64,000 nt of DNA from Buttiauxella gaviniae ATCC 51604 (GTDB lineage Bacteria > Pseudomonadota > Gammaproteobacteria > Enterobacterales > Enterobacteriaceae). Location of the stretch: positions 62,001 to 126,000 of the forward strand of contig NZ_LXEP01000004.1 of NCBI RefSeq assembly GCF_001654835.1, in the 5' to 3' direction. A program made the translations under genes and the position numbers. Shown here piece after piece: positions 1-64,000 of this stretch. Each line of letters starts with the position of its first letter. The stretch's first letter is position 1. The notes under the pieces were generated by a model that made no database searches, was not told the origin of the DNA, and saw only the letters and a program-made list of their open reading frames with translations.

Positions 1-90
1 AAATTCGTGAGAATTAACTTTGGCTGCACCTCAGCAACGCTTAATGAAGCCATTAAACGCATGGAAGCAGCCGTGAGATCAGTCTGCTAG
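1..90 (+). CDS. C-terminal end of a PLP-dependent aminotransferase-like protein (partial)
   Basis: Frame 1 is open from the first base to a TAG at 88-90 and gives 29 residues containing FVRINFGC, then a short amphipathic tail. In class I/II aminotransferases of the MalY/PatB (cystathionine beta-lyase) group the last 30 residues typically read VRLNFGCPR followed by a helix, which is the basis of this call. The gene begins upstream of the window. Its stop overlaps the convergent yecM stop by 12 bases. In E. coli the neighbour here is different, so this may be a local insertion. The family assignment rests on a very short piece. Confidence 0.5.
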   Translation, partial: KFVRINFGCTSATLNEAIKRMEAAVRSVC

Positions 91-645
91 TTCGCTGGCA
101 ACGATCTCTTCAATAGACCATGGATGGAATTTGATGGTGACTTTGCCGTCTGTCACTGCAAGCGTTGGGTTCGGCAAGCGCTCGCGCTCACCTTTTGGCG
201 AACTGGTTTTCACTGAAATTCCGGTCTGGCGTAAACCCGCGTCAGACATTAAATCCAGCGCTCGTGCATTCAGCGTGTCAGGCTCTCCCGGCAGCACAAT
301 TTCTACATGCTCCCAACCTTCATGCGGATAGCGTTTTTCACCCGGCCACGGCAGTTCAACCACACTAAATTTCCAGTGTGCCACGCAAACGGGTTCGTCT
401 AATTTGAACAGGCAAATTGGGCGGTCATTAATGATATTTTCCGACAACAGTGTGCCGCACCTTTCCAGGCCTGCACGCCAGCGTTCCGCCGTCGTATTCT
501 GATGGCAACGCAGAGAAATGTGATCGGCGTCGAGTGGTGCGATTTCAAGATCAAGCCGCGCGGCAAGTTCTGTTAACGCTTGTGTAAATCGCGGGAGATC
601 CGCTGAAATATCATTCAGTTCTGCAATTGTCTGCCAGTTGGCCAT
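79..645 (-). CDS. yecM: YecM family protein
   Basis: A protein of 188 residues that matches E. coli YecM in length, sequence character and position next to argS. YecM has a vicinal-oxygen-chelate/glyoxalase-like fold and a putative metal site, but no established reaction. It has no signal peptide or membrane segment and is probably cytosolic. I place the start at the ATG ending at 645, because a GAGAGG ribosome-binding site lies at the right distance. A GTG directly before it would add one methionine. It is divergent from argS across about 250 bases. Confidence 0.85.
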   Translation of the reverse strand: MANWQTIAELNDISADLPRFTQALTELAARLDLEIAPLDADHISLRCHQNTTAERWRAGLERCGTLLSENIINDRPICLFKLDEPVCVAHWKFSVVELPWPGEKRYPHEGWEHVEIVLPGEPDTLNARALDLMSDAGLRQTGISVKTSSPKGERERLPNPTLAVTDGKVTIKFHPWSIEEIVASELAD

Positions 646-895
646 CACCCTATCCTCTCAAGTCACGAATGCGGGCTAATCTACCAATTTAGGCAGATAT
701 CACCAACACCGGAAACGAGGCTATATTTCTGAATGGTTATTCACTATACCGTTGATATTAGTCCAGGGCGCACCGGGCAAGGCTTTTGCTGACTAAGGGG
801 GATAAATACAGTTATACTTACGCCCTAATTTTATCCCCAATGATACGGCTGCTGTAAAAGTCACGGCAGCCCTTAGCAAAAAGTAAGGTATCCCG

Positions 896-2629
896 GTGAA
901 TATTCAGGCTCTTCTCTCAGATAAAGTCAGTCAGGCACTGATTGCCGCAGGTGCGCCTGCGGATTGCGAACCACAGGTTCGTCAATCAGCAAAAGTTCAG
1001 TTCGGCGACTATCAGGCCAATGGCGTGATGTCAGTTGCAAAATCACTGGGCAAGCCACCACGACAAGTCGCAGAGTTGGTGATTGCCAATCTGGATTTGA
1101 CCGGAATTGCCAGCAAAGTTGAAATCGCCGGCCCAGGCTTTATCAACATTTTCCTCGACCCAGCATTCCTGGCAAAAAATGTCGATGAAGCTGTTGCTTC
1201 TGACCGTGTAGGCGTGAATACCGTTGCACCACAAACCATCGTGGTCGATTATTCCGCACCAAACGTGGCGAAAGAGATGCACGTGGGTCATATCCGCTCC
1301 ACTATCATTGGTGATGCTGCGGTGCGTACGCTGGAATTCCTTGGCCATAAAGTTATCCGTGCCAACCACGTGGGTGACTGGGGCACACAGTTCGGGATGC
1401 TGATCGCGTATCTTGAAAAGCAGCAACAAGAAAACGCGGGTGAAATGGCGCTGGCCGACCTGGAAGAGTTCTATCGCGCAGCCAAGAAACACTACGATGA
1501 AGACGCAGAATTTGCGGAACGTGCTCGTGCGTACGTTGTGAAGCTGCAAGGCGGCGACGAATACTGCCGTGAAATGTGGCGTAAGCTGGTCGATATCACC
1601 ATGACGCAGAACCAGCAAACCTACGATCGCCTTAACGTGACGCTGACCCGTGACGACGTAATGGGTGAAAGTCTTTATAACCCAATGCTGCCGGGCATCG
1701 TGGCAGATCTCAAGGCGAAAGGTCTTGCGGTCGAGAGCGAAGGCGCAACCGTAGTCTACCTGGATGAGTTCAAGAACAAAGACGGCGACCCAATGGGCGT
1801 TATCATCCAGAAAAAAGATGGCGGCTATCTCTACACCACCACCGATATTGCTTGTGCGAAATATCGCTATGAAACCCTGCATGCAGACCGCGTGCTTTAC
1901 TTTATCGACTCCCGCCAGCATCAACACCTGATGCAAGCATGGACCATCGTGCGTAAAGCAGGTTACGTTCCAGAATCTGTCACCCTGGAGCACCAGATGT
2001 TCGGCATGATGCTGGGCAAAGACGGCAAGCCGTTCAAAACCCGTTCTGGCGGCACGGTAAAACTGACCGATCTGCTCGACGAAGCCATGGAACGTGCGCG
2101 TAATCTGGTGGCAGAGAAAAACCCGAACATGCCTGCGGATGAACTGGAAGCGTTAGCGAAATCCGTCGGTATTGGCGCAGTGAAATACGCAGACCTGTCG
2201 AAAAGCCGCACCACCGATTACATCTTTGATTGGGACAACATGTTGGCCTTCGAGGGCAACACTGCACCGTATATGCAATATGCATACACTCGCGTGCTGT
2301 CTGTGTTCCGCAAAGCTGAGATTGATGAAGCTGAACTGCTCAAAGCGCCAGTAGTGATTCGTGAAGATCGCGAAGCACAGTTGGCTGCACGCCTGCTGCA
2401 ATTTGAAGAAACGCTGAATGTGGTTGCGCGTGATGGTACACCGCACGTGATGTGTACTTATTTATATGACGTGGCAGGCCTGTTCTCTGGCTTCTACGAG
2501 CATTGCCCTATTCTGGCTGCTGACTCCGAAGAAGCGCGTAACAGCCGCCTAAAACTGGCTCTGTTAACCGCGAAAACGCTGAAGCTGGGTCTGGATACCT
2601 TGGGTATCGAAACCGTAGAACGTATGTAA
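896..2629 (+). CDS. argS: Arginyl-tRNA synthetase
   Basis: Charges tRNA-Arg with arginine in the cytosol. The 577 residues match the E. coli enzyme in length and sequence throughout. The start is GTG, as in E. coli, giving MNIQALL. The class I HIGH signature appears as HVGH around residue 126, in the segment [16 protein letters not shown]. The KMSK region has the degenerate form usual for ArgRS ([13 protein letters not shown]). The C-terminal anticodon-binding domain ends in ETVERM, also typical. It is a single-gene unit closed by a strong hairpin directly after the stop. Confidence 0.98.
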
Positions 2630-2633
2630 TAGC

Positions 2634-2666
2634 AAAAAGCTCGTCGCCTGATGCGACGGGCTTTTT
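2634..2666. terminator. Rho-independent terminator between argS and the lpxA-like gene
   Basis: An A-tract, a GC-rich stem (GCTCGTCGC pairing with GCGACGGGC, one G-T pair), a short loop and a T-tract, starting 4 bases after the argS stop. The flanking A and T runs let it work in both directions, which suits the two convergent genes. Confidence 0.9.
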
Positions 2667-2675
2667 CAAATCACA

Positions 2676-3467
2676 TTAGCGAACAATTCCCCGCGCCGAC
2701 CGCGCAAAAAACCGATCATAAAGGCCAATCACCGGGAAATCACTTTCCAGTATTTTCAAAGACCTCTTCACTTCTTCTATCGCCAGCGCCTGGTTGTAAA
2801 ACCGCTCATACAATGTATGAATCAAATCCTGCTGTTCTAGCTCTAACGCCTGAAACGCTTTCGAACTTGCGTTGATACCCAGCGGCACAGCGCGGTTACC
2901 ACCCGCCGTCACAAACGGCGGCACATCCTGAACCACTGCTGATTGGTCGAGGATCTTAACCCCACTCGCCAATATGCAAAATTGATGGATAGCACACATA
3001 AAGCCTATCTGCGCATCATCATCTAGCTCAACGTGCCCGGCAAGCCCACTGTTATCACCTATTAATGTGCCATTACCGACCACACAATCATGACCAACAT
3101 GGACACAACTCAAAAAGCGATTGTCATTACCGATGATAGTGGTGCTAAGCCCCTGAACCGTTCCACGATGAATAGTGGCATTTTTGCCAATCTGATTCCG
3201 GTCACCAATAACGACCGTCGTGGGTTCACCGGCATATTTAAGATCCTGATTCGCATCACCTATGGATGAAAACTCGCCGAAAGTATTATTACAGCCGATT
3301 GTTGTCAGGCCATTAATCACCGAGTAAGCGCCAACAACAGTTCCTTCGCCTATCACTACACCTGCGGAAATAACACAAAACGGGCCAATACTTACATGCG
3401 CACCAAGCACCACACCCGGTTCCACAATACTATTACTGGCAACCCGGGCTAACGGGGAAATAGACAT
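2676..3467 (-). CDS. LpxA-like UDP-N-acetylglucosamine O-acyltransferase paralogue
   Basis: A protein of 263 residues built of left-handed beta-helix hexapeptide repeats through about residue 190, then a helical C-terminal domain, as in LpxA (262 residues in E. coli). The catalytic region is kept: HRGTVQG near residue 100, then VHVGHDC with His123 and His126, matching His122 and catalytic His125 of E. coli LpxA. AIHQFC and QDVPPFV are also conserved. LpxA makes the first acylation of lipid A from UDP-GlcNAc and acyl-ACP, but the housekeeping gene lies in the lpxD-fabZ-lpxA-lpxB cluster, so this is a stand-alone extra copy. It may acylate another nucleotide sugar. The start at 3467 has AGGA seven bases upstream; a TTG just before it is less likely. 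Confidence 0.8.
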   Translation of the reverse strand: MSISPLARVASNSIVEPGVVLGAHVSIGPFCVISAGVVIGEGTVVGAYSVINGLTTIGCNNTFGEFSSIGDANQDLKYAGEPTTVVIGDRNQIGKNATIHRGTVQGLSTTIIGNDNRFLSCVHVGHDCVVGNGTLIGDNSGLAGHVELDDDAQIGFMCAIHQFCILASGVKILDQSAVVQDVPPFVTAGGNRAVPLGINASSKAFQALELEQQDLIHTLYERFYNQALAIEEVKRSLKILESDFPVIGLYDRFFARSARGIVR

Positions 3468-3694
3468 CAAATTATCCTGATGACGGCACGAAACGGAGAA
3501 CGCCGGTCATCGTTTGTTTATTAATCCAGAGTAGGGATCAACAAGAAAAGAGGGGTCGAAAGAGAAGCTCCGCTTCGCCATTCGCATAATCGTTAAGGAG
3601 GGTAAAAACCAGTGAAGGGCTTATCGACAGCGGCAGCATAATGAATTGCGTCACACATTACGCCATTTATTTATTATTAAATTGGAGGAACTTT

Positions 3695-3760
3695 ATGGGG
3701 TTTGCCCGTAGGTTTGATTTAGTAGTAATTTGCAGGCCCGGTTCCCCAGGCCTGTTGTGA
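3695..3760 (+). CDS. Candidate small ORF (21 residues) with a strong ribosome-binding site
   Basis: Between the lpxA-like gene and rhiN, a GGAGG sits seven bases before an ATG that opens a 21-codon frame ending in TGA. The peptide begins MGFARRFDLVV and matches no family I know. Its last third overlaps an inverted repeat (CAGGCC...GGCCTG at about 3732-3753). It runs convergent to rhiN, ending 4 bases from the rhiN stop. The good Shine-Dalgarno sequence is the only real evidence; it may be chance or a leader peptide. Confidence 0.25.
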   Translation: MGFARRFDLVVICRPGSPGLL

Positions 3761-3764
3761 GTGC

Positions 3765-4904
3765 TTACAAATAAATTCGCAGATACTCGCCCAGACAAAG
3801 TATCGCCATCGCCTGTCCGTACGGCATTGAGGTGAGAGGGATTTGGCGATAAAAATCCAGATCGCTGCCCATTCCGGTACCAAACGAAACCTGCAACAAC
3901 TCCCCTTCTGCCGAGATATTTTTGACGATACCTTTCATCGCCTTTTCCGCTACTTCTGCATACTCTTTGCCGATATAGCGCTTACGAATACCTTTCAGAA
4001 TGCCGTAGGCAAAACCGGCTGTCGCGGATGCTTCCAGGTAAGAGTGCGGATCGTCGAGCAGCGTGTGCCATAAACCACTGTCGTCCTGGCATTTTGCCAA
4101 CGCGGCAACCTGATTTTCCAGTACTTGTACCAGATAGCGACGCACCGCGTTGTTCTCAGGTAAATCCACCAGCTCAAGGAAGTCTGGAATAACTATCGTC
4201 AACCAACTGTTACCACGCGCCCAACGCGCCTGCGCAAAGTTATGGTTGCCTTCATAGTTCCAGCCGTGGAACCACAGCCCGGTTTCCCGGTCCATCAGGT
4301 TCTGTACATGCAGTAAGAACTGGTAGGTCGCTTCTTCCACATATTCCGGGCGATTTAGCAATTTGCCAATTTTTGCCAACGGTAATACGGTCATCATCAG
4401 CGTGTCATCCCACATCTGCTGATGGTTCTCTTCCGCAAGCGTAATGTGCTGCATGCCACCATGTTCGGTACGTGGCATTTCATACATTGCCCACTCAGCC
4501 CAGCTTTCAAGCCAGGGTAAGTAAGAAGGATCTCGCGTCTCTTCGTAGCGGTAAGCCAGCGTCAGGAACGGTGCCATGGTATTGACGTTTTTGGTGGTCG
4601 CGCCTTCTGCGAAACGGTCGGCAAACCAGCTATCAATAATTTCGCACATCTTCTTATCACCGGTCTGTCGATAATATTGATACATGCCGTACAAACCGAC
4701 GCCATGCGTCCACTCCCAACCAGCCCAACCTTTGGTATCAATGACTCTTCCGTCATCCAGTCGCAGCAAGAATTGGCCCGTTTCATCCTTAATATTTATC
4801 AGATTATCCGTCACCTTGTGGATCAGGGTTTTCAGCTCATCCCGGGCAATAAAATGCTCCGGCTGGCACAGTAAAGCGCTGTGTTTGACGGGATAAATAA
4901 TCAT
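3765..4904 (-). CDS. rhiN: Unsaturated rhamnogalacturonyl hydrolase, GH105 (RhiN-like)
   Basis: A cytosolic protein of 379 residues without signal peptide. GH105/GH88-type (alpha/alpha)6 barrel enzymes hydrolyse the unsaturated uronyl group left by pectic lyases. Family features include GWEWTHGVGLYG near residue 62, the acidic WDDT at 165-168 that fits the catalytic Asp of the YteR group, and HGWNYEGNHNFAQARWARGN typical of unsaturated rhamnogalacturonyl hydrolases. Its start codon overlaps the stop of the upstream transporter gene (TAATG), so the two are translationally coupled. The transporter-hydrolase pair matches the rhiTN operon of Dickeya, which is why I use that name. Substrate is inferred from family and neighbour. 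Confidence 0.8.
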   Translation of the reverse strand: MIIYPVKHSALLCQPEHFIARDELKTLIHKVTDNLINIKDETGQFLLRLDDGRVIDTKGWAGWEWTHGVGLYGMYQYYRQTGDKKMCEIIDSWFADRFAEGATTKNVNTMAPFLTLAYRYEETRDPSYLPWLESWAEWAMYEMPRTEHGGMQHITLAEENHQQMWDDTLMMTVLPLAKIGKLLNRPEYVEEATYQFLLHVQNLMDRETGLWFHGWNYEGNHNFAQARWARGNSWLTIVIPDFLELVDLPENNAVRRYLVQVLENQVAALAKCQDDSGLWHTLLDDPHSYLEASATAGFAYGILKGIRKRYIGKEYAEVAEKAMKGIVKNISAEGELLQVSFGTGMGSDLDFYRQIPLTSMPYGQAMAILCLGEYLRIYL

Positions 4905-6496
4905 TAACTTAACCTCTGTGATGATGTATTCGAACGCATTGCGGCAGCCTCTTTCAATGATGGAGCCGCAGGTTTATTACGGTTGAGATAACCAATATTG
5001 TTGTTGCCCCAAAGCGTGTCGTAAGGCATACCAGCCAGCATTTCGACTGTGGCGCGAGCTTGTGGTGTGGTTGCTTCCGGAACCGGACGGCCCGCAACAC
5101 GCATCTTCGCCGTCTCTTCACGTAATACGCTGTGAGTTTGTAAATTGAGTTTAAAGCGCAGAGAAACTAAGAAACCGCACGCCAGTACCGCAACTGTACC
5201 GAAGCTTAAAATCATCAGAATTGTGTGACTAACCGCAGGTGGCTGTGTGGTTTGCCCGGAAACAAAACCAGAAAGCTGCATCACGATACCCACCAGCATC
5301 ACAGCCCCTGCCTGAGATGCTTTACGCGTCAGAGTCATGATCCCGGCAAAGATCCCTTCACGACGCTGACCGGTAATCACTTCATCAACATCAGCAATAT
5401 AGGTGTAGGTATTCCACGGCACATAGTTGATGCCGCCACGGCCCAAGCCAGCGATAGCAGAAACCAACATCAGCAGTGAGAAGACATCGCTTAATCCCGC
5501 GTAATACAACAACGCATAAGAGATAGAACTCAGGCCAAAGATCACCACAACCATACGGTAGGACGGAGCCGGGCCATATTTGATACACAGTGGAATCATG
5601 CCGATAACCGCGATAAATTGCAGAATCGCCATAGTGCCGAGCAAGCTGGAAGCCATGCTTGCGCTTTGCATCAGCACGAATACCACATAATAGGTAAACA
5701 CGGCGTTGAACACGTCCTGCGCGATATAACCGCCCAGATACATGCCCAAGTGTTGGCGGAAGATCTTAACGCGCAAAGTGGAGGTCAACTCGACATTCAG
5801 GCGCTTCATGCTTTGGGCAAATGTCAGTGTTTTCTTCTCTTCTTCTGCACGCAGTGCCGCTTCAGTCCAGTCTGAACGAGGGCGCTCCCAGGTGAAGAAC
5901 CAGACAAATGTCAGCACGATGGCGCAGATGGTGGCGAATACCAGGCTTGAATAGAAGAAGGAAATTGCGTTGTCTTTACCGAAGTGGTTTAACAAAATAC
6001 CTGGCAGGAATGCAGCAAGAATTGCGGAAAGTTGCGCCATGGAAATACGCGCGCCGGAGAATTTGGTTTTCTGTTTGAAGTCATCGGTCATTTCCGGGAC
6101 CAGTGTTTCATACGGCACCAGAATCATGGTGTAGACCACGTCAAAAATCAGATAGGTCACCAGGTAATACCAGTAACTCATCTCCCCTACCCACATAAAG
6201 CTGTAGCTGAAGACTAATGGGATACCGAGCAATATAAAGAACTTACGGCGACCAAAACGCTTACCAAGCCATGTCGAACCGAAGTTATCCGTCAGGAAGC
6301 CCATCAGCGGACTGACAACGGCATCCAGCACCCTGGCCATCGCAAAGATAAACGTCGCTTCAATCGGTGAGAGGCCACAGAAGGTCGTATAAAAGTAGAG
6401 CAACCAGGCGGCGGTCAGAGCCGTCGTCCCGGCACCGAGAAAATCCCCGGAGCCGTAGGCAAGATAATTTGCCAATCCAATTTTGCGTGTTTTCAT
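4904..6496 (-). CDS. rhiT: GPH-family sugar:cation symporter, rhamnogalacturonide transporter-like (RhiT)
   Basis: An inner-membrane protein of 530 residues of the glycoside-pentoside-hexuronide:cation symporter family (relatives of MelB, UidB, YicJ). About 12 hydrophobic segments are seen, with the N-terminal pattern GSGDFLGAG, GRRKFFILLG in the second loop and LVPEMTDDFKQKTK after TM4. It is about 60 residues longer than MelB because of a hydrophilic C-terminal tail. The overlapping downstream hydrolase gene suggests it imports unsaturated rhamnogalacturonan oligosaccharides. I prefer the ATG ending at 6496, with ACGGGG upstream, over a TTG nine bases earlier that lies too close to that sequence. 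Confidence 0.8.
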   Translation of the reverse strand: MKTRKIGLANYLAYGSGDFLGAGTTALTAAWLLYFYTTFCGLSPIEATFIFAMARVLDAVVSPLMGFLTDNFGSTWLGKRFGRRKFFILLGIPLVFSYSFMWVGEMSYWYYLVTYLIFDVVYTMILVPYETLVPEMTDDFKQKTKFSGARISMAQLSAILAAFLPGILLNHFGKDNAISFFYSSLVFATICAIVLTFVWFFTWERPRSDWTEAALRAEEEKKTLTFAQSMKRLNVELTSTLRVKIFRQHLGMYLGGYIAQDVFNAVFTYYVVFVLMQSASMASSLLGTMAILQFIAVIGMIPLCIKYGPAPSYRMVVVIFGLSSISYALLYYAGLSDVFSLLMLVSAIAGLGRGGINYVPWNTYTYIADVDEVITGQRREGIFAGIMTLTRKASQAGAVMLVGIVMQLSGFVSGQTTQPPAVSHTILMILSFGTVAVLACGFLVSLRFKLNLQTHSVLREETAKMRVAGRPVPEATTPQARATVEMLAGMPYDTLWGNNNIGYLNRNKPAAPSLKEAAAMRSNTSSQRLS

Positions 6497-6608
6497 TGCC
6501 GTCAAACCCCGTTAATTTTTTTATGGAGATTGCACGTCCCGGTACTTGTCGGGCTTGCGAGAACCTTACCTTGCTAAGGTAGAAGGACGGGGCAATTGAA
6601 ACCTTTCC

Positions 6609-6643
6609 ATTTTTGCCATCGTTTGATGAATGGTGGCAAAAAT
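6609..6643. promoter_or_regulatory. Large inverted repeat upstream of rhiT
   Basis: ATTTTTGCCA at 6609-6618 is repeated in inverse at 6634-6643 (TGGCAAAAAT), in the intergenic region that must carry the rhiTN promoter. It could be an operator or a stem-loop in the leader. Just beside it, TTGAAACCTTTCC vaguely resembles half of a KdgR box; I do not claim a KdgR site. Confidence 0.35.
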
Positions 6644-6732
6644 ACAAAGTGTCTCAGCACTCGTATCACCGATTTATAAAACAGGGGTTTGTTTTTATCA
6701 AAAGTGCAGACTAAAAATGAGAGGTAGACGAG

Positions 6733-6759
6733 AAAAAGCCGCATCGTGAATGCGGCTTT
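6733..6759 (-). terminator. Terminator of the flhBAE operon
   Basis: AAAGCCGCAT and ATGCGGCTTT form a perfect 10-bp stem with a 5-base loop, six bases beyond the flhE stop. It is followed on the minus strand by TTTTT. Confidence 0.85.
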
Positions 6760-6764
6760 GAGGA

Positions 6765-7157
6765 CTAACGATAATTAACAATAACCTGATTAGTACGCAC
6801 TTTTAAGGTGGGGAAAAGAGCGCCGCCGCCGGGAACTTCCCAGACAAAACGCAGTGGCTCATTTGCCGCCACATTGGTCAATTCACGCGTCGTACCGCTC
6901 TGCCCTTCTATCTCAACACAGCGCGTTAGCGAACATAATCTTACGTTAAGTCCGGCTGGGGTTGGACCAATCAGCTCATAACGCCAGGCGACCATAGTCA
7001 TTACCCCACTCACGGGTTGCGAAGGTGCCAGAGCACGGGATGATGCTGAAATGCCCCGGTGGCTGAGCGTGGCACCCACGCCACTAGCCTGCCATGCTCC
7101 CTCACCTGCCGCATGGGTCATTAAAGGAAAAAGGATCAGCAATAACAGGCGGCTCAT
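6765..7157 (-). CDS. flhE: Flagellar protein FlhE
   Basis: A periplasmic protein of 130 residues with a clear N-terminal signal peptide (MSRLLLLILFPLMTHA, then AGEG). FlhE is found in enteric bacteria as the last gene of the flhBAE operon. It has been linked to control of proton flow through the flagellar export gate. Start and flhA stop overlap as TAATG, so it is translationally coupled to flhA. Two cysteines near the middle (LCSLTRC) could form a disulfide. Confidence 0.92.
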   Translation of the reverse strand: MSRLLLLILFPLMTHAAGEGAWQASGVGATLSHRGISASSRALAPSQPVSGVMTMVAWRYELIGPTPAGLNVRLCSLTRCVEIEGQSGTTRELTNVAANEPLRFVWEVPGGGALFPTLKVRTNQVIVNYR

Positions 7158-9238
7158 TATTTCGCTCCGATGGTCGCAGTCATACGGATATTACGGTTTT
7201 CAGAAAGCTCAAGGCTAGAAAGCACCATTAGTTGCGGCAGGCTGCGGCGTAAGAAACGCGCCAGTAATGGTCGCAGCGCATGGTTAACCAACAACACTGG
7301 CGGTGCACCGAGCATTTCCTGGCGTTTGAGCGCTTCCTGAGCTTGCTCCAGTAAACGGTCTGCTAGTCCCGGTTCCAGCCCACCTCCGCCCTGCAATGCC
7401 TGTAGAAGTAAGCGTTCCAGCGCCGCATCCAGGCCAATAACCTGCACCTCACCGTTGCCCGGGAACCACTGTTGAGTAATAGCCCTTCCCAACGCCACAC
7501 GCACCACCGCCGTTAATTCATGCGGGTCATTTTGTATCGGTGCATGTTCTGCCAAAGTTTCAAGAATCGTGCGCATATCACGAATCGGCACTTTCTCAGC
7601 CAGCAGGTTTTGCAGAACTTTATGCAGTGTGGTTAACGTCACCACACCCGGCACCAGGTCCTCCGTGAGTTTCGGCATCTCCTGGGTTACACGGTCGAGT
7701 AATTGTTGTGCTTCCTGGCGGCCAAACAGTTCTGGCGCAAACTGCCCAATAAGATGGTTAAGATGTGTGGCGACCACGGTACTGGCTTCGACCACGGTAA
7801 AGCCCTGAATTTGCGCCTGCTCTTTAAGTGCGCTTTCAATCCAGGTGGCGGCAAGGCCAAACGCTGGGTCAATTGTCGCTTCGCCTGGCAAGGTACCTGC
7901 CGCAGTCCCAGGGTTAATAGCAAGCCAGCGCCCAGGATACGCATCGCCACTGCCAATCTCGACGCCCTTCATCAGGATACGATAACGTGCCGGCGGCAAG
8001 TCCATGTTGTCGCGAATATGGACTACCGGCGGTAGGAATCCCATATCCTGCGCGAATTTCTTACGGATACTGCGGATTCGCCCTAACAGCTCGCCGTCTT
8101 GCTGGAAATCCACCATCGGAATCAGGCGGTAACCTACTTCCATTCCCAGCGAATCTTCCAGTTGCACATCATTCCAGGTGGCCTCAACCGCCTGCGGGTT
8201 TTCCTGGGGTTTGACCGGGGCTGATGGGGCTGCGGGCTGCTCCATCTGGCGGCCACGCATCCACCATGCCAGCCCAAGTAATGCGGCCGTAAACAGCAGG
8301 AAGACAAAGTTTGGCATTCCTGGCACCATGCCAAGCAAACCAAGAACACCGGCACTCAGCAGCATAACGCGTGGGTTGTTGAACAGCTGGGTGACCATCT
8401 GCTCGCCAACATCCTGGTCGGTTGCAACACGGGTAACGATAACACCCGCAGCGGTCGAGATGACCAGCGCCGGGATCTGCGCAACCAGGCCATCACCGAT
8501 GGTCAACAGCGTATAAGTTTCTGCTGCTGCGCCAAAGGGCATGTCGTGCTGAAGCATGCCGACCAACAGGCCACCCACCACGTTAATCACCATGATCATC
8601 AGCCCGGCGACCGCATCGCCACGCACGAATTTACTGGCCCCGTCCATCGAGCCGTAAAAATCAGCTTCTTGTGTGACTTCTGAACGGCGTTTTTTCGCTT
8701 CGTCTTCACCAATCAAGCCAGCGTTAAGATCGGCATCAATCGCCATCTGTTTACCCGGCATACCGTCCAGCACAAAGCGCGCGCCCACTTCAGCAATACG
8801 CCCCGCACCTTTGGTGATAACCATAAAGTTGATGATAACGAGGATGATAAACACCACGATACCGATGGCGAAGTTGCCGCCAACGAGGAAGTGACCGAAA
8901 GCCTCAACCACTTTACCCGCAGCCGCACCACCGGTATGACCATCCATCAAAATGATACGTGTCGAGGCCACGTTCAGCGCCAGGCGCAGCAACGTGGTAA
9001 ACAGCAGAATGGTTGGGAAAGCCGCAAACTCGAGGGTTTTCTGGGTGAACATCGCCACCAGCAGAACCATGATCGACAGAGCGATGTTAAAGGTGAACAG
9101 CAAATCCAGTATAAACGCCGGGAGCGGCAGTACCATCATCGACAAGATCATCAAGATCAGTATCGGTCCGGCAAGAATTTGCCATTGCCCGGATTTCATA
9201 CTGGCAGGCAGACGCAGTGTTGCGAGCAAATTAGCCAT
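7157..9238 (-). CDS. flhA: Flagellar export gate protein FlhA
   Basis: A protein of 693 residues, the nonameric ring of the flagellar type III export gate. It has about eight N-terminal membrane helices to residue 330, including the conserved FHIPEP-family segment AFGHFLVGGNFAIG and the charged cytoplasmic loop GARFVLDGMPGKQMAIDADL. A large cytoplasmic domain that docks export chaperones follows. Sequence and length match E. coli FlhA (692). The start is the ATG ending at 9238; it overlaps the flhB stop by 8 bases, the usual coupling in this operon. An upstream in-frame alternative would add seven residues inside flhB. Confidence 0.97.
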   Translation of the reverse strand: MANLLATLRLPASMKSGQWQILAGPILILMILSMMVLPLPAFILDLLFTFNIALSIMVLLVAMFTQKTLEFAAFPTILLFTTLLRLALNVASTRIILMDGHTGGAAAGKVVEAFGHFLVGGNFAIGIVVFIILVIINFMVITKGAGRIAEVGARFVLDGMPGKQMAIDADLNAGLIGEDEAKKRRSEVTQEADFYGSMDGASKFVRGDAVAGLMIMVINVVGGLLVGMLQHDMPFGAAAETYTLLTIGDGLVAQIPALVISTAAGVIVTRVATDQDVGEQMVTQLFNNPRVMLLSAGVLGLLGMVPGMPNFVFLLFTAALLGLAWWMRGRQMEQPAAPSAPVKPQENPQAVEATWNDVQLEDSLGMEVGYRLIPMVDFQQDGELLGRIRSIRKKFAQDMGFLPPVVHIRDNMDLPPARYRILMKGVEIGSGDAYPGRWLAINPGTAAGTLPGEATIDPAFGLAATWIESALKEQAQIQGFTVVEASTVVATHLNHLIGQFAPELFGRQEAQQLLDRVTQEMPKLTEDLVPGVVTLTTLHKVLQNLLAEKVPIRDMRTILETLAEHAPIQNDPHELTAVVRVALGRAITQQWFPGNGEVQVIGLDAALERLLLQALQGGGGLEPGLADRLLEQAQEALKRQEMLGAPPVLLVNHALRPLLARFLRRSLPQLMVLSSLELSENRNIRMTATIGAK

Positions 9239-10382
9239 CGGAGTCCTTCTCGTTTGCAAAGTCCAGCGCTTCAGGCACTGGAAGGTTTTCAGGTTTTTTC
9301 GGGATTAAACCGCCAGCGACACGCCAGCGCCGCAGTTGCCATACCCATGCCAACACTTCTGCTACAGCGGAATACAACTGCCCAGGAATTTGTTGCCCTA
9401 TCTCAGCATGACGGTATAACGCACGCGCCAGTGGTGGGGCTTCGAGCATTGGAATACGGTGCTCATTGCCAATTTCACGGATACGCAACGCAACCAGCCC
9501 AGCCCCTTTCGCCAGCACTTTTGGCGCACTCATTTTGTTTTCGTCGTATTGCAATGCCACCGAGTAGTGCGTCGGGTTAGTCACAATCACGTCGGCTTTC
9601 GGCACATCTGACATCATGCGGCGACGTGCGGCCGCGCGCTGTTGTTGGCGAATACGCCCTTTAACATGCGGGTCACCCTCTTGTTGCTTGAACTCGTCGC
9701 GAATATCCTGGCGGCTCATGCGTAGCTTTTTAATGTTGCTGAAAATTTGGAAGAACACGTCAAAGCCGACCATTGGTGTCAGCCCCAGCACAATCAGCAA
9801 ACCACACACCGCCACCATATTGAGTGCGTGTCCCAAAGCGGCCAATGGCGGTTCACTCATCAGGCGCATCATCTCTGGCCATTTATGCAGTAGATACCAG
9901 GCCGTTACGCTGCCAACCAGGATGGCTTTGAGGAAGGCTTTCAGGAGTTCAGCGCCTGCCTGGGCAGAGAACATCCGCCCGAGCCCGGAAATTGGATTCA
10001 TTTTGCTGAATTTAAACTGTATCGACTTCCCGCTGAACAGGATGCCACCCAACAGCATAGGGGCGGCAATCGCCACAATCACCAGCCCGAAAATCAGGGG
10101 CAACAGTGCCCAAACGGCCTGTTTTATCAGTTGGCTGATTTGTTTAACGATAAGATTGGGGTCGTTAATAATGCTGTGATCAAAATGAAGACCAGTAGAC
10201 AACATTGCCGCTAGCTGTCGTGCCAACGGATCCCCGCCCATCCAGATAATGCTGATTCCCACCAATAGCATAAGCAGTGAGGTCAACTCGCGGGATCGGG
10301 GAATCTGCCCATCTTCGCGCGCTTTTTCAAGTCGGTGGGGTGTGGGGGCTTCTGTTTTGTCGTCGTCGCTTTCTTCTGACAC
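9231..10382 (-). CDS. flhB: Flagellar export switch protein FlhB
   Basis: A protein of 383 residues with four transmembrane helices and a cytoplasmic domain that switches export from rod/hook to filament substrates. The autocleavage motif NPTH is present near residue 270 (IVTNPTHYSVALQY). The N-terminus (DDKTEAPTPHRLEKAREDGQ) is the conserved signature. It starts with GTG; no other start is available near that conserved N-terminus, although the ribosome-binding site is weak. It is the first gene of flhBAE, separated from cheZ by 140 bases where the class II flagellar promoter should lie. Confidence 0.97.
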   Translation of the reverse strand: MSEESDDDKTEAPTPHRLEKAREDGQIPRSRELTSLLMLLVGISIIWMGGDPLARQLAAMLSTGLHFDHSIINDPNLIVKQISQLIKQAVWALLPLIFGLVIVAIAAPMLLGGILFSGKSIQFKFSKMNPISGLGRMFSAQAGAELLKAFLKAILVGSVTAWYLLHKWPEMMRLMSEPPLAALGHALNMVAVCGLLIVLGLTPMVGFDVFFQIFSNIKKLRMSRQDIRDEFKQQEGDPHVKGRIRQQQRAAARRRMMSDVPKADVIVTNPTHYSVALQYDENKMSAPKVLAKGAGLVALRIREIGNEHRIPMLEAPPLARALYRHAEIGQQIPGQLYSAVAEVLAWVWQLRRWRVAGGLIPKKPENLPVPEALDFANEKDSDG

Positions 10383-10488
10383 TGCAACAATCTCGTGGCC
10401 ACAATTACCAGCACAGCATGTCAGAAAGGGGTAACGCTAATGGGAGGAAAACGGGGGGATTTGTGGGTTTGTTTGTGGGTTAAGCGAT

Positions 10489-10516
10489 GCGCAGCGCCCA
10501 TTATCAGGCACTGCGC
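10489..10516 (-). terminator. Stem-loop after cheZ
   Basis: GCGCAGTGCC and GGGCGCTGCGC (minus strand) pair over about 10 bp around a 7-base loop, a few bases after the cheZ stop. It lacks a good T-run, so termination may be partial or Rho-assisted. Confidence 0.5.
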
Positions 10517-10522
10517 GAAGCC

Positions 10523-11167
10523 TTAAAACCCTAAACTATCCAGTAAATCATCAACCTGATCCTGGCTTGCAACCACACCCGCTGCGGTGGCGTTCATTTG
10601 CGGGCCGTTGAGCAGGCTGTCGGCTGGGCGTTTCGCACGCGCATCCAGTTCTGGCATGTTTTCCATTAACACCATCAACAACTGGCGTTCAATTTCCTGG
10701 ATAACATCCATCATGCGTTTGATGACCTGACCGGTTAAATCCTGGAAGTCCTGCGCCATCATGATTTCCAGAAGCTGGGCATTGGTAAAGCTGGTGTGAC
10801 TCGGGACGCCAGACAAGTAGCTGCGCGTATCGGTAACCAGTTCACGGGCATCACCCAGCTCGATTGGATTTTCAAACCAGGCATCCCAGCGGCCATTGAG
10901 TGCTTTGGCATCGGATTCAAGTTTGTTCTGATGAGGCTGAGCCAGCTCCACACAGTTCAGCGCGCGTTCTGCGGCCTGCGCGGTCATCTGCACCACGTAG
11001 TCCAGGCGGTCGCGAGCATCGGGAATCGCTTCCGCCGCTTCAGCAATCGCCTGATCAAGGCCCAGTTCGCGTAAGCTGTCGCGCAGCATTCGGGTCAGGC
11101 TGCCTATCCGAACGATAATATCGCCGGTTGAATGTAACTCTGACGCGGGATTGGTAGATGAGTGCAT
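10523..11167 (-). CDS. cheZ: CheY-P phosphatase CheZ
   Basis: A cytosolic protein of 214 residues, identical in length to E. coli CheZ. It dephosphorylates CheY-P, ending the tumble signal. The mostly helical sequence forms the long four-helix-bundle dimer. The segment [19 protein letters not shown] contains the Asp and Gln used to place the attacking water. The last residues ([12 protein letters not shown]) are the CheY-binding peptide. It is the last gene of the receptor-cheRBYZ run, 10 bases after cheY. Confidence 0.97.
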
Positions 11168-11177
11168 GAGCCTCTCC

Positions 11178-12630
<1,453 letters not shown>

Positions 12631-12634
<4 letters not shown>

Positions 12635-13497
12635 GATCTTTCCTTACTCAGTCCGTACACGGTCTGCCCACGCAGTAAGAACTCGCGGCTGAGGTTACTG
12701 AAGTTTTCCGAATGCCCGGCAAACAGCAATCCGCCCGGTTTTAGCAGCGGTACAAAACGCTGCAAAATTTGCTGCTGAGTCGCTTTATCAAAATAAATCA
12801 TCACATTGCGACAAAAAATGGCGTCAAACGGTCCAGGAATTGGCGCTTGCTTGTCCAAAAGATTGATTGGCGCAAACTCCATATGGCTGGACAGATCGCT
12901 ACGCACCCGCACCAGCCCATCATGTGGCCCGGTGCCACGCATGAAGTAGCGCTGCATCTGGAGCGGAGCCAGTGTTTTCAGTTCATCCTGGCGATAAATG
13001 GCACTCTGGGCTTTCTCCAGCACCTGGGTGTCGATATCACTGGCGAAGACTTTCCAGCGCCCAGGCGCCATACCCAGCACATCCGCGAGCGTTATAGCGA
13101 TGGAATACGGCTCTTCACCGGTTGAGGCCGCCGCACTCCAGACTTTGTACTCCCCACTACGTTTACGCGCATGTTCTGCAAGAATCGGAAAGTGGTGACC
13201 TTCGCGAAAAAAAGCCGTCAGGTTAGTGGTCAGGGAGTTAATGAACGCCTGCCATTCGGCATTACTGCCGTTGGCCTCCAGCATGCTCAGGTAGTGCCCA
13301 AAATCCTCCAGTCCCAGGGTACGTAAACGTCGCACCAGGCGGTTGTAAACCATGTCTCGCTTGTGATCGGCCAGCACGATTCCTGCACGCTGGTAAATCA
13401 ACTGGCATATCCGGCGAAAGTGCGTGTCGGACAGCGGTAGACGCTGTGTCATCTGTAACATTAATGACGATTGTCCAGTGGACAGTGGTGATGTCAT
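12631..13497 (-). CDS. cheR: Chemoreceptor methyltransferase CheR
   Basis: A protein of 288 residues that methylates glutamates of chemoreceptors with S-adenosylmethionine. The helical N-terminal domain contains [15 protein letters not shown]. The SAM-binding region has [16 protein letters not shown] and [15 protein letters not shown], both characteristic of CheR. The beta-subdomain binds the NWETF pentapeptide found on the neighbouring Tar receptor. The gene lies between the second receptor gene and cheB. Confidence 0.97.
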
Positions 13498-13516
13498 AGC
13501 GCCTTCTCAGTCACAA

Positions 13517-15121
13517 TCAGGGGGTAACGAGCACCCCGTTGGTTACTAAATCTCTGGTGACGTCTTCGTTGCCGACACTTTCCAGATTAAACACCGATAC
13601 CACACCGCTGAGGTGTTCGGCCTGGTTTGCCAGAGCATCGGTTGCTGCTGCCGCTTCTTCTACCAGCGCGGCGTTTTGCTGTGTCACTTGATCCATCTGG
13701 CTTACCGCGAGTGCTACCTGCTCGATACCACGGCGCTGTTCGTCGGATGCAGACGCGATTTCGCCCATAATGTCGTTAACTTGCGTGACCGAACGCACGA
13801 TTTCCGCCATCGTCGTGGCCGCTGTATCAACCAGTTGTGAACCGTGCTGCACGCGGTCGACCGACTCTTCGATCAGCACTTTGATCTCTTTTGCTGCCTG
13901 CGCGCTGCGTTGTGCCAGGTTGCGCACTTCGCCTGCCACCACAGCAAATCCACGCCCTTGCTCACCGGCGCGAGCAGCTTCTACTGCGGCGTTCAGCGCC
14001 AGGATGTTGGTCTGGAATGCAATGCCGTCAATTACGCTAGTGATGTCGCCAATTTTCTTCGAGCTGCCCGCGATGTCGTGCATGGTGCGGGCAACGTTTG
14101 CGGCCTGCTGACCACCTTGCTGTGCGGTGTCCGCAGCAGTACGGGAAAGCTGTGCGGCCTGGCGGGCATTATCGGCGTTCTGGCCCACCGTTGCGGTCAG
14201 TTGCTCCATGCTGGCGGCCGTTTGCGCAAGCGATGCGGCCTGTTGTTCGGTTCTGGAAGAGAGATCGTTGTTGCCTGCGGCAATTTCAGCGATCCCGGTG
14301 TGCATCGCCCCGCTGCCCTGGCGCACTTGCTGTACAGTCTCTTTCAGCGCTTGCTGCATGTTTTTCAGGCTGCGGAAAATCTCGGAGATTTCATTACGCC
14401 CATACACGCTTATCGGGCGTGCTAAATCGCCTGCGGCAATGTGCTCAAAGTGGCTACGCACAATATCCAGCGGCTGCACCAGCATACGGCGCGACCAGAT
14501 AATTGAACCCACCAGCATCAGGATGGCGATCACCGTCACGCTGGCGAAAATAATCGCCGAGATCTGGTAGTTCAATTTGCTGTCAGCACTCGATGCCGCC
14601 ACGGTGTCATTGATGCTTTGCTGCCAGGCGTTAAAGTAAGCGTCAAAAATATCCTGTGATTTCTGAATCGGCGCACTCAGAAAGTCAGAAAGCTGGTTGC
14701 TTTCAAGCCAGGTCGCCTGATGCTGTAAATCATCGCGATAAGCGGCGTAGCTCTGCTTCGTCGACACCACCATATCCTCACCTTCTTTATTTAAAGGTGG
14801 GATTTCCAGAAACTGGTTAAACAGCATGTCAGCCTGTTTCAGGCTGCCACGGGCATTTGCCATCAGGCGCTTAATGTCTTCCGGCGGGTAACTGAGTGCT
14901 GTCAGCGTACCGGCACGGCTTAAGGCAGTACTGGCCTGTAACAAAGCCGCACGGCTTTGCGTTAAGGTGTCACGTTGTTGGTTTCCGACTTCAACCATTT
15001 TAAGATTCTGAAAATCATCCCTGAATGCCCAAAAAGACAATCCATTACTGCCAATCTGCAGCACGCCGCAGACGATCAAGATTAACAACAGAGTGGTCGA
15101 AATTCGGATACGGTTGAACAT
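13517..15121 (-). CDS. Methyl-accepting chemotaxis protein, second receptor of the tar operon
   Basis: An inner-membrane chemoreceptor of 534 residues: TM1 at about 7-30, a four-helix periplasmic domain of about 155 residues, TM2 at about 190-212, HAMP, then the signalling hairpin with the invariant tip [28 protein letters not shown]. It lacks the C-terminal NWETF peptide (it ends GVLVTP), so like E. coli Tap it should depend on receptors that carry the peptide for adaptation. It occupies the tap position between tar and cheR, but the ligand domain is too divergent for me to predict dipeptide sensing. The start is the second of two adjacent start codons (ATG, GAGGGG upstream). Confidence 0.85.
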
Positions 15122-15163
15122 CACAGCCCCTCAGCCGACACGTCTGCCGGCCATTAATGTTTC

Positions 15164-16825
15164 TTAGAAAGTTTCCCAGTTATCGTCGCGCCCGCTTACG
15201 GCCGGTTTACTCGTTTTGAGCGTCGGCGCAGGCGAAGGTGTGGTGCTAACCGAAGGTGTCAACGCAGGTTCCGTTGTTAAACGGAAGGCTGCGACCAGCT
15301 GGTTAAGCATGCTGGCTTGTTCTTCAAGTGCTGCGGCGGCAGAGGCTGATTCCTCCACCAGCGAGGCGTTCTGCTGAGTCACGCGGTCCATTTCTGAAAC
15401 TGCCAGCGCAACCTGTTCGATACCGCGACTTTGTTCATCAGAGGCAGAGGCAATTTCACCCATGATGTCGGTGACACGCGTCACCGCATTCACGATGTCG
15501 CTCATGGTTTCTCCGGCGCTTTCAACCAACACAGAGCCGGTATCCACGCGGGAAACTGAATCTTCAATCAGTGATTTGATCTCTTTCGCCGCCTGAGCGC
15601 TGCGTTGTGCCAGGTTGCGCACTTCACCGGCAACTACCGCGAATCCACGCCCCTGTTCACCGGCACGAGCTGCTTCTACTGCGGCGTTCAGCGCCAGAAT
15701 GTTGGTCTGGAAGGCGATACCGTCAATCACACCGGTAATATCAGCAATTTTCTTCGATGAACCGGCAATGTCGTGCATGGTCTTCACTACCCCATCCACA
15801 ACTTTGCCGCCGCGCTGAGCGGTTTCGGAGGCGCTTAATGCTAATTGAGATGCCTGACGGGCGTTTTCCGCATTCTGTTTCACGGTCGCGGTGAGCTGTT
15901 CCATGCTGGCGGCAGTTTCTTCAAGCGATGCCGCCTGCTGTTCGGTACGGGAAGAGAGGTCGTTATTTCCGGCGGCTATTTCCGTCGCACCGCTGTAGAT
16001 GGCATCAGAACCATCACGCACGCTGCCGACGGTTATGATCAGTTCTTGCTGCATATGGCGCACACTGGAAGTCAGTTCGCTAATCTCATTGCGGCCATTC
16101 GAGACGATATTTTCAGTCAGGTTGCCGTTGGCAATTTCACGAATATGACCGATAACCACCGACAGCGGTTGCAGCAAAATCCGACGCATGCCGACCCACA
16201 CCAGCAAAATCACAACTGCCAGTGCTAACGCAAGGCCAACAATTTGCCATTTCGCGAAGTTGTAATCCTGAGTGCTGGCAATGTAAGAGTGCTCGTACAT
16301 GCGGTCATTTAGCGCAATATAGTCGCTATATTCTTTCTCCAGCGCGTTTTGCAGGCTTTGGGTGGACTGCGCAAAGTAGGCGTCCATATTGCCGCTTTCG
16401 AGGTAGCCCACCAGCTCGCTTAACGCCTGGTTGTAGTTCCGGTAGTCGTCATCAATACCGTTAACCACAGCTTCGAGCTCCGGGTTAATGGCAGGGATTT
16501 GTTTAAACAGGGTGTAATGTTTCTGAGCATCGGCAAGGGATTTTTTGGCGTTATTAAGCAAGTCGGTTTTTGCCGCGCTTTGCCCGTTACTGGCATCCAT
16601 CATCATGCGGGCAGCCGAACGACTGAGGTTAATGCGCGTTTGCAGCATCAATTCCCAAGTGTTTGCCAGTTCCGATTGCTGAACTCGTAACTCTTTGGAA
16701 ACTTTAAAACTATCGTTATTTTGTTTGAGCGAGTTAAAGAACATTCCGCCAGAGATGAGTTGGAGGAGAGCGAACACCACCAGCACCATCATTAGCATGG
16801 TGACAACGCGAATACGGTTCAACAT
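15164..16825 (-). CDS. tar: Aspartate-type chemoreceptor Tar
   Basis: A receptor of 553 residues, the same length as E. coli Tar. The aspartate-binding arginines Arg64, Arg69 and Arg73 are all at the same positions ([17 protein letters not shown]), and the second-site segment YFAQSTQ resembles YFAQPTQ of Tar. HAMP, methylation helices and the conserved hairpin tip follow. The protein ends in NWETF, the docking peptide for CheR and CheB. It is the first gene of a tar-tap-cheRBYZ-like run and has a near-consensus sigma-28 promoter upstream. Parts of the signalling domain look closer to Tsr, so ligand range is inferred. Confidence 0.88.
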
Positions 16826-16856
16826 ATAACACCCTTTTAATGATTTCTTATCGGTG

Positions 16857-16883
16857 TTATCGGCATGAAGAAACGGAACTTTA
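16857..16883 (-). promoter_or_regulatory. Sigma-28 (FliA) promoter of tar
   Basis: On the minus strand TAAAGTTC, an 11-base spacer, then GCCGATAA, against the class III flagellar consensus TAAAGTTT-N11-GCCGATAA: one mismatch. It ends about 30 bases before the tar start codon. Confidence 0.92.
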
Positions 16884-17412
16884 ACGGAAACCGGGCGGGA
16901 TGCGGGTTATTGCATTAATGCAGTGAATTTAACAACCAGATGCTGAGAAGTGTTTGCAGTTGTGCTGTCAGGTTTACATTTTCGCAAGGCATCCAGAGTG
17001 AATCCTTTTTTTGTTAAACCTTCATTTTAAATACCCTTACGTTCGACTGCCTGAGCGCTGAATAAGCGCATGCATTGAAATTTAGCTCAGGAATTCAGAA
17101 GCGCTCAGAAATCGAACAAGCGACTGGTTAATGGGATGATGTGAAATATTTTCCCGCTTAATCAATTCATTACTCATGCCAACATTGGGTAACTCTGCGG
17201 TTTTGCGAAAACAACAGGATTTTTTCGTGATGAAAATCACATTGTTACGTCAGCGTTTCCGAATTAACAAATATGACAAATAGTAAAAAATAGTTGAATC
17301 CTGGCGAGCTTTGGTTCAATTTATGGGCCGAATGTATATTGGCCAACCATAAAAATTACATATGGCTCAATAAGTTAATTAATTGTTACTAATCGACGGG
17401 GTTATTACGTAA
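16884..17412. promoter_or_regulatory. Intergenic region between tar and the symporter gene, with a CRP-like site at 17226-17241
   Basis: About 530 bases without a convincing gene. CGTGA-N6-TCACA at 17226-17241 differs from the CRP consensus TGTGA-N6-TCACA at one base and probably serves the plus-strand symporter gene. TGCATTAATGCA at 16911-16922 is a perfect palindrome of unknown role. The remainder is AT-rich. Confidence 0.55.
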
Positions 17413-18675
17413 TTGTCTAGTTCAAACAAACTCACGCTGTTCATTCTTCTGTTCATGTTTGCCGGGATCCTCTCGGGTGCTGCAATCCATGAATACGCAG
17501 CCGCAGAAAACATCAAAAGTTATGCCGAAAACATCACGCTGTTTACCGACATCTTTTTACGCCTGATCAAAATGGTTATTGCTCCATTAGTGTTCAGCAC
17601 CCTGACCGTGGGCATTATGAAGATGGGCGAGACGTCCACCATTGGCCGCGTCGGTGGCAAAGCGATGGTGTGGTTTATCTCTTCATCTGTGCTGTCTATC
17701 CTGATTGGCCTGTTCATCGTCACGCTCCAGCATCCGGGCTCAGGCATGAATCTTCAGGTGCCAGCGGGTGATGTGCAAACCGGTCTTGCGGTAAGCGGCA
17801 TGAACCTCAAAGCGTTTATCTCTCATACCATTCCAACCAGCATTGCAGGCGCGATGTCGAACAACGAAATCCTGCAAATTGTGGTGTTCTCTCTGTTCTT
17901 CGGTATTGCTGGTGCATCACTGGGTGAGAAATTTAACACCCCGTTAGTTGCGGCTTTGGATGTGGTTTCTCACATCATGCTGAAAGTGACAGGCTATGTA
18001 ATGTATGTGGCACCACTGGCTATCTTTGCGGCTATTTCTTCTGTCGTTGCGACGGAAGGCCTGGGGATTTTGCTTAACTACGCATCCTTTATTGGTGGTT
18101 ACTACCTCGCAATTATCCTGACCTGCATGGTGCTTATTGGTGTTGGCTATATGGTCCTCAAGCGCGATGTATTCCGCCTGATTGCGATGCTGAAAGATCC
18201 GGTTCTGGTGGCATTTACCACCAGCAGTTCTGAAGCAGCTTATCCGAAAACACTAGACCAGCTCACGCGCTTTGGTTGCTCTCGTAACATTGCATCATTT
18301 GTTCTACCGATTGGTTATTCGTTCAACCTGGTCGGTTCAATGGTGTATTGCTCTTTTGCTTCCATGTTTATCGCTCAGGCGTACAACATCCACCTGACTT
18401 TCTCTGAGATTGTGGTGCTGATGCTGACATTAATGCTGGCGTCAAAAGGGATTGCGGGCGTACCGCGTTCTGCGCTGGTTGTACTGGCAGCAACCATCCC
18501 AAGCTTCAATATTCCGGTAGCAGGTATTTTACTGCTGATGGGCATCGACCACTTCCTGGATATGGGCCGTTCTGCCATCAACGTATTGGGTAATGGCGTT
18601 GCAACAGCAATGCTGTCGAAAAATGAAGGTGAGCTGGAAGAACAAACTGAAGCAGGTGAGCGCGTAGAAGCGTAA
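17413..18675 (+). CDS. Dicarboxylate/amino acid:cation symporter (DAACS family)
   Basis: An inner-membrane protein of 420 residues of the GltP/DctA family, which imports glutamate, aspartate or C4-dicarboxylates with protons or sodium. Family motifs: AFTTSSSEAAYPKTL (serine-rich reentrant loop), GIAGVPRSALVVLAA, and MGIDHFLDMGRSAINVLGNGVATAM (the last substrate-binding helix). An in-frame TAA lies directly before the TTG start, so translation begins at this TTG or further in; GGGG is about 12 bases upstream. It is on the opposite strand to all surrounding che genes and splits tar from cheW, unlike E. coli. Given Tar next door, aspartate or a related acid is a plausible substrate, but this is inference. 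Confidence 0.88.
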   Translation: MSSSNKLTLFILLFMFAGILSGAAIHEYAAAENIKSYAENITLFTDIFLRLIKMVIAPLVFSTLTVGIMKMGETSTIGRVGGKAMVWFISSSVLSILIGLFIVTLQHPGSGMNLQVPAGDVQTGLAVSGMNLKAFISHTIPTSIAGAMSNNEILQIVVFSLFFGIAGASLGEKFNTPLVAALDVVSHIMLKVTGYVMYVAPLAIFAAISSVVATEGLGILLNYASFIGGYYLAIILTCMVLIGVGYMVLKRDVFRLIAMLKDPVLVAFTTSSSEAAYPKTLDQLTRFGCSRNIASFVLPIGYSFNLVGSMVYCSFASMFIAQAYNIHLTFSEIVVLMLTLMLASKGIAGVPRSALVVLAATIPSFNIPVAGILLLMGIDHFLDMGRSAINVLGNGVATAMLSKNEGELEEQTEAGERVEA

Positions 18676-18699
18676 TTTTCCTGTATTTGCTTTAATAGT

Positions 18700-18726
18700 G
18701 GCGGATGGCGCTTGCGCTTATCCGCC
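18700..18726. repeat. REP-like 27-bp palindrome
   Basis: GGCGGAT, 13 bases, ATCCGCC, just after the symporter gene and before the convergent cheW stop. The same 27-bp design recurs at 29496-29522 and 32135-32161. It may protect or end transcripts from both sides. Confidence 0.75.
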
Positions 18727-18743
18727 CTATAAAGAAGTAACTA

Positions 18744-19244
18744 TTAAGCCACGCGCGCCGCGCTATCGACCAACGCCATCTCTTCGCTGTTAAGCAGCTT
18801 CTCAATATTCACCAGAATCAGCATACGGTCGCCTAGTGCACCGAGACCAGTCAGATACTCAGTTGAAAGCGTCACAGCAAACTCTGGTGCCGGGCGAATT
18901 TGCTCAGCGGTCAGAGATAACACGTCAGATACACCATCTACCACAATACCCACCACGCGCTGACCAAAGTTCAGCACAATGACCACGGTGTTATCGTTAT
19001 ATTCCACGCCATCCTGGTCAAACTTAATACGCAGGTCGAGGATCGGGACAATCACACCGCGCAGGTTAGTGACTCCCTTGATAAATGCCGGAGTATTGGC
19101 GATACGCGTGACTTGGTCGTAACCGCGAATTTCCTGCACTTTTAAAATATCGATGCCGTACTCTTCATCACCGAGGGTAAAGACCAGGAACTCTTGCCCT
19201 ACCGTTTCCCCGGTCAGTTTTGTCACATTGGTTAATCCACTCAT
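18744..19244 (-). CDS. cheW: Chemotaxis coupling protein CheW
   Basis: A protein of 166 residues with two SH3-like subdomains that links chemoreceptors to the kinase CheA. It is nearly identical to E. coli CheW, including [15 protein letters not shown] and the end [16 protein letters not shown]. The ATG ending at 19244 is preceded by AAAGGAT and gives the usual N-terminus [10 protein letters not shown]; an upstream in-frame start would add six residues. It follows cheA by 29 bases and is the last gene of motAB-cheAW here, since the symporter gene lies beyond. Confidence 0.97.
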
Positions 19245-19273
19245 TTTCTTATCCTTTCTCAAAACCCGGAGAA

Positions 19274-21283
19274 TCAGGCGGCGGTGCCGGCCATACGTTG
19301 TTCACGGTTCAAACCTTGCAGCGCTGAGACATCAACAATCAGTGCCACACTGCCATCACCGAGGATGGTTGCTGCGGAAATCCCCGGCACTTTGCGATAG
19401 TTGCTTTCAAGGTTTTTAACGACCACCTGATGTTGACCAATCAGCTGATCCACCAGCAGCGCGTAACGTCGACCAGCGCTTTGCAAAATCACCACAATGC
19501 CTTGCGTCGCTTCAGTTTTCGCACCCGCAACATCAAATACTTTCCACAACTCAACCAGTGGCAGGTATTCGCCACGAACTTCAAGTACGCGCTCACCACC
19601 GGCAAGAGGATGCAGATCGTCTTCTTTCGGCTGTAGCGACTCCATCACCGCATTGAGTGGCAGGATAAACACTTCGTCGCATACTTTTACCGACATCCCA
19701 TCAAGAATGGCGAGGGTCAGCGGCAACATAATGCGGATGGTGGTGCCAACATTGGCCTGCGATTTAACTTCAACATGGCCACCCATTTCCTGGATGTTAC
19801 GCTTCACCACGTCCATGCCTACACCGCGCCCGGAAACGTCTGTAACCTGCTCGGCGGTAGAGAATCCAGGGGCGAAAATCAGCATGCCGACTTCGTCGTC
19901 CGACATGTTTTCATGCACTGGCATCCCCTGCGATAGCGCTTTAGCAAGAATGCGATCACGGTTCAGGCCCGCACCATCATCAGAAACTTCAATGCAGATG
20001 TTCCCGCCCTGGTGCTCGGCAGAAAGAATTAAGTTACCAACTGCTGATTTCCCCGCTGCAAGGCGTTTTTCCGGGGTTTCGATGCCATGATCGAGGCTAT
20101 TACGCACCAGGTGAGTCAGTGGGTCGATAATGCGTTCAATCAGACTTTTATCCAGTTCAGTGGAGCTACCTTGCAGAGTCAGTTCAACCTGTTTATCCAG
20201 CTTACTCGCCAGATCGCGCACCAGACGCGGGAAGCGACTGAAGACATACTCCATTGGCATCATACGGATAGACATCACCGACTCTTGCAAGTCACGGGCG
20301 TTACGTTGTAACTGACCCATGCTGGTAATTAGTTCGCCGTGATCAACCGGGTCTAATTCATTGGATCGCTGTGCCAGCATCGACTGGGTAATCACCAGCT
20401 CGCCAACCAGGTTGATTAACTGATCAACCTTCTCAACCGCAACGCGAATGCTGCTTGATTCGCTGACACGCGTAGGTTTGCTTTCTCTTTCCGTACGTGG
20501 TGCGACCGGAGCCACAGGCGCGGCAACTACTGGCTGAGGTGCGTTAACCGCAAGTGCCACCGGCACTTCTTCTGACTCAACTGCAGCGGCTGGCGTAGCA
20601 GTTGCCGTTAACGGAAGAAATTCGATTTGCTCAGGCTCGATGACAAAGCAGAGCACCGCGCTAATGTCGTCAGCACTTACCGTCGTTTCAATAGTTGCAG
20701 TGACAGAGTTTTCACCCTTTTCCACTTCACTTAAGGTGCCGAGGTTACCCAGCTCTTCGAGCAGTAAATCTAGTTCAGTCGATTTCAGCCCGGTAATCGC
20801 AATGCGCAAATTGCCATCGTTAGTTGGCAGCGCATCGACTGACTCTTTTTCCACGACGGTCAATTTTGCAGGCGGCGCAGGTATTTCACCTTTGGCTTCC
20901 AGAGCCAGTTGGCGCAGCGCTTTGCAGATATAATCGAAACTCTCAGCATCTGGGACCTGTGAGTTTTTATAAGCGTCCAACTGTTCCTGCATAATATCTT
21001 TGGTTTCCAAAAACAGGTTGATGATATCGGTGTTGAGGTGCATCTCACCGCGCCGGGCATCGTCGAGCAGGTTTTCCATTAAATGCGTGGTTTCCTGCAA
21101 AACGCTGAAACCGAAAGTCCCGGCGCCACCTTTTATCGAGTGTGCTGCGCGGAATATGGCATTCAGCAGTTCTGAATCTGGCGCTTCAGGATGCAGATTC
21201 AGCAGGTGCTGTTCCATATCGGCCAGTAGCTCGTCGGCCTCGTCAAAAAATGTCTGGTAAAAATCGCTGATATCCATACTCAC
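19274..21283 (-). CDS. cheA: Chemotaxis histidine kinase CheA
   Basis: A protein of 669 residues with the five CheA domains: P1 with the phosphorylated His in [15 protein letters not shown] (about residue 48), P2 that binds CheY and CheB (about 160-230), P3 dimerisation, P4 ATP-binding kinase ([34 protein letters not shown]) and the CheW-like P5. The linkers around P2 are Ala/Pro/Val-rich and diverge from E. coli. The start is GTG as in E. coli. The internal Met in ETKDIMQEQ, used to start the short form CheA-S in E. coli, is conserved. It follows motB by 4 bases. Confidence 0.98.
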
Positions 21284-21287
21284 GCTA

Positions 21288-22217
21288 TCACCTCGTACCG
21301 GGTTGTGGCGGTAATGTGTTCTGCGCCGGTTCCGCGGCAGCAGGTTGTTGGAGAATGCTTATTGGCTGGTTATCGCTTTCTGCGTTTTCATGCACGATGG
21401 CATCCTCAGCTTGTTTGTTGAGCACCAGCAAACTAATGCGCCGGTTAATAGCATCACCAGGTCCGCGATTAGTCAGGCGCATGGTTGATGACATACCTAC
21501 GACGCGCAGGACTTTGCCGTCGATTAAACCGCCAGCCATTAATTCACGCCGCGAGGCGTTGGCCCGGTCGGCGGAAAGTTCCCAGTTGCTATAACCGTGC
21601 TCACCCATGGCATAAGGCAAGTCATCAGTGTGGCCAGATAAACTAATTTTATTTGGGAAATCATTTAGTAATGGCGCAATGCTGCGCAGAATATCGCGCA
21701 TGTAAGGCTCAACTTCTGCACTGCCATTTTTAAACATCGGGCGGTTCTGACTGTCGATTATTTGTATCCGCAGCCCCTCCTGCACCAGATCAATTTGCAG
21801 ATGTGGGCGCAGCGCACGCAGTTTAGGGTCAGATTCAATCAGCTGATCCAGTTTGTCGCCCAAGCGCTTAAGGCGGTTGGCTTCCATCCGTTTTCTGAGA
21901 TCTTCAATATTCGGCTGTCTTTTCACTTCGCCTTGTTGCTGTGTCACATCGTCGCCACCGCCAGGAATGGGACTTTGGCTGTCGGCGATACGCTGCCCGC
22001 CGGTAATGGCGGCAGAAAGTGGCGTACGGAAATAGTCGGCAATTTGCGCCAGTTCTTTAGGGCTGGAGATGGAAATCAGCCACATCACCAGAAAAAAAGC
22101 CATCATCGCAGTCATGAAGTCAGCGTAGGCAATTTTCCACGAACCGTGCGCGCCGCCGCCGTGGCCTTTATGCTTACGGCGTTTTACGACAATAATCGGG
22201 CGCGCGTTGTGCTTCAT
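21288..22217 (-). CDS. motB: Flagellar stator protein MotB
   Basis: A protein of 309 residues. One membrane helix near residues 28-50 carries the proton-binding Asp33 ([13 protein letters not shown], Asp32 in E. coli). The C-terminal OmpA-like domain that anchors the stator to peptidoglycan shows [16 protein letters not shown] and [16 protein letters not shown]. It ends in a Gln/Pro/Ala-rich tail. Its ATG overlaps the motA stop by 4 bases. Confidence 0.97.
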
Positions 22218-23107
22218 ACTTCTTCTTCCGTGGCGCGCGATTGCGCGTTCGGAGAACGAACAGCACGAACATGTTCTTCAAGCTCAACAAATGATGGGCG
22301 CTCACTGGAGTAAAGGGTTTTACGACCAAATTCGACAGCAATCGGCGGCGCGTAACCATTCAGACTCGAAAGCAAAGTGACTTTTACGCACTGCATCATT
22401 TTGGTCGTTTCAGCGCTTTTTTGGCGTAAAACGGTGGCAAGCGGTGAAATAAATCCGTAGGCCAGCAAAATCCCCAGGAAGGTTCCAACCATAGCGTGGG
22501 CAATTAATGCGCCCAATTCTCCTGCCGGGCGGTCCGCAGAAGCCAACGCATGCACCACCCCCATTACGGCAGCGACAATACCGAATGCCGGAAGTGAATC
22601 CCCCATGATGGCAAGGCTATTGGCTGGTATTTCAGCCTCACTTTCATGGGTTTCAATCTCCTCATCCATCAATGCTTCAATTTCAAATGAATTCATATTC
22701 CCGCTGATAATCAGACGCAGGTAATCAATAATGAATTCCAGCATCAGAGTGTCGGCAAGAATACGCGGGTAACTGGCGAAGATTTCGCTTTCTTTCGGAT
22801 TTTCGATATCACGTTCGAGCGAAAACATCCCTTGTTGGCGGGACTTCGCCATCAAGCGATAAAGCAAGGCCATGAGATCCATATACATGCTTTTGGTGTA
22901 TTTCGAGCGGCGAAAAAGTAATGGCAATGCTTTCACCGTTGCTTTAATAGCCTTACCGTTATTCCCAACGATAAATGCCCCAATTCCCGCCCCACCAATG
23001 ATGATAAATTCAGCTGGTTGATAGAGTGCGCCAAGATGACCACCGGTCATCATATAGCCGCCGAATACTGTCGCGATAACGACCAGATAGCCTATTACAA
23101 TCAGCAC
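22214..23107 (-). CDS. motA: Flagellar stator protein MotA
   Basis: A protein of 297 residues with four membrane helices and a cytoplasmic loop that interacts with FliG; with MotB it forms the proton channel. Typical segments are [24 protein letters not shown], the loop [23 protein letters not shown] with its charged residues, and [19 protein letters not shown] with the channel proline. GTG start with AAGGATG nine bases upstream. It is the first gene of the mot-che operon. I searched upstream for a sigma-28 promoter and found none convincing. Confidence 0.97.
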
Positions 23108-23178
23108 GAGTACATCCTTCTGCTGTTAAATGTGACGAGGAATCACAAATCAGAGGTGTTTATGGCTCAGTGCAGGGC

Positions 23179-23211
23179 AAAAAAAAGCAGCGATAATTGC
23201 TTATCGCTGCT
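23179..23211 (-). terminator. Terminator of flhDC
   Basis: AGCAGCGATAA, loop GCAA, TTATCGCTGCT and then eight T on the minus strand: a perfect 11-bp stem with a strong T-run about 25 bases after the flhC stop. It separates flhDC from motA transcription. Confidence 0.95.
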
Positions 23212-23234
23212 GGAGTGTTTACCACACCGAACTG

Positions 23235-23813
23235 TTAAACGGCCTGTTTGACCTGTTCATCCAGCAGTTGTGGAATAATATCGGCAGTATTCGTAGAAAG
23301 TTTACGTCTTTTTACCGCTCTCGACGGCGGCTGGCATAAACTGCAAGCAAAGCTACCTGCGGGCTGATGTGCGTGAGTAATAAAGTTACCACCACAGGAA
23401 TTGCAACAGTTCAATTCAAGCATGTTACTTTCAACAAAACGCACCAGTGTCCAGGCGCGAGTCAGCGCCAGCAGCGGCCCGCTTTCTTGTGCCGGGCATT
23501 GTTCCAGGTACAAGCGGTAAGCCTTAATGACTGCATCGACACCGGTACATAATCCGGTGCGCAGCAAGAACTGCCAGGCGTTGCAAAACATAGAAGCATG
23601 AATATTCTGCTCCCACGTCATAAACCAGTCGGTAGAAAAAGGCAGCATCCCTTTCGGTGGTGGGCTACCACGGAGCTCTTTATATAGTTTGATCAGTCGG
23701 CCACGGCTTAATTGCGTTTCGCTTTCCAGCATCTGCAATCTTGCACCGAGCGTGATTAACTCCATCGCCAGTTGTATATCACGGGCTTCCTGAACAATAC
23801 TTTTTTCGCTCAT
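23235..23813 (-). CDS. flhC: Flagellar master regulator subunit FlhC
   Basis: A protein of 192 residues, as in E. coli. FlhC forms FlhD4C2 with FlhD and activates class II flagellar promoters. The zinc ligands Cys137, Cys140, Cys157 and Cys160 are all present ([10 protein letters not shown] and FACSLC). It follows flhD by four bases and has its own terminator downstream. Confidence 0.98.
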
Positions 23814-23817
23814 TTTG

Positions 23818-24168
23818 CTACGCCCTTTTTTTGCGAGGTGCCTCGTCTATTGCGGAGACCTCATTTAATAAGCGGGTGGATAACAAAATGCCAGTATGAA
23901 TTTGCTGTAAATCATCCACACGAGAGTCTTGTGTCAGGCGGGTAATGGTTTGGTTATCGTTAAAGCGGAATTGGCAAATCAACTGGTTGGTTTCCGCCAA
24001 TTTCACCATTTGCGGCAATGTTAATTCACTCAGGGAATTAGCCATATCCTCGGTCACTCCCAAACGAAACATTGCTGAGGCTTTATCGCTACTAATAAGG
24101 CGCTGCGCAAGCAACAAATACGATAAATTAATATCGTAGATATGTTTCAACAACTCGGATGTATGCAT
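23818..24168 (-). CDS. flhD: Flagellar master regulator subunit FlhD
   Basis: A protein of 116 residues starting [10 protein letters not shown], as in the E. coli protein. It dimerises and supplies part of the DNA-binding surface of FlhD4C2; the cysteine of the intersubunit disulfide is kept ([10 protein letters not shown]). I chose the ATG ending at 24168 because AGGA lies eight bases upstream; other in-frame starts upstream (one of them the ATG ending at 24177) would place that AGGA within or against the start. A long leader and a CRP-dependent promoter precede it. Confidence 0.96.
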
Positions 24169-24398
24169 TTTGTTCATCCTGAAAAACTTACTTTTATACA
24201 TGCGGTATTACCGCACCCCGTGAGTCGCCGAGAAATCCCGGTTAAAATTAGAACAACCAAAAAAGACAAATTCAATTGACTGATAACACGCACTGAATCC
24301 ACCGACACGAAAATGCAGTGGAGACTTCCTTGTGGGTACGTTCTTATCGGAGCTTAAATTTCTGACATTAAATTAAGATTTTTCCTAATTCCGGGCAA

Positions 24399-24427
24399 AC
24401 TCTACTCGTAGCCCTTTAGACATACAA
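24399..24427 (-). promoter_or_regulatory. flhDC promoter
   Basis: On the minus strand TTGTAT, 17 bases, TAGAGT. Transcription would start near 24392, giving a leader of about 220 bases, similar to the long E. coli flhDC leader. Confidence 0.7.
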
Positions 24428-24455
24428 TGCGGATGCCTGCGAATTTTGAGTTATA

Positions 24456-24471
24456 TGTGACACAGATCACA
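24456..24471. promoter_or_regulatory. CRP site upstream of flhDC
   Basis: TGTGA-CACAGA-TCACA is a perfect CRP core. Its centre is about 71.5 bases upstream of the start point predicted from the adjacent promoter, the same arrangement as the class I CRP activation of E. coli flhDC. Confidence 0.88.
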
Positions 24472-24974
24472 TATATTTACTTTATGACTCACCTTAAAAC
24501 ATCAGCAAGACTTTTCATTTGCTCACTAAACAATCAAACTGGAAATAACCGTTACGTTAATCTGGTAAAACCTTTTCGTTTGCCTAACAATCTGATGACT
24601 TGCCATCAATAACGTCTCTTAAGACCTACTTAGCTATGTGATTTATATCGCATTTTTTGTCAGGCAAATTAATACTCTGCGACAATGTTTGTTTTTAGCA
24701 CATAACGCCTTGAAGTTATCTATTCCGTGTAAGAATGGCGATAAATTCTTACGCCAGGATGACAGAGGCAGTACCAATATAAATTAATACTAAAGTTTGA
24801 TGGAAAAACGAGCTGCCCAGGCAGTAAGACTGTTTCACAAGTCATTTACATTAGAGTTATTAATCATTTTTCATGAGCAGACGCACATTCTTTATGGGTA
24901 CTATTCTTGCGTAAGAATGTGATATGTAGTAGGGGAAGTGTAAGTAATTTGTTATCAATTAGCGGGAGGTTGTC
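24472..24974. other. Long AT-rich region between flhDC and uspC
   Basis: About 500 bases of AT-rich sequence with no convincing gene. It probably holds the uspC promoter and further binding sites for flhDC regulators (in E. coli OmpR, RcsB, H-NS and others act in this region). I cannot assign individual sites here. Confidence 0.5.
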
Positions 24975-25397
24975 ATGAGTTACCAACATATATTGGTTGC
25001 TGTCGCCATCAGTCCAGAAAGCCAGCTCTTGGTAGAAAAGGCGGTTTCAATCGCACGACCGGTGAATGGGAGAATTTCGCTGATTACACTGGCATCCGAC
25101 CCCGAACTGTATAATCAATTTGCCGCACCCATGATGGAAAACCTACGGGAATTAATGCTTGAAGAGACTCAGCTTTTTATTGATGAGCTGGTTAAAACGG
25201 CAAATCACCCTATTACAGAAACGGTTATTGCTACCGGCGAATTAAGTGAGCACATTCTGGCAATATGTAATAAGGGTTCTGTGGATTTAGTGATTTGTGG
25301 TAACCACAATCAATCCTTTTTCAGCAAGATAATTTGCTCCGCGAAAGCAGTGGTAGCATCCAGTCAGGTTGACGTTTTGCTAGTCCCGCTGAGATAA
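24975..25397 (+). CDS. uspC: Universal stress protein UspC
   Basis: A cytosolic protein of 140 residues of the universal stress protein family. It begins MSYQHILVAVA and contains RISLITLASDPE and GELSEHILAICNKGSVDLVICGNHN, which match E. coli UspC closely. The classical ATP-binding G-2x-G-9x-G-S/T motif is not evident, as in the UspA-type class. GGGAGG precedes the ATG by 7 bases. E. coli UspC is linked to stress survival and motility; its position between flhDC and otsA is the same. Confidence 0.95.
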   Translation: MSYQHILVAVAISPESQLLVEKAVSIARPVNGRISLITLASDPELYNQFAAPMMENLRELMLEETQLFIDELVKTANHPITETVIATGELSEHILAICNKGSVDLVICGNHNQSFFSKIICSAKAVVASSQVDVLLVPLR

Positions 25398-25581
25398 GCA
25401 GTATTTAAGTTAAATCTGGCTTATATCATCAGAAATAACAGGGGTATCTATCTTAAATTGATGTCACTCAAAGCTAACTTCAAAACAAAAATTCAAAAGC
25501 CCATTCGATTTTGACCTGGCTCCGAATATAAATTGCTTAAGCTTTACCGTGAAATAGCAATTCAATGATCTGGCGAGGGTT

Positions 25582-25606
25582 GTCAGGGGGAAAATATCCC
25601 CCTGAC
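25582..25606. terminator. Strong stem-loop between uspC and otsA
   Basis: GTCAGGGGG, loop AAAATAT, CCCCCTGAC: a perfect 9-bp stem lying in the 300-base gap between the convergent uspC and otsA genes. No T-run follows on either strand, so it may stabilise 3' ends rather than terminate alone. The rest of the gap (25398-25693) shows nothing else. Confidence 0.5.
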
Positions 25607-25693
25607 ACGTTCACCGTTAGCGGGTTTGCAATACAGGTAAATCATCTATGCGAACGGAATAATCACCGCCCGACCATGGGCGATGGGATAGAG

Positions 25694-27917
<2,224 letters not shown>

Positions 27918-28043
27918 TTAGTATTACTACCGTAACGGTAGATTATGATTAGCCATGTAAGTATAGACAGGGTGACGGGTGTCGCAATTTTCCAGGATAA
28001 ATCGCCAGGCCGCATATGGCCTGGCGTTTAGGTTTGGCAGGTG

Positions 28044-29309
28044 TCAGAAGAAGCTAGCGATAAGTCCTGAAATAGCCACGAGCCCCATAACCGTAACGAA
28101 GATATTGCTCACTTTGCCACGGAATTTCGCCAGCGCAGGTATTTTGTGGATAGCGTACATCGGCATGATAAACAGGATCATCGCGATGATTGGGCCGCCC
28201 AGCGATTCGATCATGCCAAGGATGCTTGGATTAAGCGTTGCCACCAACCACAGGCTCAGTAGGAAGAACAGAGCGATAGCTTTATTCAGCTTGCGGTCAT
28301 CAAAACGCTTGCCGTTGTGGCGGGCAATTTTTTTCACCAGTCCATGCAGACCTTCGCGTGCTCCCAGGTAGTGGCCGAAGAAGGAGCTGGAAATTGCCAG
28401 AATTGCTACCAGTGGGCCAAAGATGGAGATCAGCGGGTTATCGAATTTGTTGGCAAGGAAGCTCAGCATTGAAATATTTTGCTGTTTTGCTGCCATCAAA
28501 TCTGCCGGAGTCACACTTAGCACGCAGCTGAAGACAAACAACATAACAAACGCCAGCAGAATGGTGGATGTTTTGCGCAGTGTCTGGCTGGCTTTTTCAT
28601 CTGCCTGGTTGCCATATTCACGACGTTGAGACAACGCAAATGAGGAGATAGCCGGGGAGTGGTTAAAAGCAAATACCAACACCGGAATAGTCAGCCACAT
28701 AGTCGTAGTGAAATCTATCGCAGTAGGTACCTGGGAAAGAGCTGCCGTGTTCCAGTGTGGAATCAAATATAAAGAGAGGAACAGCAGGATGCCGACTAAC
28801 GGGTAAACCATCAGCTCGGTAATTTTCAGCATCACACGCTCACTCGTCAGCATCACCGCCATCAGCGCGACAATTAGCACAATCGACAAAATCACACGCG
28901 GTGGTGAAGCCATTCCCAGTTGGTTGACCATTAGCGAATCAATGGTGTTGGTGATACCTACACCGTAAATCAGCAGAATTGGATAGATTGCGAAGAAGTA
29001 CAGCAGAGTGATTAAGATGCCAGCTTTAGCTCCGAAATGTTCTTCCACAACTTCGGTGATATCGCTGCCAGGGTTACGTGATGATAAGACAAAACGAGCA
29101 AGCCCCCGGTGAGCAAGCCAGGTCATTGGCCCAACGATAACCGCCAGTGCCACTAACGGCCAGAATCCGCCCATCCCTGCGTTGATCGGGAGAAATAACA
29201 CCCCTGCCCCAACCGCCGTACCAAAAAGGCTCAGAACCCAGGTGGTATCAAACTTACGATTCCCGGGAACATGCACTTTACTACGGGTGTAATTAACATC
29301 ACTGCTCAT
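28044..29309 (-). CDS. SdaC-like serine:proton symporter (HAAAP family)
   Basis: An inner-membrane protein of 421 residues with 11 or so hydrophobic segments. It follows E. coli SdaC along its whole length, with [44 protein letters not shown] and [23 protein letters not shown]. SdaC, TdcC and YhaO import serine or threonine with protons. No serine deaminase gene is adjacent, so it is an orphan copy, probably in addition to a standard sdaCB. It has AAGGAGATG before the ATG. It lies between otsB and araH, which are adjacent in E. coli, and is therefore an insertion relative to that genome. Confidence 0.88.
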
Positions 29310-29495
29310 TGGCTCATCTCCTTGAGGCCGAATTCAGGCTGCCGACTCTACTTTAGCCGCGTGATTGTTACAGTGATTCATATCCTGGTTTGAATTAGTT
29401 TATGGCGGGAAATACTAACAATCTAATCAATATCACATTTAAACACTGGATATCTTATCTGAGTGAAAATTAAACAATGTTGATGGCAAAAAAAT

Positions 29496-29522
29496 GGTGG
29501 ATGTCGCTTTCGCTAATCCACC
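29496..29522. repeat. REP-like 27-bp palindrome
   Basis: GGTGGAT, 13 bases, ATCCACC, between araH and the serine transporter gene. The stem is a compensated variant of the copies at 18700 and 32135 (both arms changed together), which points to selection for the hairpin. Confidence 0.7.
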
Positions 29523-29598
29523 CCCAAAAAAGAACTCACACCCTTTACCGCGACAATGTATTCCCACTACTCGAAATCTGCGCAGCAGAACCAAGCCG

Positions 29599-30585
29599 TT
29601 AAACCATACGTTTTGCTTTCTGTTTGTAGCGATCGAAGATGACAGCAGCAAGCAGAATCAAGCCGCGCACCACATATTGCGAGAAAGGCGAAATGTTCAG
29701 CAAGTTCATGGCATTTTCCACGGTGCCAAGAATCAAAATCCCGGCAATCACGTAGGAAATTTTACCAATCCCACCTTTGAGTGATACCCCACCCAACACG
29801 CAGGCTGAAATCACAATCAACTCATAACCAATAGACGTCATTGGCTGGCCACTGGTCATACGCGAAGCAAGGATAATCCCTGCCGCTGCCGACACTAACC
29901 CGGAGAGAATAAAGATGATGATTTTAGTGCGCACCACTGGCACACCCGCCAGACGTGCCGCTTCTTCGTTGCCACCAATCGCTAATGTGTTACGGCCAAA
30001 GGTCGTTTTGTTGAGCAGGAAACCAAAGATTATCAGACACGCAACTGTCAGCCAGATGGGTGCAGGCAGCCCAAACCAGTTGGCATAACCCAGTGCAAAG
30101 AAGCGTTCATCCTCGATGCCCACCGCTTTACCATCAGAAATAATGTATGCGAGGCCGCGTACAATTTGCATGGTGGCAAGAGTCGTTATTAGCGCGTTGA
30201 TTTTTAGTTTTGCAATAACAAAACCGTTCACCAGGCCGCATAACACACCGAGTAATAGCCCTGCCGCCACACCAATCCACAGGCTTTCGGTCATGTTGAT
30301 GACTACCGCCGTGGTGACCCCGGCACAAGCAATCACCGACGCAACGGACAAATCGAAATCACCAGATGCCAGGCAGAACAACATGCCACAAGCCACCATT
30401 CCCGACATTGAGATGGCAAGCCCTAATCCCTTCATATTCACGAAAGATGAGAAATTCGGTACGAAAATAGCGCAGGCAATAAATAGAACGGCGAATACCA
30501 CCAGCATGCCGTAGTTATCCCAGATACGCCCAAGACTTAGGGACGATTTCTTATTGCTGTCACCTGATGTAGTTAATGCAGACAT
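29599..30585 (-). CDS. araH: L-arabinose ABC transporter permease AraH
   Basis: A membrane protein of 328 residues, homologous to the E. coli arabinose permease from LGRIWDNYGMLVVFAVLF to the C-terminus DRYKQKAKRMV. It forms the channel of the high-affinity arabinose importer with AraG. The ATG ending at 30585 has AAGGAGA at good distance; an ATG six codons earlier overlaps the araG stop. Last gene of araFGH. Confidence 0.96.
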   Translation of the reverse strand: MSALTTSGDSNKKSSLSLGRIWDNYGMLVVFAVLFIACAIFVPNFSSFVNMKGLGLAISMSGMVACGMLFCLASGDFDLSVASVIACAGVTTAVVINMTESLWIGVAAGLLLGVLCGLVNGFVIAKLKINALITTLATMQIVRGLAYIISDGKAVGIEDERFFALGYANWFGLPAPIWLTVACLIIFGFLLNKTTFGRNTLAIGGNEEAARLAGVPVVRTKIIIFILSGLVSAAAGIILASRMTSGQPMTSIGYELIVISACVLGGVSLKGGIGKISYVIAGILILGTVENAMNLLNISPFSQYVVRGLILLAAVIFDRYKQKAKRMV

Positions 30586-30599
30586 TTTTATCTCCTTAC

Positions 30600-32114
30600 T
30601 CATGCGGCAGACGCACCGGTTTTTGGCATTGCCAGACTTAATGCTTGTTGCTCATTGGTTTCGCCATGCAGCAATTCACCAGCTATTTCCCCTTCGCGCA
30701 TCACGATAATGCGGTCCGCAAGGCCCAGTACTTCGGGCAGATCGCTTGATGCAAACAGCACCGCTACACCTTGTGCAGCAAGGGCATAAATGACGTTATA
30801 GATTTCGTGTTTTGCCCCTACATCAATGCCGCGCGTTGGCTCGTCGAGCAAAATCACTTTCATCTCATCTGACAGCCAGCGTCCTAAAATCGCTTTTTGC
30901 TGGTTGCCACCGGAGAGATTCATGATCAGCTGTTCAGCTGACGGGGTTTTGATGTTCAGCGAACGGATATGTGAGGCAGCATTGTCTGTTTCCCAGCGGT
31001 TGTTTATCAGACAACCGGCGCTAATATGCTTACGCCGCGCACTGATGTTGATATTGTCACGCACCGAATGCACCGGAATAATGCCGTCAGCTTTGCGGTC
31101 TTCCGGGCAGAGCATCATGCCAGCACAAATCGCATCGGCAGGCTTATTGATATTAATAACTTCACCATCAATAAATACTTTGCCATCGGTGATGCGCGTA
31201 CCGCCAAACATGCCTTTCATCAGTTCACTCCGACCAGCACCGACCAGACCAAACAGACCGACAATTTCACCACTCCGCACTGAAAGCGAAATAGGTGTTC
31301 TTACACCAGGGGCTTTTACACCATCCAGACGTAAACGCTCAGCCCCATGTTCACGAGGTTTCCAGCCATAGACATCACCAAGATCGCGCCCGACCATCGC
31401 CTGCACCAGCGAGTCATGACTGACCTGCTTCATATCATCAAAGGTGCGCACGTAGCGCCCGTCTTTAAACACGGTGATGGCATCACTGAGAGCAAAGATT
31501 TCTTCCATACGATGCGAGACGTAGAGGATCACGCGGCCTTCAGCGCGTAACTCACGGATGACGCGAAACAGGTTGTCGATTTCTCGACGAGAGAGAGAAC
31601 TGGTCGGCTCATCAAAGGCGATCACTTTCGCATTACGAGCCAGTGCCTTAGCAATTTCGACCATCTGCCATTGGCCGATGGATAAATATTTGAGCGGCGT
31701 GCTCGGGTCAATATCCAGCCCAAGATGCTCAAGCTGTAACTTTGCTTCGTAATTCAGTAAAGAGCGGTTCACGAACCCCGCTTTATGAGGTAGCTGTCCG
31801 AGGTAAATATTCTCTGCGACCGACATTTCCGGCACCAGATGAAGCTCCTGATAAATAATCGCGACTCCGGCATTAAGCGCTGCGGGAGTGTCGGCAAAAG
31901 CAACTTCTTCACCGCGCAGGGCGATACAGCCCTGGGTTGGAGCATAATTGCCGCTCAAAATTTTCAGGAGCGTTGATTTTCCTGCGCCATTCTCTCCCAT
32001 TAGTGCGTGAACTTGCCCGGCATAACAGTCGAAACTGATGTCCTGTAAGGCTTTCACTCCGGGGAAAGTTTTGCCTATACCACGAAAAGAGAGATACGGT
32101 GTCTCATGTTGCAT
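30600..32114 (-). CDS. araG: L-arabinose ABC transporter ATPase AraG
   Basis: A protein of 504 residues with two fused ABC domains. Walker A of the first is GENGAGKST; signature SIGQWQMVE and Walker [11 protein letters not shown]-type ([10 protein letters not shown]) follow. In the second half the Walker A is degenerate (GLVGAGRSE), as usual for sugar ATPases of the MglA/AraG type, with signature LSGGNQQ. The ATG ending at 32114 gives the E. coli-like N-terminus ([19 protein letters not shown]); an in-frame start further up would lie in a REP element. Confidence 0.96.
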
Positions 32115-32134
32115 GACATACCCCAATGTTGAAG

Positions 32135-32161
32135 GGCGGATGGGCATAAACCTCATCCGCC
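32135..32161. repeat. REP-like 27-bp palindrome between araF and araG
   Basis: GGCGGAT, 13 bases, ATCCGCC, seven bases after the araF stop. Hairpins at this position typically stabilise the binding-protein mRNA so that AraF is made in excess over AraG and AraH. Confidence 0.75.
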
Positions 32162-32168
32162 AAAGAGA

Positions 32169-33158
32169 TTACTTGCCGCCGAGGCCTTTTTTAGCCAACT
32201 CTTCTTTAAAGTTGTCGCGAGTGATCAGCACCACGTCGGTAACTTCAGTGAACTTCGGTGGCTCTGCACCTTTGGTGACCCAGTTGTAGAGCATTTCGCT
32301 ACTTTTATAGCCGTGTACATCCGGGCTTGGCAGCAAAGATCCGTAGAAACCAGTGGCCTTAGCTTTCGACAGTTCACTTACGGCATCCACACCATTAATA
32401 CCTACACCAATAACATCCGGCGCTTTAAAGCCCTGCCCTTCAGTGGCGCGCACGCCACCCAGCACGGTGTTGTCGTTCATGCCAACAATTAACCAGTGTT
32501 TCACTTCAGGGTGTTGAACCAACATCGAGTTAGCGGCATCGAAAGCCCCTGGGATGTCGTTAGATTTGGTCGGTACTTTGTAGATTTGTTTTTCCGGGAA
32601 ACCAGCTACTTTCAGAGCTTCCATTGAACCAGAAGTACGGCGGCGGGCAGTATCGAGCTCGTCAGACGTAATCGCCATAACTGCGGATTCTTTCACGTCC
32701 CACCCGCGTTTTTGCATCTCTTTGTACAGCTCTTGCCCCTGGCGCTCGCCGATTTTAGTCGCCGCCATCATCACTAATGGCACGGTATCCATTGGCTTGC
32801 CTTTCGCGTTGACGAACTGGTCATCAACGGCAATAACTTTCATGTCGTAGCTTTTAGCTTTCGCCACAATTGCCGAACCCAGTTTTGGATCCGGAGTACA
32901 AATCACAAAGCCTTTCGCGCCGCTGGCGGCCAGGCTATCGATAGCATTAAGGGTTTTTTCACCGTCGGGAACGGCGATTTTAATCACTTCAAAGCCAAGA
33001 TCTTTCCCGGCTTTATCGGCAAATTTCCATTCGGTCTGGAACCATGGTTCTTCTGGTTGCTTCACCAGGAAACCCAGCTTCATTGTTTCTGCGATAGCGG
33101 ATTGTGACATAATTGCAGCAATGCCAATTGCCGCTAGCGCTTTAGTAAATTTGTGCAT
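32169..33158 (-). CDS. araF: L-arabinose-binding periplasmic protein AraF
   Basis: A protein of 329 residues with a cleavable signal peptide (MHKFTKALAAIGIAAIMSQSAIA, then ETMKLGFLVKQPEEPWF). The mature part matches E. coli AraF, including residues around the sugar site such as KQPEEPWFQTEW, DDQFVN and MNDNTVLGG. It delivers L-arabinose to AraGH. First gene of araFGH, with an AraC-like half-site upstream. Confidence 0.97.
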   Translation of the reverse strand: MHKFTKALAAIGIAAIMSQSAIAETMKLGFLVKQPEEPWFQTEWKFADKAGKDLGFEVIKIAVPDGEKTLNAIDSLAASGAKGFVICTPDPKLGSAIVAKAKSYDMKVIAVDDQFVNAKGKPMDTVPLVMMAATKIGERQGQELYKEMQKRGWDVKESAVMAITSDELDTARRRTSGSMEALKVAGFPEKQIYKVPTKSNDIPGAFDAANSMLVQHPEVKHWLIVGMNDNTVLGGVRATEGQGFKAPDVIGVGINGVDAVSELSKAKATGFYGSLLPSPDVHGYKSSEMLYNWVTKGAEPPKFTEVTDVVLITRDNFKEELAKKGLGGK

Positions 33159-33381
33159 GGTATTCTCCAGCTCGATTTTATTTTCTGTAGGGTAAGGTTT
33201 AGTTAAAACAAGCCATTAGCCGTATGAGCTTTTTGCTTCGGGGCTGGAGATAGTTGTAGCGGGAAATTAATAATCCATAGGAGAGCGCAATCACATGGCA
33301 GAAATACAGTAAGACCGTGCATGTATTCAGCAATAAAAGACATAAAAATAGGGCGTTATGTCGGACAAATGAAATATGGAC

Positions 33382-33398
33382 TAGCAGATTTATCCATA
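33382..33398 (+). promoter_or_regulatory. AraC-binding half-site upstream of araFGH
   Basis: TAGC-N7-TCCATA is an exact match to the core of the E. coli araI1 half-site. It lies about 225 bases before the araF start in the 333-base gap 33159-33491. That gap also contains one half of a possible CRP site (TCACA at 33291). The araC gene itself is not in the window. Confidence 0.7.
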
Positions 33399-33491
33399 AA
33401 TTCAGCGCGGAGGTGGATAAGCTGATTGATAGAAATACAGATTGAAGAAGGCGGGTAAGTATTGCGCTCACCCGCCGCTATTCTTGACCTA

Positions 33492-34049
33492 TTACCATTG
33501 GTAATAAATATGTTCCGCGTGATCACGCGCTGGGGCTTCGTCGCCTTCAAGACGCGCGGCAACAGTGAGTGCAAAATCAAACACTTTACCTAACCCTTTC
33601 CCACTTATCAGATTGCCATCTTCGACTACGTCAGCATCAACATATTCACCGTCCGTCACCTGCTGCCACAAATCACCAGAACAGACGTAGCGGCGGCCTT
33701 TAAGCAAACCGTTACCACCCAGGACGCGTGCCGCAGCAGAGCAAATCGGGCAGATAAACTTGCCAAGATCGTCATGGCGACTCACGAAAGCAATAACGTT
33801 AGCGCTTTGGGCTAGAAAGACACTGCCTTCCGGGCCACCGGGGAGCACAACTGCGTCAAAGGTTTTATCAAAACATTCACTTAGCGTAGCGTCTGCCACC
33901 ATCGGGATATCGTGATAACTCACTACCGCGCGTGTATCGACGCAAGAAAGGGTGCGCACGTTAATTTTTAAACGACGTAGAATATCAATGGTAACAATGG
34001 CTTCCCCTTCTTCAAAACCCGGGGCTAGCAAAACTGCAACAGTTTTCAT
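33492..34049 (-). CDS. DJ-1/PfpI family protein
   Basis: A cytosolic protein of 185 residues of the DJ-1/ThiJ/PfpI superfamily, near YajL and DJ-1 rather than the peptidase-like PfpI. The nucleophile elbow Cys103 (CPICSAAARVLG) and the partner Glu (GFEEGEA, residues 12-18) are present. Family members act as glyoxalase III-type enzymes, chaperones or thiol sensors on reactive carbonyls. It is the last gene of a four-gene run with DUF2264, an MFS symporter and GH88 hydrolase (44-base gap). I infer it may act on the reactive keto-aldehyde sugar acids this operon would create. The ATG ending at 34049 follows GGAG; two further in-frame starts lie upstream. Confidence 0.8.
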   Translation of the reverse strand: MKTVAVLLAPGFEEGEAIVTIDILRRLKINVRTLSCVDTRAVVSYHDIPMVADATLSECFDKTFDAVVLPGGPEGSVFLAQSANVIAFVSRHDDLGKFICPICSAAARVLGGNGLLKGRRYVCSGDLWQQVTDGEYVDADVVEDGNLISGKGLGKVFDFALTVAARLEGDEAPARDHAEHIYYQW

Positions 34050-34093
34050 TTTACTCTCCATGTAGCCCCCGCGGTCTTGCGGGGGCGCAAAAC

Positions 34094-35299
34094 TTACCAA
34101 TAAAGACTCCACACTTGTCGCACACGTATAAGTGCTTCAAGGTAGAAATAGTCACCCCAACTACAACATTCATCGACACCTTTGCCGCTTGCCATGTGAT
34201 ACACAGAATGTTTCAGCAAGCCCTCACATGGCTCATCGTCCCGCGCCAGATAGTTATCAGTGAGTGACTGTATAATACGCAGCGCCATTTCTTCATAATG
34301 GGCACGATGTTCATCCAGCACGGGCAATGTTTTCACCAGTTCCAACAAACCACAGGCAGTGATTGCCGCAGCTGAACTATCACGCACCGCATCCGTTCCG
34401 AGCAATGCTAAATCCCAGTGGCAAACATCATCTTCCGGCAAGCGGTTGATGAAGTAATGCGCCAGGCTACGGGTGAGGTCCACCATGCTTTTATCACCGG
34501 TATACAAATAAGTGAGCAAGAAACCGTAAATCCCCCACGCTTGCCCGCGCGACCAGCATGAGGTGTCGCTATACCCCTGATGTGTATTACCAAATCGCGG
34601 CTCACCGGTTATCACATCCATATAATAAGTATGGAAAGTTGAAGCGTCCGGGCGAACGATATATTTCGCGGCCTGCTGCGCATGTGCGGTAGCAGCCTGC
34701 GCGTAACGCGGATCTCCAGTTTGCTGGCTTGCCCAATAAAGCAGCGGAAGGTTCATATTACAGTCAATAATCATCCGCCCCTGTTGTTCTGGATCATTCA
34801 AATCTCCCCAGGCCTGGATGATTTTCGCCACCGGGTTATAGCGCTCCATCAGAATATCAGCCGCTTGCAGCGCGATTTGACGGGCTGTTTCATTGCCAGT
34901 TAAACGCCAGGCATTCACACACGACAACGAATACAGAAAGCCCAGATCATGAGTGGCTGTTTCGATACGCTTGTCTAAGCGCTCCGCAAAAGATGGCAAA
35001 TAACGCTCTGCCGCCTGGCGATATTTGTCATCTCCAGTCATCTCCCACGCAAGCCACAGTTGGCCTGGCCAGAAGCTAGTCGTCCACTCGACGTTGTCGG
35101 TCGGCTGCCATTTACCCCCTTCACAAGCTTCGTTAGGGAATTTGTTCCCGACGATGGCAATAGTTTTATCCAGCTTTTTTGTCACGCTATTAAGCGCATT
35201 ATCAAGCTTACGTTTTAGGGCCAGACGGTCTACCTGATGCAATTCAATAGGGCGCAGTGGCTCGGTCACCACATTTTCAGTGACTAAATTACAGGTCAT
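34094..35299 (-). CDS. Unsaturated glucuronyl hydrolase, GH88
   Basis: A cytosolic protein of 401 residues with an (alpha/alpha)6 barrel pattern. GH88 enzymes hydrate and release the 4,5-unsaturated uronic acid at the non-reducing end of lyase products. The two key aspartates are visible: Asp118 in THDLGFLY and Asp179 in MIIDCNMNLPLLYWA. Their spacing of 61 residues equals Asp88-Asp149 of the Bacillus GL1 enzyme. WSRGQAWGIYGF and CHWD are further family signatures. AAAGGAAA precedes the ATG. It sits 14 bases after the symporter gene. The natural oligosaccharide (glycosaminoglycan-, gellan- or glucuronan-derived) is unknown. Confidence 0.88.
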   Translation of the reverse strand: MTCNLVTENVVTEPLRPIELHQVDRLALKRKLDNALNSVTKKLDKTIAIVGNKFPNEACEGGKWQPTDNVEWTTSFWPGQLWLAWEMTGDDKYRQAAERYLPSFAERLDKRIETATHDLGFLYSLSCVNAWRLTGNETARQIALQAADILMERYNPVAKIIQAWGDLNDPEQQGRMIIDCNMNLPLLYWASQQTGDPRYAQAATAHAQQAAKYIVRPDASTFHTYYMDVITGEPRFGNTHQGYSDTSCWSRGQAWGIYGFLLTYLYTGDKSMVDLTRSLAHYFINRLPEDDVCHWDLALLGTDAVRDSSAAAITACGLLELVKTLPVLDEHRAHYEEMALRIIQSLTDNYLARDDEPCEGLLKHSVYHMASGKGVDECCSWGDYFYLEALIRVRQVWSLYW

Positions 35300-35313
35300 A
35301 ACGTTTCCTTTAA

Positions 35314-36594
35314 TTAATTTTTTGCCGGCTCAACCGGAGCGGTGTCTAAAGCGGATAAGAACGTATTGGATTCATCGCGTTTTGACTGGCAGCGCGAGAG
35401 AGTGAAAGCAGAGATCAGAGTGAATATCAGTGCGCAACATCCCATCATTAAGTAGGTGTGCTCGAAGCCGATTTTGTCGTACAGGTAACCCGCAGGCGGT
35501 GCCACCACAACTGAGCCGACATAAATCATCGCCTGATAACCCAGTAAATACATGGTGGCATTGATTTTCTTATGGAAATGCTCGGCGATATATTTGAACA
35601 CCGAGATTAGCAACAGGGCAATTTCAACACCGTAGAACGGCTTGATGATTGAAATCACCAGCGGGTCGGAGGTCAGCCCCGAAGCAATCAAGCGTAACCC
35701 CACTACGCAGCCGCACAACAACAACCCTTTTTTTGCACCGTAGTGATTCACCAGCAGCGGGATGAACATCATCATCACGAACTCCATGCCGGACTGTACT
35801 GTGCTGAGGTAGCCGTACCATGCGTTGCCCTGCTCTTTGGTATCGAAGAAAGAGACGAAGTAGCGTGGGAATTGCTGTTCAGCAACAAACATCATCCACG
35901 CGACACCTGCCACATACAGGCTGAACATCCAGAATTTGCGGTTTTTCAGTAGCATCAGAACATCAGCGAAAACGATTTTATTCGCTGAAATCACATTGTT
36001 ATTACGCAGTTGTTCATCACCAATTTTCAGGCTAATCAGCACCAACAGCATTAATACGGAGGTGGTACTACTGACGATGAAGTTTGCCAGCGGCGTGTAG
36101 TTGAAAAGCAGACCTGAAACTGATGCCGCCATTGCCCAACCAAGCGATCCCCACATGCGAATGCGCCCAAACTCCAGACCATACAATCTGCTAAAGCGGT
36201 CGGCATAAGATTCAGAAGCCGCAACACCTGCGTACCAGCCGAGGCTCAGGTAAAAAGCACCGATCACAATGCCAAGGGTGGTATGCGTCAGCAGCAACGG
36301 TTGATAAACCGTGACAAAGAACGGCGCCATCAGTGCCGAAATCGCGCAGACAAAATAGAGCAGCCACTTGCTCATACCAATTTTGTCCATGATGTAGCCA
36401 TAGACCGGTTTCATGACTACCGCAAAGACGCCATTGATAGCAAAAACACTGCCAATGGTGATGCTGTCCAGCCCCACTTTCTGGCTCAACCACAGAGCAT
36501 ATAACCCGAAGCTTGAGGACCAGGTGAAAAAGTAGAGAAAGATAAAACTGCTCATTTTAATCTGTGCGGTACGCGTTGGTGTCGAGATGTTCAT
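35314..36594 (-). CDS. LacY-type oligosaccharide:proton symporter (MFS, OHS family)
   Basis: An inner-membrane protein of 426 residues with 12 predicted helices. The N-terminal FIFLYFFTWSSSFGLYALWL, NGVFAVVMKPVYGYIMDKIG and the helix with GRIRMWGSLGWAMAAS are hallmarks of the oligosaccharide:H+ symporters LacY, RafB and CscB. LacY relatives usually take neutral di- or trisaccharides; pairing with GH88 suggests an unsaturated uronate oligosaccharide here. ATG overlaps the DUF2264 stop by 4 bases, so they are coupled. A longer reading with 28 additional residues would lie inside the upstream gene and lacks support. Confidence 0.85.
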   Translation of the reverse strand: MNISTPTRTAQIKMSSFIFLYFFTWSSSFGLYALWLSQKVGLDSITIGSVFAINGVFAVVMKPVYGYIMDKIGMSKWLLYFVCAISALMAPFFVTVYQPLLLTHTTLGIVIGAFYLSLGWYAGVAASESYADRFSRLYGLEFGRIRMWGSLGWAMAASVSGLLFNYTPLANFIVSSTTSVLMLLVLISLKIGDEQLRNNNVISANKIVFADVLMLLKNRKFWMFSLYVAGVAWMMFVAEQQFPRYFVSFFDTKEQGNAWYGYLSTVQSGMEFVMMMFIPLLVNHYGAKKGLLLCGCVVGLRLIASGLTSDPLVISIIKPFYGVEIALLLISVFKYIAEHFHKKINATMYLLGYQAMIYVGSVVVAPPAGYLYDKIGFEHTYLMMGCCALIFTLISAFTLSRCQSKRDESNTFLSALDTAPVEPAKN

Positions 36595-38423
36595 GGGTGT
36601 TTCTCCAGAATAAGGAGTTTGCTTTGATTGCCCATCACCAGGCGTACAACACCCTCGCTGATAATGGCTTGCGGGCAAGATTGCGCATCAAAATCGTCGG
36701 TATCCCCTGCCCAGGTGGCACTGATTAACAGATGTGTGCCGATACTCAGTTCACCTTGCAGCAACGGCACTGCTGCCCGCTCGGCAAAGAGTAGATTGCT
36801 GTTTGGTGGTGTCAGAACTAACTGTGCACTGCGTGATTTCGGGCTTAAACAATAAATGGCGCTGGTATCAGTTTTGGTTGTAAGCAAACAACTCCCCTGC
36901 GTCATGTGTGCTTGTGGAAGCGGACGATTTGGCAGGCTGAACCCTCCTTCCGCACAATCGAGTTCACGCGCCGTTTTGAGGTGATGAACCCGTACTTGCC
37001 AGTCGCCCAACGGCAGTAACCAGGTATCGATATTCACGTCGTGCCACGGCAGCCAACGGCTGAAAATCATTCCGTCTGCGGTACTGATTTGCTGGCATTC
37101 ACGGCGTCCACGCCAATAGTTATCTTTCTCGGATAACAGCAACATCGAGTCAGGTGCCGCATGATTCAGCGCGTAGCGACCACGCTCAATGGTGAATCCA
37201 TAACGAGTTGAATAGGCAAATTTGCAGTATTTAGCTTCGGTATTCACGAAGTTATTTAGCTCAAGCTGCCCGGATGTCAGCATCCATAAATGGTGCTTTT
37301 GATGAACCAGAATTTGCGACGCATGGGGAATGCTATGAGGCGTTTCACGCTCAGGTAACGGCATTTCCTCTGCTTGCCAGAAGGCATTTTGTTCGCTCAA
37401 CGCCAGCACCAGCATGGTTTTCAGACCCCAGTAAGGGGAACCCGGCGCGTTGTAATCTTCCGCCATTATTAGGTTGGGATAGCTGTAGCCAACACTCAGC
37501 ACACCGTCACGATCAAACAATGGCTGTTGCAACCACCAACGCAAATGACGCAACACAATTCCTTTCACTACTCCAGGTTCGTAGACTTCCAGACCTGCAA
37601 ATGCAGCAGCACTCCAGAATGCGGCCTGCGCAAAGCGATAAGTCAGGCTGCGACCAAAAGGAATAGCTGCACCATCGTCGGCAAAAAAATGGATGAAATC
37701 TGCGGCAAAGAGTGTTGCGCGCTGGCGTAGTTTTTTGCAGCGCTGCGGGTCAACATCGGCCATTAATTTGGAATAGATGAGACTATAGAAATGGAAGCCC
37801 ATCGAAATATAGTAATCACGTGGTCGGCCTGGGCCATCGGAATACCAACCGTCACCGAGGTAATAATGCTCCATGGCGTCGAAATGCTTTTCCAACGTAT
37901 CGGCATTGTTCAACATCCCGCAGTGGTGGAAACCGACCTGCACCAGAATTGGGAAGAAATGCCAGTTGTTGTCAGGTATATCCAGAGTTTCACTCTGTTT
38001 CAGCCATTGCCAGAGGTTGTGTTTCTCCTGTTCATTAAAGTGCGCCAACAGCGGTTTATGGGCGACTGCCAGTAAGAGTCCATATGCTGCCATTTCGACA
38101 ATCCGTTGATCGTATGCCGCGGCTTCTCCCCAATACTCGGCATGTTTAGGGTCTGTGCCATTTTTAATGGCCTGAATATAAAAAGAGAACTCTTCAGGCT
38201 CGTACCCACCCGCCAACAGTGGCGTTACACCCCACAGTAAACGAGAGAAAGTTTCCATATTGGCTACTTGCTGGCCGTAATGGGCGGTGAAATTAGCAAG
38301 GTCTACGCCACTGGCCTCTTTTTTAAAGAATGGCGAAACGGCATTTAATAATTCATTCACCAGTTTATGAAGATCTCCCCGACTTTTAAGGGGGTTATTC
38401 AGGGTAATGTTTTCAGGTTGCAC
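36591..38423 (-). CDS. DUF2264 family protein, putative carbohydrate-active enzyme
   Basis: A cytosolic protein of 610 residues without signal peptide. The first 400 residues resemble DUF2264 proteins, with Trp- and Tyr-rich helices suggesting an (alpha/alpha) barrel (NNWHFFPILVQVGFH, YYLGDGWYSDGPGRPRDYY, CKFAYSTRYGF); a beta-rich C-terminal part follows. DUF2264 genes accompany GH88/GH105 hydrolases and lyases in polysaccharide loci, but no activity is firmly known to me. First gene of the operon, with GTG start and GGGAGG upstream, divergent from the AraC-type regulator. Acid residues in DGWYSDGPGRPRDYY are candidates for a catalytic site. Confidence 0.75.
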   Translation of the reverse strand: MQPENITLNNPLKSRGDLHKLVNELLNAVSPFFKKEASGVDLANFTAHYGQQVANMETFSRLLWGVTPLLAGGYEPEEFSFYIQAIKNGTDPKHAEYWGEAAAYDQRIVEMAAYGLLLAVAHKPLLAHFNEQEKHNLWQWLKQSETLDIPDNNWHFFPILVQVGFHHCGMLNNADTLEKHFDAMEHYYLGDGWYSDGPGRPRDYYISMGFHFYSLIYSKLMADVDPQRCKKLRQRATLFAADFIHFFADDGAAIPFGRSLTYRFAQAAFWSAAAFAGLEVYEPGVVKGIVLRHLRWWLQQPLFDRDGVLSVGYSYPNLIMAEDYNAPGSPYWGLKTMLVLALSEQNAFWQAEEMPLPERETPHSIPHASQILVHQKHHLWMLTSGQLELNNFVNTEAKYCKFAYSTRYGFTIERGRYALNHAAPDSMLLLSEKDNYWRGRRECQQISTADGMIFSRWLPWHDVNIDTWLLPLGDWQVRVHHLKTARELDCAEGGFSLPNRPLPQAHMTQGSCLLTTKTDTSAIYCLSPKSRSAQLVLTPPNSNLLFAERAAVPLLQGELSIGTHLLISATWAGDTDDFDAQSCPQAIISEGVVRLVMGNQSKLLILEKHP

Positions 38424-38534
38424 AATGTCCTCCCGCCAGACACGAGAATATTATAAGTTGTTGTTATTAATATTCGTCTTCGCACTGCTTATGTGCGTTG
38501 AGGCAAAGAGTAGTCGCTTTTATTCCTGGCTCAG

Positions 38535-38550
38535 AGTGAGCAGCATCACA
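38535..38550. promoter_or_regulatory. CRP-like site in the divergent regulator/DUF2264 promoter region
   Basis: AGTGA-GCAGCA-TCACA: one mismatch to the CRP core, placed between the DUF2264 operon and the regulator gene, 103 bases before the regulator ATG. Confidence 0.55.
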
Positions 38551-38652
38551 AAAATAAACCGTTATTTCATTTTCACTGGATTTTTCAATTTGCGAGGGTA
38601 ATAAATTACAAATCATGGCGTAAAAATTTAAATTTGTTGTCCTGGAGGGGAA

Positions 38653-39504
38653 ATGAGTGAACCACAATTGATGGAGAGAATTACACTCGACAGCCAGGTT
38701 ATCTCATTTCACCGCCTGCGAGCGTCCAGCGCCAGGTATTATCACTGGCACCAATGCGTTGAGTTTCTCTATATTTCAAAGGGCTACGGAATCGTTGTGG
38801 TGGACAACCAGCATTACACCGCAAGGCCCGGGCGACTTTTTATCTTCCCACCTTTTCGGCTACACAAGGTTCATGTCGATGCCGATGACAAAAACCAGTA
38901 TCACCGCACAACCATGCACATTGAGCACTCTTCTGTTATCAGTACCTTGTATGGCTTTCCACGCCAGCAGGCTCAATTTTCTGCCCTCGCCGCAAGCAAC
39001 GTTCCGGCACAAATTTACGATTTAAGTGAGCAGGCCGATTATATGGAAGTGATTCTCGAGCAGTTCGACAAACTCGACCCCACGGAGCACTCCACCGCCA
39101 GCGACGTTGCGTTTATGGTGATGCAAATTATGGCCTTCCTGCCCGCTCAACCGCAGCTATTTATCCCGCAGCAACAGACTGTTGCATCACGCATCATGCA
39201 GTGGGTTGAGAGTAACTATAGTGAGAAGTTTTCACTGGATGAGCTGGCGCAATCCATTGGCTTATCACGCAGCTATACCTCGCGGATTTTTCGTCAACAA
39301 ACCGGCGGCAGTATTCATGAGTATTTGCTAACGAGACGCATAAAGAAAAGTTGTGATCTATTGCGCACCTCACCATTAAGCATCGAAGCTATCGCCCAGG
39401 AGGTAGGGTTCATAGAAGTGACCTACTTCATCACCTGTTTTAAAAAAATGATGGCCCAGACACCATTGCAGTATCGTAAACGGTCACGAGCTCATTCAAT
39501 TTAA
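38653..39504 (+). CDS. AraC-family transcriptional regulator of the uronide operon
   Basis: A protein of 283 residues: an N-terminal cupin-like sensor (HWHQCVEFLYISKGYG, then RPGRLFIFPPFRLHKV, about residues 30-75) and a C-terminal double helix-turn-helix of AraC/XylS type (about 185-280, FSLDELAQSIGLSRSYTSRIFRQ and LSIEAIAQEVGFIEVTYFITCFKK). This is the architecture of sugar-responsive activators. CTGGAGGGG precedes the ATG. It is divergent from the DUF2264-MFS-GH88-DJ-1 operon and probably controls it, and perhaps the nearby ABC and lyase operons as well. Confidence 0.85.
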   Translation: MSEPQLMERITLDSQVISFHRLRASSARYYHWHQCVEFLYISKGYGIVVVDNQHYTARPGRLFIFPPFRLHKVHVDADDKNQYHRTTMHIEHSSVISTLYGFPRQQAQFSALAASNVPAQIYDLSEQADYMEVILEQFDKLDPTEHSTASDVAFMVMQIMAFLPAQPQLFIPQQQTVASRIMQWVESNYSEKFSLDELAQSIGLSRSYTSRIFRQQTGGSIHEYLLTRRIKKSCDLLRTSPLSIEAIAQEVGFIEVTYFITCFKKMMAQTPLQYRKRSRAHSI

Positions 39505-39855
39505 GGGCTCAAATATGATCTGACACAATAAACCACCTCATAGCAGGTTAATTATTCAGTGATGAATCACAGTTTTGGTCATTTCACTTAAATTATTTAA
39601 TATAGATAAACCAGGAGATAATTATTTAATTAGTCTTTTTTAATATTTCCTGTTGAATAAATTTGTAAATAAGAATGAAACACCAGAATCAACTGTTTTA
39701 TTGATAACCCTAAAGAGGTACTATTTTTTACAACGCAGTCAGGACGCGGACTCACAGGACATGGATACAATCTTTTTTATCTATATACCCGTCATATTTC
39801 ATGTCATACAAAATTCTAATCCTAACCGATGTTCCGGCTAAATAAGGAAATTATC
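39505..39855. other. AT-rich gap between the regulator and ftnB
   Basis: 350 bases without a gene. TATACCCGTCATATTTCATG at 39785-39804 resembles the first 20 bases of the ERIC repeats elsewhere in the window and may be a remnant. No terminator is obvious. Confidence 0.4.
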
Positions 39856-40359
39856 ATGGCAACTTCCGGCATGGTTCAAAGTCTCAACTTACAGATAAAT
39901 CGTGATTTTTATTCCTCAAATCTGTATTTACAGTTGAGTCACTGGTGCTCAGAAAAGAGTTTAACTGGCACGGCGAATTTTTTAAGAAATCAGGCTCAAT
40001 GTAATGTTACGCAGATGATGCGTATATTTAATTTTATGAAACAAGCGGGCGGCACTCCCATTGTAGGGACGATTGAAGCGCCAGAAAGCGAATGTGACTC
40101 TTTGGAAACACTATTTGAAAAAACGGTTGAAGATTATCAGCAGCGCTGCGCCACACTGACTAAATTGACCGCTGAAGCAACAGCATTGAAAGATTATTCC
40201 ACCCTCACGTTCCTGAAAACCATGGATCAGGAACAACAAGACGAAGGCCTGTTGCTCAACACCATTCTTGATGAAGTACGCAGTGCTCATAAAGCCGGAT
40301 TGTGTATGAGCCAAACAGATGAGCATCTGACAAATTTAGTGAATCATCAACTGCACTAA
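39856..40359 (+). CDS. ftnB: Ferritin-like protein FtnB
   Basis: A four-helix-bundle ferritin-like protein of 167 residues, matching E. coli FtnB in length and C-terminus (LVNHQLH). FtnB is the ferritin paralogue that lacks a normal ferroxidase centre. Compared with FtnA, Glu17, Glu50 and His53 are Asp17, Asn50 and Gln53 here, so the first iron site is altered at three positions. ATG with AAGGAAA upstream. In E. coli it follows araF; here it is embedded between two blocks of the uronide locus. Confidence 0.92.
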
Positions 40360-40370
40360 GTCTCATTATG

Positions 40371-40397
40371 TCGGGTAATACAACGTTTATTACCCGA
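40371..40397. terminator. Stem-loop between ftnB and the lyase gene
   Basis: TCGGGTAAT, 9-base loop, ATTACCCGA: a perfect 9-bp stem between the convergent ftnB and lyase genes. A-run follows rather than a T-run on the plus strand, so its strength as terminator is uncertain. Confidence 0.5.
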
Positions 40398-40432
40398 GCG
40401 AAAAAAATGTTGTTCCCGTTAATCCGCCTTAG

Positions 40433-41569
40433 TCATGCACACCACATCAACTGTTCACGTAAACTGAGTGTATCTTCCGGGAAATTAGCCAGCACGACTT
40501 TATAGCACGCCATCTCCTTTGGATATCCCCTCATGGATTGCAGTAACAGGCGCAACGCGCTGTCCCAGACGATACCCTGCAAATCACTGTAAGGCCACAA
40601 ATCGGGGTCTGCGATAAATGGCATCAGATAATCGATACCAAGCTTCACGCTCCTGCCATCTTGTACGGCATTCCAGCGGTCAAATTCGACGTGTTCCGCA
40701 TAACGATTAAGCAACAGATGGGCTTCGAGGTTAAATAAGGAGTAATGGAATGGCACCGGACGTTCCAGCTCCATCGTCTGTTTACCTTCCTGATCGATTT
40801 GCGCCGCCATTCGTTGGGTAATGCCCTGTTGAATAATGCGTGCCACCAGCCCTTTGTCACCATAAAACAGTGCATTAGCGACACGTTGCGCGTCATACCA
40901 GGTGCCGTGGTTGTTATGCCACACGTATTCAGAATGACCCACGTCGCTGTAAAACATCCAGTGGTTGAAGTCCCTGAACCATTGGTGCAAACCAATAATG
41001 TCATCGGTATCCAGTACACCCGCAGGGCTAATTAAACCAATAGTATCAATCACCATCCATAAAAGGCGTGTATCGATTAGCCCAGTACCGCGCCCGGAAA
41101 CAATACCGGGGATCGCCTGGCCATAGTTCAGATGCGGGTTCATACGCGTTTGTTCGTCAAGGAACCAGCACTTGATTTGCTCTGCTGCGGCCTGGGCATA
41201 TTTCCGATGGCTGGTAAAATACCAAGCCAGCCCAAGCGTCAAACAGCGTTCGCACATGCGGATGATACGCGTGGTGTCCGTGTCATTATTCTGGCATTGC
41301 GGATTAGTATGTCCGTCACGGCGAATATATGGCAGGCCATTTGGCCTGCGCGGATTTGGCCACCAATACGTCCCCAGACTGTAATAATCATGAGGATCAC
41401 CGCTTACCGGGCGTAATTTCTTATGCACCACACTTTCCGGTGGCTGCCCACGAAGCTTATCCGCTTCGCTAACCAGACGACCCAACGCCAGCTGCAAAGG
41501 AGAAAAAGGCTGCTGTAGGCCACGGCGGGCATTCTCAAGACACGTCTCATCCAGGGTGTACAACTTCAT
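40433..41569 (-). CDS. Cytosolic alginate-lyase-family (PF05426) polysaccharide lyase
   Basis: A protein of 378 residues without signal peptide. It shares the conserved blocks of its secreted paralogue at 46437: SGDPHDYYSLGTYWWP, GLPYIRRDGHTNP, RMNPHLNYGQAIPGI, WHNNHGTWYD and ERPVPFHYSLFNLEA. These identify the alginate-lyase (alpha/alpha) toroid family that includes PL5 and PL38 lyases; His in NNHG and Tyr in HYS are likely catalytic. Because it is cytosolic and 10 bases from an ABC ATPase gene, it probably cleaves imported oligouronides. Alginate or beta-1,4-glucuronan are possible substrates by family; I cannot decide between them. AAGGAGCG precedes the ATG. Confidence 0.8.
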   Translation of the reverse strand: MKLYTLDETCLENARRGLQQPFSPLQLALGRLVSEADKLRGQPPESVVHKKLRPVSGDPHDYYSLGTYWWPNPRRPNGLPYIRRDGHTNPQCQNNDTDTTRIIRMCERCLTLGLAWYFTSHRKYAQAAAEQIKCWFLDEQTRMNPHLNYGQAIPGIVSGRGTGLIDTRLLWMVIDTIGLISPAGVLDTDDIIGLHQWFRDFNHWMFYSDVGHSEYVWHNNHGTWYDAQRVANALFYGDKGLVARIIQQGITQRMAAQIDQEGKQTMELERPVPFHYSLFNLEAHLLLNRYAEHVEFDRWNAVQDGRSVKLGIDYLMPFIADPDLWPYSDLQGIVWDSALRLLLQSMRGYPKEMACYKVVLANFPEDTLSLREQLMWCA

Positions 41570-41579
41570 CTATCGCTCC

Positions 41580-42668
41580 TTAATGGCATGCTACTCGTTG
41601 CCCGCTTTCGGCATCAAATATATGAATACCGGTCAGTTTGGGTTGTAGCCATACCGTTTCACCTTCCTGAACATTTAAGCGTTGCTTAAACACCGAGGTA
41701 AATGAACCACCTCCAGTGTTACAGAACAATTGCATATCAGAACCGGTGTTTTCGATGGCGGTAATGGTCGCTTTTAGTGCCCCATTACCCTCACCTTCTT
41801 CCACAACATTGACCTGCTCCGGGCGAATCGCATAAACCACTGTCTGTTGCGGTTTTACCTGCATACCCGGCGGCAAGCTTAGCAGGGAGCCATCGGCGAG
41901 GCGCAGCATCATTTCACCATTTTGTAGCATGACTTCACCTTTTAACTGATTGATTTCAGGAGAACCAATGAATCCTGCCACGAATAGATTTGCCGGGCGG
42001 TCATACAACTCCAGCGGGCTACCCACCTGTTCAATACGCCCTTCACGCAACACCACAATCATCTGCCCCATCGTCATGGCTTCAATTTGATCGTGAGTGA
42101 CATACACAGATGTCGTTTTCAGGCGGCGGTGCAATTCACGGATTTCCCCACGCACCTGGGTGCGGAGTTTTGCATCGAGGTTTGAGAGTGGTTCGTCGAA
42201 CAAAAACACCTGTGGATTGCGTACAATCGCACGCCCCATTGCTACACGCTGGCGCTGGCCACCCGAAAGATCTTTTGGCAAACGGTCGAGTAAGACGCCT
42301 AATCCCAGAAGATCGGCTGCGGCCTCAACCTTACGGCTGATTTCTGCTTTTGGCAGCTTCGCCATTTTTAACGCGAAGCCCATGTTTTCGCGCACGGTCA
42401 TCTGCGGATAAAGTGCGTAGCTCTGGAATACCATCGCAATATCACGCAGTTTCGGCTCAACGTCGGTCACATCTTTTTCGTTGATGGCCACCTCACCGCC
42501 CGTTATCTCCTCAAGTCCGGCAATCATGCGTAATAACGTTGATTTACCGCAGCCACTTGGGCCCACCAGCACACAAAACTCGCCGTCAGGGATAGTGAGA
42601 GAAACATCTTTAATGACATGTGCATCGCCATAAGATTTACAGACATTCTTCAGTACAACGGAACCCAT
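41580..42668 (-). CDS. CUT1-type sugar ABC transporter ATPase (UgpC/MalK/AlgS-like)
   Basis: A protein of 362 residues. ABC domain with Walker A GPSGCGKST, Q-loop FQSYALYPQMT, signature LSGGQRQR and Walker B VFLFDEPLSNLDAKLR; then a C-terminal regulatory TOBE domain (about 240-362). It energises the adjacent permeases. CUT1 systems import oligosaccharides; the neighbouring lyase suggests oligouronides, as for AlgS of alginate importers. Order on the transcript is binding protein, two permeases, ATPase, lyase, with 10-base gaps and AAGGAG sites before most genes. Confidence 0.92.
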   Translation of the reverse strand: MGSVVLKNVCKSYGDAHVIKDVSLTIPDGEFCVLVGPSGCGKSTLLRMIAGLEEITGGEVAINEKDVTDVEPKLRDIAMVFQSYALYPQMTVRENMGFALKMAKLPKAEISRKVEAAADLLGLGVLLDRLPKDLSGGQRQRVAMGRAIVRNPQVFLFDEPLSNLDAKLRTQVRGEIRELHRRLKTTSVYVTHDQIEAMTMGQMIVVLREGRIEQVGSPLELYDRPANLFVAGFIGSPEINQLKGEVMLQNGEMMLRLADGSLLSLPPGMQVKPQQTVVYAIRPEQVNVVEEGEGNGALKATITAIENTGSDMQLFCNTGGGSFTSVFKQRLNVQEGETVWLQPKLTGIHIFDAESGQRVACH

Positions 42669-42678
42669 GAGATTCTCC

Positions 42679-43518
42679 TTATCCTTTGACCGCGCCGGAC
42701 ATAATCCCGCGGTTGAAATGTTTTTGCAGACCGAGATAAACGATGATGCTTGGCAACATCGCCAGAAGCGTAATGGCTATAAATATGTTCGGAGTGATAC
42801 TTTCATCGGTACGCAAGCTGCCGAGAATCACTGGAATAGTGTTCAGGCTGTCGTGGTTGACGACAATTAGCGGCAGCAGGTACTGGTCCCAAATCATGAT
42901 GAAGCCAAACGTGACTACCGTGCCTAGAGCAGGTTTCACCAACGGCAAAATGACGTGGAAGAAGATTTGCCATTCATTCGCACCATCGATGCGTGCGGCC
43001 TCTTCTAGCTCTTTGGGAATAGCTGCCATGAATTCGCTCAGCACGAAGATGGAAAATGCCCAACCCACTACCGGCATGATCATCCCTAGATAGGTGTTAT
43101 AGAGCGACGCATCAATCAGCGGCAGCTTCCAGTTGATTATCATGTACAGTGGAATAGCGATTACTTCTTCCGGCAACATCATGGTGGAGAGGATCACAAG
43201 ACTCACCAGCGACACGCCGATGAACTTTTTACGCGCCAGGGCATAAGCAGCAAGCGCACTCACCGACACCTGCAAAATGGTGCCGACAAAAACGACAATC
43301 ATTGAGTTAAGCAGATATTGCCAAACGCCAATGTCGTTCCAGGCGAATATAAAATTCTCCAACGAAAACTCATTAGGCCATGCCAGCAACTCGCCCGGTT
43401 TGACCGGTGCCCCGCTAAATGCAGTAGCAACAATGCCCCAGAATGGCCCAACGAATACAATCAGCAACAAGCCATAAATCATCCAGCGGCCTGCGATATC
43501 CCAACGTTTACCTAACAT
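42679..43518 (-). CDS. CUT1-type sugar ABC transporter permease (MalG-like)
   Basis: An inner-membrane protein of 279 residues with six predicted helices. The EAA loop reads ELEEAARIDGANEWQIFFHVILPLVKPA, the contact site for the ATPase. The ATG ending at 43518 is preceded by AAGGAG, and the gene lies 10 bases after the partner permease. Confidence 0.92.
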   Translation of the reverse strand: MLGKRWDIAGRWMIYGLLLIVFVGPFWGIVATAFSGAPVKPGELLAWPNEFSLENFIFAWNDIGVWQYLLNSMIVVFVGTILQVSVSALAAYALARKKFIGVSLVSLVILSTMMLPEEVIAIPLYMIINWKLPLIDASLYNTYLGMIMPVVGWAFSIFVLSEFMAAIPKELEEAARIDGANEWQIFFHVILPLVKPALGTVVTFGFIMIWDQYLLPLIVVNHDSLNTIPVILGSLRTDESITPNIFIAITLLAMLPSIIVYLGLQKHFNRGIMSGAVKG

Positions 43519-43528
43519 CGGTGGCTCC

Positions 43529-44407
43529 TTAATAACGGGCAATACGCTTTTTCAACGTGAGGTGACAAATCGTCAACAGCACGGTGAAGGCGAATAACAG
43601 GAACGACACCGCCGAAGCATAGCCGTAGTCAAATTGCTCAAATCCGAGTTTGTAGATATGGGTCATGATCATTTCAGTGGCGTTAGATGGCCCACCGCCG
43701 GTTGTGGCATACACTTCTGCAAACACACGGAACCCACGAATAAAGGAGAGCATCAACACTACTGAAATCGCCGGGATCATCCCGGGCAGCGTGACGTAAC
43801 GCAGACGGTTCCACCAGTTCGCGCCATCAACGTTTGAGGCGTCATATAAATCGCGGCTAATGCCTGCCAGGCCTGCGATAAAGATAACCATGTTGTACGG
43901 CACCGCTTTCCAAATATGCAGCAACATGATGACCCACAGAGCCTGGTCTGAACTTGCAAGAAATCCCTGGTCGGCAATACCAAACCAGCTCAGGATGTGG
44001 TTCATCACACCGTTCGGAGTTGGGTTAAACAAGATTCGCCACATTTCGGCGACGATAGCCGCACTGGTTACCGCGGGCAGGAAAATGGCGGTGCGGATAA
44101 AACGCAGATGACGAGCGGGCCCTTCAAGTAACATGGCGAGGAAAAATGCCAGTACCGCTCCAACCACCATGGTCACCACGACATAAAGGAAGGTATTGAA
44201 TACCGCCGCATGGAGTTCAATATCGGCAAAAGCGCGGGCAAAATTGGTAAATCCCACCCATTCGTCTGGTTGATTGAAGTTCACCTTGTAGAAACTCATC
44301 ACCAGGCCTTGCAGCATGGGAATAAATTTAAACCAAGTGAAGATGACCAGTGCCGGAGCAAGAAACATCCACGGCACCAGATTCCGTTTCTGGCGAGAAG
44401 TTAACAT
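43529..44407 (-). CDS. CUT1-type sugar ABC transporter permease (MalF-like)
   Basis: An inner-membrane protein of 292 residues with six helices. The EAA loop is DLYDASNVDGANWWNRLRYVTLPGM. It pairs with the downstream permease to form the channel. The start is either ATG at 44407, chosen here with AGAGTG upstream, or an in-frame GTG at 44419. There is a 130-base gap to the binding-protein gene, containing inverted sequence that may serve as a transcript-stabilising hairpin. Confidence 0.9.
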   Translation of the reverse strand: MLTSRQKRNLVPWMFLAPALVIFTWFKFIPMLQGLVMSFYKVNFNQPDEWVGFTNFARAFADIELHAAVFNTFLYVVVTMVVGAVLAFFLAMLLEGPARHLRFIRTAIFLPAVTSAAIVAEMWRILFNPTPNGVMNHILSWFGIADQGFLASSDQALWVIMLLHIWKAVPYNMVIFIAGLAGISRDLYDASNVDGANWWNRLRYVTLPGMIPAISVVLMLSFIRGFRVFAEVYATTGGGPSNATEMIMTHIYKLGFEQFDYGYASAVSFLLFAFTVLLTICHLTLKKRIARY

Positions 44408-44536
44408 CGTTATTTTCACTCTATAAAGATTCAGGCTGTGACTGAGTGTCAGGTGACGCTTCGCTTACCCGATCTACATTTCGGGGCATGCAGATGGATA
44501 AGCGTAAGAACCGTTCACCGAATTCAAAAATCAAAC

Positions 44537-45829
44537 TTATTTCGCCAGCACCTGCTGTTTATCAAGCTCGGCATTGACCTTCTCATTGGTCACTTTCAGT
44601 TCGGCTGCAATATCACCATTACAGTCAGCCAGAATACGGTTGAAGCCATCGGCGGTTATCTGACGAATTGGCGTCCAGTTAGGCACCTGCGGCACATAAC
44701 GCCCGTGTTCAGCGTAAAGTTTGGCGAAGGTTGCCCAACGTGCATCGTCATATACAGTCTGGATATCAACCTGTTTATTCACAGGTAAGCGCACCACCGG
44801 CATGTGTTTCGTGCCTTTGCCCATACCGATTTCTTGCCCTTCCTGGGAGATCATAAATTCGATGAACTTCCGCGCGGCTTCTTTATTCTTGCTACTTTTC
44901 ATCATGAAGACAGTGGTGCCTTCGGCAAGAGTCGCACTACTTTTCGGCCCTTCGAGGGTCACGACTTCAAACTTGTCTTTACCAGGATCTTTATCAAACA
45001 ATGCAATGTGATACGGGCCGGTGAAGAACATACCGGTCTGGCTTGAGCGGAATGATGGGATAATGTCTGCGGTTGTCGCGTTGATAGCACCAGGCTGAAC
45101 AACTTTGTCGCACAGCATTCCTCGCATAAATGCCATGGTTTCAGCGGCAGCTGGCTCATCAAGCGAGGCTTTGAATTTACCCTTGCCTGATTCGCGAATG
45201 AAATCACCACCTGCCTGCCATAAAAATGCGCTCATAAACCAGCTGGCGTAACCACGCGTGGTGGAACCCGGCAACAAAAAGCCGTAGGTATCGTTTTTAC
45301 CATTGCCGTCCGGGTCTTGTGTGGTAAAGGCTTTAGCCAGCTTTGCCACATCACTCCAGGTTTTGGGCTCAGGCATACCCAGTTTTTCACGCCAGTCTTT
45401 GCGAACAAACAGCGCAAAGGTTTGGGCAGAAGTGGGCACCCCATAGAATTTCCCATCGGTGTAGCGAGTACTTTCCCAGGCTGTAGGATAAATATTTTCG
45501 CCACCTGCAATGGATTTCGGATCTATTTCATCAGCTATTCCGAGTTGGATGAACTGACCAATGGCTACCGCATCATTGAAGATCAGATCGGGCAATGCGT
45601 TGCCTGCAGCGGCACGAGCAAGGCGCTGTTCAAAGTCTGTCGTAGCATTAAAATATTCGATTTTAATGCCTGTCTTCTTCTCAAAAGTTTCAGCCTCTTG
45701 CTTGTAAATATTTTTAGAATCATTGCTGGCACGGATCCAGACATTTAGTGTTTCAGCCGCAAATGTTTGCGAAGCACTAAAACCGAGGGCGGAGATCAGT
45801 AATACGGATTTTAATTTTGTGGAAAACAT
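44537..45829 (-). CDS. CUT1-type solute-binding protein
   Basis: A protein of 430 residues with signal peptide (MFSTKLKSVLLISALGFSASQTFA, then AETLNVWI). It is an SBP_bac_1 family periplasmic receptor for oligosaccharides. DPDGNGKNDTYG near residue 190 is an EF-hand-like calcium loop also seen in alginate- and pectate-oligomer-binding proteins such as AlgQ; this supports an anionic ligand but does not prove it. First gene of the ABC-lyase operon, transcribed away from the secreted-lyase operon. Confidence 0.9.
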   Translation of the reverse strand: MFSTKLKSVLLISALGFSASQTFAAETLNVWIRASNDSKNIYKQEAETFEKKTGIKIEYFNATTDFEQRLARAAAGNALPDLIFNDAVAIGQFIQLGIADEIDPKSIAGGENIYPTAWESTRYTDGKFYGVPTSAQTFALFVRKDWREKLGMPEPKTWSDVAKLAKAFTTQDPDGNGKNDTYGFLLPGSTTRGYASWFMSAFLWQAGGDFIRESGKGKFKASLDEPAAAETMAFMRGMLCDKVVQPGAINATTADIIPSFRSSQTGMFFTGPYHIALFDKDPGKDKFEVVTLEGPKSSATLAEGTTVFMMKSSKNKEAARKFIEFMISQEGQEIGMGKGTKHMPVVRLPVNKQVDIQTVYDDARWATFAKLYAEHGRYVPQVPNWTPIRQITADGFNRILADCNGDIAAELKVTNEKVNAELDKQQVLAK

Positions 45830-45985
45830 TTATATTCACGTCCTTATTTTAAGAGATTTGATTATTGAGGAAATGGAGTGAAGCAGATTATTTCAAGAAT
45901 GAAAAAAGGCTGCGGAGTAATTAAATAGAATGCATGAGGTAAAAACAACGGGGCGAAACAGAAATAGCGTTTCATAATGTAGAAG

Positions 45986-46001
45986 TGTGCTTCAGGTCAC
46001 G
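45986..46001. promoter_or_regulatory. CRP-like site near the ABC operon promoter
   Basis: TGTGC-TTCAGG-TCACG, two mismatches to the CRP core, about 160 bases before the binding-protein start. Just beside it GAAAC-N9-GTTTC (45955-45973) forms an imperfect operator-like inverted repeat. The surrounding 45830-46271 is AT-rich, with no gene seen. Confidence 0.45.
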
Positions 46002-46161
46002 CAGCAAAGTCAGTCAAAAACCTCAGTTAAAAACATAACCATTAAATTCAATGAATTACATAAATAAAAAATACTCGTAACATTTGAAAAATAATTTAAA
46101 ACCATTGATTTACGTGACTCCAGCCTCACTTTCTGAGGCTATTTACCCTTGAAAGCGTTAA

Positions 46162-46177
46162 TTTGATGTGAGTCACA
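46162..46177. promoter_or_regulatory. CRP-like site between the two uronide operons
   Basis: TTTGA-TGTGAG-TCACA, one mismatch to the CRP core; extended AT-rich flanks are typical. It could serve either divergent operon. Confidence 0.55.
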
Positions 46178-46271
46178 TAAAAATTCATTCTGTCTCTTAC
46201 ACTGCGCACTCGGCATCATAAATATTATTCCCAATCTTATATTTTACGAATTAACAGTGCCTCTATAGATA

Positions 46272-46398
46272 TATACCCAAAATAATTCAAGATGCAGGAA
46301 GGCGGCAAGAGAACGAGTCCCGATGAGCTTACTCAGGTAAGTGATTCGGGTGAGTAAACGTAGCCAACGCACATGCAACTTGAAGTATGACGGGTATA
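46272..46398. repeat. ERIC element, 127 bp
   Basis: Begins TATACCC and ends GGGTATA, exactly 127 bp, the standard ERIC (IRU) length. The centre carries the diagnostic pairing GAGCTTAC ... GTAAGTGATTCGGGTGAGT found in ERIC primers. It lies 38 bases before the secreted-lyase gene, so it falls in its promoter or leader. The copy at 51259 is in inverse orientation. Confidence 0.88.
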
Positions 46399-46436
46399 AA
46401 TAACCAGATATTATTCCATTGGTGGACGGAGAAAAT

Positions 46437-47675
46437 ATGCGCCCGATGAAACCCATTTTATTGTCTTGCTTGTCATTACTTTCGTTAGCGGTTGCTAGCG
46501 TATTAACAGCATCGCCACTGTACGCCGCTGATGCACATCCATTGCAAATCAAACTTGATGATTTACGTTACAGCCAACAACAGCTTGCGGCGAGAAACCC
46601 TGAGTTTCTTGGCGCATATGAAAAGCTCATTGCCGGGGCTGACAAAGCGCTGGGCAAACCACTCTACTCGGTTATGGATAAGACTCTGACAGCCGCAAGT
46701 GGTGACAAACATGATTACTACAGCTTCCCTCCATACTGGTGGCCCGATCCGAACAAAAAAGATGGTCTGCCTTATATTCGTAAGGATGGTCAAACCAACC
46801 CGGATGCCAACAGCGACGCCACGGACAAAAAGCGCCTGGTGAATATGAGCAATGACGTTTGGACACTGTCGCTTGCATGGCAATTTACCCAAAAGCCAGC
46901 CTATGCCGAAAAAGCACGTGACCAGTTACTGAACTGGTTCGTTAATCCTGATACGCGCATGAATCCTAACCTACAACACGCTCAGGCAATCCCAGGGATT
47001 AATGACGGACGTGGAATTGGACTCATCGACAGCCGCACATTGGTGGAAGTCATCGATGCCGTGGAGTTACTACGCCCGGCTAACGTGATTAGTGATGATG
47101 AGTATCAAAAAATTAAACAATGGTATGGCGATTTCTACCACTGGATGACAACCAGCCAAAATGGTTTTGAAGAAGATAATTGGCACAACAACCACGGCAC
47201 TTACTTTGATTTGCAGGCAGCGTCTTTTGCACTGTTTAGTGGCGATCTCGCTGCGGCTAAAAAGCGTCTGCAAATCACCCAACTGCGTCGTATTCCCGCT
47301 CATTTCGACAGAGATGGCCGCCAGATGGCAGAAATTGAGCGTACTCGTCCTTGGCATTACAGCAATTTCCACCTGGAAGCCTACAACAAACTTGGCCGCC
47401 TGGGAGAAATCGCGCAAGTGGATGTCTGGAACTTCACCCTTGATGACCGAAGCCTGCGTAAAGGTTACGCCTATGTCGCCAACTATGTTCACAGCAATGA
47501 GCCATGGCCGTGGAAAGATATCGACAAAATGGATGATGAAAAAGCGTTAGTGAACATGGTCAGTGCGGCTCGTGCATGGCCAGATGACAGCGCCTTTGCC
47601 GAAAAAGCACAATGGCTAATGGCAAAATATCCTGATGATATCTCCCATCTTATTACCCCATTAAAACAACACTGA
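46437..47675 (+). CDS. Secreted alginate-lyase-family (PF05426) polysaccharide lyase
   Basis: A protein of 412 residues with a signal peptide (cleavage after ASPLYA, about residue 30), so periplasmic or exported. It shares the catalytic blocks of the cytosolic paralogue: SGDKHDYYSFPPYWWP, GLPYIRKDGQTNP, RMNPNLQHAQAIPGI, WHNNHGTYFD and ERTRPWHYSNFHLEA. This is the alginate lyase superfamily with PL5 and PL38 members. The likely role is to fragment a polyuronide before import by the ABC transporter. I chose the ATG at 46437 because GGAG lies 5-8 bases before it and it leads directly into the signal peptide; in-frame TTG and GTG codons lie upstream. The next gene starts 20 bases downstream. Confidence 0.85.
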   Translation: MRPMKPILLSCLSLLSLAVASVLTASPLYAADAHPLQIKLDDLRYSQQQLAARNPEFLGAYEKLIAGADKALGKPLYSVMDKTLTAASGDKHDYYSFPPYWWPDPNKKDGLPYIRKDGQTNPDANSDATDKKRLVNMSNDVWTLSLAWQFTQKPAYAEKARDQLLNWFVNPDTRMNPNLQHAQAIPGINDGRGIGLIDSRTLVEVIDAVELLRPANVISDDEYQKIKQWYGDFYHWMTTSQNGFEEDNWHNNHGTYFDLQAASFALFSGDLAAAKKRLQITQLRRIPAHFDRDGRQMAEIERTRPWHYSNFHLEAYNKLGRLGEIAQVDVWNFTLDDRSLRKGYAYVANYVHSNEPWPWKDIDKMDDEKALVNMVSAARAWPDDSAFAEKAQWLMAKYPDDISHLITPLKQH

Positions 47676-47695
47676 AAGAGAGTAAGGATCGAGCG

Positions 47696-49714
47696 ATGAA
47701 GCAGTTCACCACGCAACAACTTATTCTCCTTCGCCAACGCATGACCCAGCAGCCTGAAATAGTGGCGCAGTTGATTGCCGAAAATACCGTGGTGCTTAAC
47801 AACCCGGTCAAAGTGCCGGAAACCGCACGGGCAACCTGGAACCTCTACTATTTCTGCCCGGATCACGGAGTCAGACTGAAGTGGGATCGTCACACCCCAA
47901 CCTCCCATTGCTGCCCGGTTGATGGGCAGTCGTTTAGCGGAGAACCCTATGACGGAGCCTGGTGGCGCGAGCTAAATGGGCTGAATGCCAAAGCCTGCCA
48001 CCAGCTTGGCTTGCTGTGGCAACTCACAGGTGAACAAGGTTATCTGGATAAGGTCCGCGAACTATTAATGCGCTATGCCGAGTTTTACCCGGGCTACGAA
48101 ATCCACGGTGGTATCCCTTACAACGGCCCCGGAAAAATGAACGCACAGACGCTGTGCGAAGCCAATTGTATGCTGGATTTCACCCTCGGCTATGATTGCA
48201 TCGCTGAAGCTTTGTCCGCGCAGCAGCGTGAATACATTACTAGCCGTTTATTACGCGAAGGTGCGCAATTCCTAATGGCCCATCGCACTGCCCAATTGCA
48301 TAACCATGAGGTAAAAATCGGCTGTGCCATAGGGGTTCTCGGCTTTGTTCTCGAAGATGAGGCCTTGCTGGAATTTGCGGTAAATCAGCCTTACGGGCTG
48401 CGCTATCAACTTGAACATGGTCTGTTTGAAGAGGGACTGTGGTTTGAAGGGTCCATTCATTATCACTTCTACGCACTACAAGGATTCCTGGCATTCGAAA
48501 AGTTGGCTATTGGTTCGCGCTGGAGCTTGCTTGATGAGCCTTTCTATAAAAAAATGCTCAGCTTCCCTCTTGCGCTGCTGATGCCCGATGGCACCTTTCC
48601 ACGTATCAATGATTGTATCTATGGCCAGGAAAAGCTCGATCATAGCCATCTGTATGAGTTTGCGTGGTATTACTACCAGGATGAGCGATACGCCGCGGCG
48701 CTTAAGGCTATTCGCCAGCAGTATCCAATGCCCCATTTTGATACCTTTGTTTACGACTCGCCACTGCCAGAGAAACTGCCGGAACTGATTCCTGAGTGTC
48801 ACCTACACGCTCCAAATTGCGGCCTGACTATCTGGCGCAACTCGCAAAAAAAACGCGCATTACTGATAAAACACACGCCATTCGGCGGTGAACATGACCA
48901 CTATGACCGCCTGAATATCCTGCTTTTTAATGGTGGGAAAGAGATCCTCCCCGATCTGGGCACCACCGGTTACGGCGCGCCCATGCATTATGCGTATTAC
49001 AAAAATAGCGCCACCCACAATACGATCACGGTAAATCAAACCAACCAACCGCCTGCTGTGCCTGTGGTGCATCATTATCACGAAAGTGATGCATTTTGCT
49101 GGCTGGATACTGGAGTAGACTGGCGGCAAATTCCCCCGGATCTCGATAGCCATACGCGTGTGCAGTGGGATAGCGAAGCCTGGCGCGATGTGCGTTTTCG
49201 CCGTCGTTTACTGTGGCTGGATAACGCGATTATTGATATCAGCACTGTGCAAAACCCGCACAGCCAACAAATTGACTGGACGTTGCATCTTCTGGGTAAA
49301 GCGCTGGATAGCGAGGGAGAATGTGTGCAATTTAGCTCTCAAGGCCCTCTGGTGATTATGAAGCATGCCCGTTGCGTACAGTTAACCAATAGTCAGCCAC
49401 GTCACTTCGCCACCCCTCATAATGGACAAGCGTTATGGCTGTACGGTCATGCTGAGTTATGGCAAGGAAATGCTCCTGATAACCCGGCGGTTCAAGATCT
49501 GAGCTATCTGGTTCTACGTAGCAAAGAACAAACCTCTCAGTTCATTTGCGTCTGGGATTTTGACCATCAACAACCGATCACCGATATGCACGTCACGCCG
49601 GATTCTAACGGTATGACAATCCAACTCAGACGTGGAGAAAGAACCTTACTAGTTGATATTTGTGAAGAATATGCAGTACTCCCACAACTTAAAACCTCAC
49701 ATATTCCCTTTTAA
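47696..49714 (+). CDS. Heparinase II/III-like lyase, cytosolic
   Basis: A protein of 672 residues without signal peptide. An (alpha/alpha) toroid N-terminal half (LHNHEVKIGCAIGVLGF, EGSIHYHFYALQGF) is followed by the heparinase II/III beta-sandwich (GGEHDHYDRLNILLFNGG, LPDLGTTGYGAP, NSATHNTITVNQ). Conserved His, Tyr and Arg residues in these blocks fit the PL12/15/17/21 group, which contains exo-acting oligoalginate and heparinoid lyases. Together with its operon partner it suggests complete depolymerisation of a uronic-acid polymer. The N-terminal 100 residues contain CPDHG and CCPVDG, a possible zinc-type Cys cluster unusual for this family. AAGGAT precedes the ATG. Confidence 0.82.
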   Translation: MKQFTTQQLILLRQRMTQQPEIVAQLIAENTVVLNNPVKVPETARATWNLYYFCPDHGVRLKWDRHTPTSHCCPVDGQSFSGEPYDGAWWRELNGLNAKACHQLGLLWQLTGEQGYLDKVRELLMRYAEFYPGYEIHGGIPYNGPGKMNAQTLCEANCMLDFTLGYDCIAEALSAQQREYITSRLLREGAQFLMAHRTAQLHNHEVKIGCAIGVLGFVLEDEALLEFAVNQPYGLRYQLEHGLFEEGLWFEGSIHYHFYALQGFLAFEKLAIGSRWSLLDEPFYKKMLSFPLALLMPDGTFPRINDCIYGQEKLDHSHLYEFAWYYYQDERYAAALKAIRQQYPMPHFDTFVYDSPLPEKLPELIPECHLHAPNCGLTIWRNSQKKRALLIKHTPFGGEHDHYDRLNILLFNGGKEILPDLGTTGYGAPMHYAYYKNSATHNTITVNQTNQPPAVPVVHHYHESDAFCWLDTGVDWRQIPPDLDSHTRVQWDSEAWRDVRFRRRLLWLDNAIIDISTVQNPHSQQIDWTLHLLGKALDSEGECVQFSSQGPLVIMKHARCVQLTNSQPRHFATPHNGQALWLYGHAELWQGNAPDNPAVQDLSYLVLRSKEQTSQFICVWDFDHQQPITDMHVTPDSNGMTIQLRRGERTLLVDICEEYAVLPQLKTSHIPF

Positions 49715-49720
49715 ATTGCT

Positions 49721-49740
49721 GGGCGGATGCTTCTCCGCCC
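49721..49740. terminator. Stem-loop after the heparinase-like gene
   Basis: GGGCGGA, 6-base loop, TCCGCCC, eight bases after the stop. It resembles a shortened REP palindrome. No T-run, so read-through into the transporter gene is possible. Confidence 0.5.
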
Positions 49741-49810
49741 AACTCAATTAAACGCTTAATTTGCCAGGTTGGCATAGATACCGTCCATTAAATTGTTGAT
49801 TTTTTGTTAT

Positions 49811-49831
49811 AATCAATTGTTTTAATTGATT
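49811..49831. promoter_or_regulatory. Palindromic operator-like site before the Dcu-type gene
   Basis: AATCAATT-GTTTT-AATTGATT is a perfect 8-bp inverted repeat about 85 bases before the start codon, with TATAAT overlapping its left edge (49807-49812). It suggests a separate regulated promoter for the transporter gene. The regulator is unknown. Confidence 0.4.
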
Positions 49832-49913
49832 TTTAACAAATCCGATCTGCGTCTCAATGGTAATCCTTACAATCTGTAATGCTTTATACGATTGAATTTT
49901 AAAAGGGATTGTC

Positions 49914-51257
49914 ATGATTACTATTGAATTTATTGTCATTATTTTATGCCTGCTGGTCGGGACTCGCTTTGGCGGGATGGGGCTTGGTTTAATCAGTGGA
50001 ATTGGGTTGTTTATCCTGACTTTCATTTTTGGCCTTGAACCAGGAAAGCCGCCCGTTGATGTAATGCTCACCATTCTTGCCGTAATCGGTTGTGCAGCTA
50101 CATTGCAAACCGCGGGCGGCCTGAATGTCATGATGCAGTTTGCTGAACGCCTACTGCGTAAACACCCGCAACACATCACACTGCTTGCTCCTTTCACTAC
50201 CTGGATGCTGACGTTCCTGTGTGGAACCGGGCATGTGGTCTACACCATGTTCCCGATTATCGCCGATATTGCGCTAAAAAAAGGGATTCGCCCGGAGCGC
50301 CCAATGGCGGTGGCATCTATTGCTTCGCAGATGGCGATTACCGCATCGCCTGTCTCCGTCGCCGTAGTTTCCCTAATCTCAATTCTGGCCGCTAACCATG
50401 GCATTGGTCATGCCTGGGGCATTCTCGATATTCTCTGTGTTTCCGTTCCCGCATCGTTATTTGGCGTGTTAATTGCTGCACTGTGGAGTTTGCGTCGCGG
50501 TAAAGATTTGCAGGACGATAAAGAGTTTCAGGAGAAGCTCAAAGACCCAAAACAGCGTGAATTTATTTACGGCAGCAGCGAAACGCTGATGGACCAGGTG
50601 TTCCCAAAACAAGCCTACTGGTCAACCTGGATTTTCTTTGCTGGGATCCTGGTGGTGGTCTTATTGGGCGCTATTCCGACACTGCGTCCAGCGTTTGAAA
50701 TTAAAGGCGCGTTAAAACCGCTATCAATGAATCTGGTTATCCAGATGATGATGCTGATTGCGGGTGCCGTAATGTTGATAGTCTGCAAAGTAAATGCATC
50801 CGCTATCTCTAATGGTGCGGTATTTAAAGCCGGGATGGTGGCGATTTTCTCGGTGTTTGGTGTCGCCTGGATGAGTGATACCTTCTTTCAAGCACACCTT
50901 GAAGAGCTGAAAATAGCACTGGAAGGCGTGGTGAAAAGCCACCCGTGGACTTATGCCATCGTGCTGTTTTTGGTTTCTAAACTGGTAAATAGCCAGGCGG
51001 CTGCGTTAACAGCTGTGGCACCGATGGGATTGATGCTGGGTGTTGAGCCGAAAATGCTGATTGCCTTCTTCCCGGCATCTTACGGCTACTTTGTCCTACC
51101 TACCTATCCGAGTGATCTGGCATGTATTGGCTTTGACCGCTCGGGCACCACGAAGATTGGTAAATTCATCATCAACCATAGCTTCATTTTACCAGGGTTG
51201 ATTGGCGTGAGCTGTGCTTGTGCGGCGAGTTACTTGCTGGTGATGACGTTCTTCTAA
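49914..51257 (+). CDS. Dcu-family (DcuA/DcuB) dicarboxylate transporter-like protein
   Basis: An inner-membrane protein of 447 residues with the DcuA/DcuB signature (GGLNVMMQFAERLLRKHPQHITLLAPFTTWMLTFLCGTGHVVYTMFPIIADIA and SIASQMAITASPVSVAVVSL; here cited in parts: GTGHVVYT, ASQMAITASPVSVA). DcuA/B exchange fumarate, aspartate and succinate in anaerobic E. coli. Here it is the third gene of a lyase cluster and may export or import an organic acid made from uronates; this is inference. AAGGGATT precedes the ATG. The ERIC repeat starts one base after its stop codon, and the last half of the protein is standard for the family (PTYPSDLACIGFDRSGTT). Confidence 0.85.
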   Translation: MITIEFIVIILCLLVGTRFGGMGLGLISGIGLFILTFIFGLEPGKPPVDVMLTILAVIGCAATLQTAGGLNVMMQFAERLLRKHPQHITLLAPFTTWMLTFLCGTGHVVYTMFPIIADIALKKGIRPERPMAVASIASQMAITASPVSVAVVSLISILAANHGIGHAWGILDILCVSVPASLFGVLIAALWSLRRGKDLQDDKEFQEKLKDPKQREFIYGSSETLMDQVFPKQAYWSTWIFFAGILVVVLLGAIPTLRPAFEIKGALKPLSMNLVIQMMMLIAGAVMLIVCKVNASAISNGAVFKAGMVAIFSVFGVAWMSDTFFQAHLEELKIALEGVVKSHPWTYAIVLFLVSKLVNSQAAALTAVAPMGLMLGVEPKMLIAFFPASYGYFVLPTYPSDLACIGFDRSGTTKIGKFIINHSFILPGLIGVSCACAASYLLVMTFF

Positions 51258-51258
51258 A

Positions 51259-51384
51259 AATACCCGTCATACTTCAAGTTGCCTCTTTGTTGGCTGCATT
51301 CACTCACCCGAATCACTTACTTTAGTAAGCTCATCGGGATTTGTTCTCTTGCCGCCGCTATGCAACTTGAATTATTAGGGTATT
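51259..51384. repeat. ERIC element, about 126 bp, inverted relative to the first
   Basis: Begins AATACCCGTCATACTTCAAG and ends GGGTATT, the reverse orientation of the copy at 46272. The central part CACCCGAATCACTTAC...GTAAGCTCATCGGG is conserved. It directly follows the Dcu-type gene and precedes yecJ (convergent), where its hairpin could act at both mRNA ends. Confidence 0.88.
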
Positions 51385-51396
51385 TAACGGATGAAA

Positions 51397-51648
51397 TTAA
51401 TGCGCTTCGTTCTGGGGTGTAAACTTCAACTCAATCAAGCTAATCGCTTTCTGAATTGCGCGGCGGGTCACCGGATCTGCCGCTGCCGGATGAGTGGCGA
51501 AATCAATGGTCTTTAATTGATTAGCCATTTTTTCGCGCACTTCTACCGGTGCAATCACATCAATTACATCCAGAATTTGCTTAATCACCAGCTGGCATGC
51601 CACCACATCGGAAACCAGTTCCTGGTCGGCAGATAATTGTTCAGACAT
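51397..51648 (-). CDS. yecJ: DUF2766 family protein YecJ
   Basis: A small cytosolic protein of 83 residues with Met-Ser-Glu-Gln N-terminus, helical throughout ([25 protein letters not shown]), matching the enteric DUF2766 family. Function unknown. Two ATG codons are adjacent; the second has AGGAG at a normal distance and is chosen. In E. coli yecJ also lies between ftnB and azuC. Confidence 0.85.
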
Positions 51649-51818
51649 CATTTCTCTCCTGTTTCACAATGGGCGACATAGTACATTTCTGCACGCTGAA
51701 ACGGTATCGGTAATCGACATTCCATTACTTTATTCGCGCAGCGAATTTTGTGGCTTTTACAACAGTATTTTTATGGTCACACGATTAGAATGCTGCCAAT
51801 AAACATAAGGGCAGAACA

Positions 51819-52391
51819 ATGACAGAACATGAAAAATTGCTGGCGGGTTTGCATTACAACACCCGAGATCCTGAATTGCTCGGGATGTATCACAACGCAC
51901 GGGCGGTAACCAAACAATTGGCACAGCTGGATTCTCATGACTTTGAAACCAAACTTACGCTGCTGCGTGAAATGCTGGGTGGTTTTGGTGATGAAAGTTG
52001 GATTGAATTACCGTTGTGGTGTGACTACGGAAAGCACGTCACCATTGGCCGTAACTGCTTTATTAATACCAATGTGGTGTTTCTTGACTGCAATACCGTG
52101 ACGATTGGCGATAACACATTGGTAGGGCCAAATGTTCAGTTCTACACCCCTGTACATCCGCTGTCGGCGAAAGAGCGCCTGACCGGAGATCCCGATTATC
52201 CATTCCTCACCAGCGCCAAACCGATTGTTGTTGGCAGCAATGTCTGGATTGGCGGCAATGTGGTTATTTTACCGGGTGTGACGATTGGTGATAACACCAC
52301 GATTGGCGCAGGAAGCATTGTCAGCAAAGATATTCCTGCTGGTGTGCTGGCAATGGGGCAACCATGCAAAGTAGTGCGGGAGCTTGAATAA
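51819..52391 (+). CDS. Maltose O-acetyltransferase-like sugar acetyltransferase
   Basis: A protein of 190 residues of the Maa/LacA/NodL family. A helical N-terminus (about 1-55) is followed by a left-handed beta-helix of hexapeptide repeats. The catalytic His is in FYTPVHPLSAKERL (about residue 110-118), and VWIGGNVVILPGVTIGDNTTIGAGSIV closes the helix. Acetyl-CoA is the donor; acceptors are sugars such as maltose or galactosides. Divergent from yecJ, so these share a promoter region. In E. coli maa is located elsewhere. Confidence 0.85.
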   Translation: MTEHEKLLAGLHYNTRDPELLGMYHNARAVTKQLAQLDSHDFETKLTLLREMLGGFGDESWIELPLWCDYGKHVTIGRNCFINTNVVFLDCNTVTIGDNTLVGPNVQFYTPVHPLSAKERLTGDPDYPFLTSAKPIVVGSNVWIGGNVVILPGVTIGDNTTIGAGSIVSKDIPAGVLAMGQPCKVVRELE

Positions 52392-52406
52392 GCCCCCCGC
52401 TATTAA

Positions 52407-53384
52407 TCACGAGTTTTCAAACAACCAACAAGCAACCCGATGCCCTGGTGAAATCTCTTGCATCACCGGGCTTTGGCTTTGGCATTTATCCATCGCCCTA
52501 GGGCAGCGATTGCAGAATTTGCAACCTGGCCAGTCGCTCATGGCACCTGGTAATTCGCCTTTAATGCCGCCTTGATCAAGCATTTGCACATGCGGATCGG
52601 CCACCGGGATTGAGGCAAGCAGTGCCCGGGTATATGGATGCGCCGGCTCTGTATATAGAGTTTCAGCCGGTGCTTCCTCAACCAGAGTGCCAAGATACAT
52701 CACACCAATTCGGTCTGAAATATGGCGCACCATGGACAGGTCATGTGCAATAAACAGATATGTCAGCCCCAATGCCTGCTGCAAATCCTGCAAGATATTA
52801 ACCACCTGCGCCTGCACGGATACATCTAGTGCCGACAGTGGTTCGTCGCAAAGCACAAACTCAGGGTTTACTGACAGAGCTCGGGCAATACTTATACGCT
52901 GCCGCTGGCCACCGCTAAACTCATGCGGGAAGCGGTTTAAGTGTTCCGCTTTTAACCCCACTTTTTCCAGCAGTTCAAGTGTGCGGGTTTCGCGCTGTTG
53001 TTTACCATAACCATGGATTTTCATCGGCTCGGCAATTAATTGCGCGACAGTCATGCCCGGGTTAAGCGATGAGTATGGGTCCTGAAAAATTGCCTGCATG
53101 CGACGGCGCAACGGTTTAAGTTGCTTGTCGCTCATCTTTGCAATGTCCTGGCCTGCAAACTCAATTTCGCCATCGGTAATATCAAACAGGCGCAGGACGC
53201 TGCGCCCAAGTGTTGATTTCCCGCACCCAGACTCGCCAACCAGCCCGTAGGTTTCACCTGGATAGATATCGAAACTCACCCCATCGACAGCTTTCACTGG
53301 TGGCGTTTTATTAAACCATCCCTGTTGGCTATGGAAATATTTGCGTAAGCCCTTTACACGGACTAATGGCTTAACGTCCTGCAT
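52407..53384 (-). CDS. Peptide-type ABC transporter ATPase (DppF/OppF-like)
   Basis: An ATPase of 325 residues. Walker [11 protein letters not shown]-loop IFQDPYSSLNPGMT, signature FSGGQRQR, Walker B VLCDEPLSALDVSVQ. The C-terminal oligopeptide-transporter domain carries the iron-sulfur-type cysteine motif CKFCNRCPRAMDKC. Last gene of a five-gene operon. Start codon overlaps the previous gene by 14 bases and is preceded by GGAGG. Confidence 0.92.
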   Translation of the reverse strand: MQDVKPLVRVKGLRKYFHSQQGWFNKTPPVKAVDGVSFDIYPGETYGLVGESGCGKSTLGRSVLRLFDITDGEIEFAGQDIAKMSDKQLKPLRRRMQAIFQDPYSSLNPGMTVAQLIAEPMKIHGYGKQQRETRTLELLEKVGLKAEHLNRFPHEFSGGQRQRISIARALSVNPEFVLCDEPLSALDVSVQAQVVNILQDLQQALGLTYLFIAHDLSMVRHISDRIGVMYLGTLVEEAPAETLYTEPAHPYTRALLASIPVADPHVQMLDQGGIKGELPGAMSDWPGCKFCNRCPRAMDKCQSQSPVMQEISPGHRVACWLFENS

Positions 53385-54354
53385 TGTTCACCTCCGAATC
53401 CCATAACCAACACATTGCCTGATGACCCTCTCCGGTTTGGTACATCGGAGGCAGGCTGCTACAACGATCCATGCGCTGCGGGCAACGTTCTGCAAACGGG
53501 CAACCAGGTGGTGGGTTGAGTAACCCTGGTGGCGAGCCTTCGATAGGTGACAAACGAGCGCTTGCCTCGCCTGGGCGCGGCAATGATGCCAAAAGCCCGC
53601 GGGTATAAGGGTGCGCTGGACGGTAGAAAATATCCTCCACGCTCCCCTGCTCCATCACAAGCCCACCGTACATCACCACCACACGTGAACAAACCTGGGC
53701 TACGACCCCAAGATCGTGCGTGATGAGCATAATTGCGGTGTCGGTTTGCTGTTGTAGTTGTTTTAGCAGGCGTAAAATCTGCGCCTGAATGGTGACATCC
53801 AGTGCAGTTGTTGGCTCGTCGGCAATCAGTAACGCCGGGTGGCATGAGAGTGCAATAGCAATCATCACGCGCTGGCGCATACCGCCACTGAACTCGTGCG
53901 GATACTGGTTGTAACGCTGCTCCGCATTACCAATCCCCACCTGCTGCAACATGGCAATCGACTTTTCTTTGGCCGCTTTTTTACTGAGGTTCTGATTGCG
54001 TATCAGGATTTCGCTCATCTGCTTGCCAATGGTCAGCACCGGGTTAAGTGCCGTCATGGGATCCTGGAAGATCATGGCAATATCGTTGCCACGAATATGG
54101 CGCATTTGTTCGGGAGTTTTACGGGCTAAATCTTCGCCCATAAAATGGACATGGCCGCCTACGACCTTGCCGTTGCTACCTAGCAGTTTGAGCACTGATT
54201 TACAGGTAACACTCTTGCCGCAGCCTGATTCACCAACAATCCCTACCACTTCACCGCGTTTGACTGCAAAGCTTACACCGCGCACCGCCTTGACTTCCCC
54301 TTCGCGGGTGAAGAAGGACGTTTGCAGGTTATCGAGTTCCAGTAAGTTATTCAT
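53371..54354 (-). CDS. Peptide-type ABC transporter ATPase (DppD/OppD-like)
   Basis: An ATPase of 327 residues with Walker [11 protein letters not shown]-loop [12 protein letters not shown], signature FSGGMRQR, Walker [15 protein letters not shown] and the C-terminal cysteine motif [14 protein letters not shown]. The partner ATPase is the next gene. ATG at 54354 overlaps the permease stop by 8 bases, with GGAG upstream; 13 further in-frame codons lie inside the permease gene. Confidence 0.92.
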
Positions 54355-55192
54355 CGCGGTTAGCTCCGGGCTCAAAGGCAGTACGTAATACATCGCCCAA
54401 TACGTTAAAACTCAGCACCGTCAGCAAAATAAGGACACCCGGGAACATCGCAAGCCATGTTGCTTCACCAATAAAGGATTGCGCATTGTTGAGCATGCTT
54501 CCCCATGAGGCATTTGGCTGCTGCACACCAAGTCCGAGGAAGCTCAGCGTCGACTCCATCAGAATTGCTGAGGCGATATTCAGCGTTGCCGCAACCATAA
54601 TGGTCGGCAAAATATTCGGGATGATATGGCGCGCAATAATGATTAACGGATGCTCACCACACGCGCGGGCGTACACCACATACTCACGCTCTTTCACCGA
54701 CAAGGTTTCAGCCCGCACCAGGCGCGACATATTCATCCAGGTCAATGCACTGATAATCAGGATGATATTGGCAATGCCGGGCTTCAGGTATGCGTTCAGT
54801 ACCAACAGCAGGAAAAAGGCTGGGATCGACATCAAAATATCGACTACCCGCATCATCAGGTTATCGATTCGCCCACCAAAATAGCCGCTGACAGTGCCTA
54901 CCAGCGTGCCAATCAACGTTGAAAATATCATTGCCAGAAAACCGACCATTAACGAAATCTGGCCGCCGTATAAAGCGCGAGTGAAATAGTCACGTCCGTA
55001 GTCATCAGTTCCGAACCAGTGTTGTGCATCCGGCGGTGTGAGTCTTGCGGTCAGTGACATCTGGTTTGGGTCCCAGGGACTGAATGTTGCCAATAATGCT
55101 GCAATGCTGAAAACGACCAGAACCAGAAGTGATAATTGAGCTGGACGATTACGTTTCAGGCCATGTTTAACTTGTTGCCAACGTCTACTCAT
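54347..55192 (-). CDS. Peptide-type ABC transporter permease (DppC-like)
   Basis: An inner-membrane protein of 281 residues of the BPD_transp_1 family. The N-terminal OppC-type segment (WDPNQMSLTARLTPPD, HWFGTDDYGRDYFTRALYG) is followed by five helices and the EAA loop in EREYVVYARACGEHPLII. Four bases separate it from the other permease gene. Confidence 0.92.
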   Translation of the reverse strand: MSRRWQQVKHGLKRNRPAQLSLLVLVVFSIAALLATFSPWDPNQMSLTARLTPPDAQHWFGTDDYGRDYFTRALYGGQISLMVGFLAMIFSTLIGTLVGTVSGYFGGRIDNLMMRVVDILMSIPAFFLLLVLNAYLKPGIANIILIISALTWMNMSRLVRAETLSVKEREYVVYARACGEHPLIIIARHIIPNILPTIMVAATLNIASAILMESTLSFLGLGVQQPNASWGSMLNNAQSFIGEATWLAMFPGVLILLTVLSFNVLGDVLRTAFEPGANRDE

Positions 55193-55196
55193 CGTC

Positions 55197-56150
55197 TTAC
55201 CTCAACGCCTTAATGCGCGGGTCTGCCACGCGATATAACATGTCAGCCAATAAATTGCCGACGATAAGCATCGTTGAAGAGAGCATGATCATCGCCATGA
55301 TTAACGGGTAATCCAGGGAAGTTATCGACTGAATCCCCAACAGGCCCATACCTGGCCAGGAGAAGACGCTTTCAGTCACGTACGCCCCCACCACCAGCTC
55401 GCCAAAGGAGATACCAAAGAGTGTGATAACCGGCAGCAGCACGTTTTTAAGGACATGACGGAATAGGATTGAACGACGTGTAGCACCGTATGCCAGCTGC
55501 GTTTGCACATAATCAGCCGACAACTGCGTAATGGTGTTGGAGCGGATGTAACGCACGTAATTGGAAAGGTTATAAAAACTCAGTGCAATGCACGGCAAAA
55601 TACCGTGACGAACCACATCAAGCCACGAGTCTTCCATACCAATTGTTCGCATGCCCATACTCGGCAACCAGTTTAGCTGCACCGAAAACACGGTTATCAG
55701 CAAAATACCAAACCAGAAGATAGGCACCGAAATACCAATATAGGCAAACATATTCAGGAAGTGATCAAGCCAGCGGTGTTTGTAAGCGCCTGCCACTAAA
55801 CCCAGCGGGATAGCCAACACCATAGCCAGAACTAGTGATGCACCCATCAGGCCAAGAGTTGCAGGAATGCGCTCGGCAATCATAGTTAACACCGGGCGAT
55901 GGTAAATCAGTGAGTAGCCTAAATCCCCTTGCAGCACGTTTTTTAGCCACAACAGGTATTGCATAAACATGGGCTTATCGAGCCCCAGGCTGTGGCGGAT
56001 ACGCTCGATATCCTCCGGGCTCATACGCGGAGTAATATAAGCCTGCACCGGGTCGCCGGGAGCCAGTTTGACCAGCAAAAACGACACCAGCGAGATGAAG
56101 AACAGCATCGGCACCAGTTGGGCCAGGCGTCGGACTAACACATTGTTCAT
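55197..56150 (-). CDS. Peptide-type ABC transporter permease (DppB-like)
   Basis: An inner-membrane protein of 317 residues. LAPGDPVQAYITPRMSPEDIERIRHSLGLDKP is the periplasmic loop typical of DppB/OppB; the EAA loop is in YVQTQLAYGATRRSILFRHVLKNVLLP (both cited by short motif: LAPGDPVQAY and AYGATRRSILFRHVLKN). ATG at 56150 has GGAAAG upstream. Confidence 0.92.
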   Translation of the reverse strand: MNNVLVRRLAQLVPMLFFISLVSFLLVKLAPGDPVQAYITPRMSPEDIERIRHSLGLDKPMFMQYLLWLKNVLQGDLGYSLIYHRPVLTMIAERIPATLGLMGASLVLAMVLAIPLGLVAGAYKHRWLDHFLNMFAYIGISVPIFWFGILLITVFSVQLNWLPSMGMRTIGMEDSWLDVVRHGILPCIALSFYNLSNYVRYIRSNTITQLSADYVQTQLAYGATRRSILFRHVLKNVLLPVITLFGISFGELVVGAYVTESVFSWPGMGLLGIQSITSLDYPLIMAMIMLSSTMLIVGNLLADMLYRVADPRIKALR

Positions 56151-56169
56151 ACTGCTTTCCAAAAAATAA

Positions 56170-56222
56170 GCCCCCAGAAGGGGGAAAACTGTAGGGCGAG
56201 TAGCTTGCGTTACCCACCCTAC
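56170..56222. repeat. Two stem-loops between the binding-protein and permease genes
   Basis: CCCCC-AGAA-GGGGG at 56171-56184, then GTAGGG...CCCTAC (56191-56222). Such hairpins between a binding-protein gene and its permease genes usually raise the ratio of binding protein. Confidence 0.55.
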
Positions 56223-56246
56223 GACTACCTCAGGGCAGTGTGTTCA

Positions 56247-57839
56247 TTATTGTTGATAGATCTTCGACCAATCCTGGAACATATAAACAGGCTTAGGTTC
56301 AGCCTCTTTGGTTCCGGCAAAACGTTTATCTACCGCAACAACCGCATTGGTATAAGCAATTGGGTACCATGCCATGTCGTTTGCAACGGTCTGCTGGATT
56401 TGCTTATAGATTTCAGCACGTTTTGTTTTGTCAATTTCAGTTGCGCCCTGGTTCCACAACGCATCGAACGCTGGGTTCTTGTAGTGGGCATAGTTATAAG
56501 CTTCGTTGCTCAGGTACAAAGACTTATAGCCATCAGGTTCCATACCCATGATGTAGCCACCCAGACTCAGCTCATAAGAGGTATTTTTCATATCCAGGCT
56601 GCGTTGCGACATGGCGTTAGCATCCAGTGGCATCAGCTCAACCGCAATACCCACGTTTTTCAGCTGCTGCTGAATATACAGCCCCATGCTTTCCTGAGTT
56701 TTATTGCTATTGATGTAGGCGAGACGCAGTTTCAGATCGGCAGGCGTGCCCGCTTCTTTCAACAATGCTTTCGCTTTTTCAACATCGTACTTGTAGGTTT
56801 CAACATCGTTGGTCTGATACAGCGTGTCTGGCGTCAGAATAGATGCGGCAGGTTGCGCATATTCCAGCGAAGAGAATGCAGCCTGAACCAGTTCATCTTT
56901 ATTGATGGCATAAGCAATGGCCTGACGCAGTGCCTTGTTCTTCATACTGTCAATATTCTGGTTAAACGTCATATATGCCAGACGCCCTTCCGGGTAGATA
57001 ACGAAGTCAAATTTACCGCTATTTTTCAAACGATTGACATCCTGAGGGTCAATCATCTTCATATTGATTTCGCCGTTTTGCAGCGCAAGATTGGCAGAGT
57101 TGCTGTCTTTAGCGAAACGGTAAGTCACAGTCTCAAGCTTCGGCTTGCCGTTCCAGTAATCATCAAAGCGTGTCAGCGAGTAATACTGCCCGGCGCGATA
57201 TTCTTTGAATTTGAACGGGCCTGAACCGACTGGAGCATCGTTTTTGGTACTCTTTTCCAGATCGTCACTTTCATTAGCAAACACATGTTCTGGGATTGGG
57301 TAAATCTGTACCAGGGTGCCTACAAACGCAGCACTCACCTGTGGCAGAGTAAATTTCACGGTCAGGTCATCAATTTTGCTGACCTGAATTGGCTTATCGC
57401 CGTACACAAACATGCTGCGGAAGAAGCTGTGCTGTTTCTCATCAAGCAATTTGTTGAAAGTGAACACCACATCGCCTGCGGTAATAGGCTTGCCGTCTTG
57501 CCATTTCAGATTCGGTTTGAGTTTTAAGATGTATGAGAGGTTATCTTCTGAAGGCGTAAGACTTTCTGCCAGAGCCCATTCAATTTTATCGCCATTGAAG
57601 CTATAAAGCGGTGCGTATAGCGTCTGCATGATAGTCAGCGTAGTACGGTCGCTGGCATACAGTGGGTTCATCGCTAGCGGATCGCCGGTGGTCACCCCAA
57701 CAATTAAATTGCCGCCATCCTGGGCTGCTTGTTTAGCCGGTGCAGGAGCAGCCGCAGTTTCAGTTTTTGCATTATCACAGCCAGAAAGGGCCAGGGCCAA
57801 AGAGGCAAACAGCGCAGATAACAACAGGGGTTTACGCAT
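56247..57839 (-). CDS. Peptide/oligosaccharide-type solute-binding lipoprotein (SBP_bac_5)
   Basis: A protein of 530 residues of the DppA/OppA class. Unlike E. coli DppA it has a lipoprotein signal: LALALSGCDN gives a lipid-modified Cys near residue 21. An Ala/Pro/Gln linker then leads to the SBP domain, with GDPLAMNPLYASDR, GSGPFKFKEYRAGQYYSL and AYAINKDELVQAAF. Ligand unknown: peptides, nickel complexes or oligosaccharides are all handled by this class. First gene of the operon. A perfect 16-bp palindrome lies about 75 bases before its start. Confidence 0.9.
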   Translation of the reverse strand: MRKPLLLSALFASLALALSGCDNAKTETAAAPAPAKQAAQDGGNLIVGVTTGDPLAMNPLYASDRTTLTIMQTLYAPLYSFNGDKIEWALAESLTPSEDNLSYILKLKPNLKWQDGKPITAGDVVFTFNKLLDEKQHSFFRSMFVYGDKPIQVSKIDDLTVKFTLPQVSAAFVGTLVQIYPIPEHVFANESDDLEKSTKNDAPVGSGPFKFKEYRAGQYYSLTRFDDYWNGKPKLETVTYRFAKDSNSANLALQNGEINMKMIDPQDVNRLKNSGKFDFVIYPEGRLAYMTFNQNIDSMKNKALRQAIAYAINKDELVQAAFSSLEYAQPAASILTPDTLYQTNDVETYKYDVEKAKALLKEAGTPADLKLRLAYINSNKTQESMGLYIQQQLKNVGIAVELMPLDANAMSQRSLDMKNTSYELSLGGYIMGMEPDGYKSLYLSNEAYNYAHYKNPAFDALWNQGATEIDKTKRAEIYKQIQQTVANDMAWYPIAYTNAVVAVDKRFAGTKEAEPKPVYMFQDWSKIYQQ

Positions 57840-57912
57840 TTATCACGGACTCCATCTCAATTAGAGCCCGCATAGTGCACCAGCCATACCCACAATGTAA
57901 ATAAGTGTAAAA

Positions 57913-57928
57913 CGCATAACGTTATGCG
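57913..57928. promoter_or_regulatory. Perfect 16-bp palindrome upstream of the binding-lipoprotein gene
   Basis: CGCATAAC-GTTATGCG, symmetric with a central CG, the form of LacI-family operators. It sits between the azuC terminator and the binding-protein start, so it is a likely operator of the ABC operon. No regulator gene is adjacent. Confidence 0.5.
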
Positions 57929-57999
57929 AAATAGTGCTAAAGAAGAAATTGTGGATATAAAGATTAATATCGTGGGTAAAAAGGCAAATTTCAGACATA

Positions 58000-58027
58000 A
58001 AAAAACCTGCCGCAGCAGGTTTTTTTT
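58000..58027. terminator. Terminator of azuC
   Basis: A-run, CCTGC-CGCA-GCAGG, T-run, 13 bases after the azuC stop. With A and T runs on both sides it can act in either direction. Confidence 0.9.
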
Positions 58028-58039
58028 CAAGCGGGCAGA

Positions 58040-58123
58040 TTAAAACATGCCAGCCGGCGGTACATCTTTAAAAGTCTTGCAGTATTGCTCGAACATGCTT
58101 TTCAGGATTTTGCGCATTTTCAT
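58040..58123 (-). CDS. azuC: Small membrane-associated protein AzuC
   Basis: A 27-residue protein beginning MKMRKILKSMF and ending VPPAGMF. It matches E. coli AzuC (28 residues, MKLRKILKSMF and KTFKDVPPGNMF) at most positions; an amphipathic helix probably binds the inner membrane. In E. coli the transcript AzuCR also works as a base-pairing RNA, and AzuC interacts with the glycerol-3-phosphate dehydrogenase GlpD. GGAG lies eight bases before the ATG. The gene is in the same neighbourhood as in E. coli. Confidence 0.92.
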   Translation of the reverse strand: MKMRKILKSMFEQYCKTFKDVPPAGMF

Positions 58124-58172
58124 TGTGTGCTCCAGTTTTTTTGTTTTGCAGGTGTTGCTCGTTATGGGGCTA

Positions 58173-58200
58173 ATAATAAGACATCCGTCACATAAATCAA
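58173..58200 (-). promoter_or_regulatory. azuC promoter
   Basis: Minus strand TTGATT, 16 bases, TATTAT. The start point would be near 58166, giving a leader of about 43 bases and a transcript of about 165 bases to the terminator, close to the AzuCR RNA of E. coli. Confidence 0.65.
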
Positions 58201-58206
58201 TAGTTT

Positions 58207-58222
58207 TGTGATGCGCATCACA
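58207..58222. promoter_or_regulatory. CRP site at the azuC / MFS pump promoters
   Basis: TGTGA-TGCGCA-TCACA, a perfect symmetric CRP site just upstream of the azuC -35 box. In E. coli azuC is repressed by CRP. The divergent MFS gene could also respond. Confidence 0.88.
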
Positions 58223-58339
58223 CATTTTCAGTGTGGATTTTACATTTCCGTCACACAAAATGGCTTGCATATCCACGACTTAACTGGTTAATTGACTCAA
58301 CAATTTTTTAAAACATTATTTTAATTTTGAATTTCACTC

Positions 58340-59758
58340 ATGACTAACTCCCCTTCTCCGGCAGCAAAGCGTGGCATTTCAGGAATGGCACTCCTGGTCG
58401 CTGGCGCTTTTTTTATGGAATTTCTCGACGGGACGGTCATTGCCACCGCGCTGCCGGAAATGGCCCGAACTTTTGGTGTTGATGCCGTTGATCTGAATAT
58501 CGGTATGAGTGCCTACTTGCTGACTCTGGCGGTATTGATACCCGCCAGCGGCTGGATTGCGGACCGATTTGGCGCACGTAAAGTTTTCACCCTGGCACTA
58601 GGGATCTTCACCTTCGCCTCGGTACTGTGCGGCATGGCCAATACGATTGAGCAGTTTGTCGCGATGCGCATTTTACAGGGGGTCGGTGGTGCGCTAATGG
58701 TGCCAGTCGGGCGGTTGGCTGTGCTGCGTACAACCCCTAAGCATTTACTGATCACCGCGATTGCCACCCTCACCTGGCCCGCGCTGGTTGCTCCTATTAT
58801 TGGCCCTCCTCTGGGCGGATTTATCACCAGCTACGCGTCGTGGCGTTGGATTTTCTATATCAACTTACCACTTGGGTTAATTGCCATGGCGCTGGCGTGG
58901 CGATTGATTCCAGATATTCATGATGATGACCGCCGCCCGTTTGACGGCATTGGCTTTACCGGCACTGCGGTGGCAATGATTAGCCTGGTGTACGGCCTGG
59001 AAATGCTTGGGCAATCGCAAATTAAGGTGCTGCCAACTGTGAGCTTGCTGGTATTAGGTGCAGCGGCGCTGTGGTTCTCACTGTGGCACTTTAAACACGC
59101 TAAGCACCCGATGATTCGCCTTGATGCTTTAAAGGTACAGACCTTTGGTGTGACGATGTACGGGGGCTCTTTATTTCGTACCTCCATCAGCGCGGTCCCT
59201 TTTTTATTGCCGTTGCTATTCCAGGTTGGTTTCGGAATGGATGCTTTTCATTCGGGCTTACTGGTATTGGCAGTCTTCGCCGGAAATCTCGCGATGAAGC
59301 CTGCAACGACATCGTTAATTCGCGCATTAGGGTTCAAGAAATTACTCATTATTAACGGCCTTCTGAACGTCGCTTCTCTGCTGGCTTGTGCGTTTCTTAC
59401 TCCGCACACCGCAGCATGGGCGACCATAGCAATACTCTTCTTTGGCGGGATGTTCCGTTCGATGCAGTTTACGGGCATAAGCACCCTCGCCTTTTCAGAT
59501 GTACCATCCACGCAAATGAGCTACGCCAACACGCTATTTAGTACCGCCACACAGCTTTCTGTAGGGCTGGGAATTACCCTTGGTGCGATAGGGATTCGTC
59601 TGGGGGAGAAAGTCAGTCAGTGGCTCGATTTAACCGCAATCCCAGGCATTTCTATCAAGATTTCTTTTGTGATGATTACGCTCATTTGCCTGGTAGGTTT
59701 GTTTGATCTGCTACGTTTACCACACAATGCGGGTAGCAGTGTGTCGAAAAAACACTAA
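58340..59758 (+). CDS. MFS multidrug efflux protein, DHA2 (14-helix) family
   Basis: An inner-membrane protein of 472 residues of the EmrB/MdtD type. Motif D1/A region FMEFLDGTVIATALPEMA in TM1, motif A GWIADRFGARKVF between TM2 and TM3, motif C-like GPPLGGFITSYASWRWIFYINLPLGL in TM5-6 (cited by fragment: GPPLGG and SWRWIFYINLP). DHA2 pumps expel amphiphilic drugs by proton antiport; the natural substrate is unknown. No convincing ribosome-binding site precedes the ATG. Closest by eye to E. coli MdtD, but that gene is in another place. Confidence 0.85.
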   Translation: MTNSPSPAAKRGISGMALLVAGAFFMEFLDGTVIATALPEMARTFGVDAVDLNIGMSAYLLTLAVLIPASGWIADRFGARKVFTLALGIFTFASVLCGMANTIEQFVAMRILQGVGGALMVPVGRLAVLRTTPKHLLITAIATLTWPALVAPIIGPPLGGFITSYASWRWIFYINLPLGLIAMALAWRLIPDIHDDDRRPFDGIGFTGTAVAMISLVYGLEMLGQSQIKVLPTVSLLVLGAAALWFSLWHFKHAKHPMIRLDALKVQTFGVTMYGGSLFRTSISAVPFLLPLLFQVGFGMDAFHSGLLVLAVFAGNLAMKPATTSLIRALGFKKLLIINGLLNVASLLACAFLTPHTAAWATIAILFFGGMFRSMQFTGISTLAFSDVPSTQMSYANTLFSTATQLSVGLGITLGAIGIRLGEKVSQWLDLTAIPGISIKISFVMITLICLVGLFDLLRLPHNAGSSVSKKH

Positions 59759-59812
59759 CCCTGTCGCGGGCCTCAATTACACTTAACTATAGGTCAGGTG
59801 TGTGAGGCCACT

Positions 59813-60079
59813 ATGAAACGCTTATCGATATTCTTACTGATGATGTTATCGCTGATAGGGTCTCAAGCTCTTGCTGTTGAGATCCATCCTCTTACCAACC
59901 CTTCTTTGCATAACCCTTATCCAAAAACCAGTGCTGTGCAGCAAGACTGGCCGGAGATGATGCCGGAGCAAGGAATAAACAGTAAACATTGGGATGAGCA
60001 GCAGATGGCTGCCGAACATCAAAGGTGGCCGCAAGAGCCAGTTCCACATTTTAGCGGGCGAATCGAAGGATGGCGCTAA
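59813..60079 (+). CDS. Small secreted protein of unknown function
   Basis: An 88-residue protein with a signal peptide (MKRLSIFLLMMLSLIGSQALA, then VEIHPLTNP). The mature part is short, Pro/Trp/Gln-rich, with two WPxxMP/WPxEPVP-like segments and no cysteine. I do not recognise a family. TGAGG precedes the ATG at 59813. A hairpin TGGCGCT-AAA-AGCGCCA covers the stop codon. It is likely periplasmic. Confidence 0.65.
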   Translation: MKRLSIFLLMMLSLIGSQALAVEIHPLTNPSLHNPYPKTSAVQQDWPEMMPEQGINSKHWDEQQMAAEHQRWPQEPVPHFSGRIEGWR

Positions 60080-60108
60080 AAGCGCCACGAGTTAAAGCGG
60101 TGTTGGCA

Positions 60109-60139
60109 CAAAAAATACGGCCAGCAAAGGCTGGCCGTA
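60109..60139 (-). terminator. Terminator of the RpiB-like gene
   Basis: TACGGCCAGC, loop of four, GCTGGCCGTA, followed on the minus strand by TTTTTT, 18 bases after the gene's stop codon. Confidence 0.9.
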
Positions 60140-60156
60140 AGCATGGCTAAAAGAGA

Positions 60157-60795
60157 TTAAGCAAGGATTTCGCGTACGAATGCTTCAATCTCTTTGTTCT
60201 GACAGTTTTCGAAGAAACATTTCTGGAAGCGTTCGCCGGTCACAGCGGTTTTCACTAGTTCACGGTCGATAGAACGCAGGGTATCCAGGTAGTTTTCTTT
60301 AACAACTGCAGCTTTAACCTGGTTCAGGATACCGGCGTTACGAACCTGTGGTTCTTTACGCTCAATCGGGTAACCTTCGCCTTTACGGCCAGTAAATGCT
60401 TTTTCAAACATGTAACGAACGTTGAGCTCAGCGCCCCAGCCGAAGCCTTTAGCGAATGCCAGTGACAACGCATTACCGTTGTTGATTTGTGAGAACAGGA
60501 ATGCATCAGCAGGGTCCAGGCAGTAGCCACAAACCACACCTGGGTGGATGTTCAGAGACATCATTGCGCCCTGACCTGTGCCGCAACCGGTCACAACGAA
60601 ATCTACAGCTTTAGAGTTCAACAGGATACTGGCCATAATACCGAGGTGGATGTAGGTCAGGTGGTGATCCTGCTCATCGCTCATACCTACGTTGTAAACC
60701 GGGTACTCTTTCTCAGCAGCAACCGCTTGCAACTCATTAAGAATGATTGCATTTTTGCCAGCCTGACTGTTTTCCATCATCAGTGCTATTTTCAT
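60157..60795 (-). CDS. RpiB/LacA/LacB-family isomerase, possible DhuI-type uronate isomerase
   Basis: A protein of 212 residues. An RpiB-like domain contains the catalytic Cys71 in GCGTGQGAMMSLN and HPGVVCGYCLDPADAFLFSQIN (cited by part: VVCGYCLDPADA). A helical C-terminal extension of about 60 residues is absent from RpiB (about 150). Length and motifs such as MENSQAGKN and FGWGAEL resemble, from memory, the streptococcal isomerase DhuI, which converts the unsaturated uronate released by GH88 into the DhuD substrate. Ribose-5-phosphate isomerase or other sugar-phosphate isomerase activity remains possible. CAGGAGA precedes the ATG. Confidence 0.8.
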   Translation of the reverse strand: MKIALMMENSQAGKNAIILNELQAVAAEKEYPVYNVGMSDEQDHHLTYIHLGIMASILLNSKAVDFVVTGCGTGQGAMMSLNIHPGVVCGYCLDPADAFLFSQINNGNALSLAFAKGFGWGAELNVRYMFEKAFTGRKGEGYPIERKEPQVRNAGILNQVKAAVVKENYLDTLRSIDRELVKTAVTGERFQKCFFENCQNKEIEAFVREILA

Positions 60796-60957
60796 TTCCG
60801 TCTCCTGATTGGGTCACGGGATTTTCCGTGGTGAATAGCTTTGGTATGCACTAACGATACTAGCTCACAAACACACTTTCAAATTTAATGAAATTTTGTT
60901 TTAAAAAATTAAGGTGCGCTCACACTTCTGTGTTCGACTGAGAGTATTCCCACATTT

Positions 60958-62112
60958 TCAGCCGGGTTTAGCGATGCGAAACATCGACACAATATCGTTA
61001 AGCTGGTGCGCTTGTTTTTCCAGTTCCACTGACGAAAGTGCAGATTGATGAACCAGATTGACGTTTTGCTGCGTGACCGCATCCATCTGTCTTACTGCAA
61101 CCCCCACCTGCCCAATACCCTGACTCTGCTCACCCGACGCATTGGCAATATCTCCCATAATATTGTTCACTTGAGTGACCGCATTCAGAATCTCCCCCAT
61201 CGCTTCACCCGCTTTCTTCACCTGTTCAGAACCAGTATGAATGTTATCAACGGACTCTTTGAGCAAGGTTTCTATCTCTTTCGCCGCCACTGCACTACGT
61301 TGAGCGAGATTACGTACCTCACTTGCTACTACTGCAAAACCTCGCCCTTGCTCACCGGCCCGAGCGGCTTCAACTGCAGCATTCAACGCCAGAATATTGG
61401 TCTGGAAGGAGATGCTGTTAATCACGGTGGTGATATCGACAATTTTATGAGAGCTGCTGGTTATCGTCTCCATCGTGGTCATCACTTTTTTTACCGACTC
61501 CCCGCCGTTTACTGCCGTCTTAGTCGCATTTTTTGCAAGCACGCTCGCGTGGCTGGCATTTTCAGCATTCAGCGTAACCGTGCTACTCAATTGCTCCATG
61601 CTGGTAGTCGTTTCTTCTAACGCTGCGGCGAGTTGCTCAGAACGAGAAGACAATTCGTTGTTCACCTCAGCCACTTCCGTGGCATTTCCGCGAATGGTGT
61701 GAGCGCTGGAACGAATGTTGGAAACGGCTTTTTCCCAATTCGACTGCATTTTTTGGATCGGTGAAACCATCAAACCAATGCAGTTACTGCCTAAATCAGG
61801 TAATTGGGTTTCGAGTTCACCACGCGCAAGAATATGCATATGTGCGCGAATGTTCTCGACCGGCTTCACCAGGCAGAAATAAAGATAGCGCTCAGTTACC
61901 AACGTAATGGCAATGCTTGCTAACACCGAAGCCCCGAGCAAGAAACGAACGATACCGATCCACTTTTCTTGTTGCGCATTCAGTACCAGGTTTTGTTGCA
62001 AATCATGTAAAAACCACAGCGCCAGCCCGGAAACACCGAGCCACGCCACTGACGAGAAGATCAGTATCAGCACCACCATGACGCGGATTTTGATATTACG
62101 AATAAACTTCAT
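60958..62112 (-). CDS. Methyl-accepting chemotaxis protein with a minimal periplasmic loop
   Basis: A receptor of 384 residues. TM1 (about 8-30) and TM2 (about 46-68) are separated by only about 18 residues ([17 protein letters not shown]), leaving no room for a ligand domain. A HAMP-like segment follows, then the full signalling domain with [20 protein letters not shown]. It lacks NWETF (it ends RIAKPG). Input may come from the membrane, the HAMP region or partner receptors. The ATG ending at 62112 is preceded by CAGGAAAA; an in-frame extension upstream lacks support. A sigma-28 promoter precedes it. Confidence 0.87.
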
Positions 62113-62231
62113 GTTTTGTATTTTCCTGGTGAAATAATAAAAAGTCTTTCCTGCACCAGCTGTAGTCACCTCAGCTCCGTTTATTCGGTTTTTGTATACC
62201 AATACTGAGAGTAGACCGTGCATTACCAGTA

Positions 62232-62258
62232 TTGTCGGCACGATTCAGCCAAACTTGA
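62232..62258 (-). promoter_or_regulatory. Sigma-28 (FliA) promoter of the orphan chemoreceptor
   Basis: Minus strand TCAAGTTT, 11 bases, GCCGACAA: two mismatches to TAAAGTTT-N11-GCCGATAA with exact spacing. It starts a leader of about 110 bases, so the receptor belongs to the flagellar class III genes. Confidence 0.78.
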
Positions 62259-62453
62259 TGGCAGTTGTGATCAAAATTTAATCACCCCACAAATATTGGT
62301 GATGCCCATTTTCACCATTATTAAGCCCCAAAATTTATGTTAGGAAGATCCATTTACCTCGCCCTAATTGAAATTAAACAGCTTTATGCTGTTGGTCATT
62401 TTTCATTTTTGTGCGTGCTAAAATCATTAAAAAGTCATTCGAGCATCAGAATA

Positions 62454-62798
62454 ATGAAAACTGTTTATTTAATTTTAACCACGGCGTTATTAGCTGGATG
62501 TACGGTGAATAAAACGCCTGTGCCCGTAAAAAGTAGTGAAGTGGTGGGTGTGGTTCGTCTGGGATTTGACCTCGCGCCATTACAAACGGCAAAAGTGGAT
62601 ACTTATGTTGCGCAATCAGCAGCCAGCCACCAATGCCAGCAGTGGGGTTATATCGCCGCATATCCTTACGGAGAGCCAATCAAAACCTGTAGCGTGACCA
62701 GTGGCTCTGTGTGCCTGAGCCAAAAAGTGACGCTTGAGTACCAGTGTCGCGGAGTGGGAATGGAGCGGTATCTGAAAGATGAGAGTGTTGTTCAATAA
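62454..62798 (+). CDS. yecR: YecR family lipoprotein
   Basis: A lipoprotein of 114 residues: MKTVYLILTTALLAGC gives a lipobox (LLAGC) and lipid-modified Cys16. Four further cysteines (HQCQQW, KTCSV, VCLSQ, YQCRG) may form disulfides in the periplasm. E. coli yecR is a flagellar-regulon gene next to ftnA, and the position is the same. Function unknown. The ATG at 62454 leads directly into the signal peptide; the ribosome-binding site is weak. Confidence 0.85.
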   Translation: MKTVYLILTTALLAGCTVNKTPVPVKSSEVVGVVRLGFDLAPLQTAKVDTYVAQSAASHQCQQWGYIAAYPYGEPIKTCSVTSGSVCLSQKVTLEYQCRGVGMERYLKDESVVQ

Positions 62799-62919
62799 TA
62801 GAACAATCACCTTAACGTCATTAAAATTAGGGTTGGCTAAGATTTATCTTCTGACCCATAAGTAAACAGTAATAATTCTTATTTTCAGAACGAATTAATT
62901 ATAGAAAAGAAACAATATT

Positions 62920-62937
62920 AACAACCATTCTCATTAC
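62920..62937. promoter_or_regulatory. Possible Fur site upstream of ftnA
   Basis: AACCATTCTCATTAC matches 11 of 15 positions of the Fur-box core. ftnA of E. coli is induced by Fe-Fur through sites upstream, so a site here is expected, but this match is modest. Confidence 0.35.
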
Positions 62938-63026
62938 AATAATATAATTAACAATTCCTTTGCATTATAGAAATAATAAAATTAAAGTAGCGACATTGTT
63001 AAATATACATTCTCGTGGAGCGCACC

Positions 63027-63524
63027 ATGCTAAAAGCTGAAATGATCGAAAAACTTAACGAACAAATGAATCTTGAGCTTTATTCCTCCCTGCTTTATCA
63101 ACAAATGAGTGCCTGGTGCAGCTACCATAGCTTTGAAGGGGCTGCCGCTTTCCTGCGTCGCCATGCTCAGGAAGAAATGGAGCATATGCAGCGTCTGTTT
63201 TCTTACCTGACTGACACTGGAAGCTTGCCACGCATTAATGCGGTCCCGGCACCAGACCATGACTACTCATCTTTAGATAACCTGTTTAATGCCACTTACG
63301 AACATGAGCAGTTAATTACTCGCAAGATTAATGAATTGGCTCATGCTGCGATGACATCTCAGGACTATCCAACTTTCAACTTCCTGCAATGGTATGTTTC
63401 TGAACAACATGAAGAAGAGAAACTGTTCAAGTCCGTACTGGATAAATTAAGTCTGGTTGGAAAAAGCGGCGAAGGTCTGTATTTCGTAGATAAAGAGCTT
63501 TCTACCCTCGATACTCAAGCTTAA
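63027..63524 (+). CDS. ftnA: Ferritin FtnA
   Basis: A non-haem ferritin of 165 residues that forms the 24-subunit iron store. The ferroxidase ligands Glu17, Glu50 and His53 are present ([18 protein letters not shown]), with further ligands in the second half ([12 protein letters not shown]). The C-terminus ([16 protein letters not shown]) matches E. coli FtnA. ATG at 63027 has GTGGAG eight bases upstream. Confidence 0.97.
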
Positions 63525-63533
63525 TAAATATTC

Positions 63534-63560
63534 CCGGCAAGGATATCTTGTACTTGCCGG
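63534..63560 (+). terminator. Terminator of ftnA
   Basis: CCGGCAAG, 11-base loop, CTTGCCGG, then TTCTCCTT, ten bases after the ftnA stop. Confidence 0.65.
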
Positions 63561-63812
63561 TTCTCCTTAACTAAAACTCCCCCTCTCCCTTCAGTAATCC
63601 CTGATAATCACTTTTCTGCTAAAAACCTTACTCTGTGGCGGATATCTGTTAAGCGTCTATACTCCAATTCAGCACCTTCTCATGTCAGTTTTCTATGGCT
63701 ACTTGCTGGTGCAATGAGCTGCTCCACACATCGATTGTTAAGCATTATTTATAATAATAAGCGTCATGTTTTTCCTGTTACTTGCAATAACTAATATGGA
63801 CAATATGATAAA

Positions 63813-64000
63813 ATGTTAAGTAAAAACAATAAATTAATTAGAAAGTTATTTTTCCATGAATCATGGGATATTATGATCATCAAAAATAACTCTCATTCTT
63901 TTCCAGAAAATACCCTGGATATTTTAAATAATTCACACGCAAAATTACTGAAGAAAAAATATACCTTCCAGGCAGATCCTTTTATTATAGAGAAAGATAA
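63813..64000 (+). CDS. Start of an unidentified gene running off the window
   Basis: An ATG at 63813 opens a frame of 62 codons that is still open at the last base. The sequence is very AT-rich and Lys/Asn/Ile-rich. It contains the segment FQADPFIIEKD, a motif typical of the first blade of five-bladed beta-propellers (GH43/GH32-like proteins and the glucosamine inositolphosphorylceramide transferase N-terminal domain). GGA lies about 13 bases upstream. The E. coli neighbours yecH and tyrP are not seen here, so this looks like a foreign insertion. The gap 63561-63812 shows no other gene. Confidence 0.55.
   Translation, partial: MLSKNNKLIRKLFFHESWDIMIIKNNSHSFPENTLDILNNSHAKLLKKKYTFQADPFIIEKD

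Follow-up and report, generated by a model that had tools for sequence, protein, structure and literature searches.

Two separate uronate cassettes flank ftnB in Buttiauxella gaviniae: a putative glucuronate dehydratase route and a probable polyuronate pathway

The catabolic genes that surround ftnB in Buttiauxella gaviniae ATCC 51604 form two separate cassettes and not a single locus. In the window analyzed, a stretch of 64,000 nucleotides, block A (33492–39504) comprises an AraC-type regulator gene and the DUF2264-LacY-GH88-DJ-1 genes, and block B (40433–49714) comprises seven genes, for two PL38-type lyases, a CUT1 importer and a predicted PL17-like exolyase. We consider it rather probable that block A is a dehydratase route acting on a glucuronate-capped small sugar and that block B is a polyuronate pathway, the polymer most likely being beta-1,4-glucuronan. 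The enzyme families in both blocks are already known. We found no report of these gene combinations in one open-licence literature library, where the term 'DUF2264' was also absent.

The two cassettes and their older neighbours

A previous sequence-only reading had described one two-block locus carrying one set of functions. All the genes that it named were found in place with open frames and with Pfam domains above cut-off, and its assignment of the region to uronic-acid catabolism, the enclosure of ftnB by catabolic genes and the naming of glucuronan among the candidate polymers gained support. The unity of the locus did not stand: the blocks differ in distribution both among 12 Buttiauxella genomes, as judged by tblastn, and in other genera, and outside the genus the flanks fetched around either block did not contain the other. 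The DUF2264 and PL17-like genes had no E. coli match when a collection of 5,426 complete genomes was searched with blastn in distant mode.

The ferritin-like gene ftnB (39829–40359, plus strand; PF00210) lies between the blocks and belongs to neither; in L042 and L043, where both blocks are absent, it stands 0.8–1.1 kb from araF. The DcuA/B-type C4-dicarboxylate transporter gene (49914–51257, plus strand; NF009136, 705 bits vs. a cut-off of 396) had been counted in the set but lies outside block B. It occurs in all 11 Buttiauxella relatives and adjoins ftnB without block-B lyases in L043 and L044, which belong to two other genera, as well as in L040, and we rejected it as a block-B member, as its distribution does not follow the lyases. 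Both ftnB and the Dcu gene are older neighbours of the cassettes.

Block A and the predicted dehydration of glucuronate

The AraC-family gene (38653–39504, plus strand; PF12833/PF00165/PF02311) is divergent from the rest of block A and adjoins the DUF2264 gene in 19 of 20 block-A loci that we retrieved from elsewhere in the family. On the minus strand follow the genes for the DUF2264 protein, a predicted beta-D-glucuronate dehydratase with DUF2264 and DUF2264_C domains (36591–38423; PF10022, 400 bits; PF20938, 142 bits), for a LacY-type sugar/H+ symporter (35314–36678; PF01306, 348 bits) and for a GH88 unsaturated glucuronyl hydrolase (34094–35299; PDB 1vd5 UGL, E=2.2e-107). The symporter scored below the cut-off of the galactoside-permease model NF007077 (418 vs. 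429) and above that of TIGR00882 (347 vs. 220). The GH88 protein is homologous to Bacillus UGL and keeps both conserved aspartates, D118, which is the residue replaced by Asn in 2ahf, and D179. A Klebsiella record names the block-A products only 'uncharacterized protein', 'sucrose permease' and 'ugl'.

The operon ends with a DJ-1/PfpI gene (33492–34112, minus strand; PF01965, 110 bits), which the sequence-only reading had overlooked. Its product just passes the 'DJ-1 family glyoxalase III' model TIGR01383 (131.5 vs. a cut-off of 131.25) and is closest to PDB 4k2h (E=3.6e-89). The gene is optional, being present at 8 of the 20 fetched loci.

The former 'GH154' family, including DUF2264, has been redefined as a beta-D-glucuronate dehydratase family (PMC12269599). 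When the DUF2264 protein was compared with the BcGDH structures (9o4u, E=3.2e-17; 9nwf, E=3.3e-16), all ten BcGDH active-site residues were kept (E57, R61, N152, N153, W154, F157, Y205, R258, Y262 and Y324), and they were invariant across eight Buttiauxella sequences. Alanine mutants of these ten residues in BcGDH are described as inactive, on a substrate that the authors call poor (PMC12269599). Retention of all ten residues, together with membership of the former GH154 family, makes it most likely that block A serves to import a glucuronate-capped disaccharide, dehydrate the cap and remove it by GH88. The LacY symporter would bring in a small sugar with beta-D-glucuronate at its non-reducing end, the DUF2264 protein would dehydrate this terminal residue to a delta-4,5-unsaturated uronate, and GH88 would then release 5-keto-4-deoxyuronate and the free sugar. 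The BcGDH/BcGH88 pair of Bacteroides caccae PUL25 likewise joins a former GH154 dehydratase to a GH88 enzyme for the removal of non-reducing glucuronate, as described in PMC12269599. Unlike that locus, block A has a LacY symporter and an AraC regulator and is devoid of PL35, sulfatase and GH109 genes, and its DUF2264 protein carries a C-terminal domain additional to what is described for BcGDH.

A role of block A in scavenging glucuronides in general, by cleavage of aryl or host glucuronides, appears unlikely. BT_3677, the founding GH154 member, is described as dehydrating 1-O-methyl-glucuronate and as having a second domain, and the DUF2264 protein also has a C-terminal domain. However, a Buttiauxella ferragutiae isolate without uidA was negative in a fluorogenic glucuronide test (PMC8928768), yet nearly all Buttiauxella genomes surveyed carry block A; the tie between this test and block A is through the genus-wide occurrence and not the isolate's own genome. 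The negative test weakens the case for block A as an aryl-glucuronidase, and a LacY-type porter suggests a disaccharide rather than an aryl or host glucuronide. In favour of the dehydratase route, no GusA-sized GH2 protein was seen in the 12 Buttiauxella genomes, where all 29 matches to the GH2 N-terminal domain lay in frames of at least 970 residues.

Block B and its probable polymer

Both PF05426 lyases of block B align over most of their length with BoPL38, the PL38 alginate lyase of Bacteroides ovatus CP926, and keep equivalents of its H243 and Y298, which are catalytic (PMC13169297), as well as the Q and D residues. The first lyase (40433–41569, minus strand; 244 bits; BoPL38 8bdq, E=3.4e-56; 3nfv, E=2.8e-72) keeps H221, Y276, Q151 and D85; no signal peptide was seen in its sequence, and it is probably cytosolic. 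The second (46419–47675, plus strand; 262 bits; 3nfv, E=3.5e-70; BoPL38, E=1.6e-46) keeps H259, Y314, Q189 and D123; by eye, a signal peptide starts at M7, suggesting that the protein is exported and probably periplasmic. Between them, on the minus strand, lie the genes of the CUT1-type ABC importer, namely the ATPase with a TOBE domain (41580–42668; PF00005, PF08402), two permeases (42679–43542 and 43529–44419; PF00528 in each) and a periplasmic solute-binding protein with a signal-peptide-like N terminus, as read from the sequence (44537–45829; PF01547, 131 bits). The binding protein gives no clue to the substrate because its PDB matches, among the best 60 of 502, were unspecific and included arabino-oligosaccharide and maltose binders. 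Block B differs from the BoPL38 case in that it pairs exported and cytosolic copies with a CUT1 importer.

The seventh gene encodes the putative PL17-like exolyase (47696–49714, plus strand; PF07940 and PF05426), in which no signal peptide was seen. It matched PDB 4nei (E=2e-25), and the alignment placed N203, H204, Y256 and Y432 at the catalytic N201, H202, Y258 and Y450 of the oligoalginate lyase Alg17c; in 21 wider relatives the first three were invariant and Y432 was found in at least 90%. The predicted structure (pLDDT 89) showed a PL17-like two-domain fold, with Alg17c as the best fold match at 17% identity. Foldseek returned PL17 first and then Dp0100, PL40 and Atu3025 entries, two of these later ones presumably representing PL39 and PL15. 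We did not file the protein as an oligoalginate lyase, because it scored only 97.3 bits against the 1400 bits of the equivalog NF042990; it also differs from Alg17c in that its marine relatives are linked to uxaC.

In the proposed pathway, the periplasmic PL38 lyase would cut the polyuronate into unsaturated oligomers, the CUT1 importer would carry these into the cell, and the cytosolic PL38 lyase and the PL17-like exolyase would convert them into unsaturated monomers and a saturated glucuronate end. Both blocks would feed KduI/KduD and probably the KDG route; a kduI-family gene and uxaC are present elsewhere in the same genome, and the KdgR-like boxes described below also favour this route.

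Of 26 marine, non-enterobacterial loci, 23 carry the glucuronate isomerase gene uxaC close to the PL17-like gene; in 19 it immediately precedes the latter in the same orientation, and on V. pelagius and V. cyclitrophicus plasmids the two genes overlap by 4 bases. This linkage speaks for glucuronan over alginate. Glucuronan is also a named PL38 substrate in the literature consulted. Against glucuronan, the uxaC-linked relatives are 46–53% identical to the PL17-like protein and several come from one species, and uxaC was found at none of the 53 enterobacterial-type PL17-like loci. The PL17-like protein also retains H204, the equivalent of H208 in Smlt2602; the H208F mutant of Smlt2602 gained poly-GlcA cleavage (from 2.8 to 77 units/mg), and its authors stated in 2016 that they knew of no other characterized PL17 lyase cleaving poly-GlcA (PMC4765187).

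It is possible, if somewhat improbable in our view, that block B instead degrades alginate (poly-mannuronate), with the PL38 lyase, the importer and a PL17-like oligoalginate lyase followed by reduction of the unsaturated monomer. BoPL38 and the PL17 enzymes described as characterized act on alginate, the PL17 catalytic His is retained, and PL7-type alginate lyase genes lie near the PL17-like gene in four marine loci. However, uxaC would have no evident role in alginate degradation, the PL17-like protein falls far under the NCBIfam oligoalginate-lyase cut-off, and a Pfam scan of 14 window proteins found neither PL6 nor PL7, one of which beside PL17 marks an alginate utilization locus, nor a dedicated reductase. 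A glycosaminoglycan was rejected as the polymer, the interval being without an amino-sugar or sulfatase gene.

Glucuronan degradation is represented by the cellouronate lyases CUL-I and CUL-II of Brevundimonas sp. SH203, which cleave poly-beta-1,4-glucuronate (PMC5477187) and which we liken to block B by description; the genome of that strain has one PF05426 protein, and the reference list of PMC5477187 includes an exo-type cellouronate lyase purified from Brevundimonas in 2008. Two other arrangements share with block B the PL17-like lyase and a lyase gene: a KdgM/MFS-PL38-PL17-like cassette of Citrobacter and Enterobacter, with a PF05426 gene, and a KdgM-'alginate lyase'-SSS/SSS-uxaC-PL17-like locus of Vibrio, with an 'alginate lyase family' gene. 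Unlike block B, these have other importers and a KdgM porin, and their PL17-like proteins are 46–53% identical to ours. The earlier statement that no KdgM is present held for the locus itself, but KdgM occurs in 9 of the 41 non-type-B sister loci, and three KdgM-family genes lie elsewhere in the genome.

The divergent promoter region between the binding-protein and exported-lyase genes contains a KdgR-like operator (45960–45974, plus strand; AGAAATAGCGTTTCA) with one mismatch to TGAAAYNNNRTTTCA, the scoring motif that we take to be that of KdgR, and a CRP-like site (46162–46177, plus strand) with at most one mismatch. At that threshold, the KdgR-like box was found in 25 of 38 homologous regions (absent in 13) vs. 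1.3 in Markov resamples and the CRP-like site in 27 of 38 vs. 0.76, but the resamples overstate the weight of these counts because the regions are homologous. The exact KdgR-like motif stands upstream of the kduI-family gene in the same genome. Block B is probably controlled by KdgR and CRP; an UxuR/ExuR operator was sought and found in none of the 38 regions at up to two mismatches. Between the DUF2264 and AraC genes of block A there is a CRP-like site (38535–38550, plus strand; AGTGAGCAGCATCACA), found with at most one mismatch in 26 of 29 homologous, and hence related, intergenic regions vs. 0.14 in resamples. Next to it is a degenerate KdgR-like palindrome (38555–38569, plus strand; two mismatches), which has at most one mismatch in 8 of the 29 regions and is exact in the diverged cassettes L146 and L147.

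Distribution and significance of the cassettes

In the tblastn survey of 12 Buttiauxella genomes, our own included, where presence meant a match, AraC and DUF2264 were near full length in 11, and in G001 DUF2264 was reduced to 65 residues; the stretch fetched for G009 ends inside LacY, so that GH88 is beyond view there. All seven block-B genes were found in nine genomes, one of which is G001; G007 and G009 gave no match and G004 showed a scar. Both blocks are complete in eight of the 12, so that the operons, whose never occurring together in relatives was to count against the sequence-only reading, do occur together. Among other genomes of the family, 20 of 55 listed places were fetched, and 19 of them had the AraC-DUF2264-LacY-GH88 core and no homologue of the block-B lyases. 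Of the 79 PL17-like loci returned, 38 showed the type-B arrangement (all seven genes in 34; 31 outside Buttiauxella), and DUF2264 and LacY were absent from all 79 fetched stretches, the 10-kb flank in Buttiauxella ending at AraC.

DUF2264 homologues were found in 51 of 198 genomes of the family, and 18 of the 21 genomes with the PL17-like gene also hold one (E ≤ 1e-50). Among 87 genomes positive for araF, a neutral control present in all 21 block-B genomes, these 18 compare with 11.1 expected (p = 4e-4), in a count where DUF2264 matches reach down to 34% identity and some are therefore paralogues; a value of p = 1e-9 was discarded as too strong in favour of this free-living background. The co-occurrence suggests some functional link. 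It is nevertheless very unlikely that A and B form one pathway for a glucuronate heteropolymer (glycosaminoglycan or exopolysaccharide), with the lyases cutting and GH88 and the dehydratase finishing the ends. The blocks adjoin in Buttiauxella, the genome-level co-occurrence fits such a pathway, and an Akkermansia PL38 enzyme is described as active on glycosaminoglycans, but either block is found repeatedly with the other missing from its surroundings, three of the 12 Buttiauxella genomes keep A without a complete B, 33 of the 51 genomes with DUF2264 lack a PL17-like match at E ≤ 1e-50, and neither a hexosaminidase nor a sulfatase was among the 14 proteins scanned.

Block B was probably acquired, because its tree groups Buttiauxella with Serratia and Yersinia, apart from Klebsiella and Kluyvera (SH-aLRT 100). 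Against this simple picture, a block B labelled S. marcescens (L071) falls on the Klebsiella side.

Certain bacteria and green algae produce glucuronan. We tentatively suggest, at a little short of even confidence, that the PL17-like proteins are a natural family of exolytic glucuronan lyases, that block B is a horizontally moving glucuronan cassette of Enterobacterales (Buttiauxella, Serratia, Yersinia, Klebsiella and Kluyvera), and that block A represents another route, widespread among enterobacteria, in which glucuronate is taken off by dehydration and not by hydrolysis. Having the sequence of a natural exo-glucuronan lyase would be of use, because the work described in PMC4765187 had to engineer such an enzyme, and block A offers a testable function for the DUF2264 homologues of the family. 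If this proposal is true, gut and environmental enterobacteria would own two poorly annotated routes to glucuronate-bearing glycans, a polymer route for glucuronan and a dehydratase route independent of beta-glucuronidase.

Composition and distribution of the two gene blocks

All genes named in the sequence-only reading were found as open frames where it had placed them, and their domains were confirmed; one gene, encoding a DJ-1/PfpI protein (33492-34112), had been missed. That reading had combined them into a single uronic-acid polysaccharide locus around ftnB. The underlying observation is real, but the single-locus interpretation is not, since block A (33492-39504; AraC, DUF2264, LacY, GH88, and PfpI genes) and block B (40433-49714; two PL38-type lyase genes, a CUT1 importer, and a PL17-like gene) differ in their distribution across Buttiauxella and other genomes. 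The Dcu gene (49914-51257), also counted as a member, scores as a C4-dicarboxylate transporter and was ruled out as part of the system because it follows ftnB in genomes where the lyases are missing.

When 12 Buttiauxella genomes were searched by tblastn, all seven block-B genes were found in nine, no match to block B was obtained in two (G007 and G009), and in one (G004) a joined remnant of two genes was left. In the G004 scar (L034:7508-8608), the C-terminal portions of the cytosolic PL38 and PL17-like genes are directly joined. The block-A AraC and DUF2264 genes gave near full-length matches in 11 of the 12 genomes; in G001, the tblastn match to DUF2264 was limited to the first 65 residues and PfpI was not found. 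The G009 stretch (L041), which ends within LacY and so covers neither GH88 nor PfpI, lacks block B and any close ftnB, and its Dcu gene directly adjoins the block-A AraC gene. At block-free sites, the araF-ftnB gap is just 0.8-1.1 kb (L042 and L043) and the ftnB-Dcu gap 0.2-0.4 kb (L040 and L043).

We scanned 84,980 species genomes using the alignment of the PL17-like protein and found 150 relatives; the loci of 79 of these were returned. Among named relatives, the one nearest to the window's PL17-like protein is that of B. noackiae (93%), in keeping with a Buttiauxella genome. Thirty-eight of the 79 loci were of the block-B type, defined by the presence of the cytosolic PL38 gene, and all seven genes were recovered in 34 of these, the other four lacking one to three genes in ORF calling. 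Outside Buttiauxella there were 31 such loci (Serratia, Yersinia, Kluyvera, Raoultella, Klebsiella, Enterobacter, Cedecea, and others), 30 of them with other neighbours and no ftnB in the flanks. No DUF2264 or LacY gene was present in any of the 79 fetched stretches, the 10-kb flank reaching only to AraC in those from Buttiauxella. Conversely, of the 55 places outside Buttiauxella at which DUF2264 was listed, 20 were fetched: the AraC/DUF2264-LacY-GH88 arrangement was seen in 19, PfpI as an add-on in eight, and homologues of the block-B lyases, the kind of lyase sought there, in none. In Klebsiella aerogenes LR134124.1 (L159), block A stands alone (annotated ugl, lacY_4, and yajL_2) and adjoins the salmochelin (iro) gene group. 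Five enterobacterial plasmids (Enterobacter and Klebsiella; L158) have a further, more divergent PL17-like gene (43-45%), which on the one plasmid inspected is accompanied by an MFS transporter.

Among 198 genomes of the family, DUF2264 homologues (E <= 1e-50, with matches down to 34% identity) occurred in 51, the PL17-like gene in 21, and both in 18 (p = 1e-9 against all 198, a set that includes many reduced genomes). We used araF as a control, which was present in 87 genomes, including all 21 with the PL17-like gene. Within these 87, the 18 joint occurrences compared with 11.1 expected (p = 4e-4), and 15 with 9.2 after removal of the own genus (p = 0.002). Since the excess persists, the blocks are associated, modestly, and physical linkage does not account for it.

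In a midpoint-rooted tree of four block-B proteins (37 rows), Buttiauxella grouped with Serratia (fork support 94) and Yersinia (100), separately from Klebsiella and Kluyvera (100), which suggests that Buttiauxella gained block B horizontally; one row labelled S. marcescens fell on the Klebsiella side. The remaining non-Buttiauxella locus, from Raoultella sp. BIGb0138 (L067:490-12028), has a Klebsiella-side block B directly adjoining ftnB and no block A between araF and ftnB. As a block B of another lineage thus lies at the same gene, ftnB may mark a hot spot for insertion.

Predicted function of block A

DUF2264 is the family formerly named GH154. According to PMC12269599, the member from B. 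caccae is devoid of glycosidase activity; it dehydrates terminal beta-GlcA instead, which prepares this residue for GH88. The same paper reports that the founding member, BT_3677, likewise dehydrates a glucuronide. The window protein retains all ten residues mutated there (E57, R61, N152, N153, W154, F157, Y205, R258, Y262, and Y324), the test substrate for those mutants being poor by the authors' own caution. The block-A GH88 protein is near Bacillus UGL (E 2e-107) and retains D118 and D179. We infer that a sugar would be imported via the LacY-type symporter, its terminal glucuronate dehydrated by the DUF2264 protein, and the product hydrolysed by GH88 to 5-keto-4-deoxyuronate and a sugar. 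As the symporter is LacY-related, our guess for the substrate is GlcA-beta-1,6-Gal.

A second GH88-family protein (391 bits), which we read as GH105-like, is encoded with an MFS_2 sugar transporter at 3765-6505 on the reverse strand, between argS and flhA/flhB, and a third gene of this family is on contig 8 of the genome. The DJ-1 protein closely matches PDB 4k2h, which we take to be Salmonella STM1931. A table row of PMC4632510 lists STM1931 as araH, with the product 'putative intracellular protease/amidase', so block A may occupy the same position in Salmonella.

A search for the GH2 N-terminal domain in the 12 Buttiauxella genomes revealed no GusA-type enzyme, as all 29 hits lay in frames no shorter than 970 aa, the size of beta-galactosidase. 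PMC8928768, which records uidA from three further Buttiauxella isolates, links fluorescence in the glucuronide test to this gene, and that link speaks against cleavage of the test's aryl glucuronide by block A.

Lyases, regulatory motifs, and probable polymer of block B

Both PF05426 proteins are PL38-like, aligning with BoPL38 and 3nfv across the greater part of each sequence. They retain H243 and Y298, described as catalytic in BoPL38 by PMC13169297, as well as D and Q positions that vary in other BoPL38 entries. One has a signal peptide, as read by eye, and the other has none. The PL17-like protein retains the Alg17c residues N201, H202, Y258, and Y450, and PL17 is nearest to its predicted structure (pLDDT 89) at 14-18% identity; it missed the oligoalginate-lyase cut-off (97 bits versus 1400 bits).

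A KduI-family gene and UxaC are present in the Buttiauxella genome. Of 38 related block-B regions, 25 have a KdgR-like palindrome in the interval separating the SBP and PL38 genes (1.3 expected from Markov resamples), and an exact copy occurs upstream of kduI; CRP-like sites were found in 27 of the 38 and in 26 of 29 block-A regions, likewise related. Because the regions are related, we regard these putative regulatory sites as supporting evidence only.

We divided the 79 PL17-like loci into 26 marine, non-enterobacterial ones, some sharing a species and thus not all independent, and 53 others, among them L122, labelled Chryseobacterium but grouped with the enterobacteria owing to its neighbours. 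With the V. halioticoli gene as the reference for similarity, uxaC was called in 23 of the 26, directly upstream of the PL17-like gene on the same strand in 19, and in none of the 53. In two of the three marine loci without it (L100 and L119), the stretch is short or stops at the gene; in L098 this is not the case. On two Vibrio plasmids, the uxaC and PL17-like genes overlap by 4 bases, and KdgM, sodium symporters, and an 'alginate lyase family' gene lie nearby. Glucuronate isomerase is useful for polymers that leave saturated glucuronate or galacturonate, and not for alginate, so this linkage favours glucuronan.

Alginate is about half as likely as glucuronan. The PL17 enzymes characterised in the literature examined are alginate lyases, PL7 genes occur in four marine loci, and in PMC4765187 an equivalent His to Phe change conferred poly-GlcA activity, whereas the block-B PL17-like family retains His; set against this is the frequency of uxaC in the marine loci. 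Both polymers are named as PL38 substrates. An exo-type cellouronate (poly-GlcA) lyase has already been purified from Brevundimonas, as cited in the reference list of PMC5477187, so that exo-poly-GlcA lyase activity would not itself be new. The enzymes are of known kinds, in combinations not found described in the literature searched, and the boldest reading still standing is that of a dedicated exo-glucuronan lyase family in enterobacteria.
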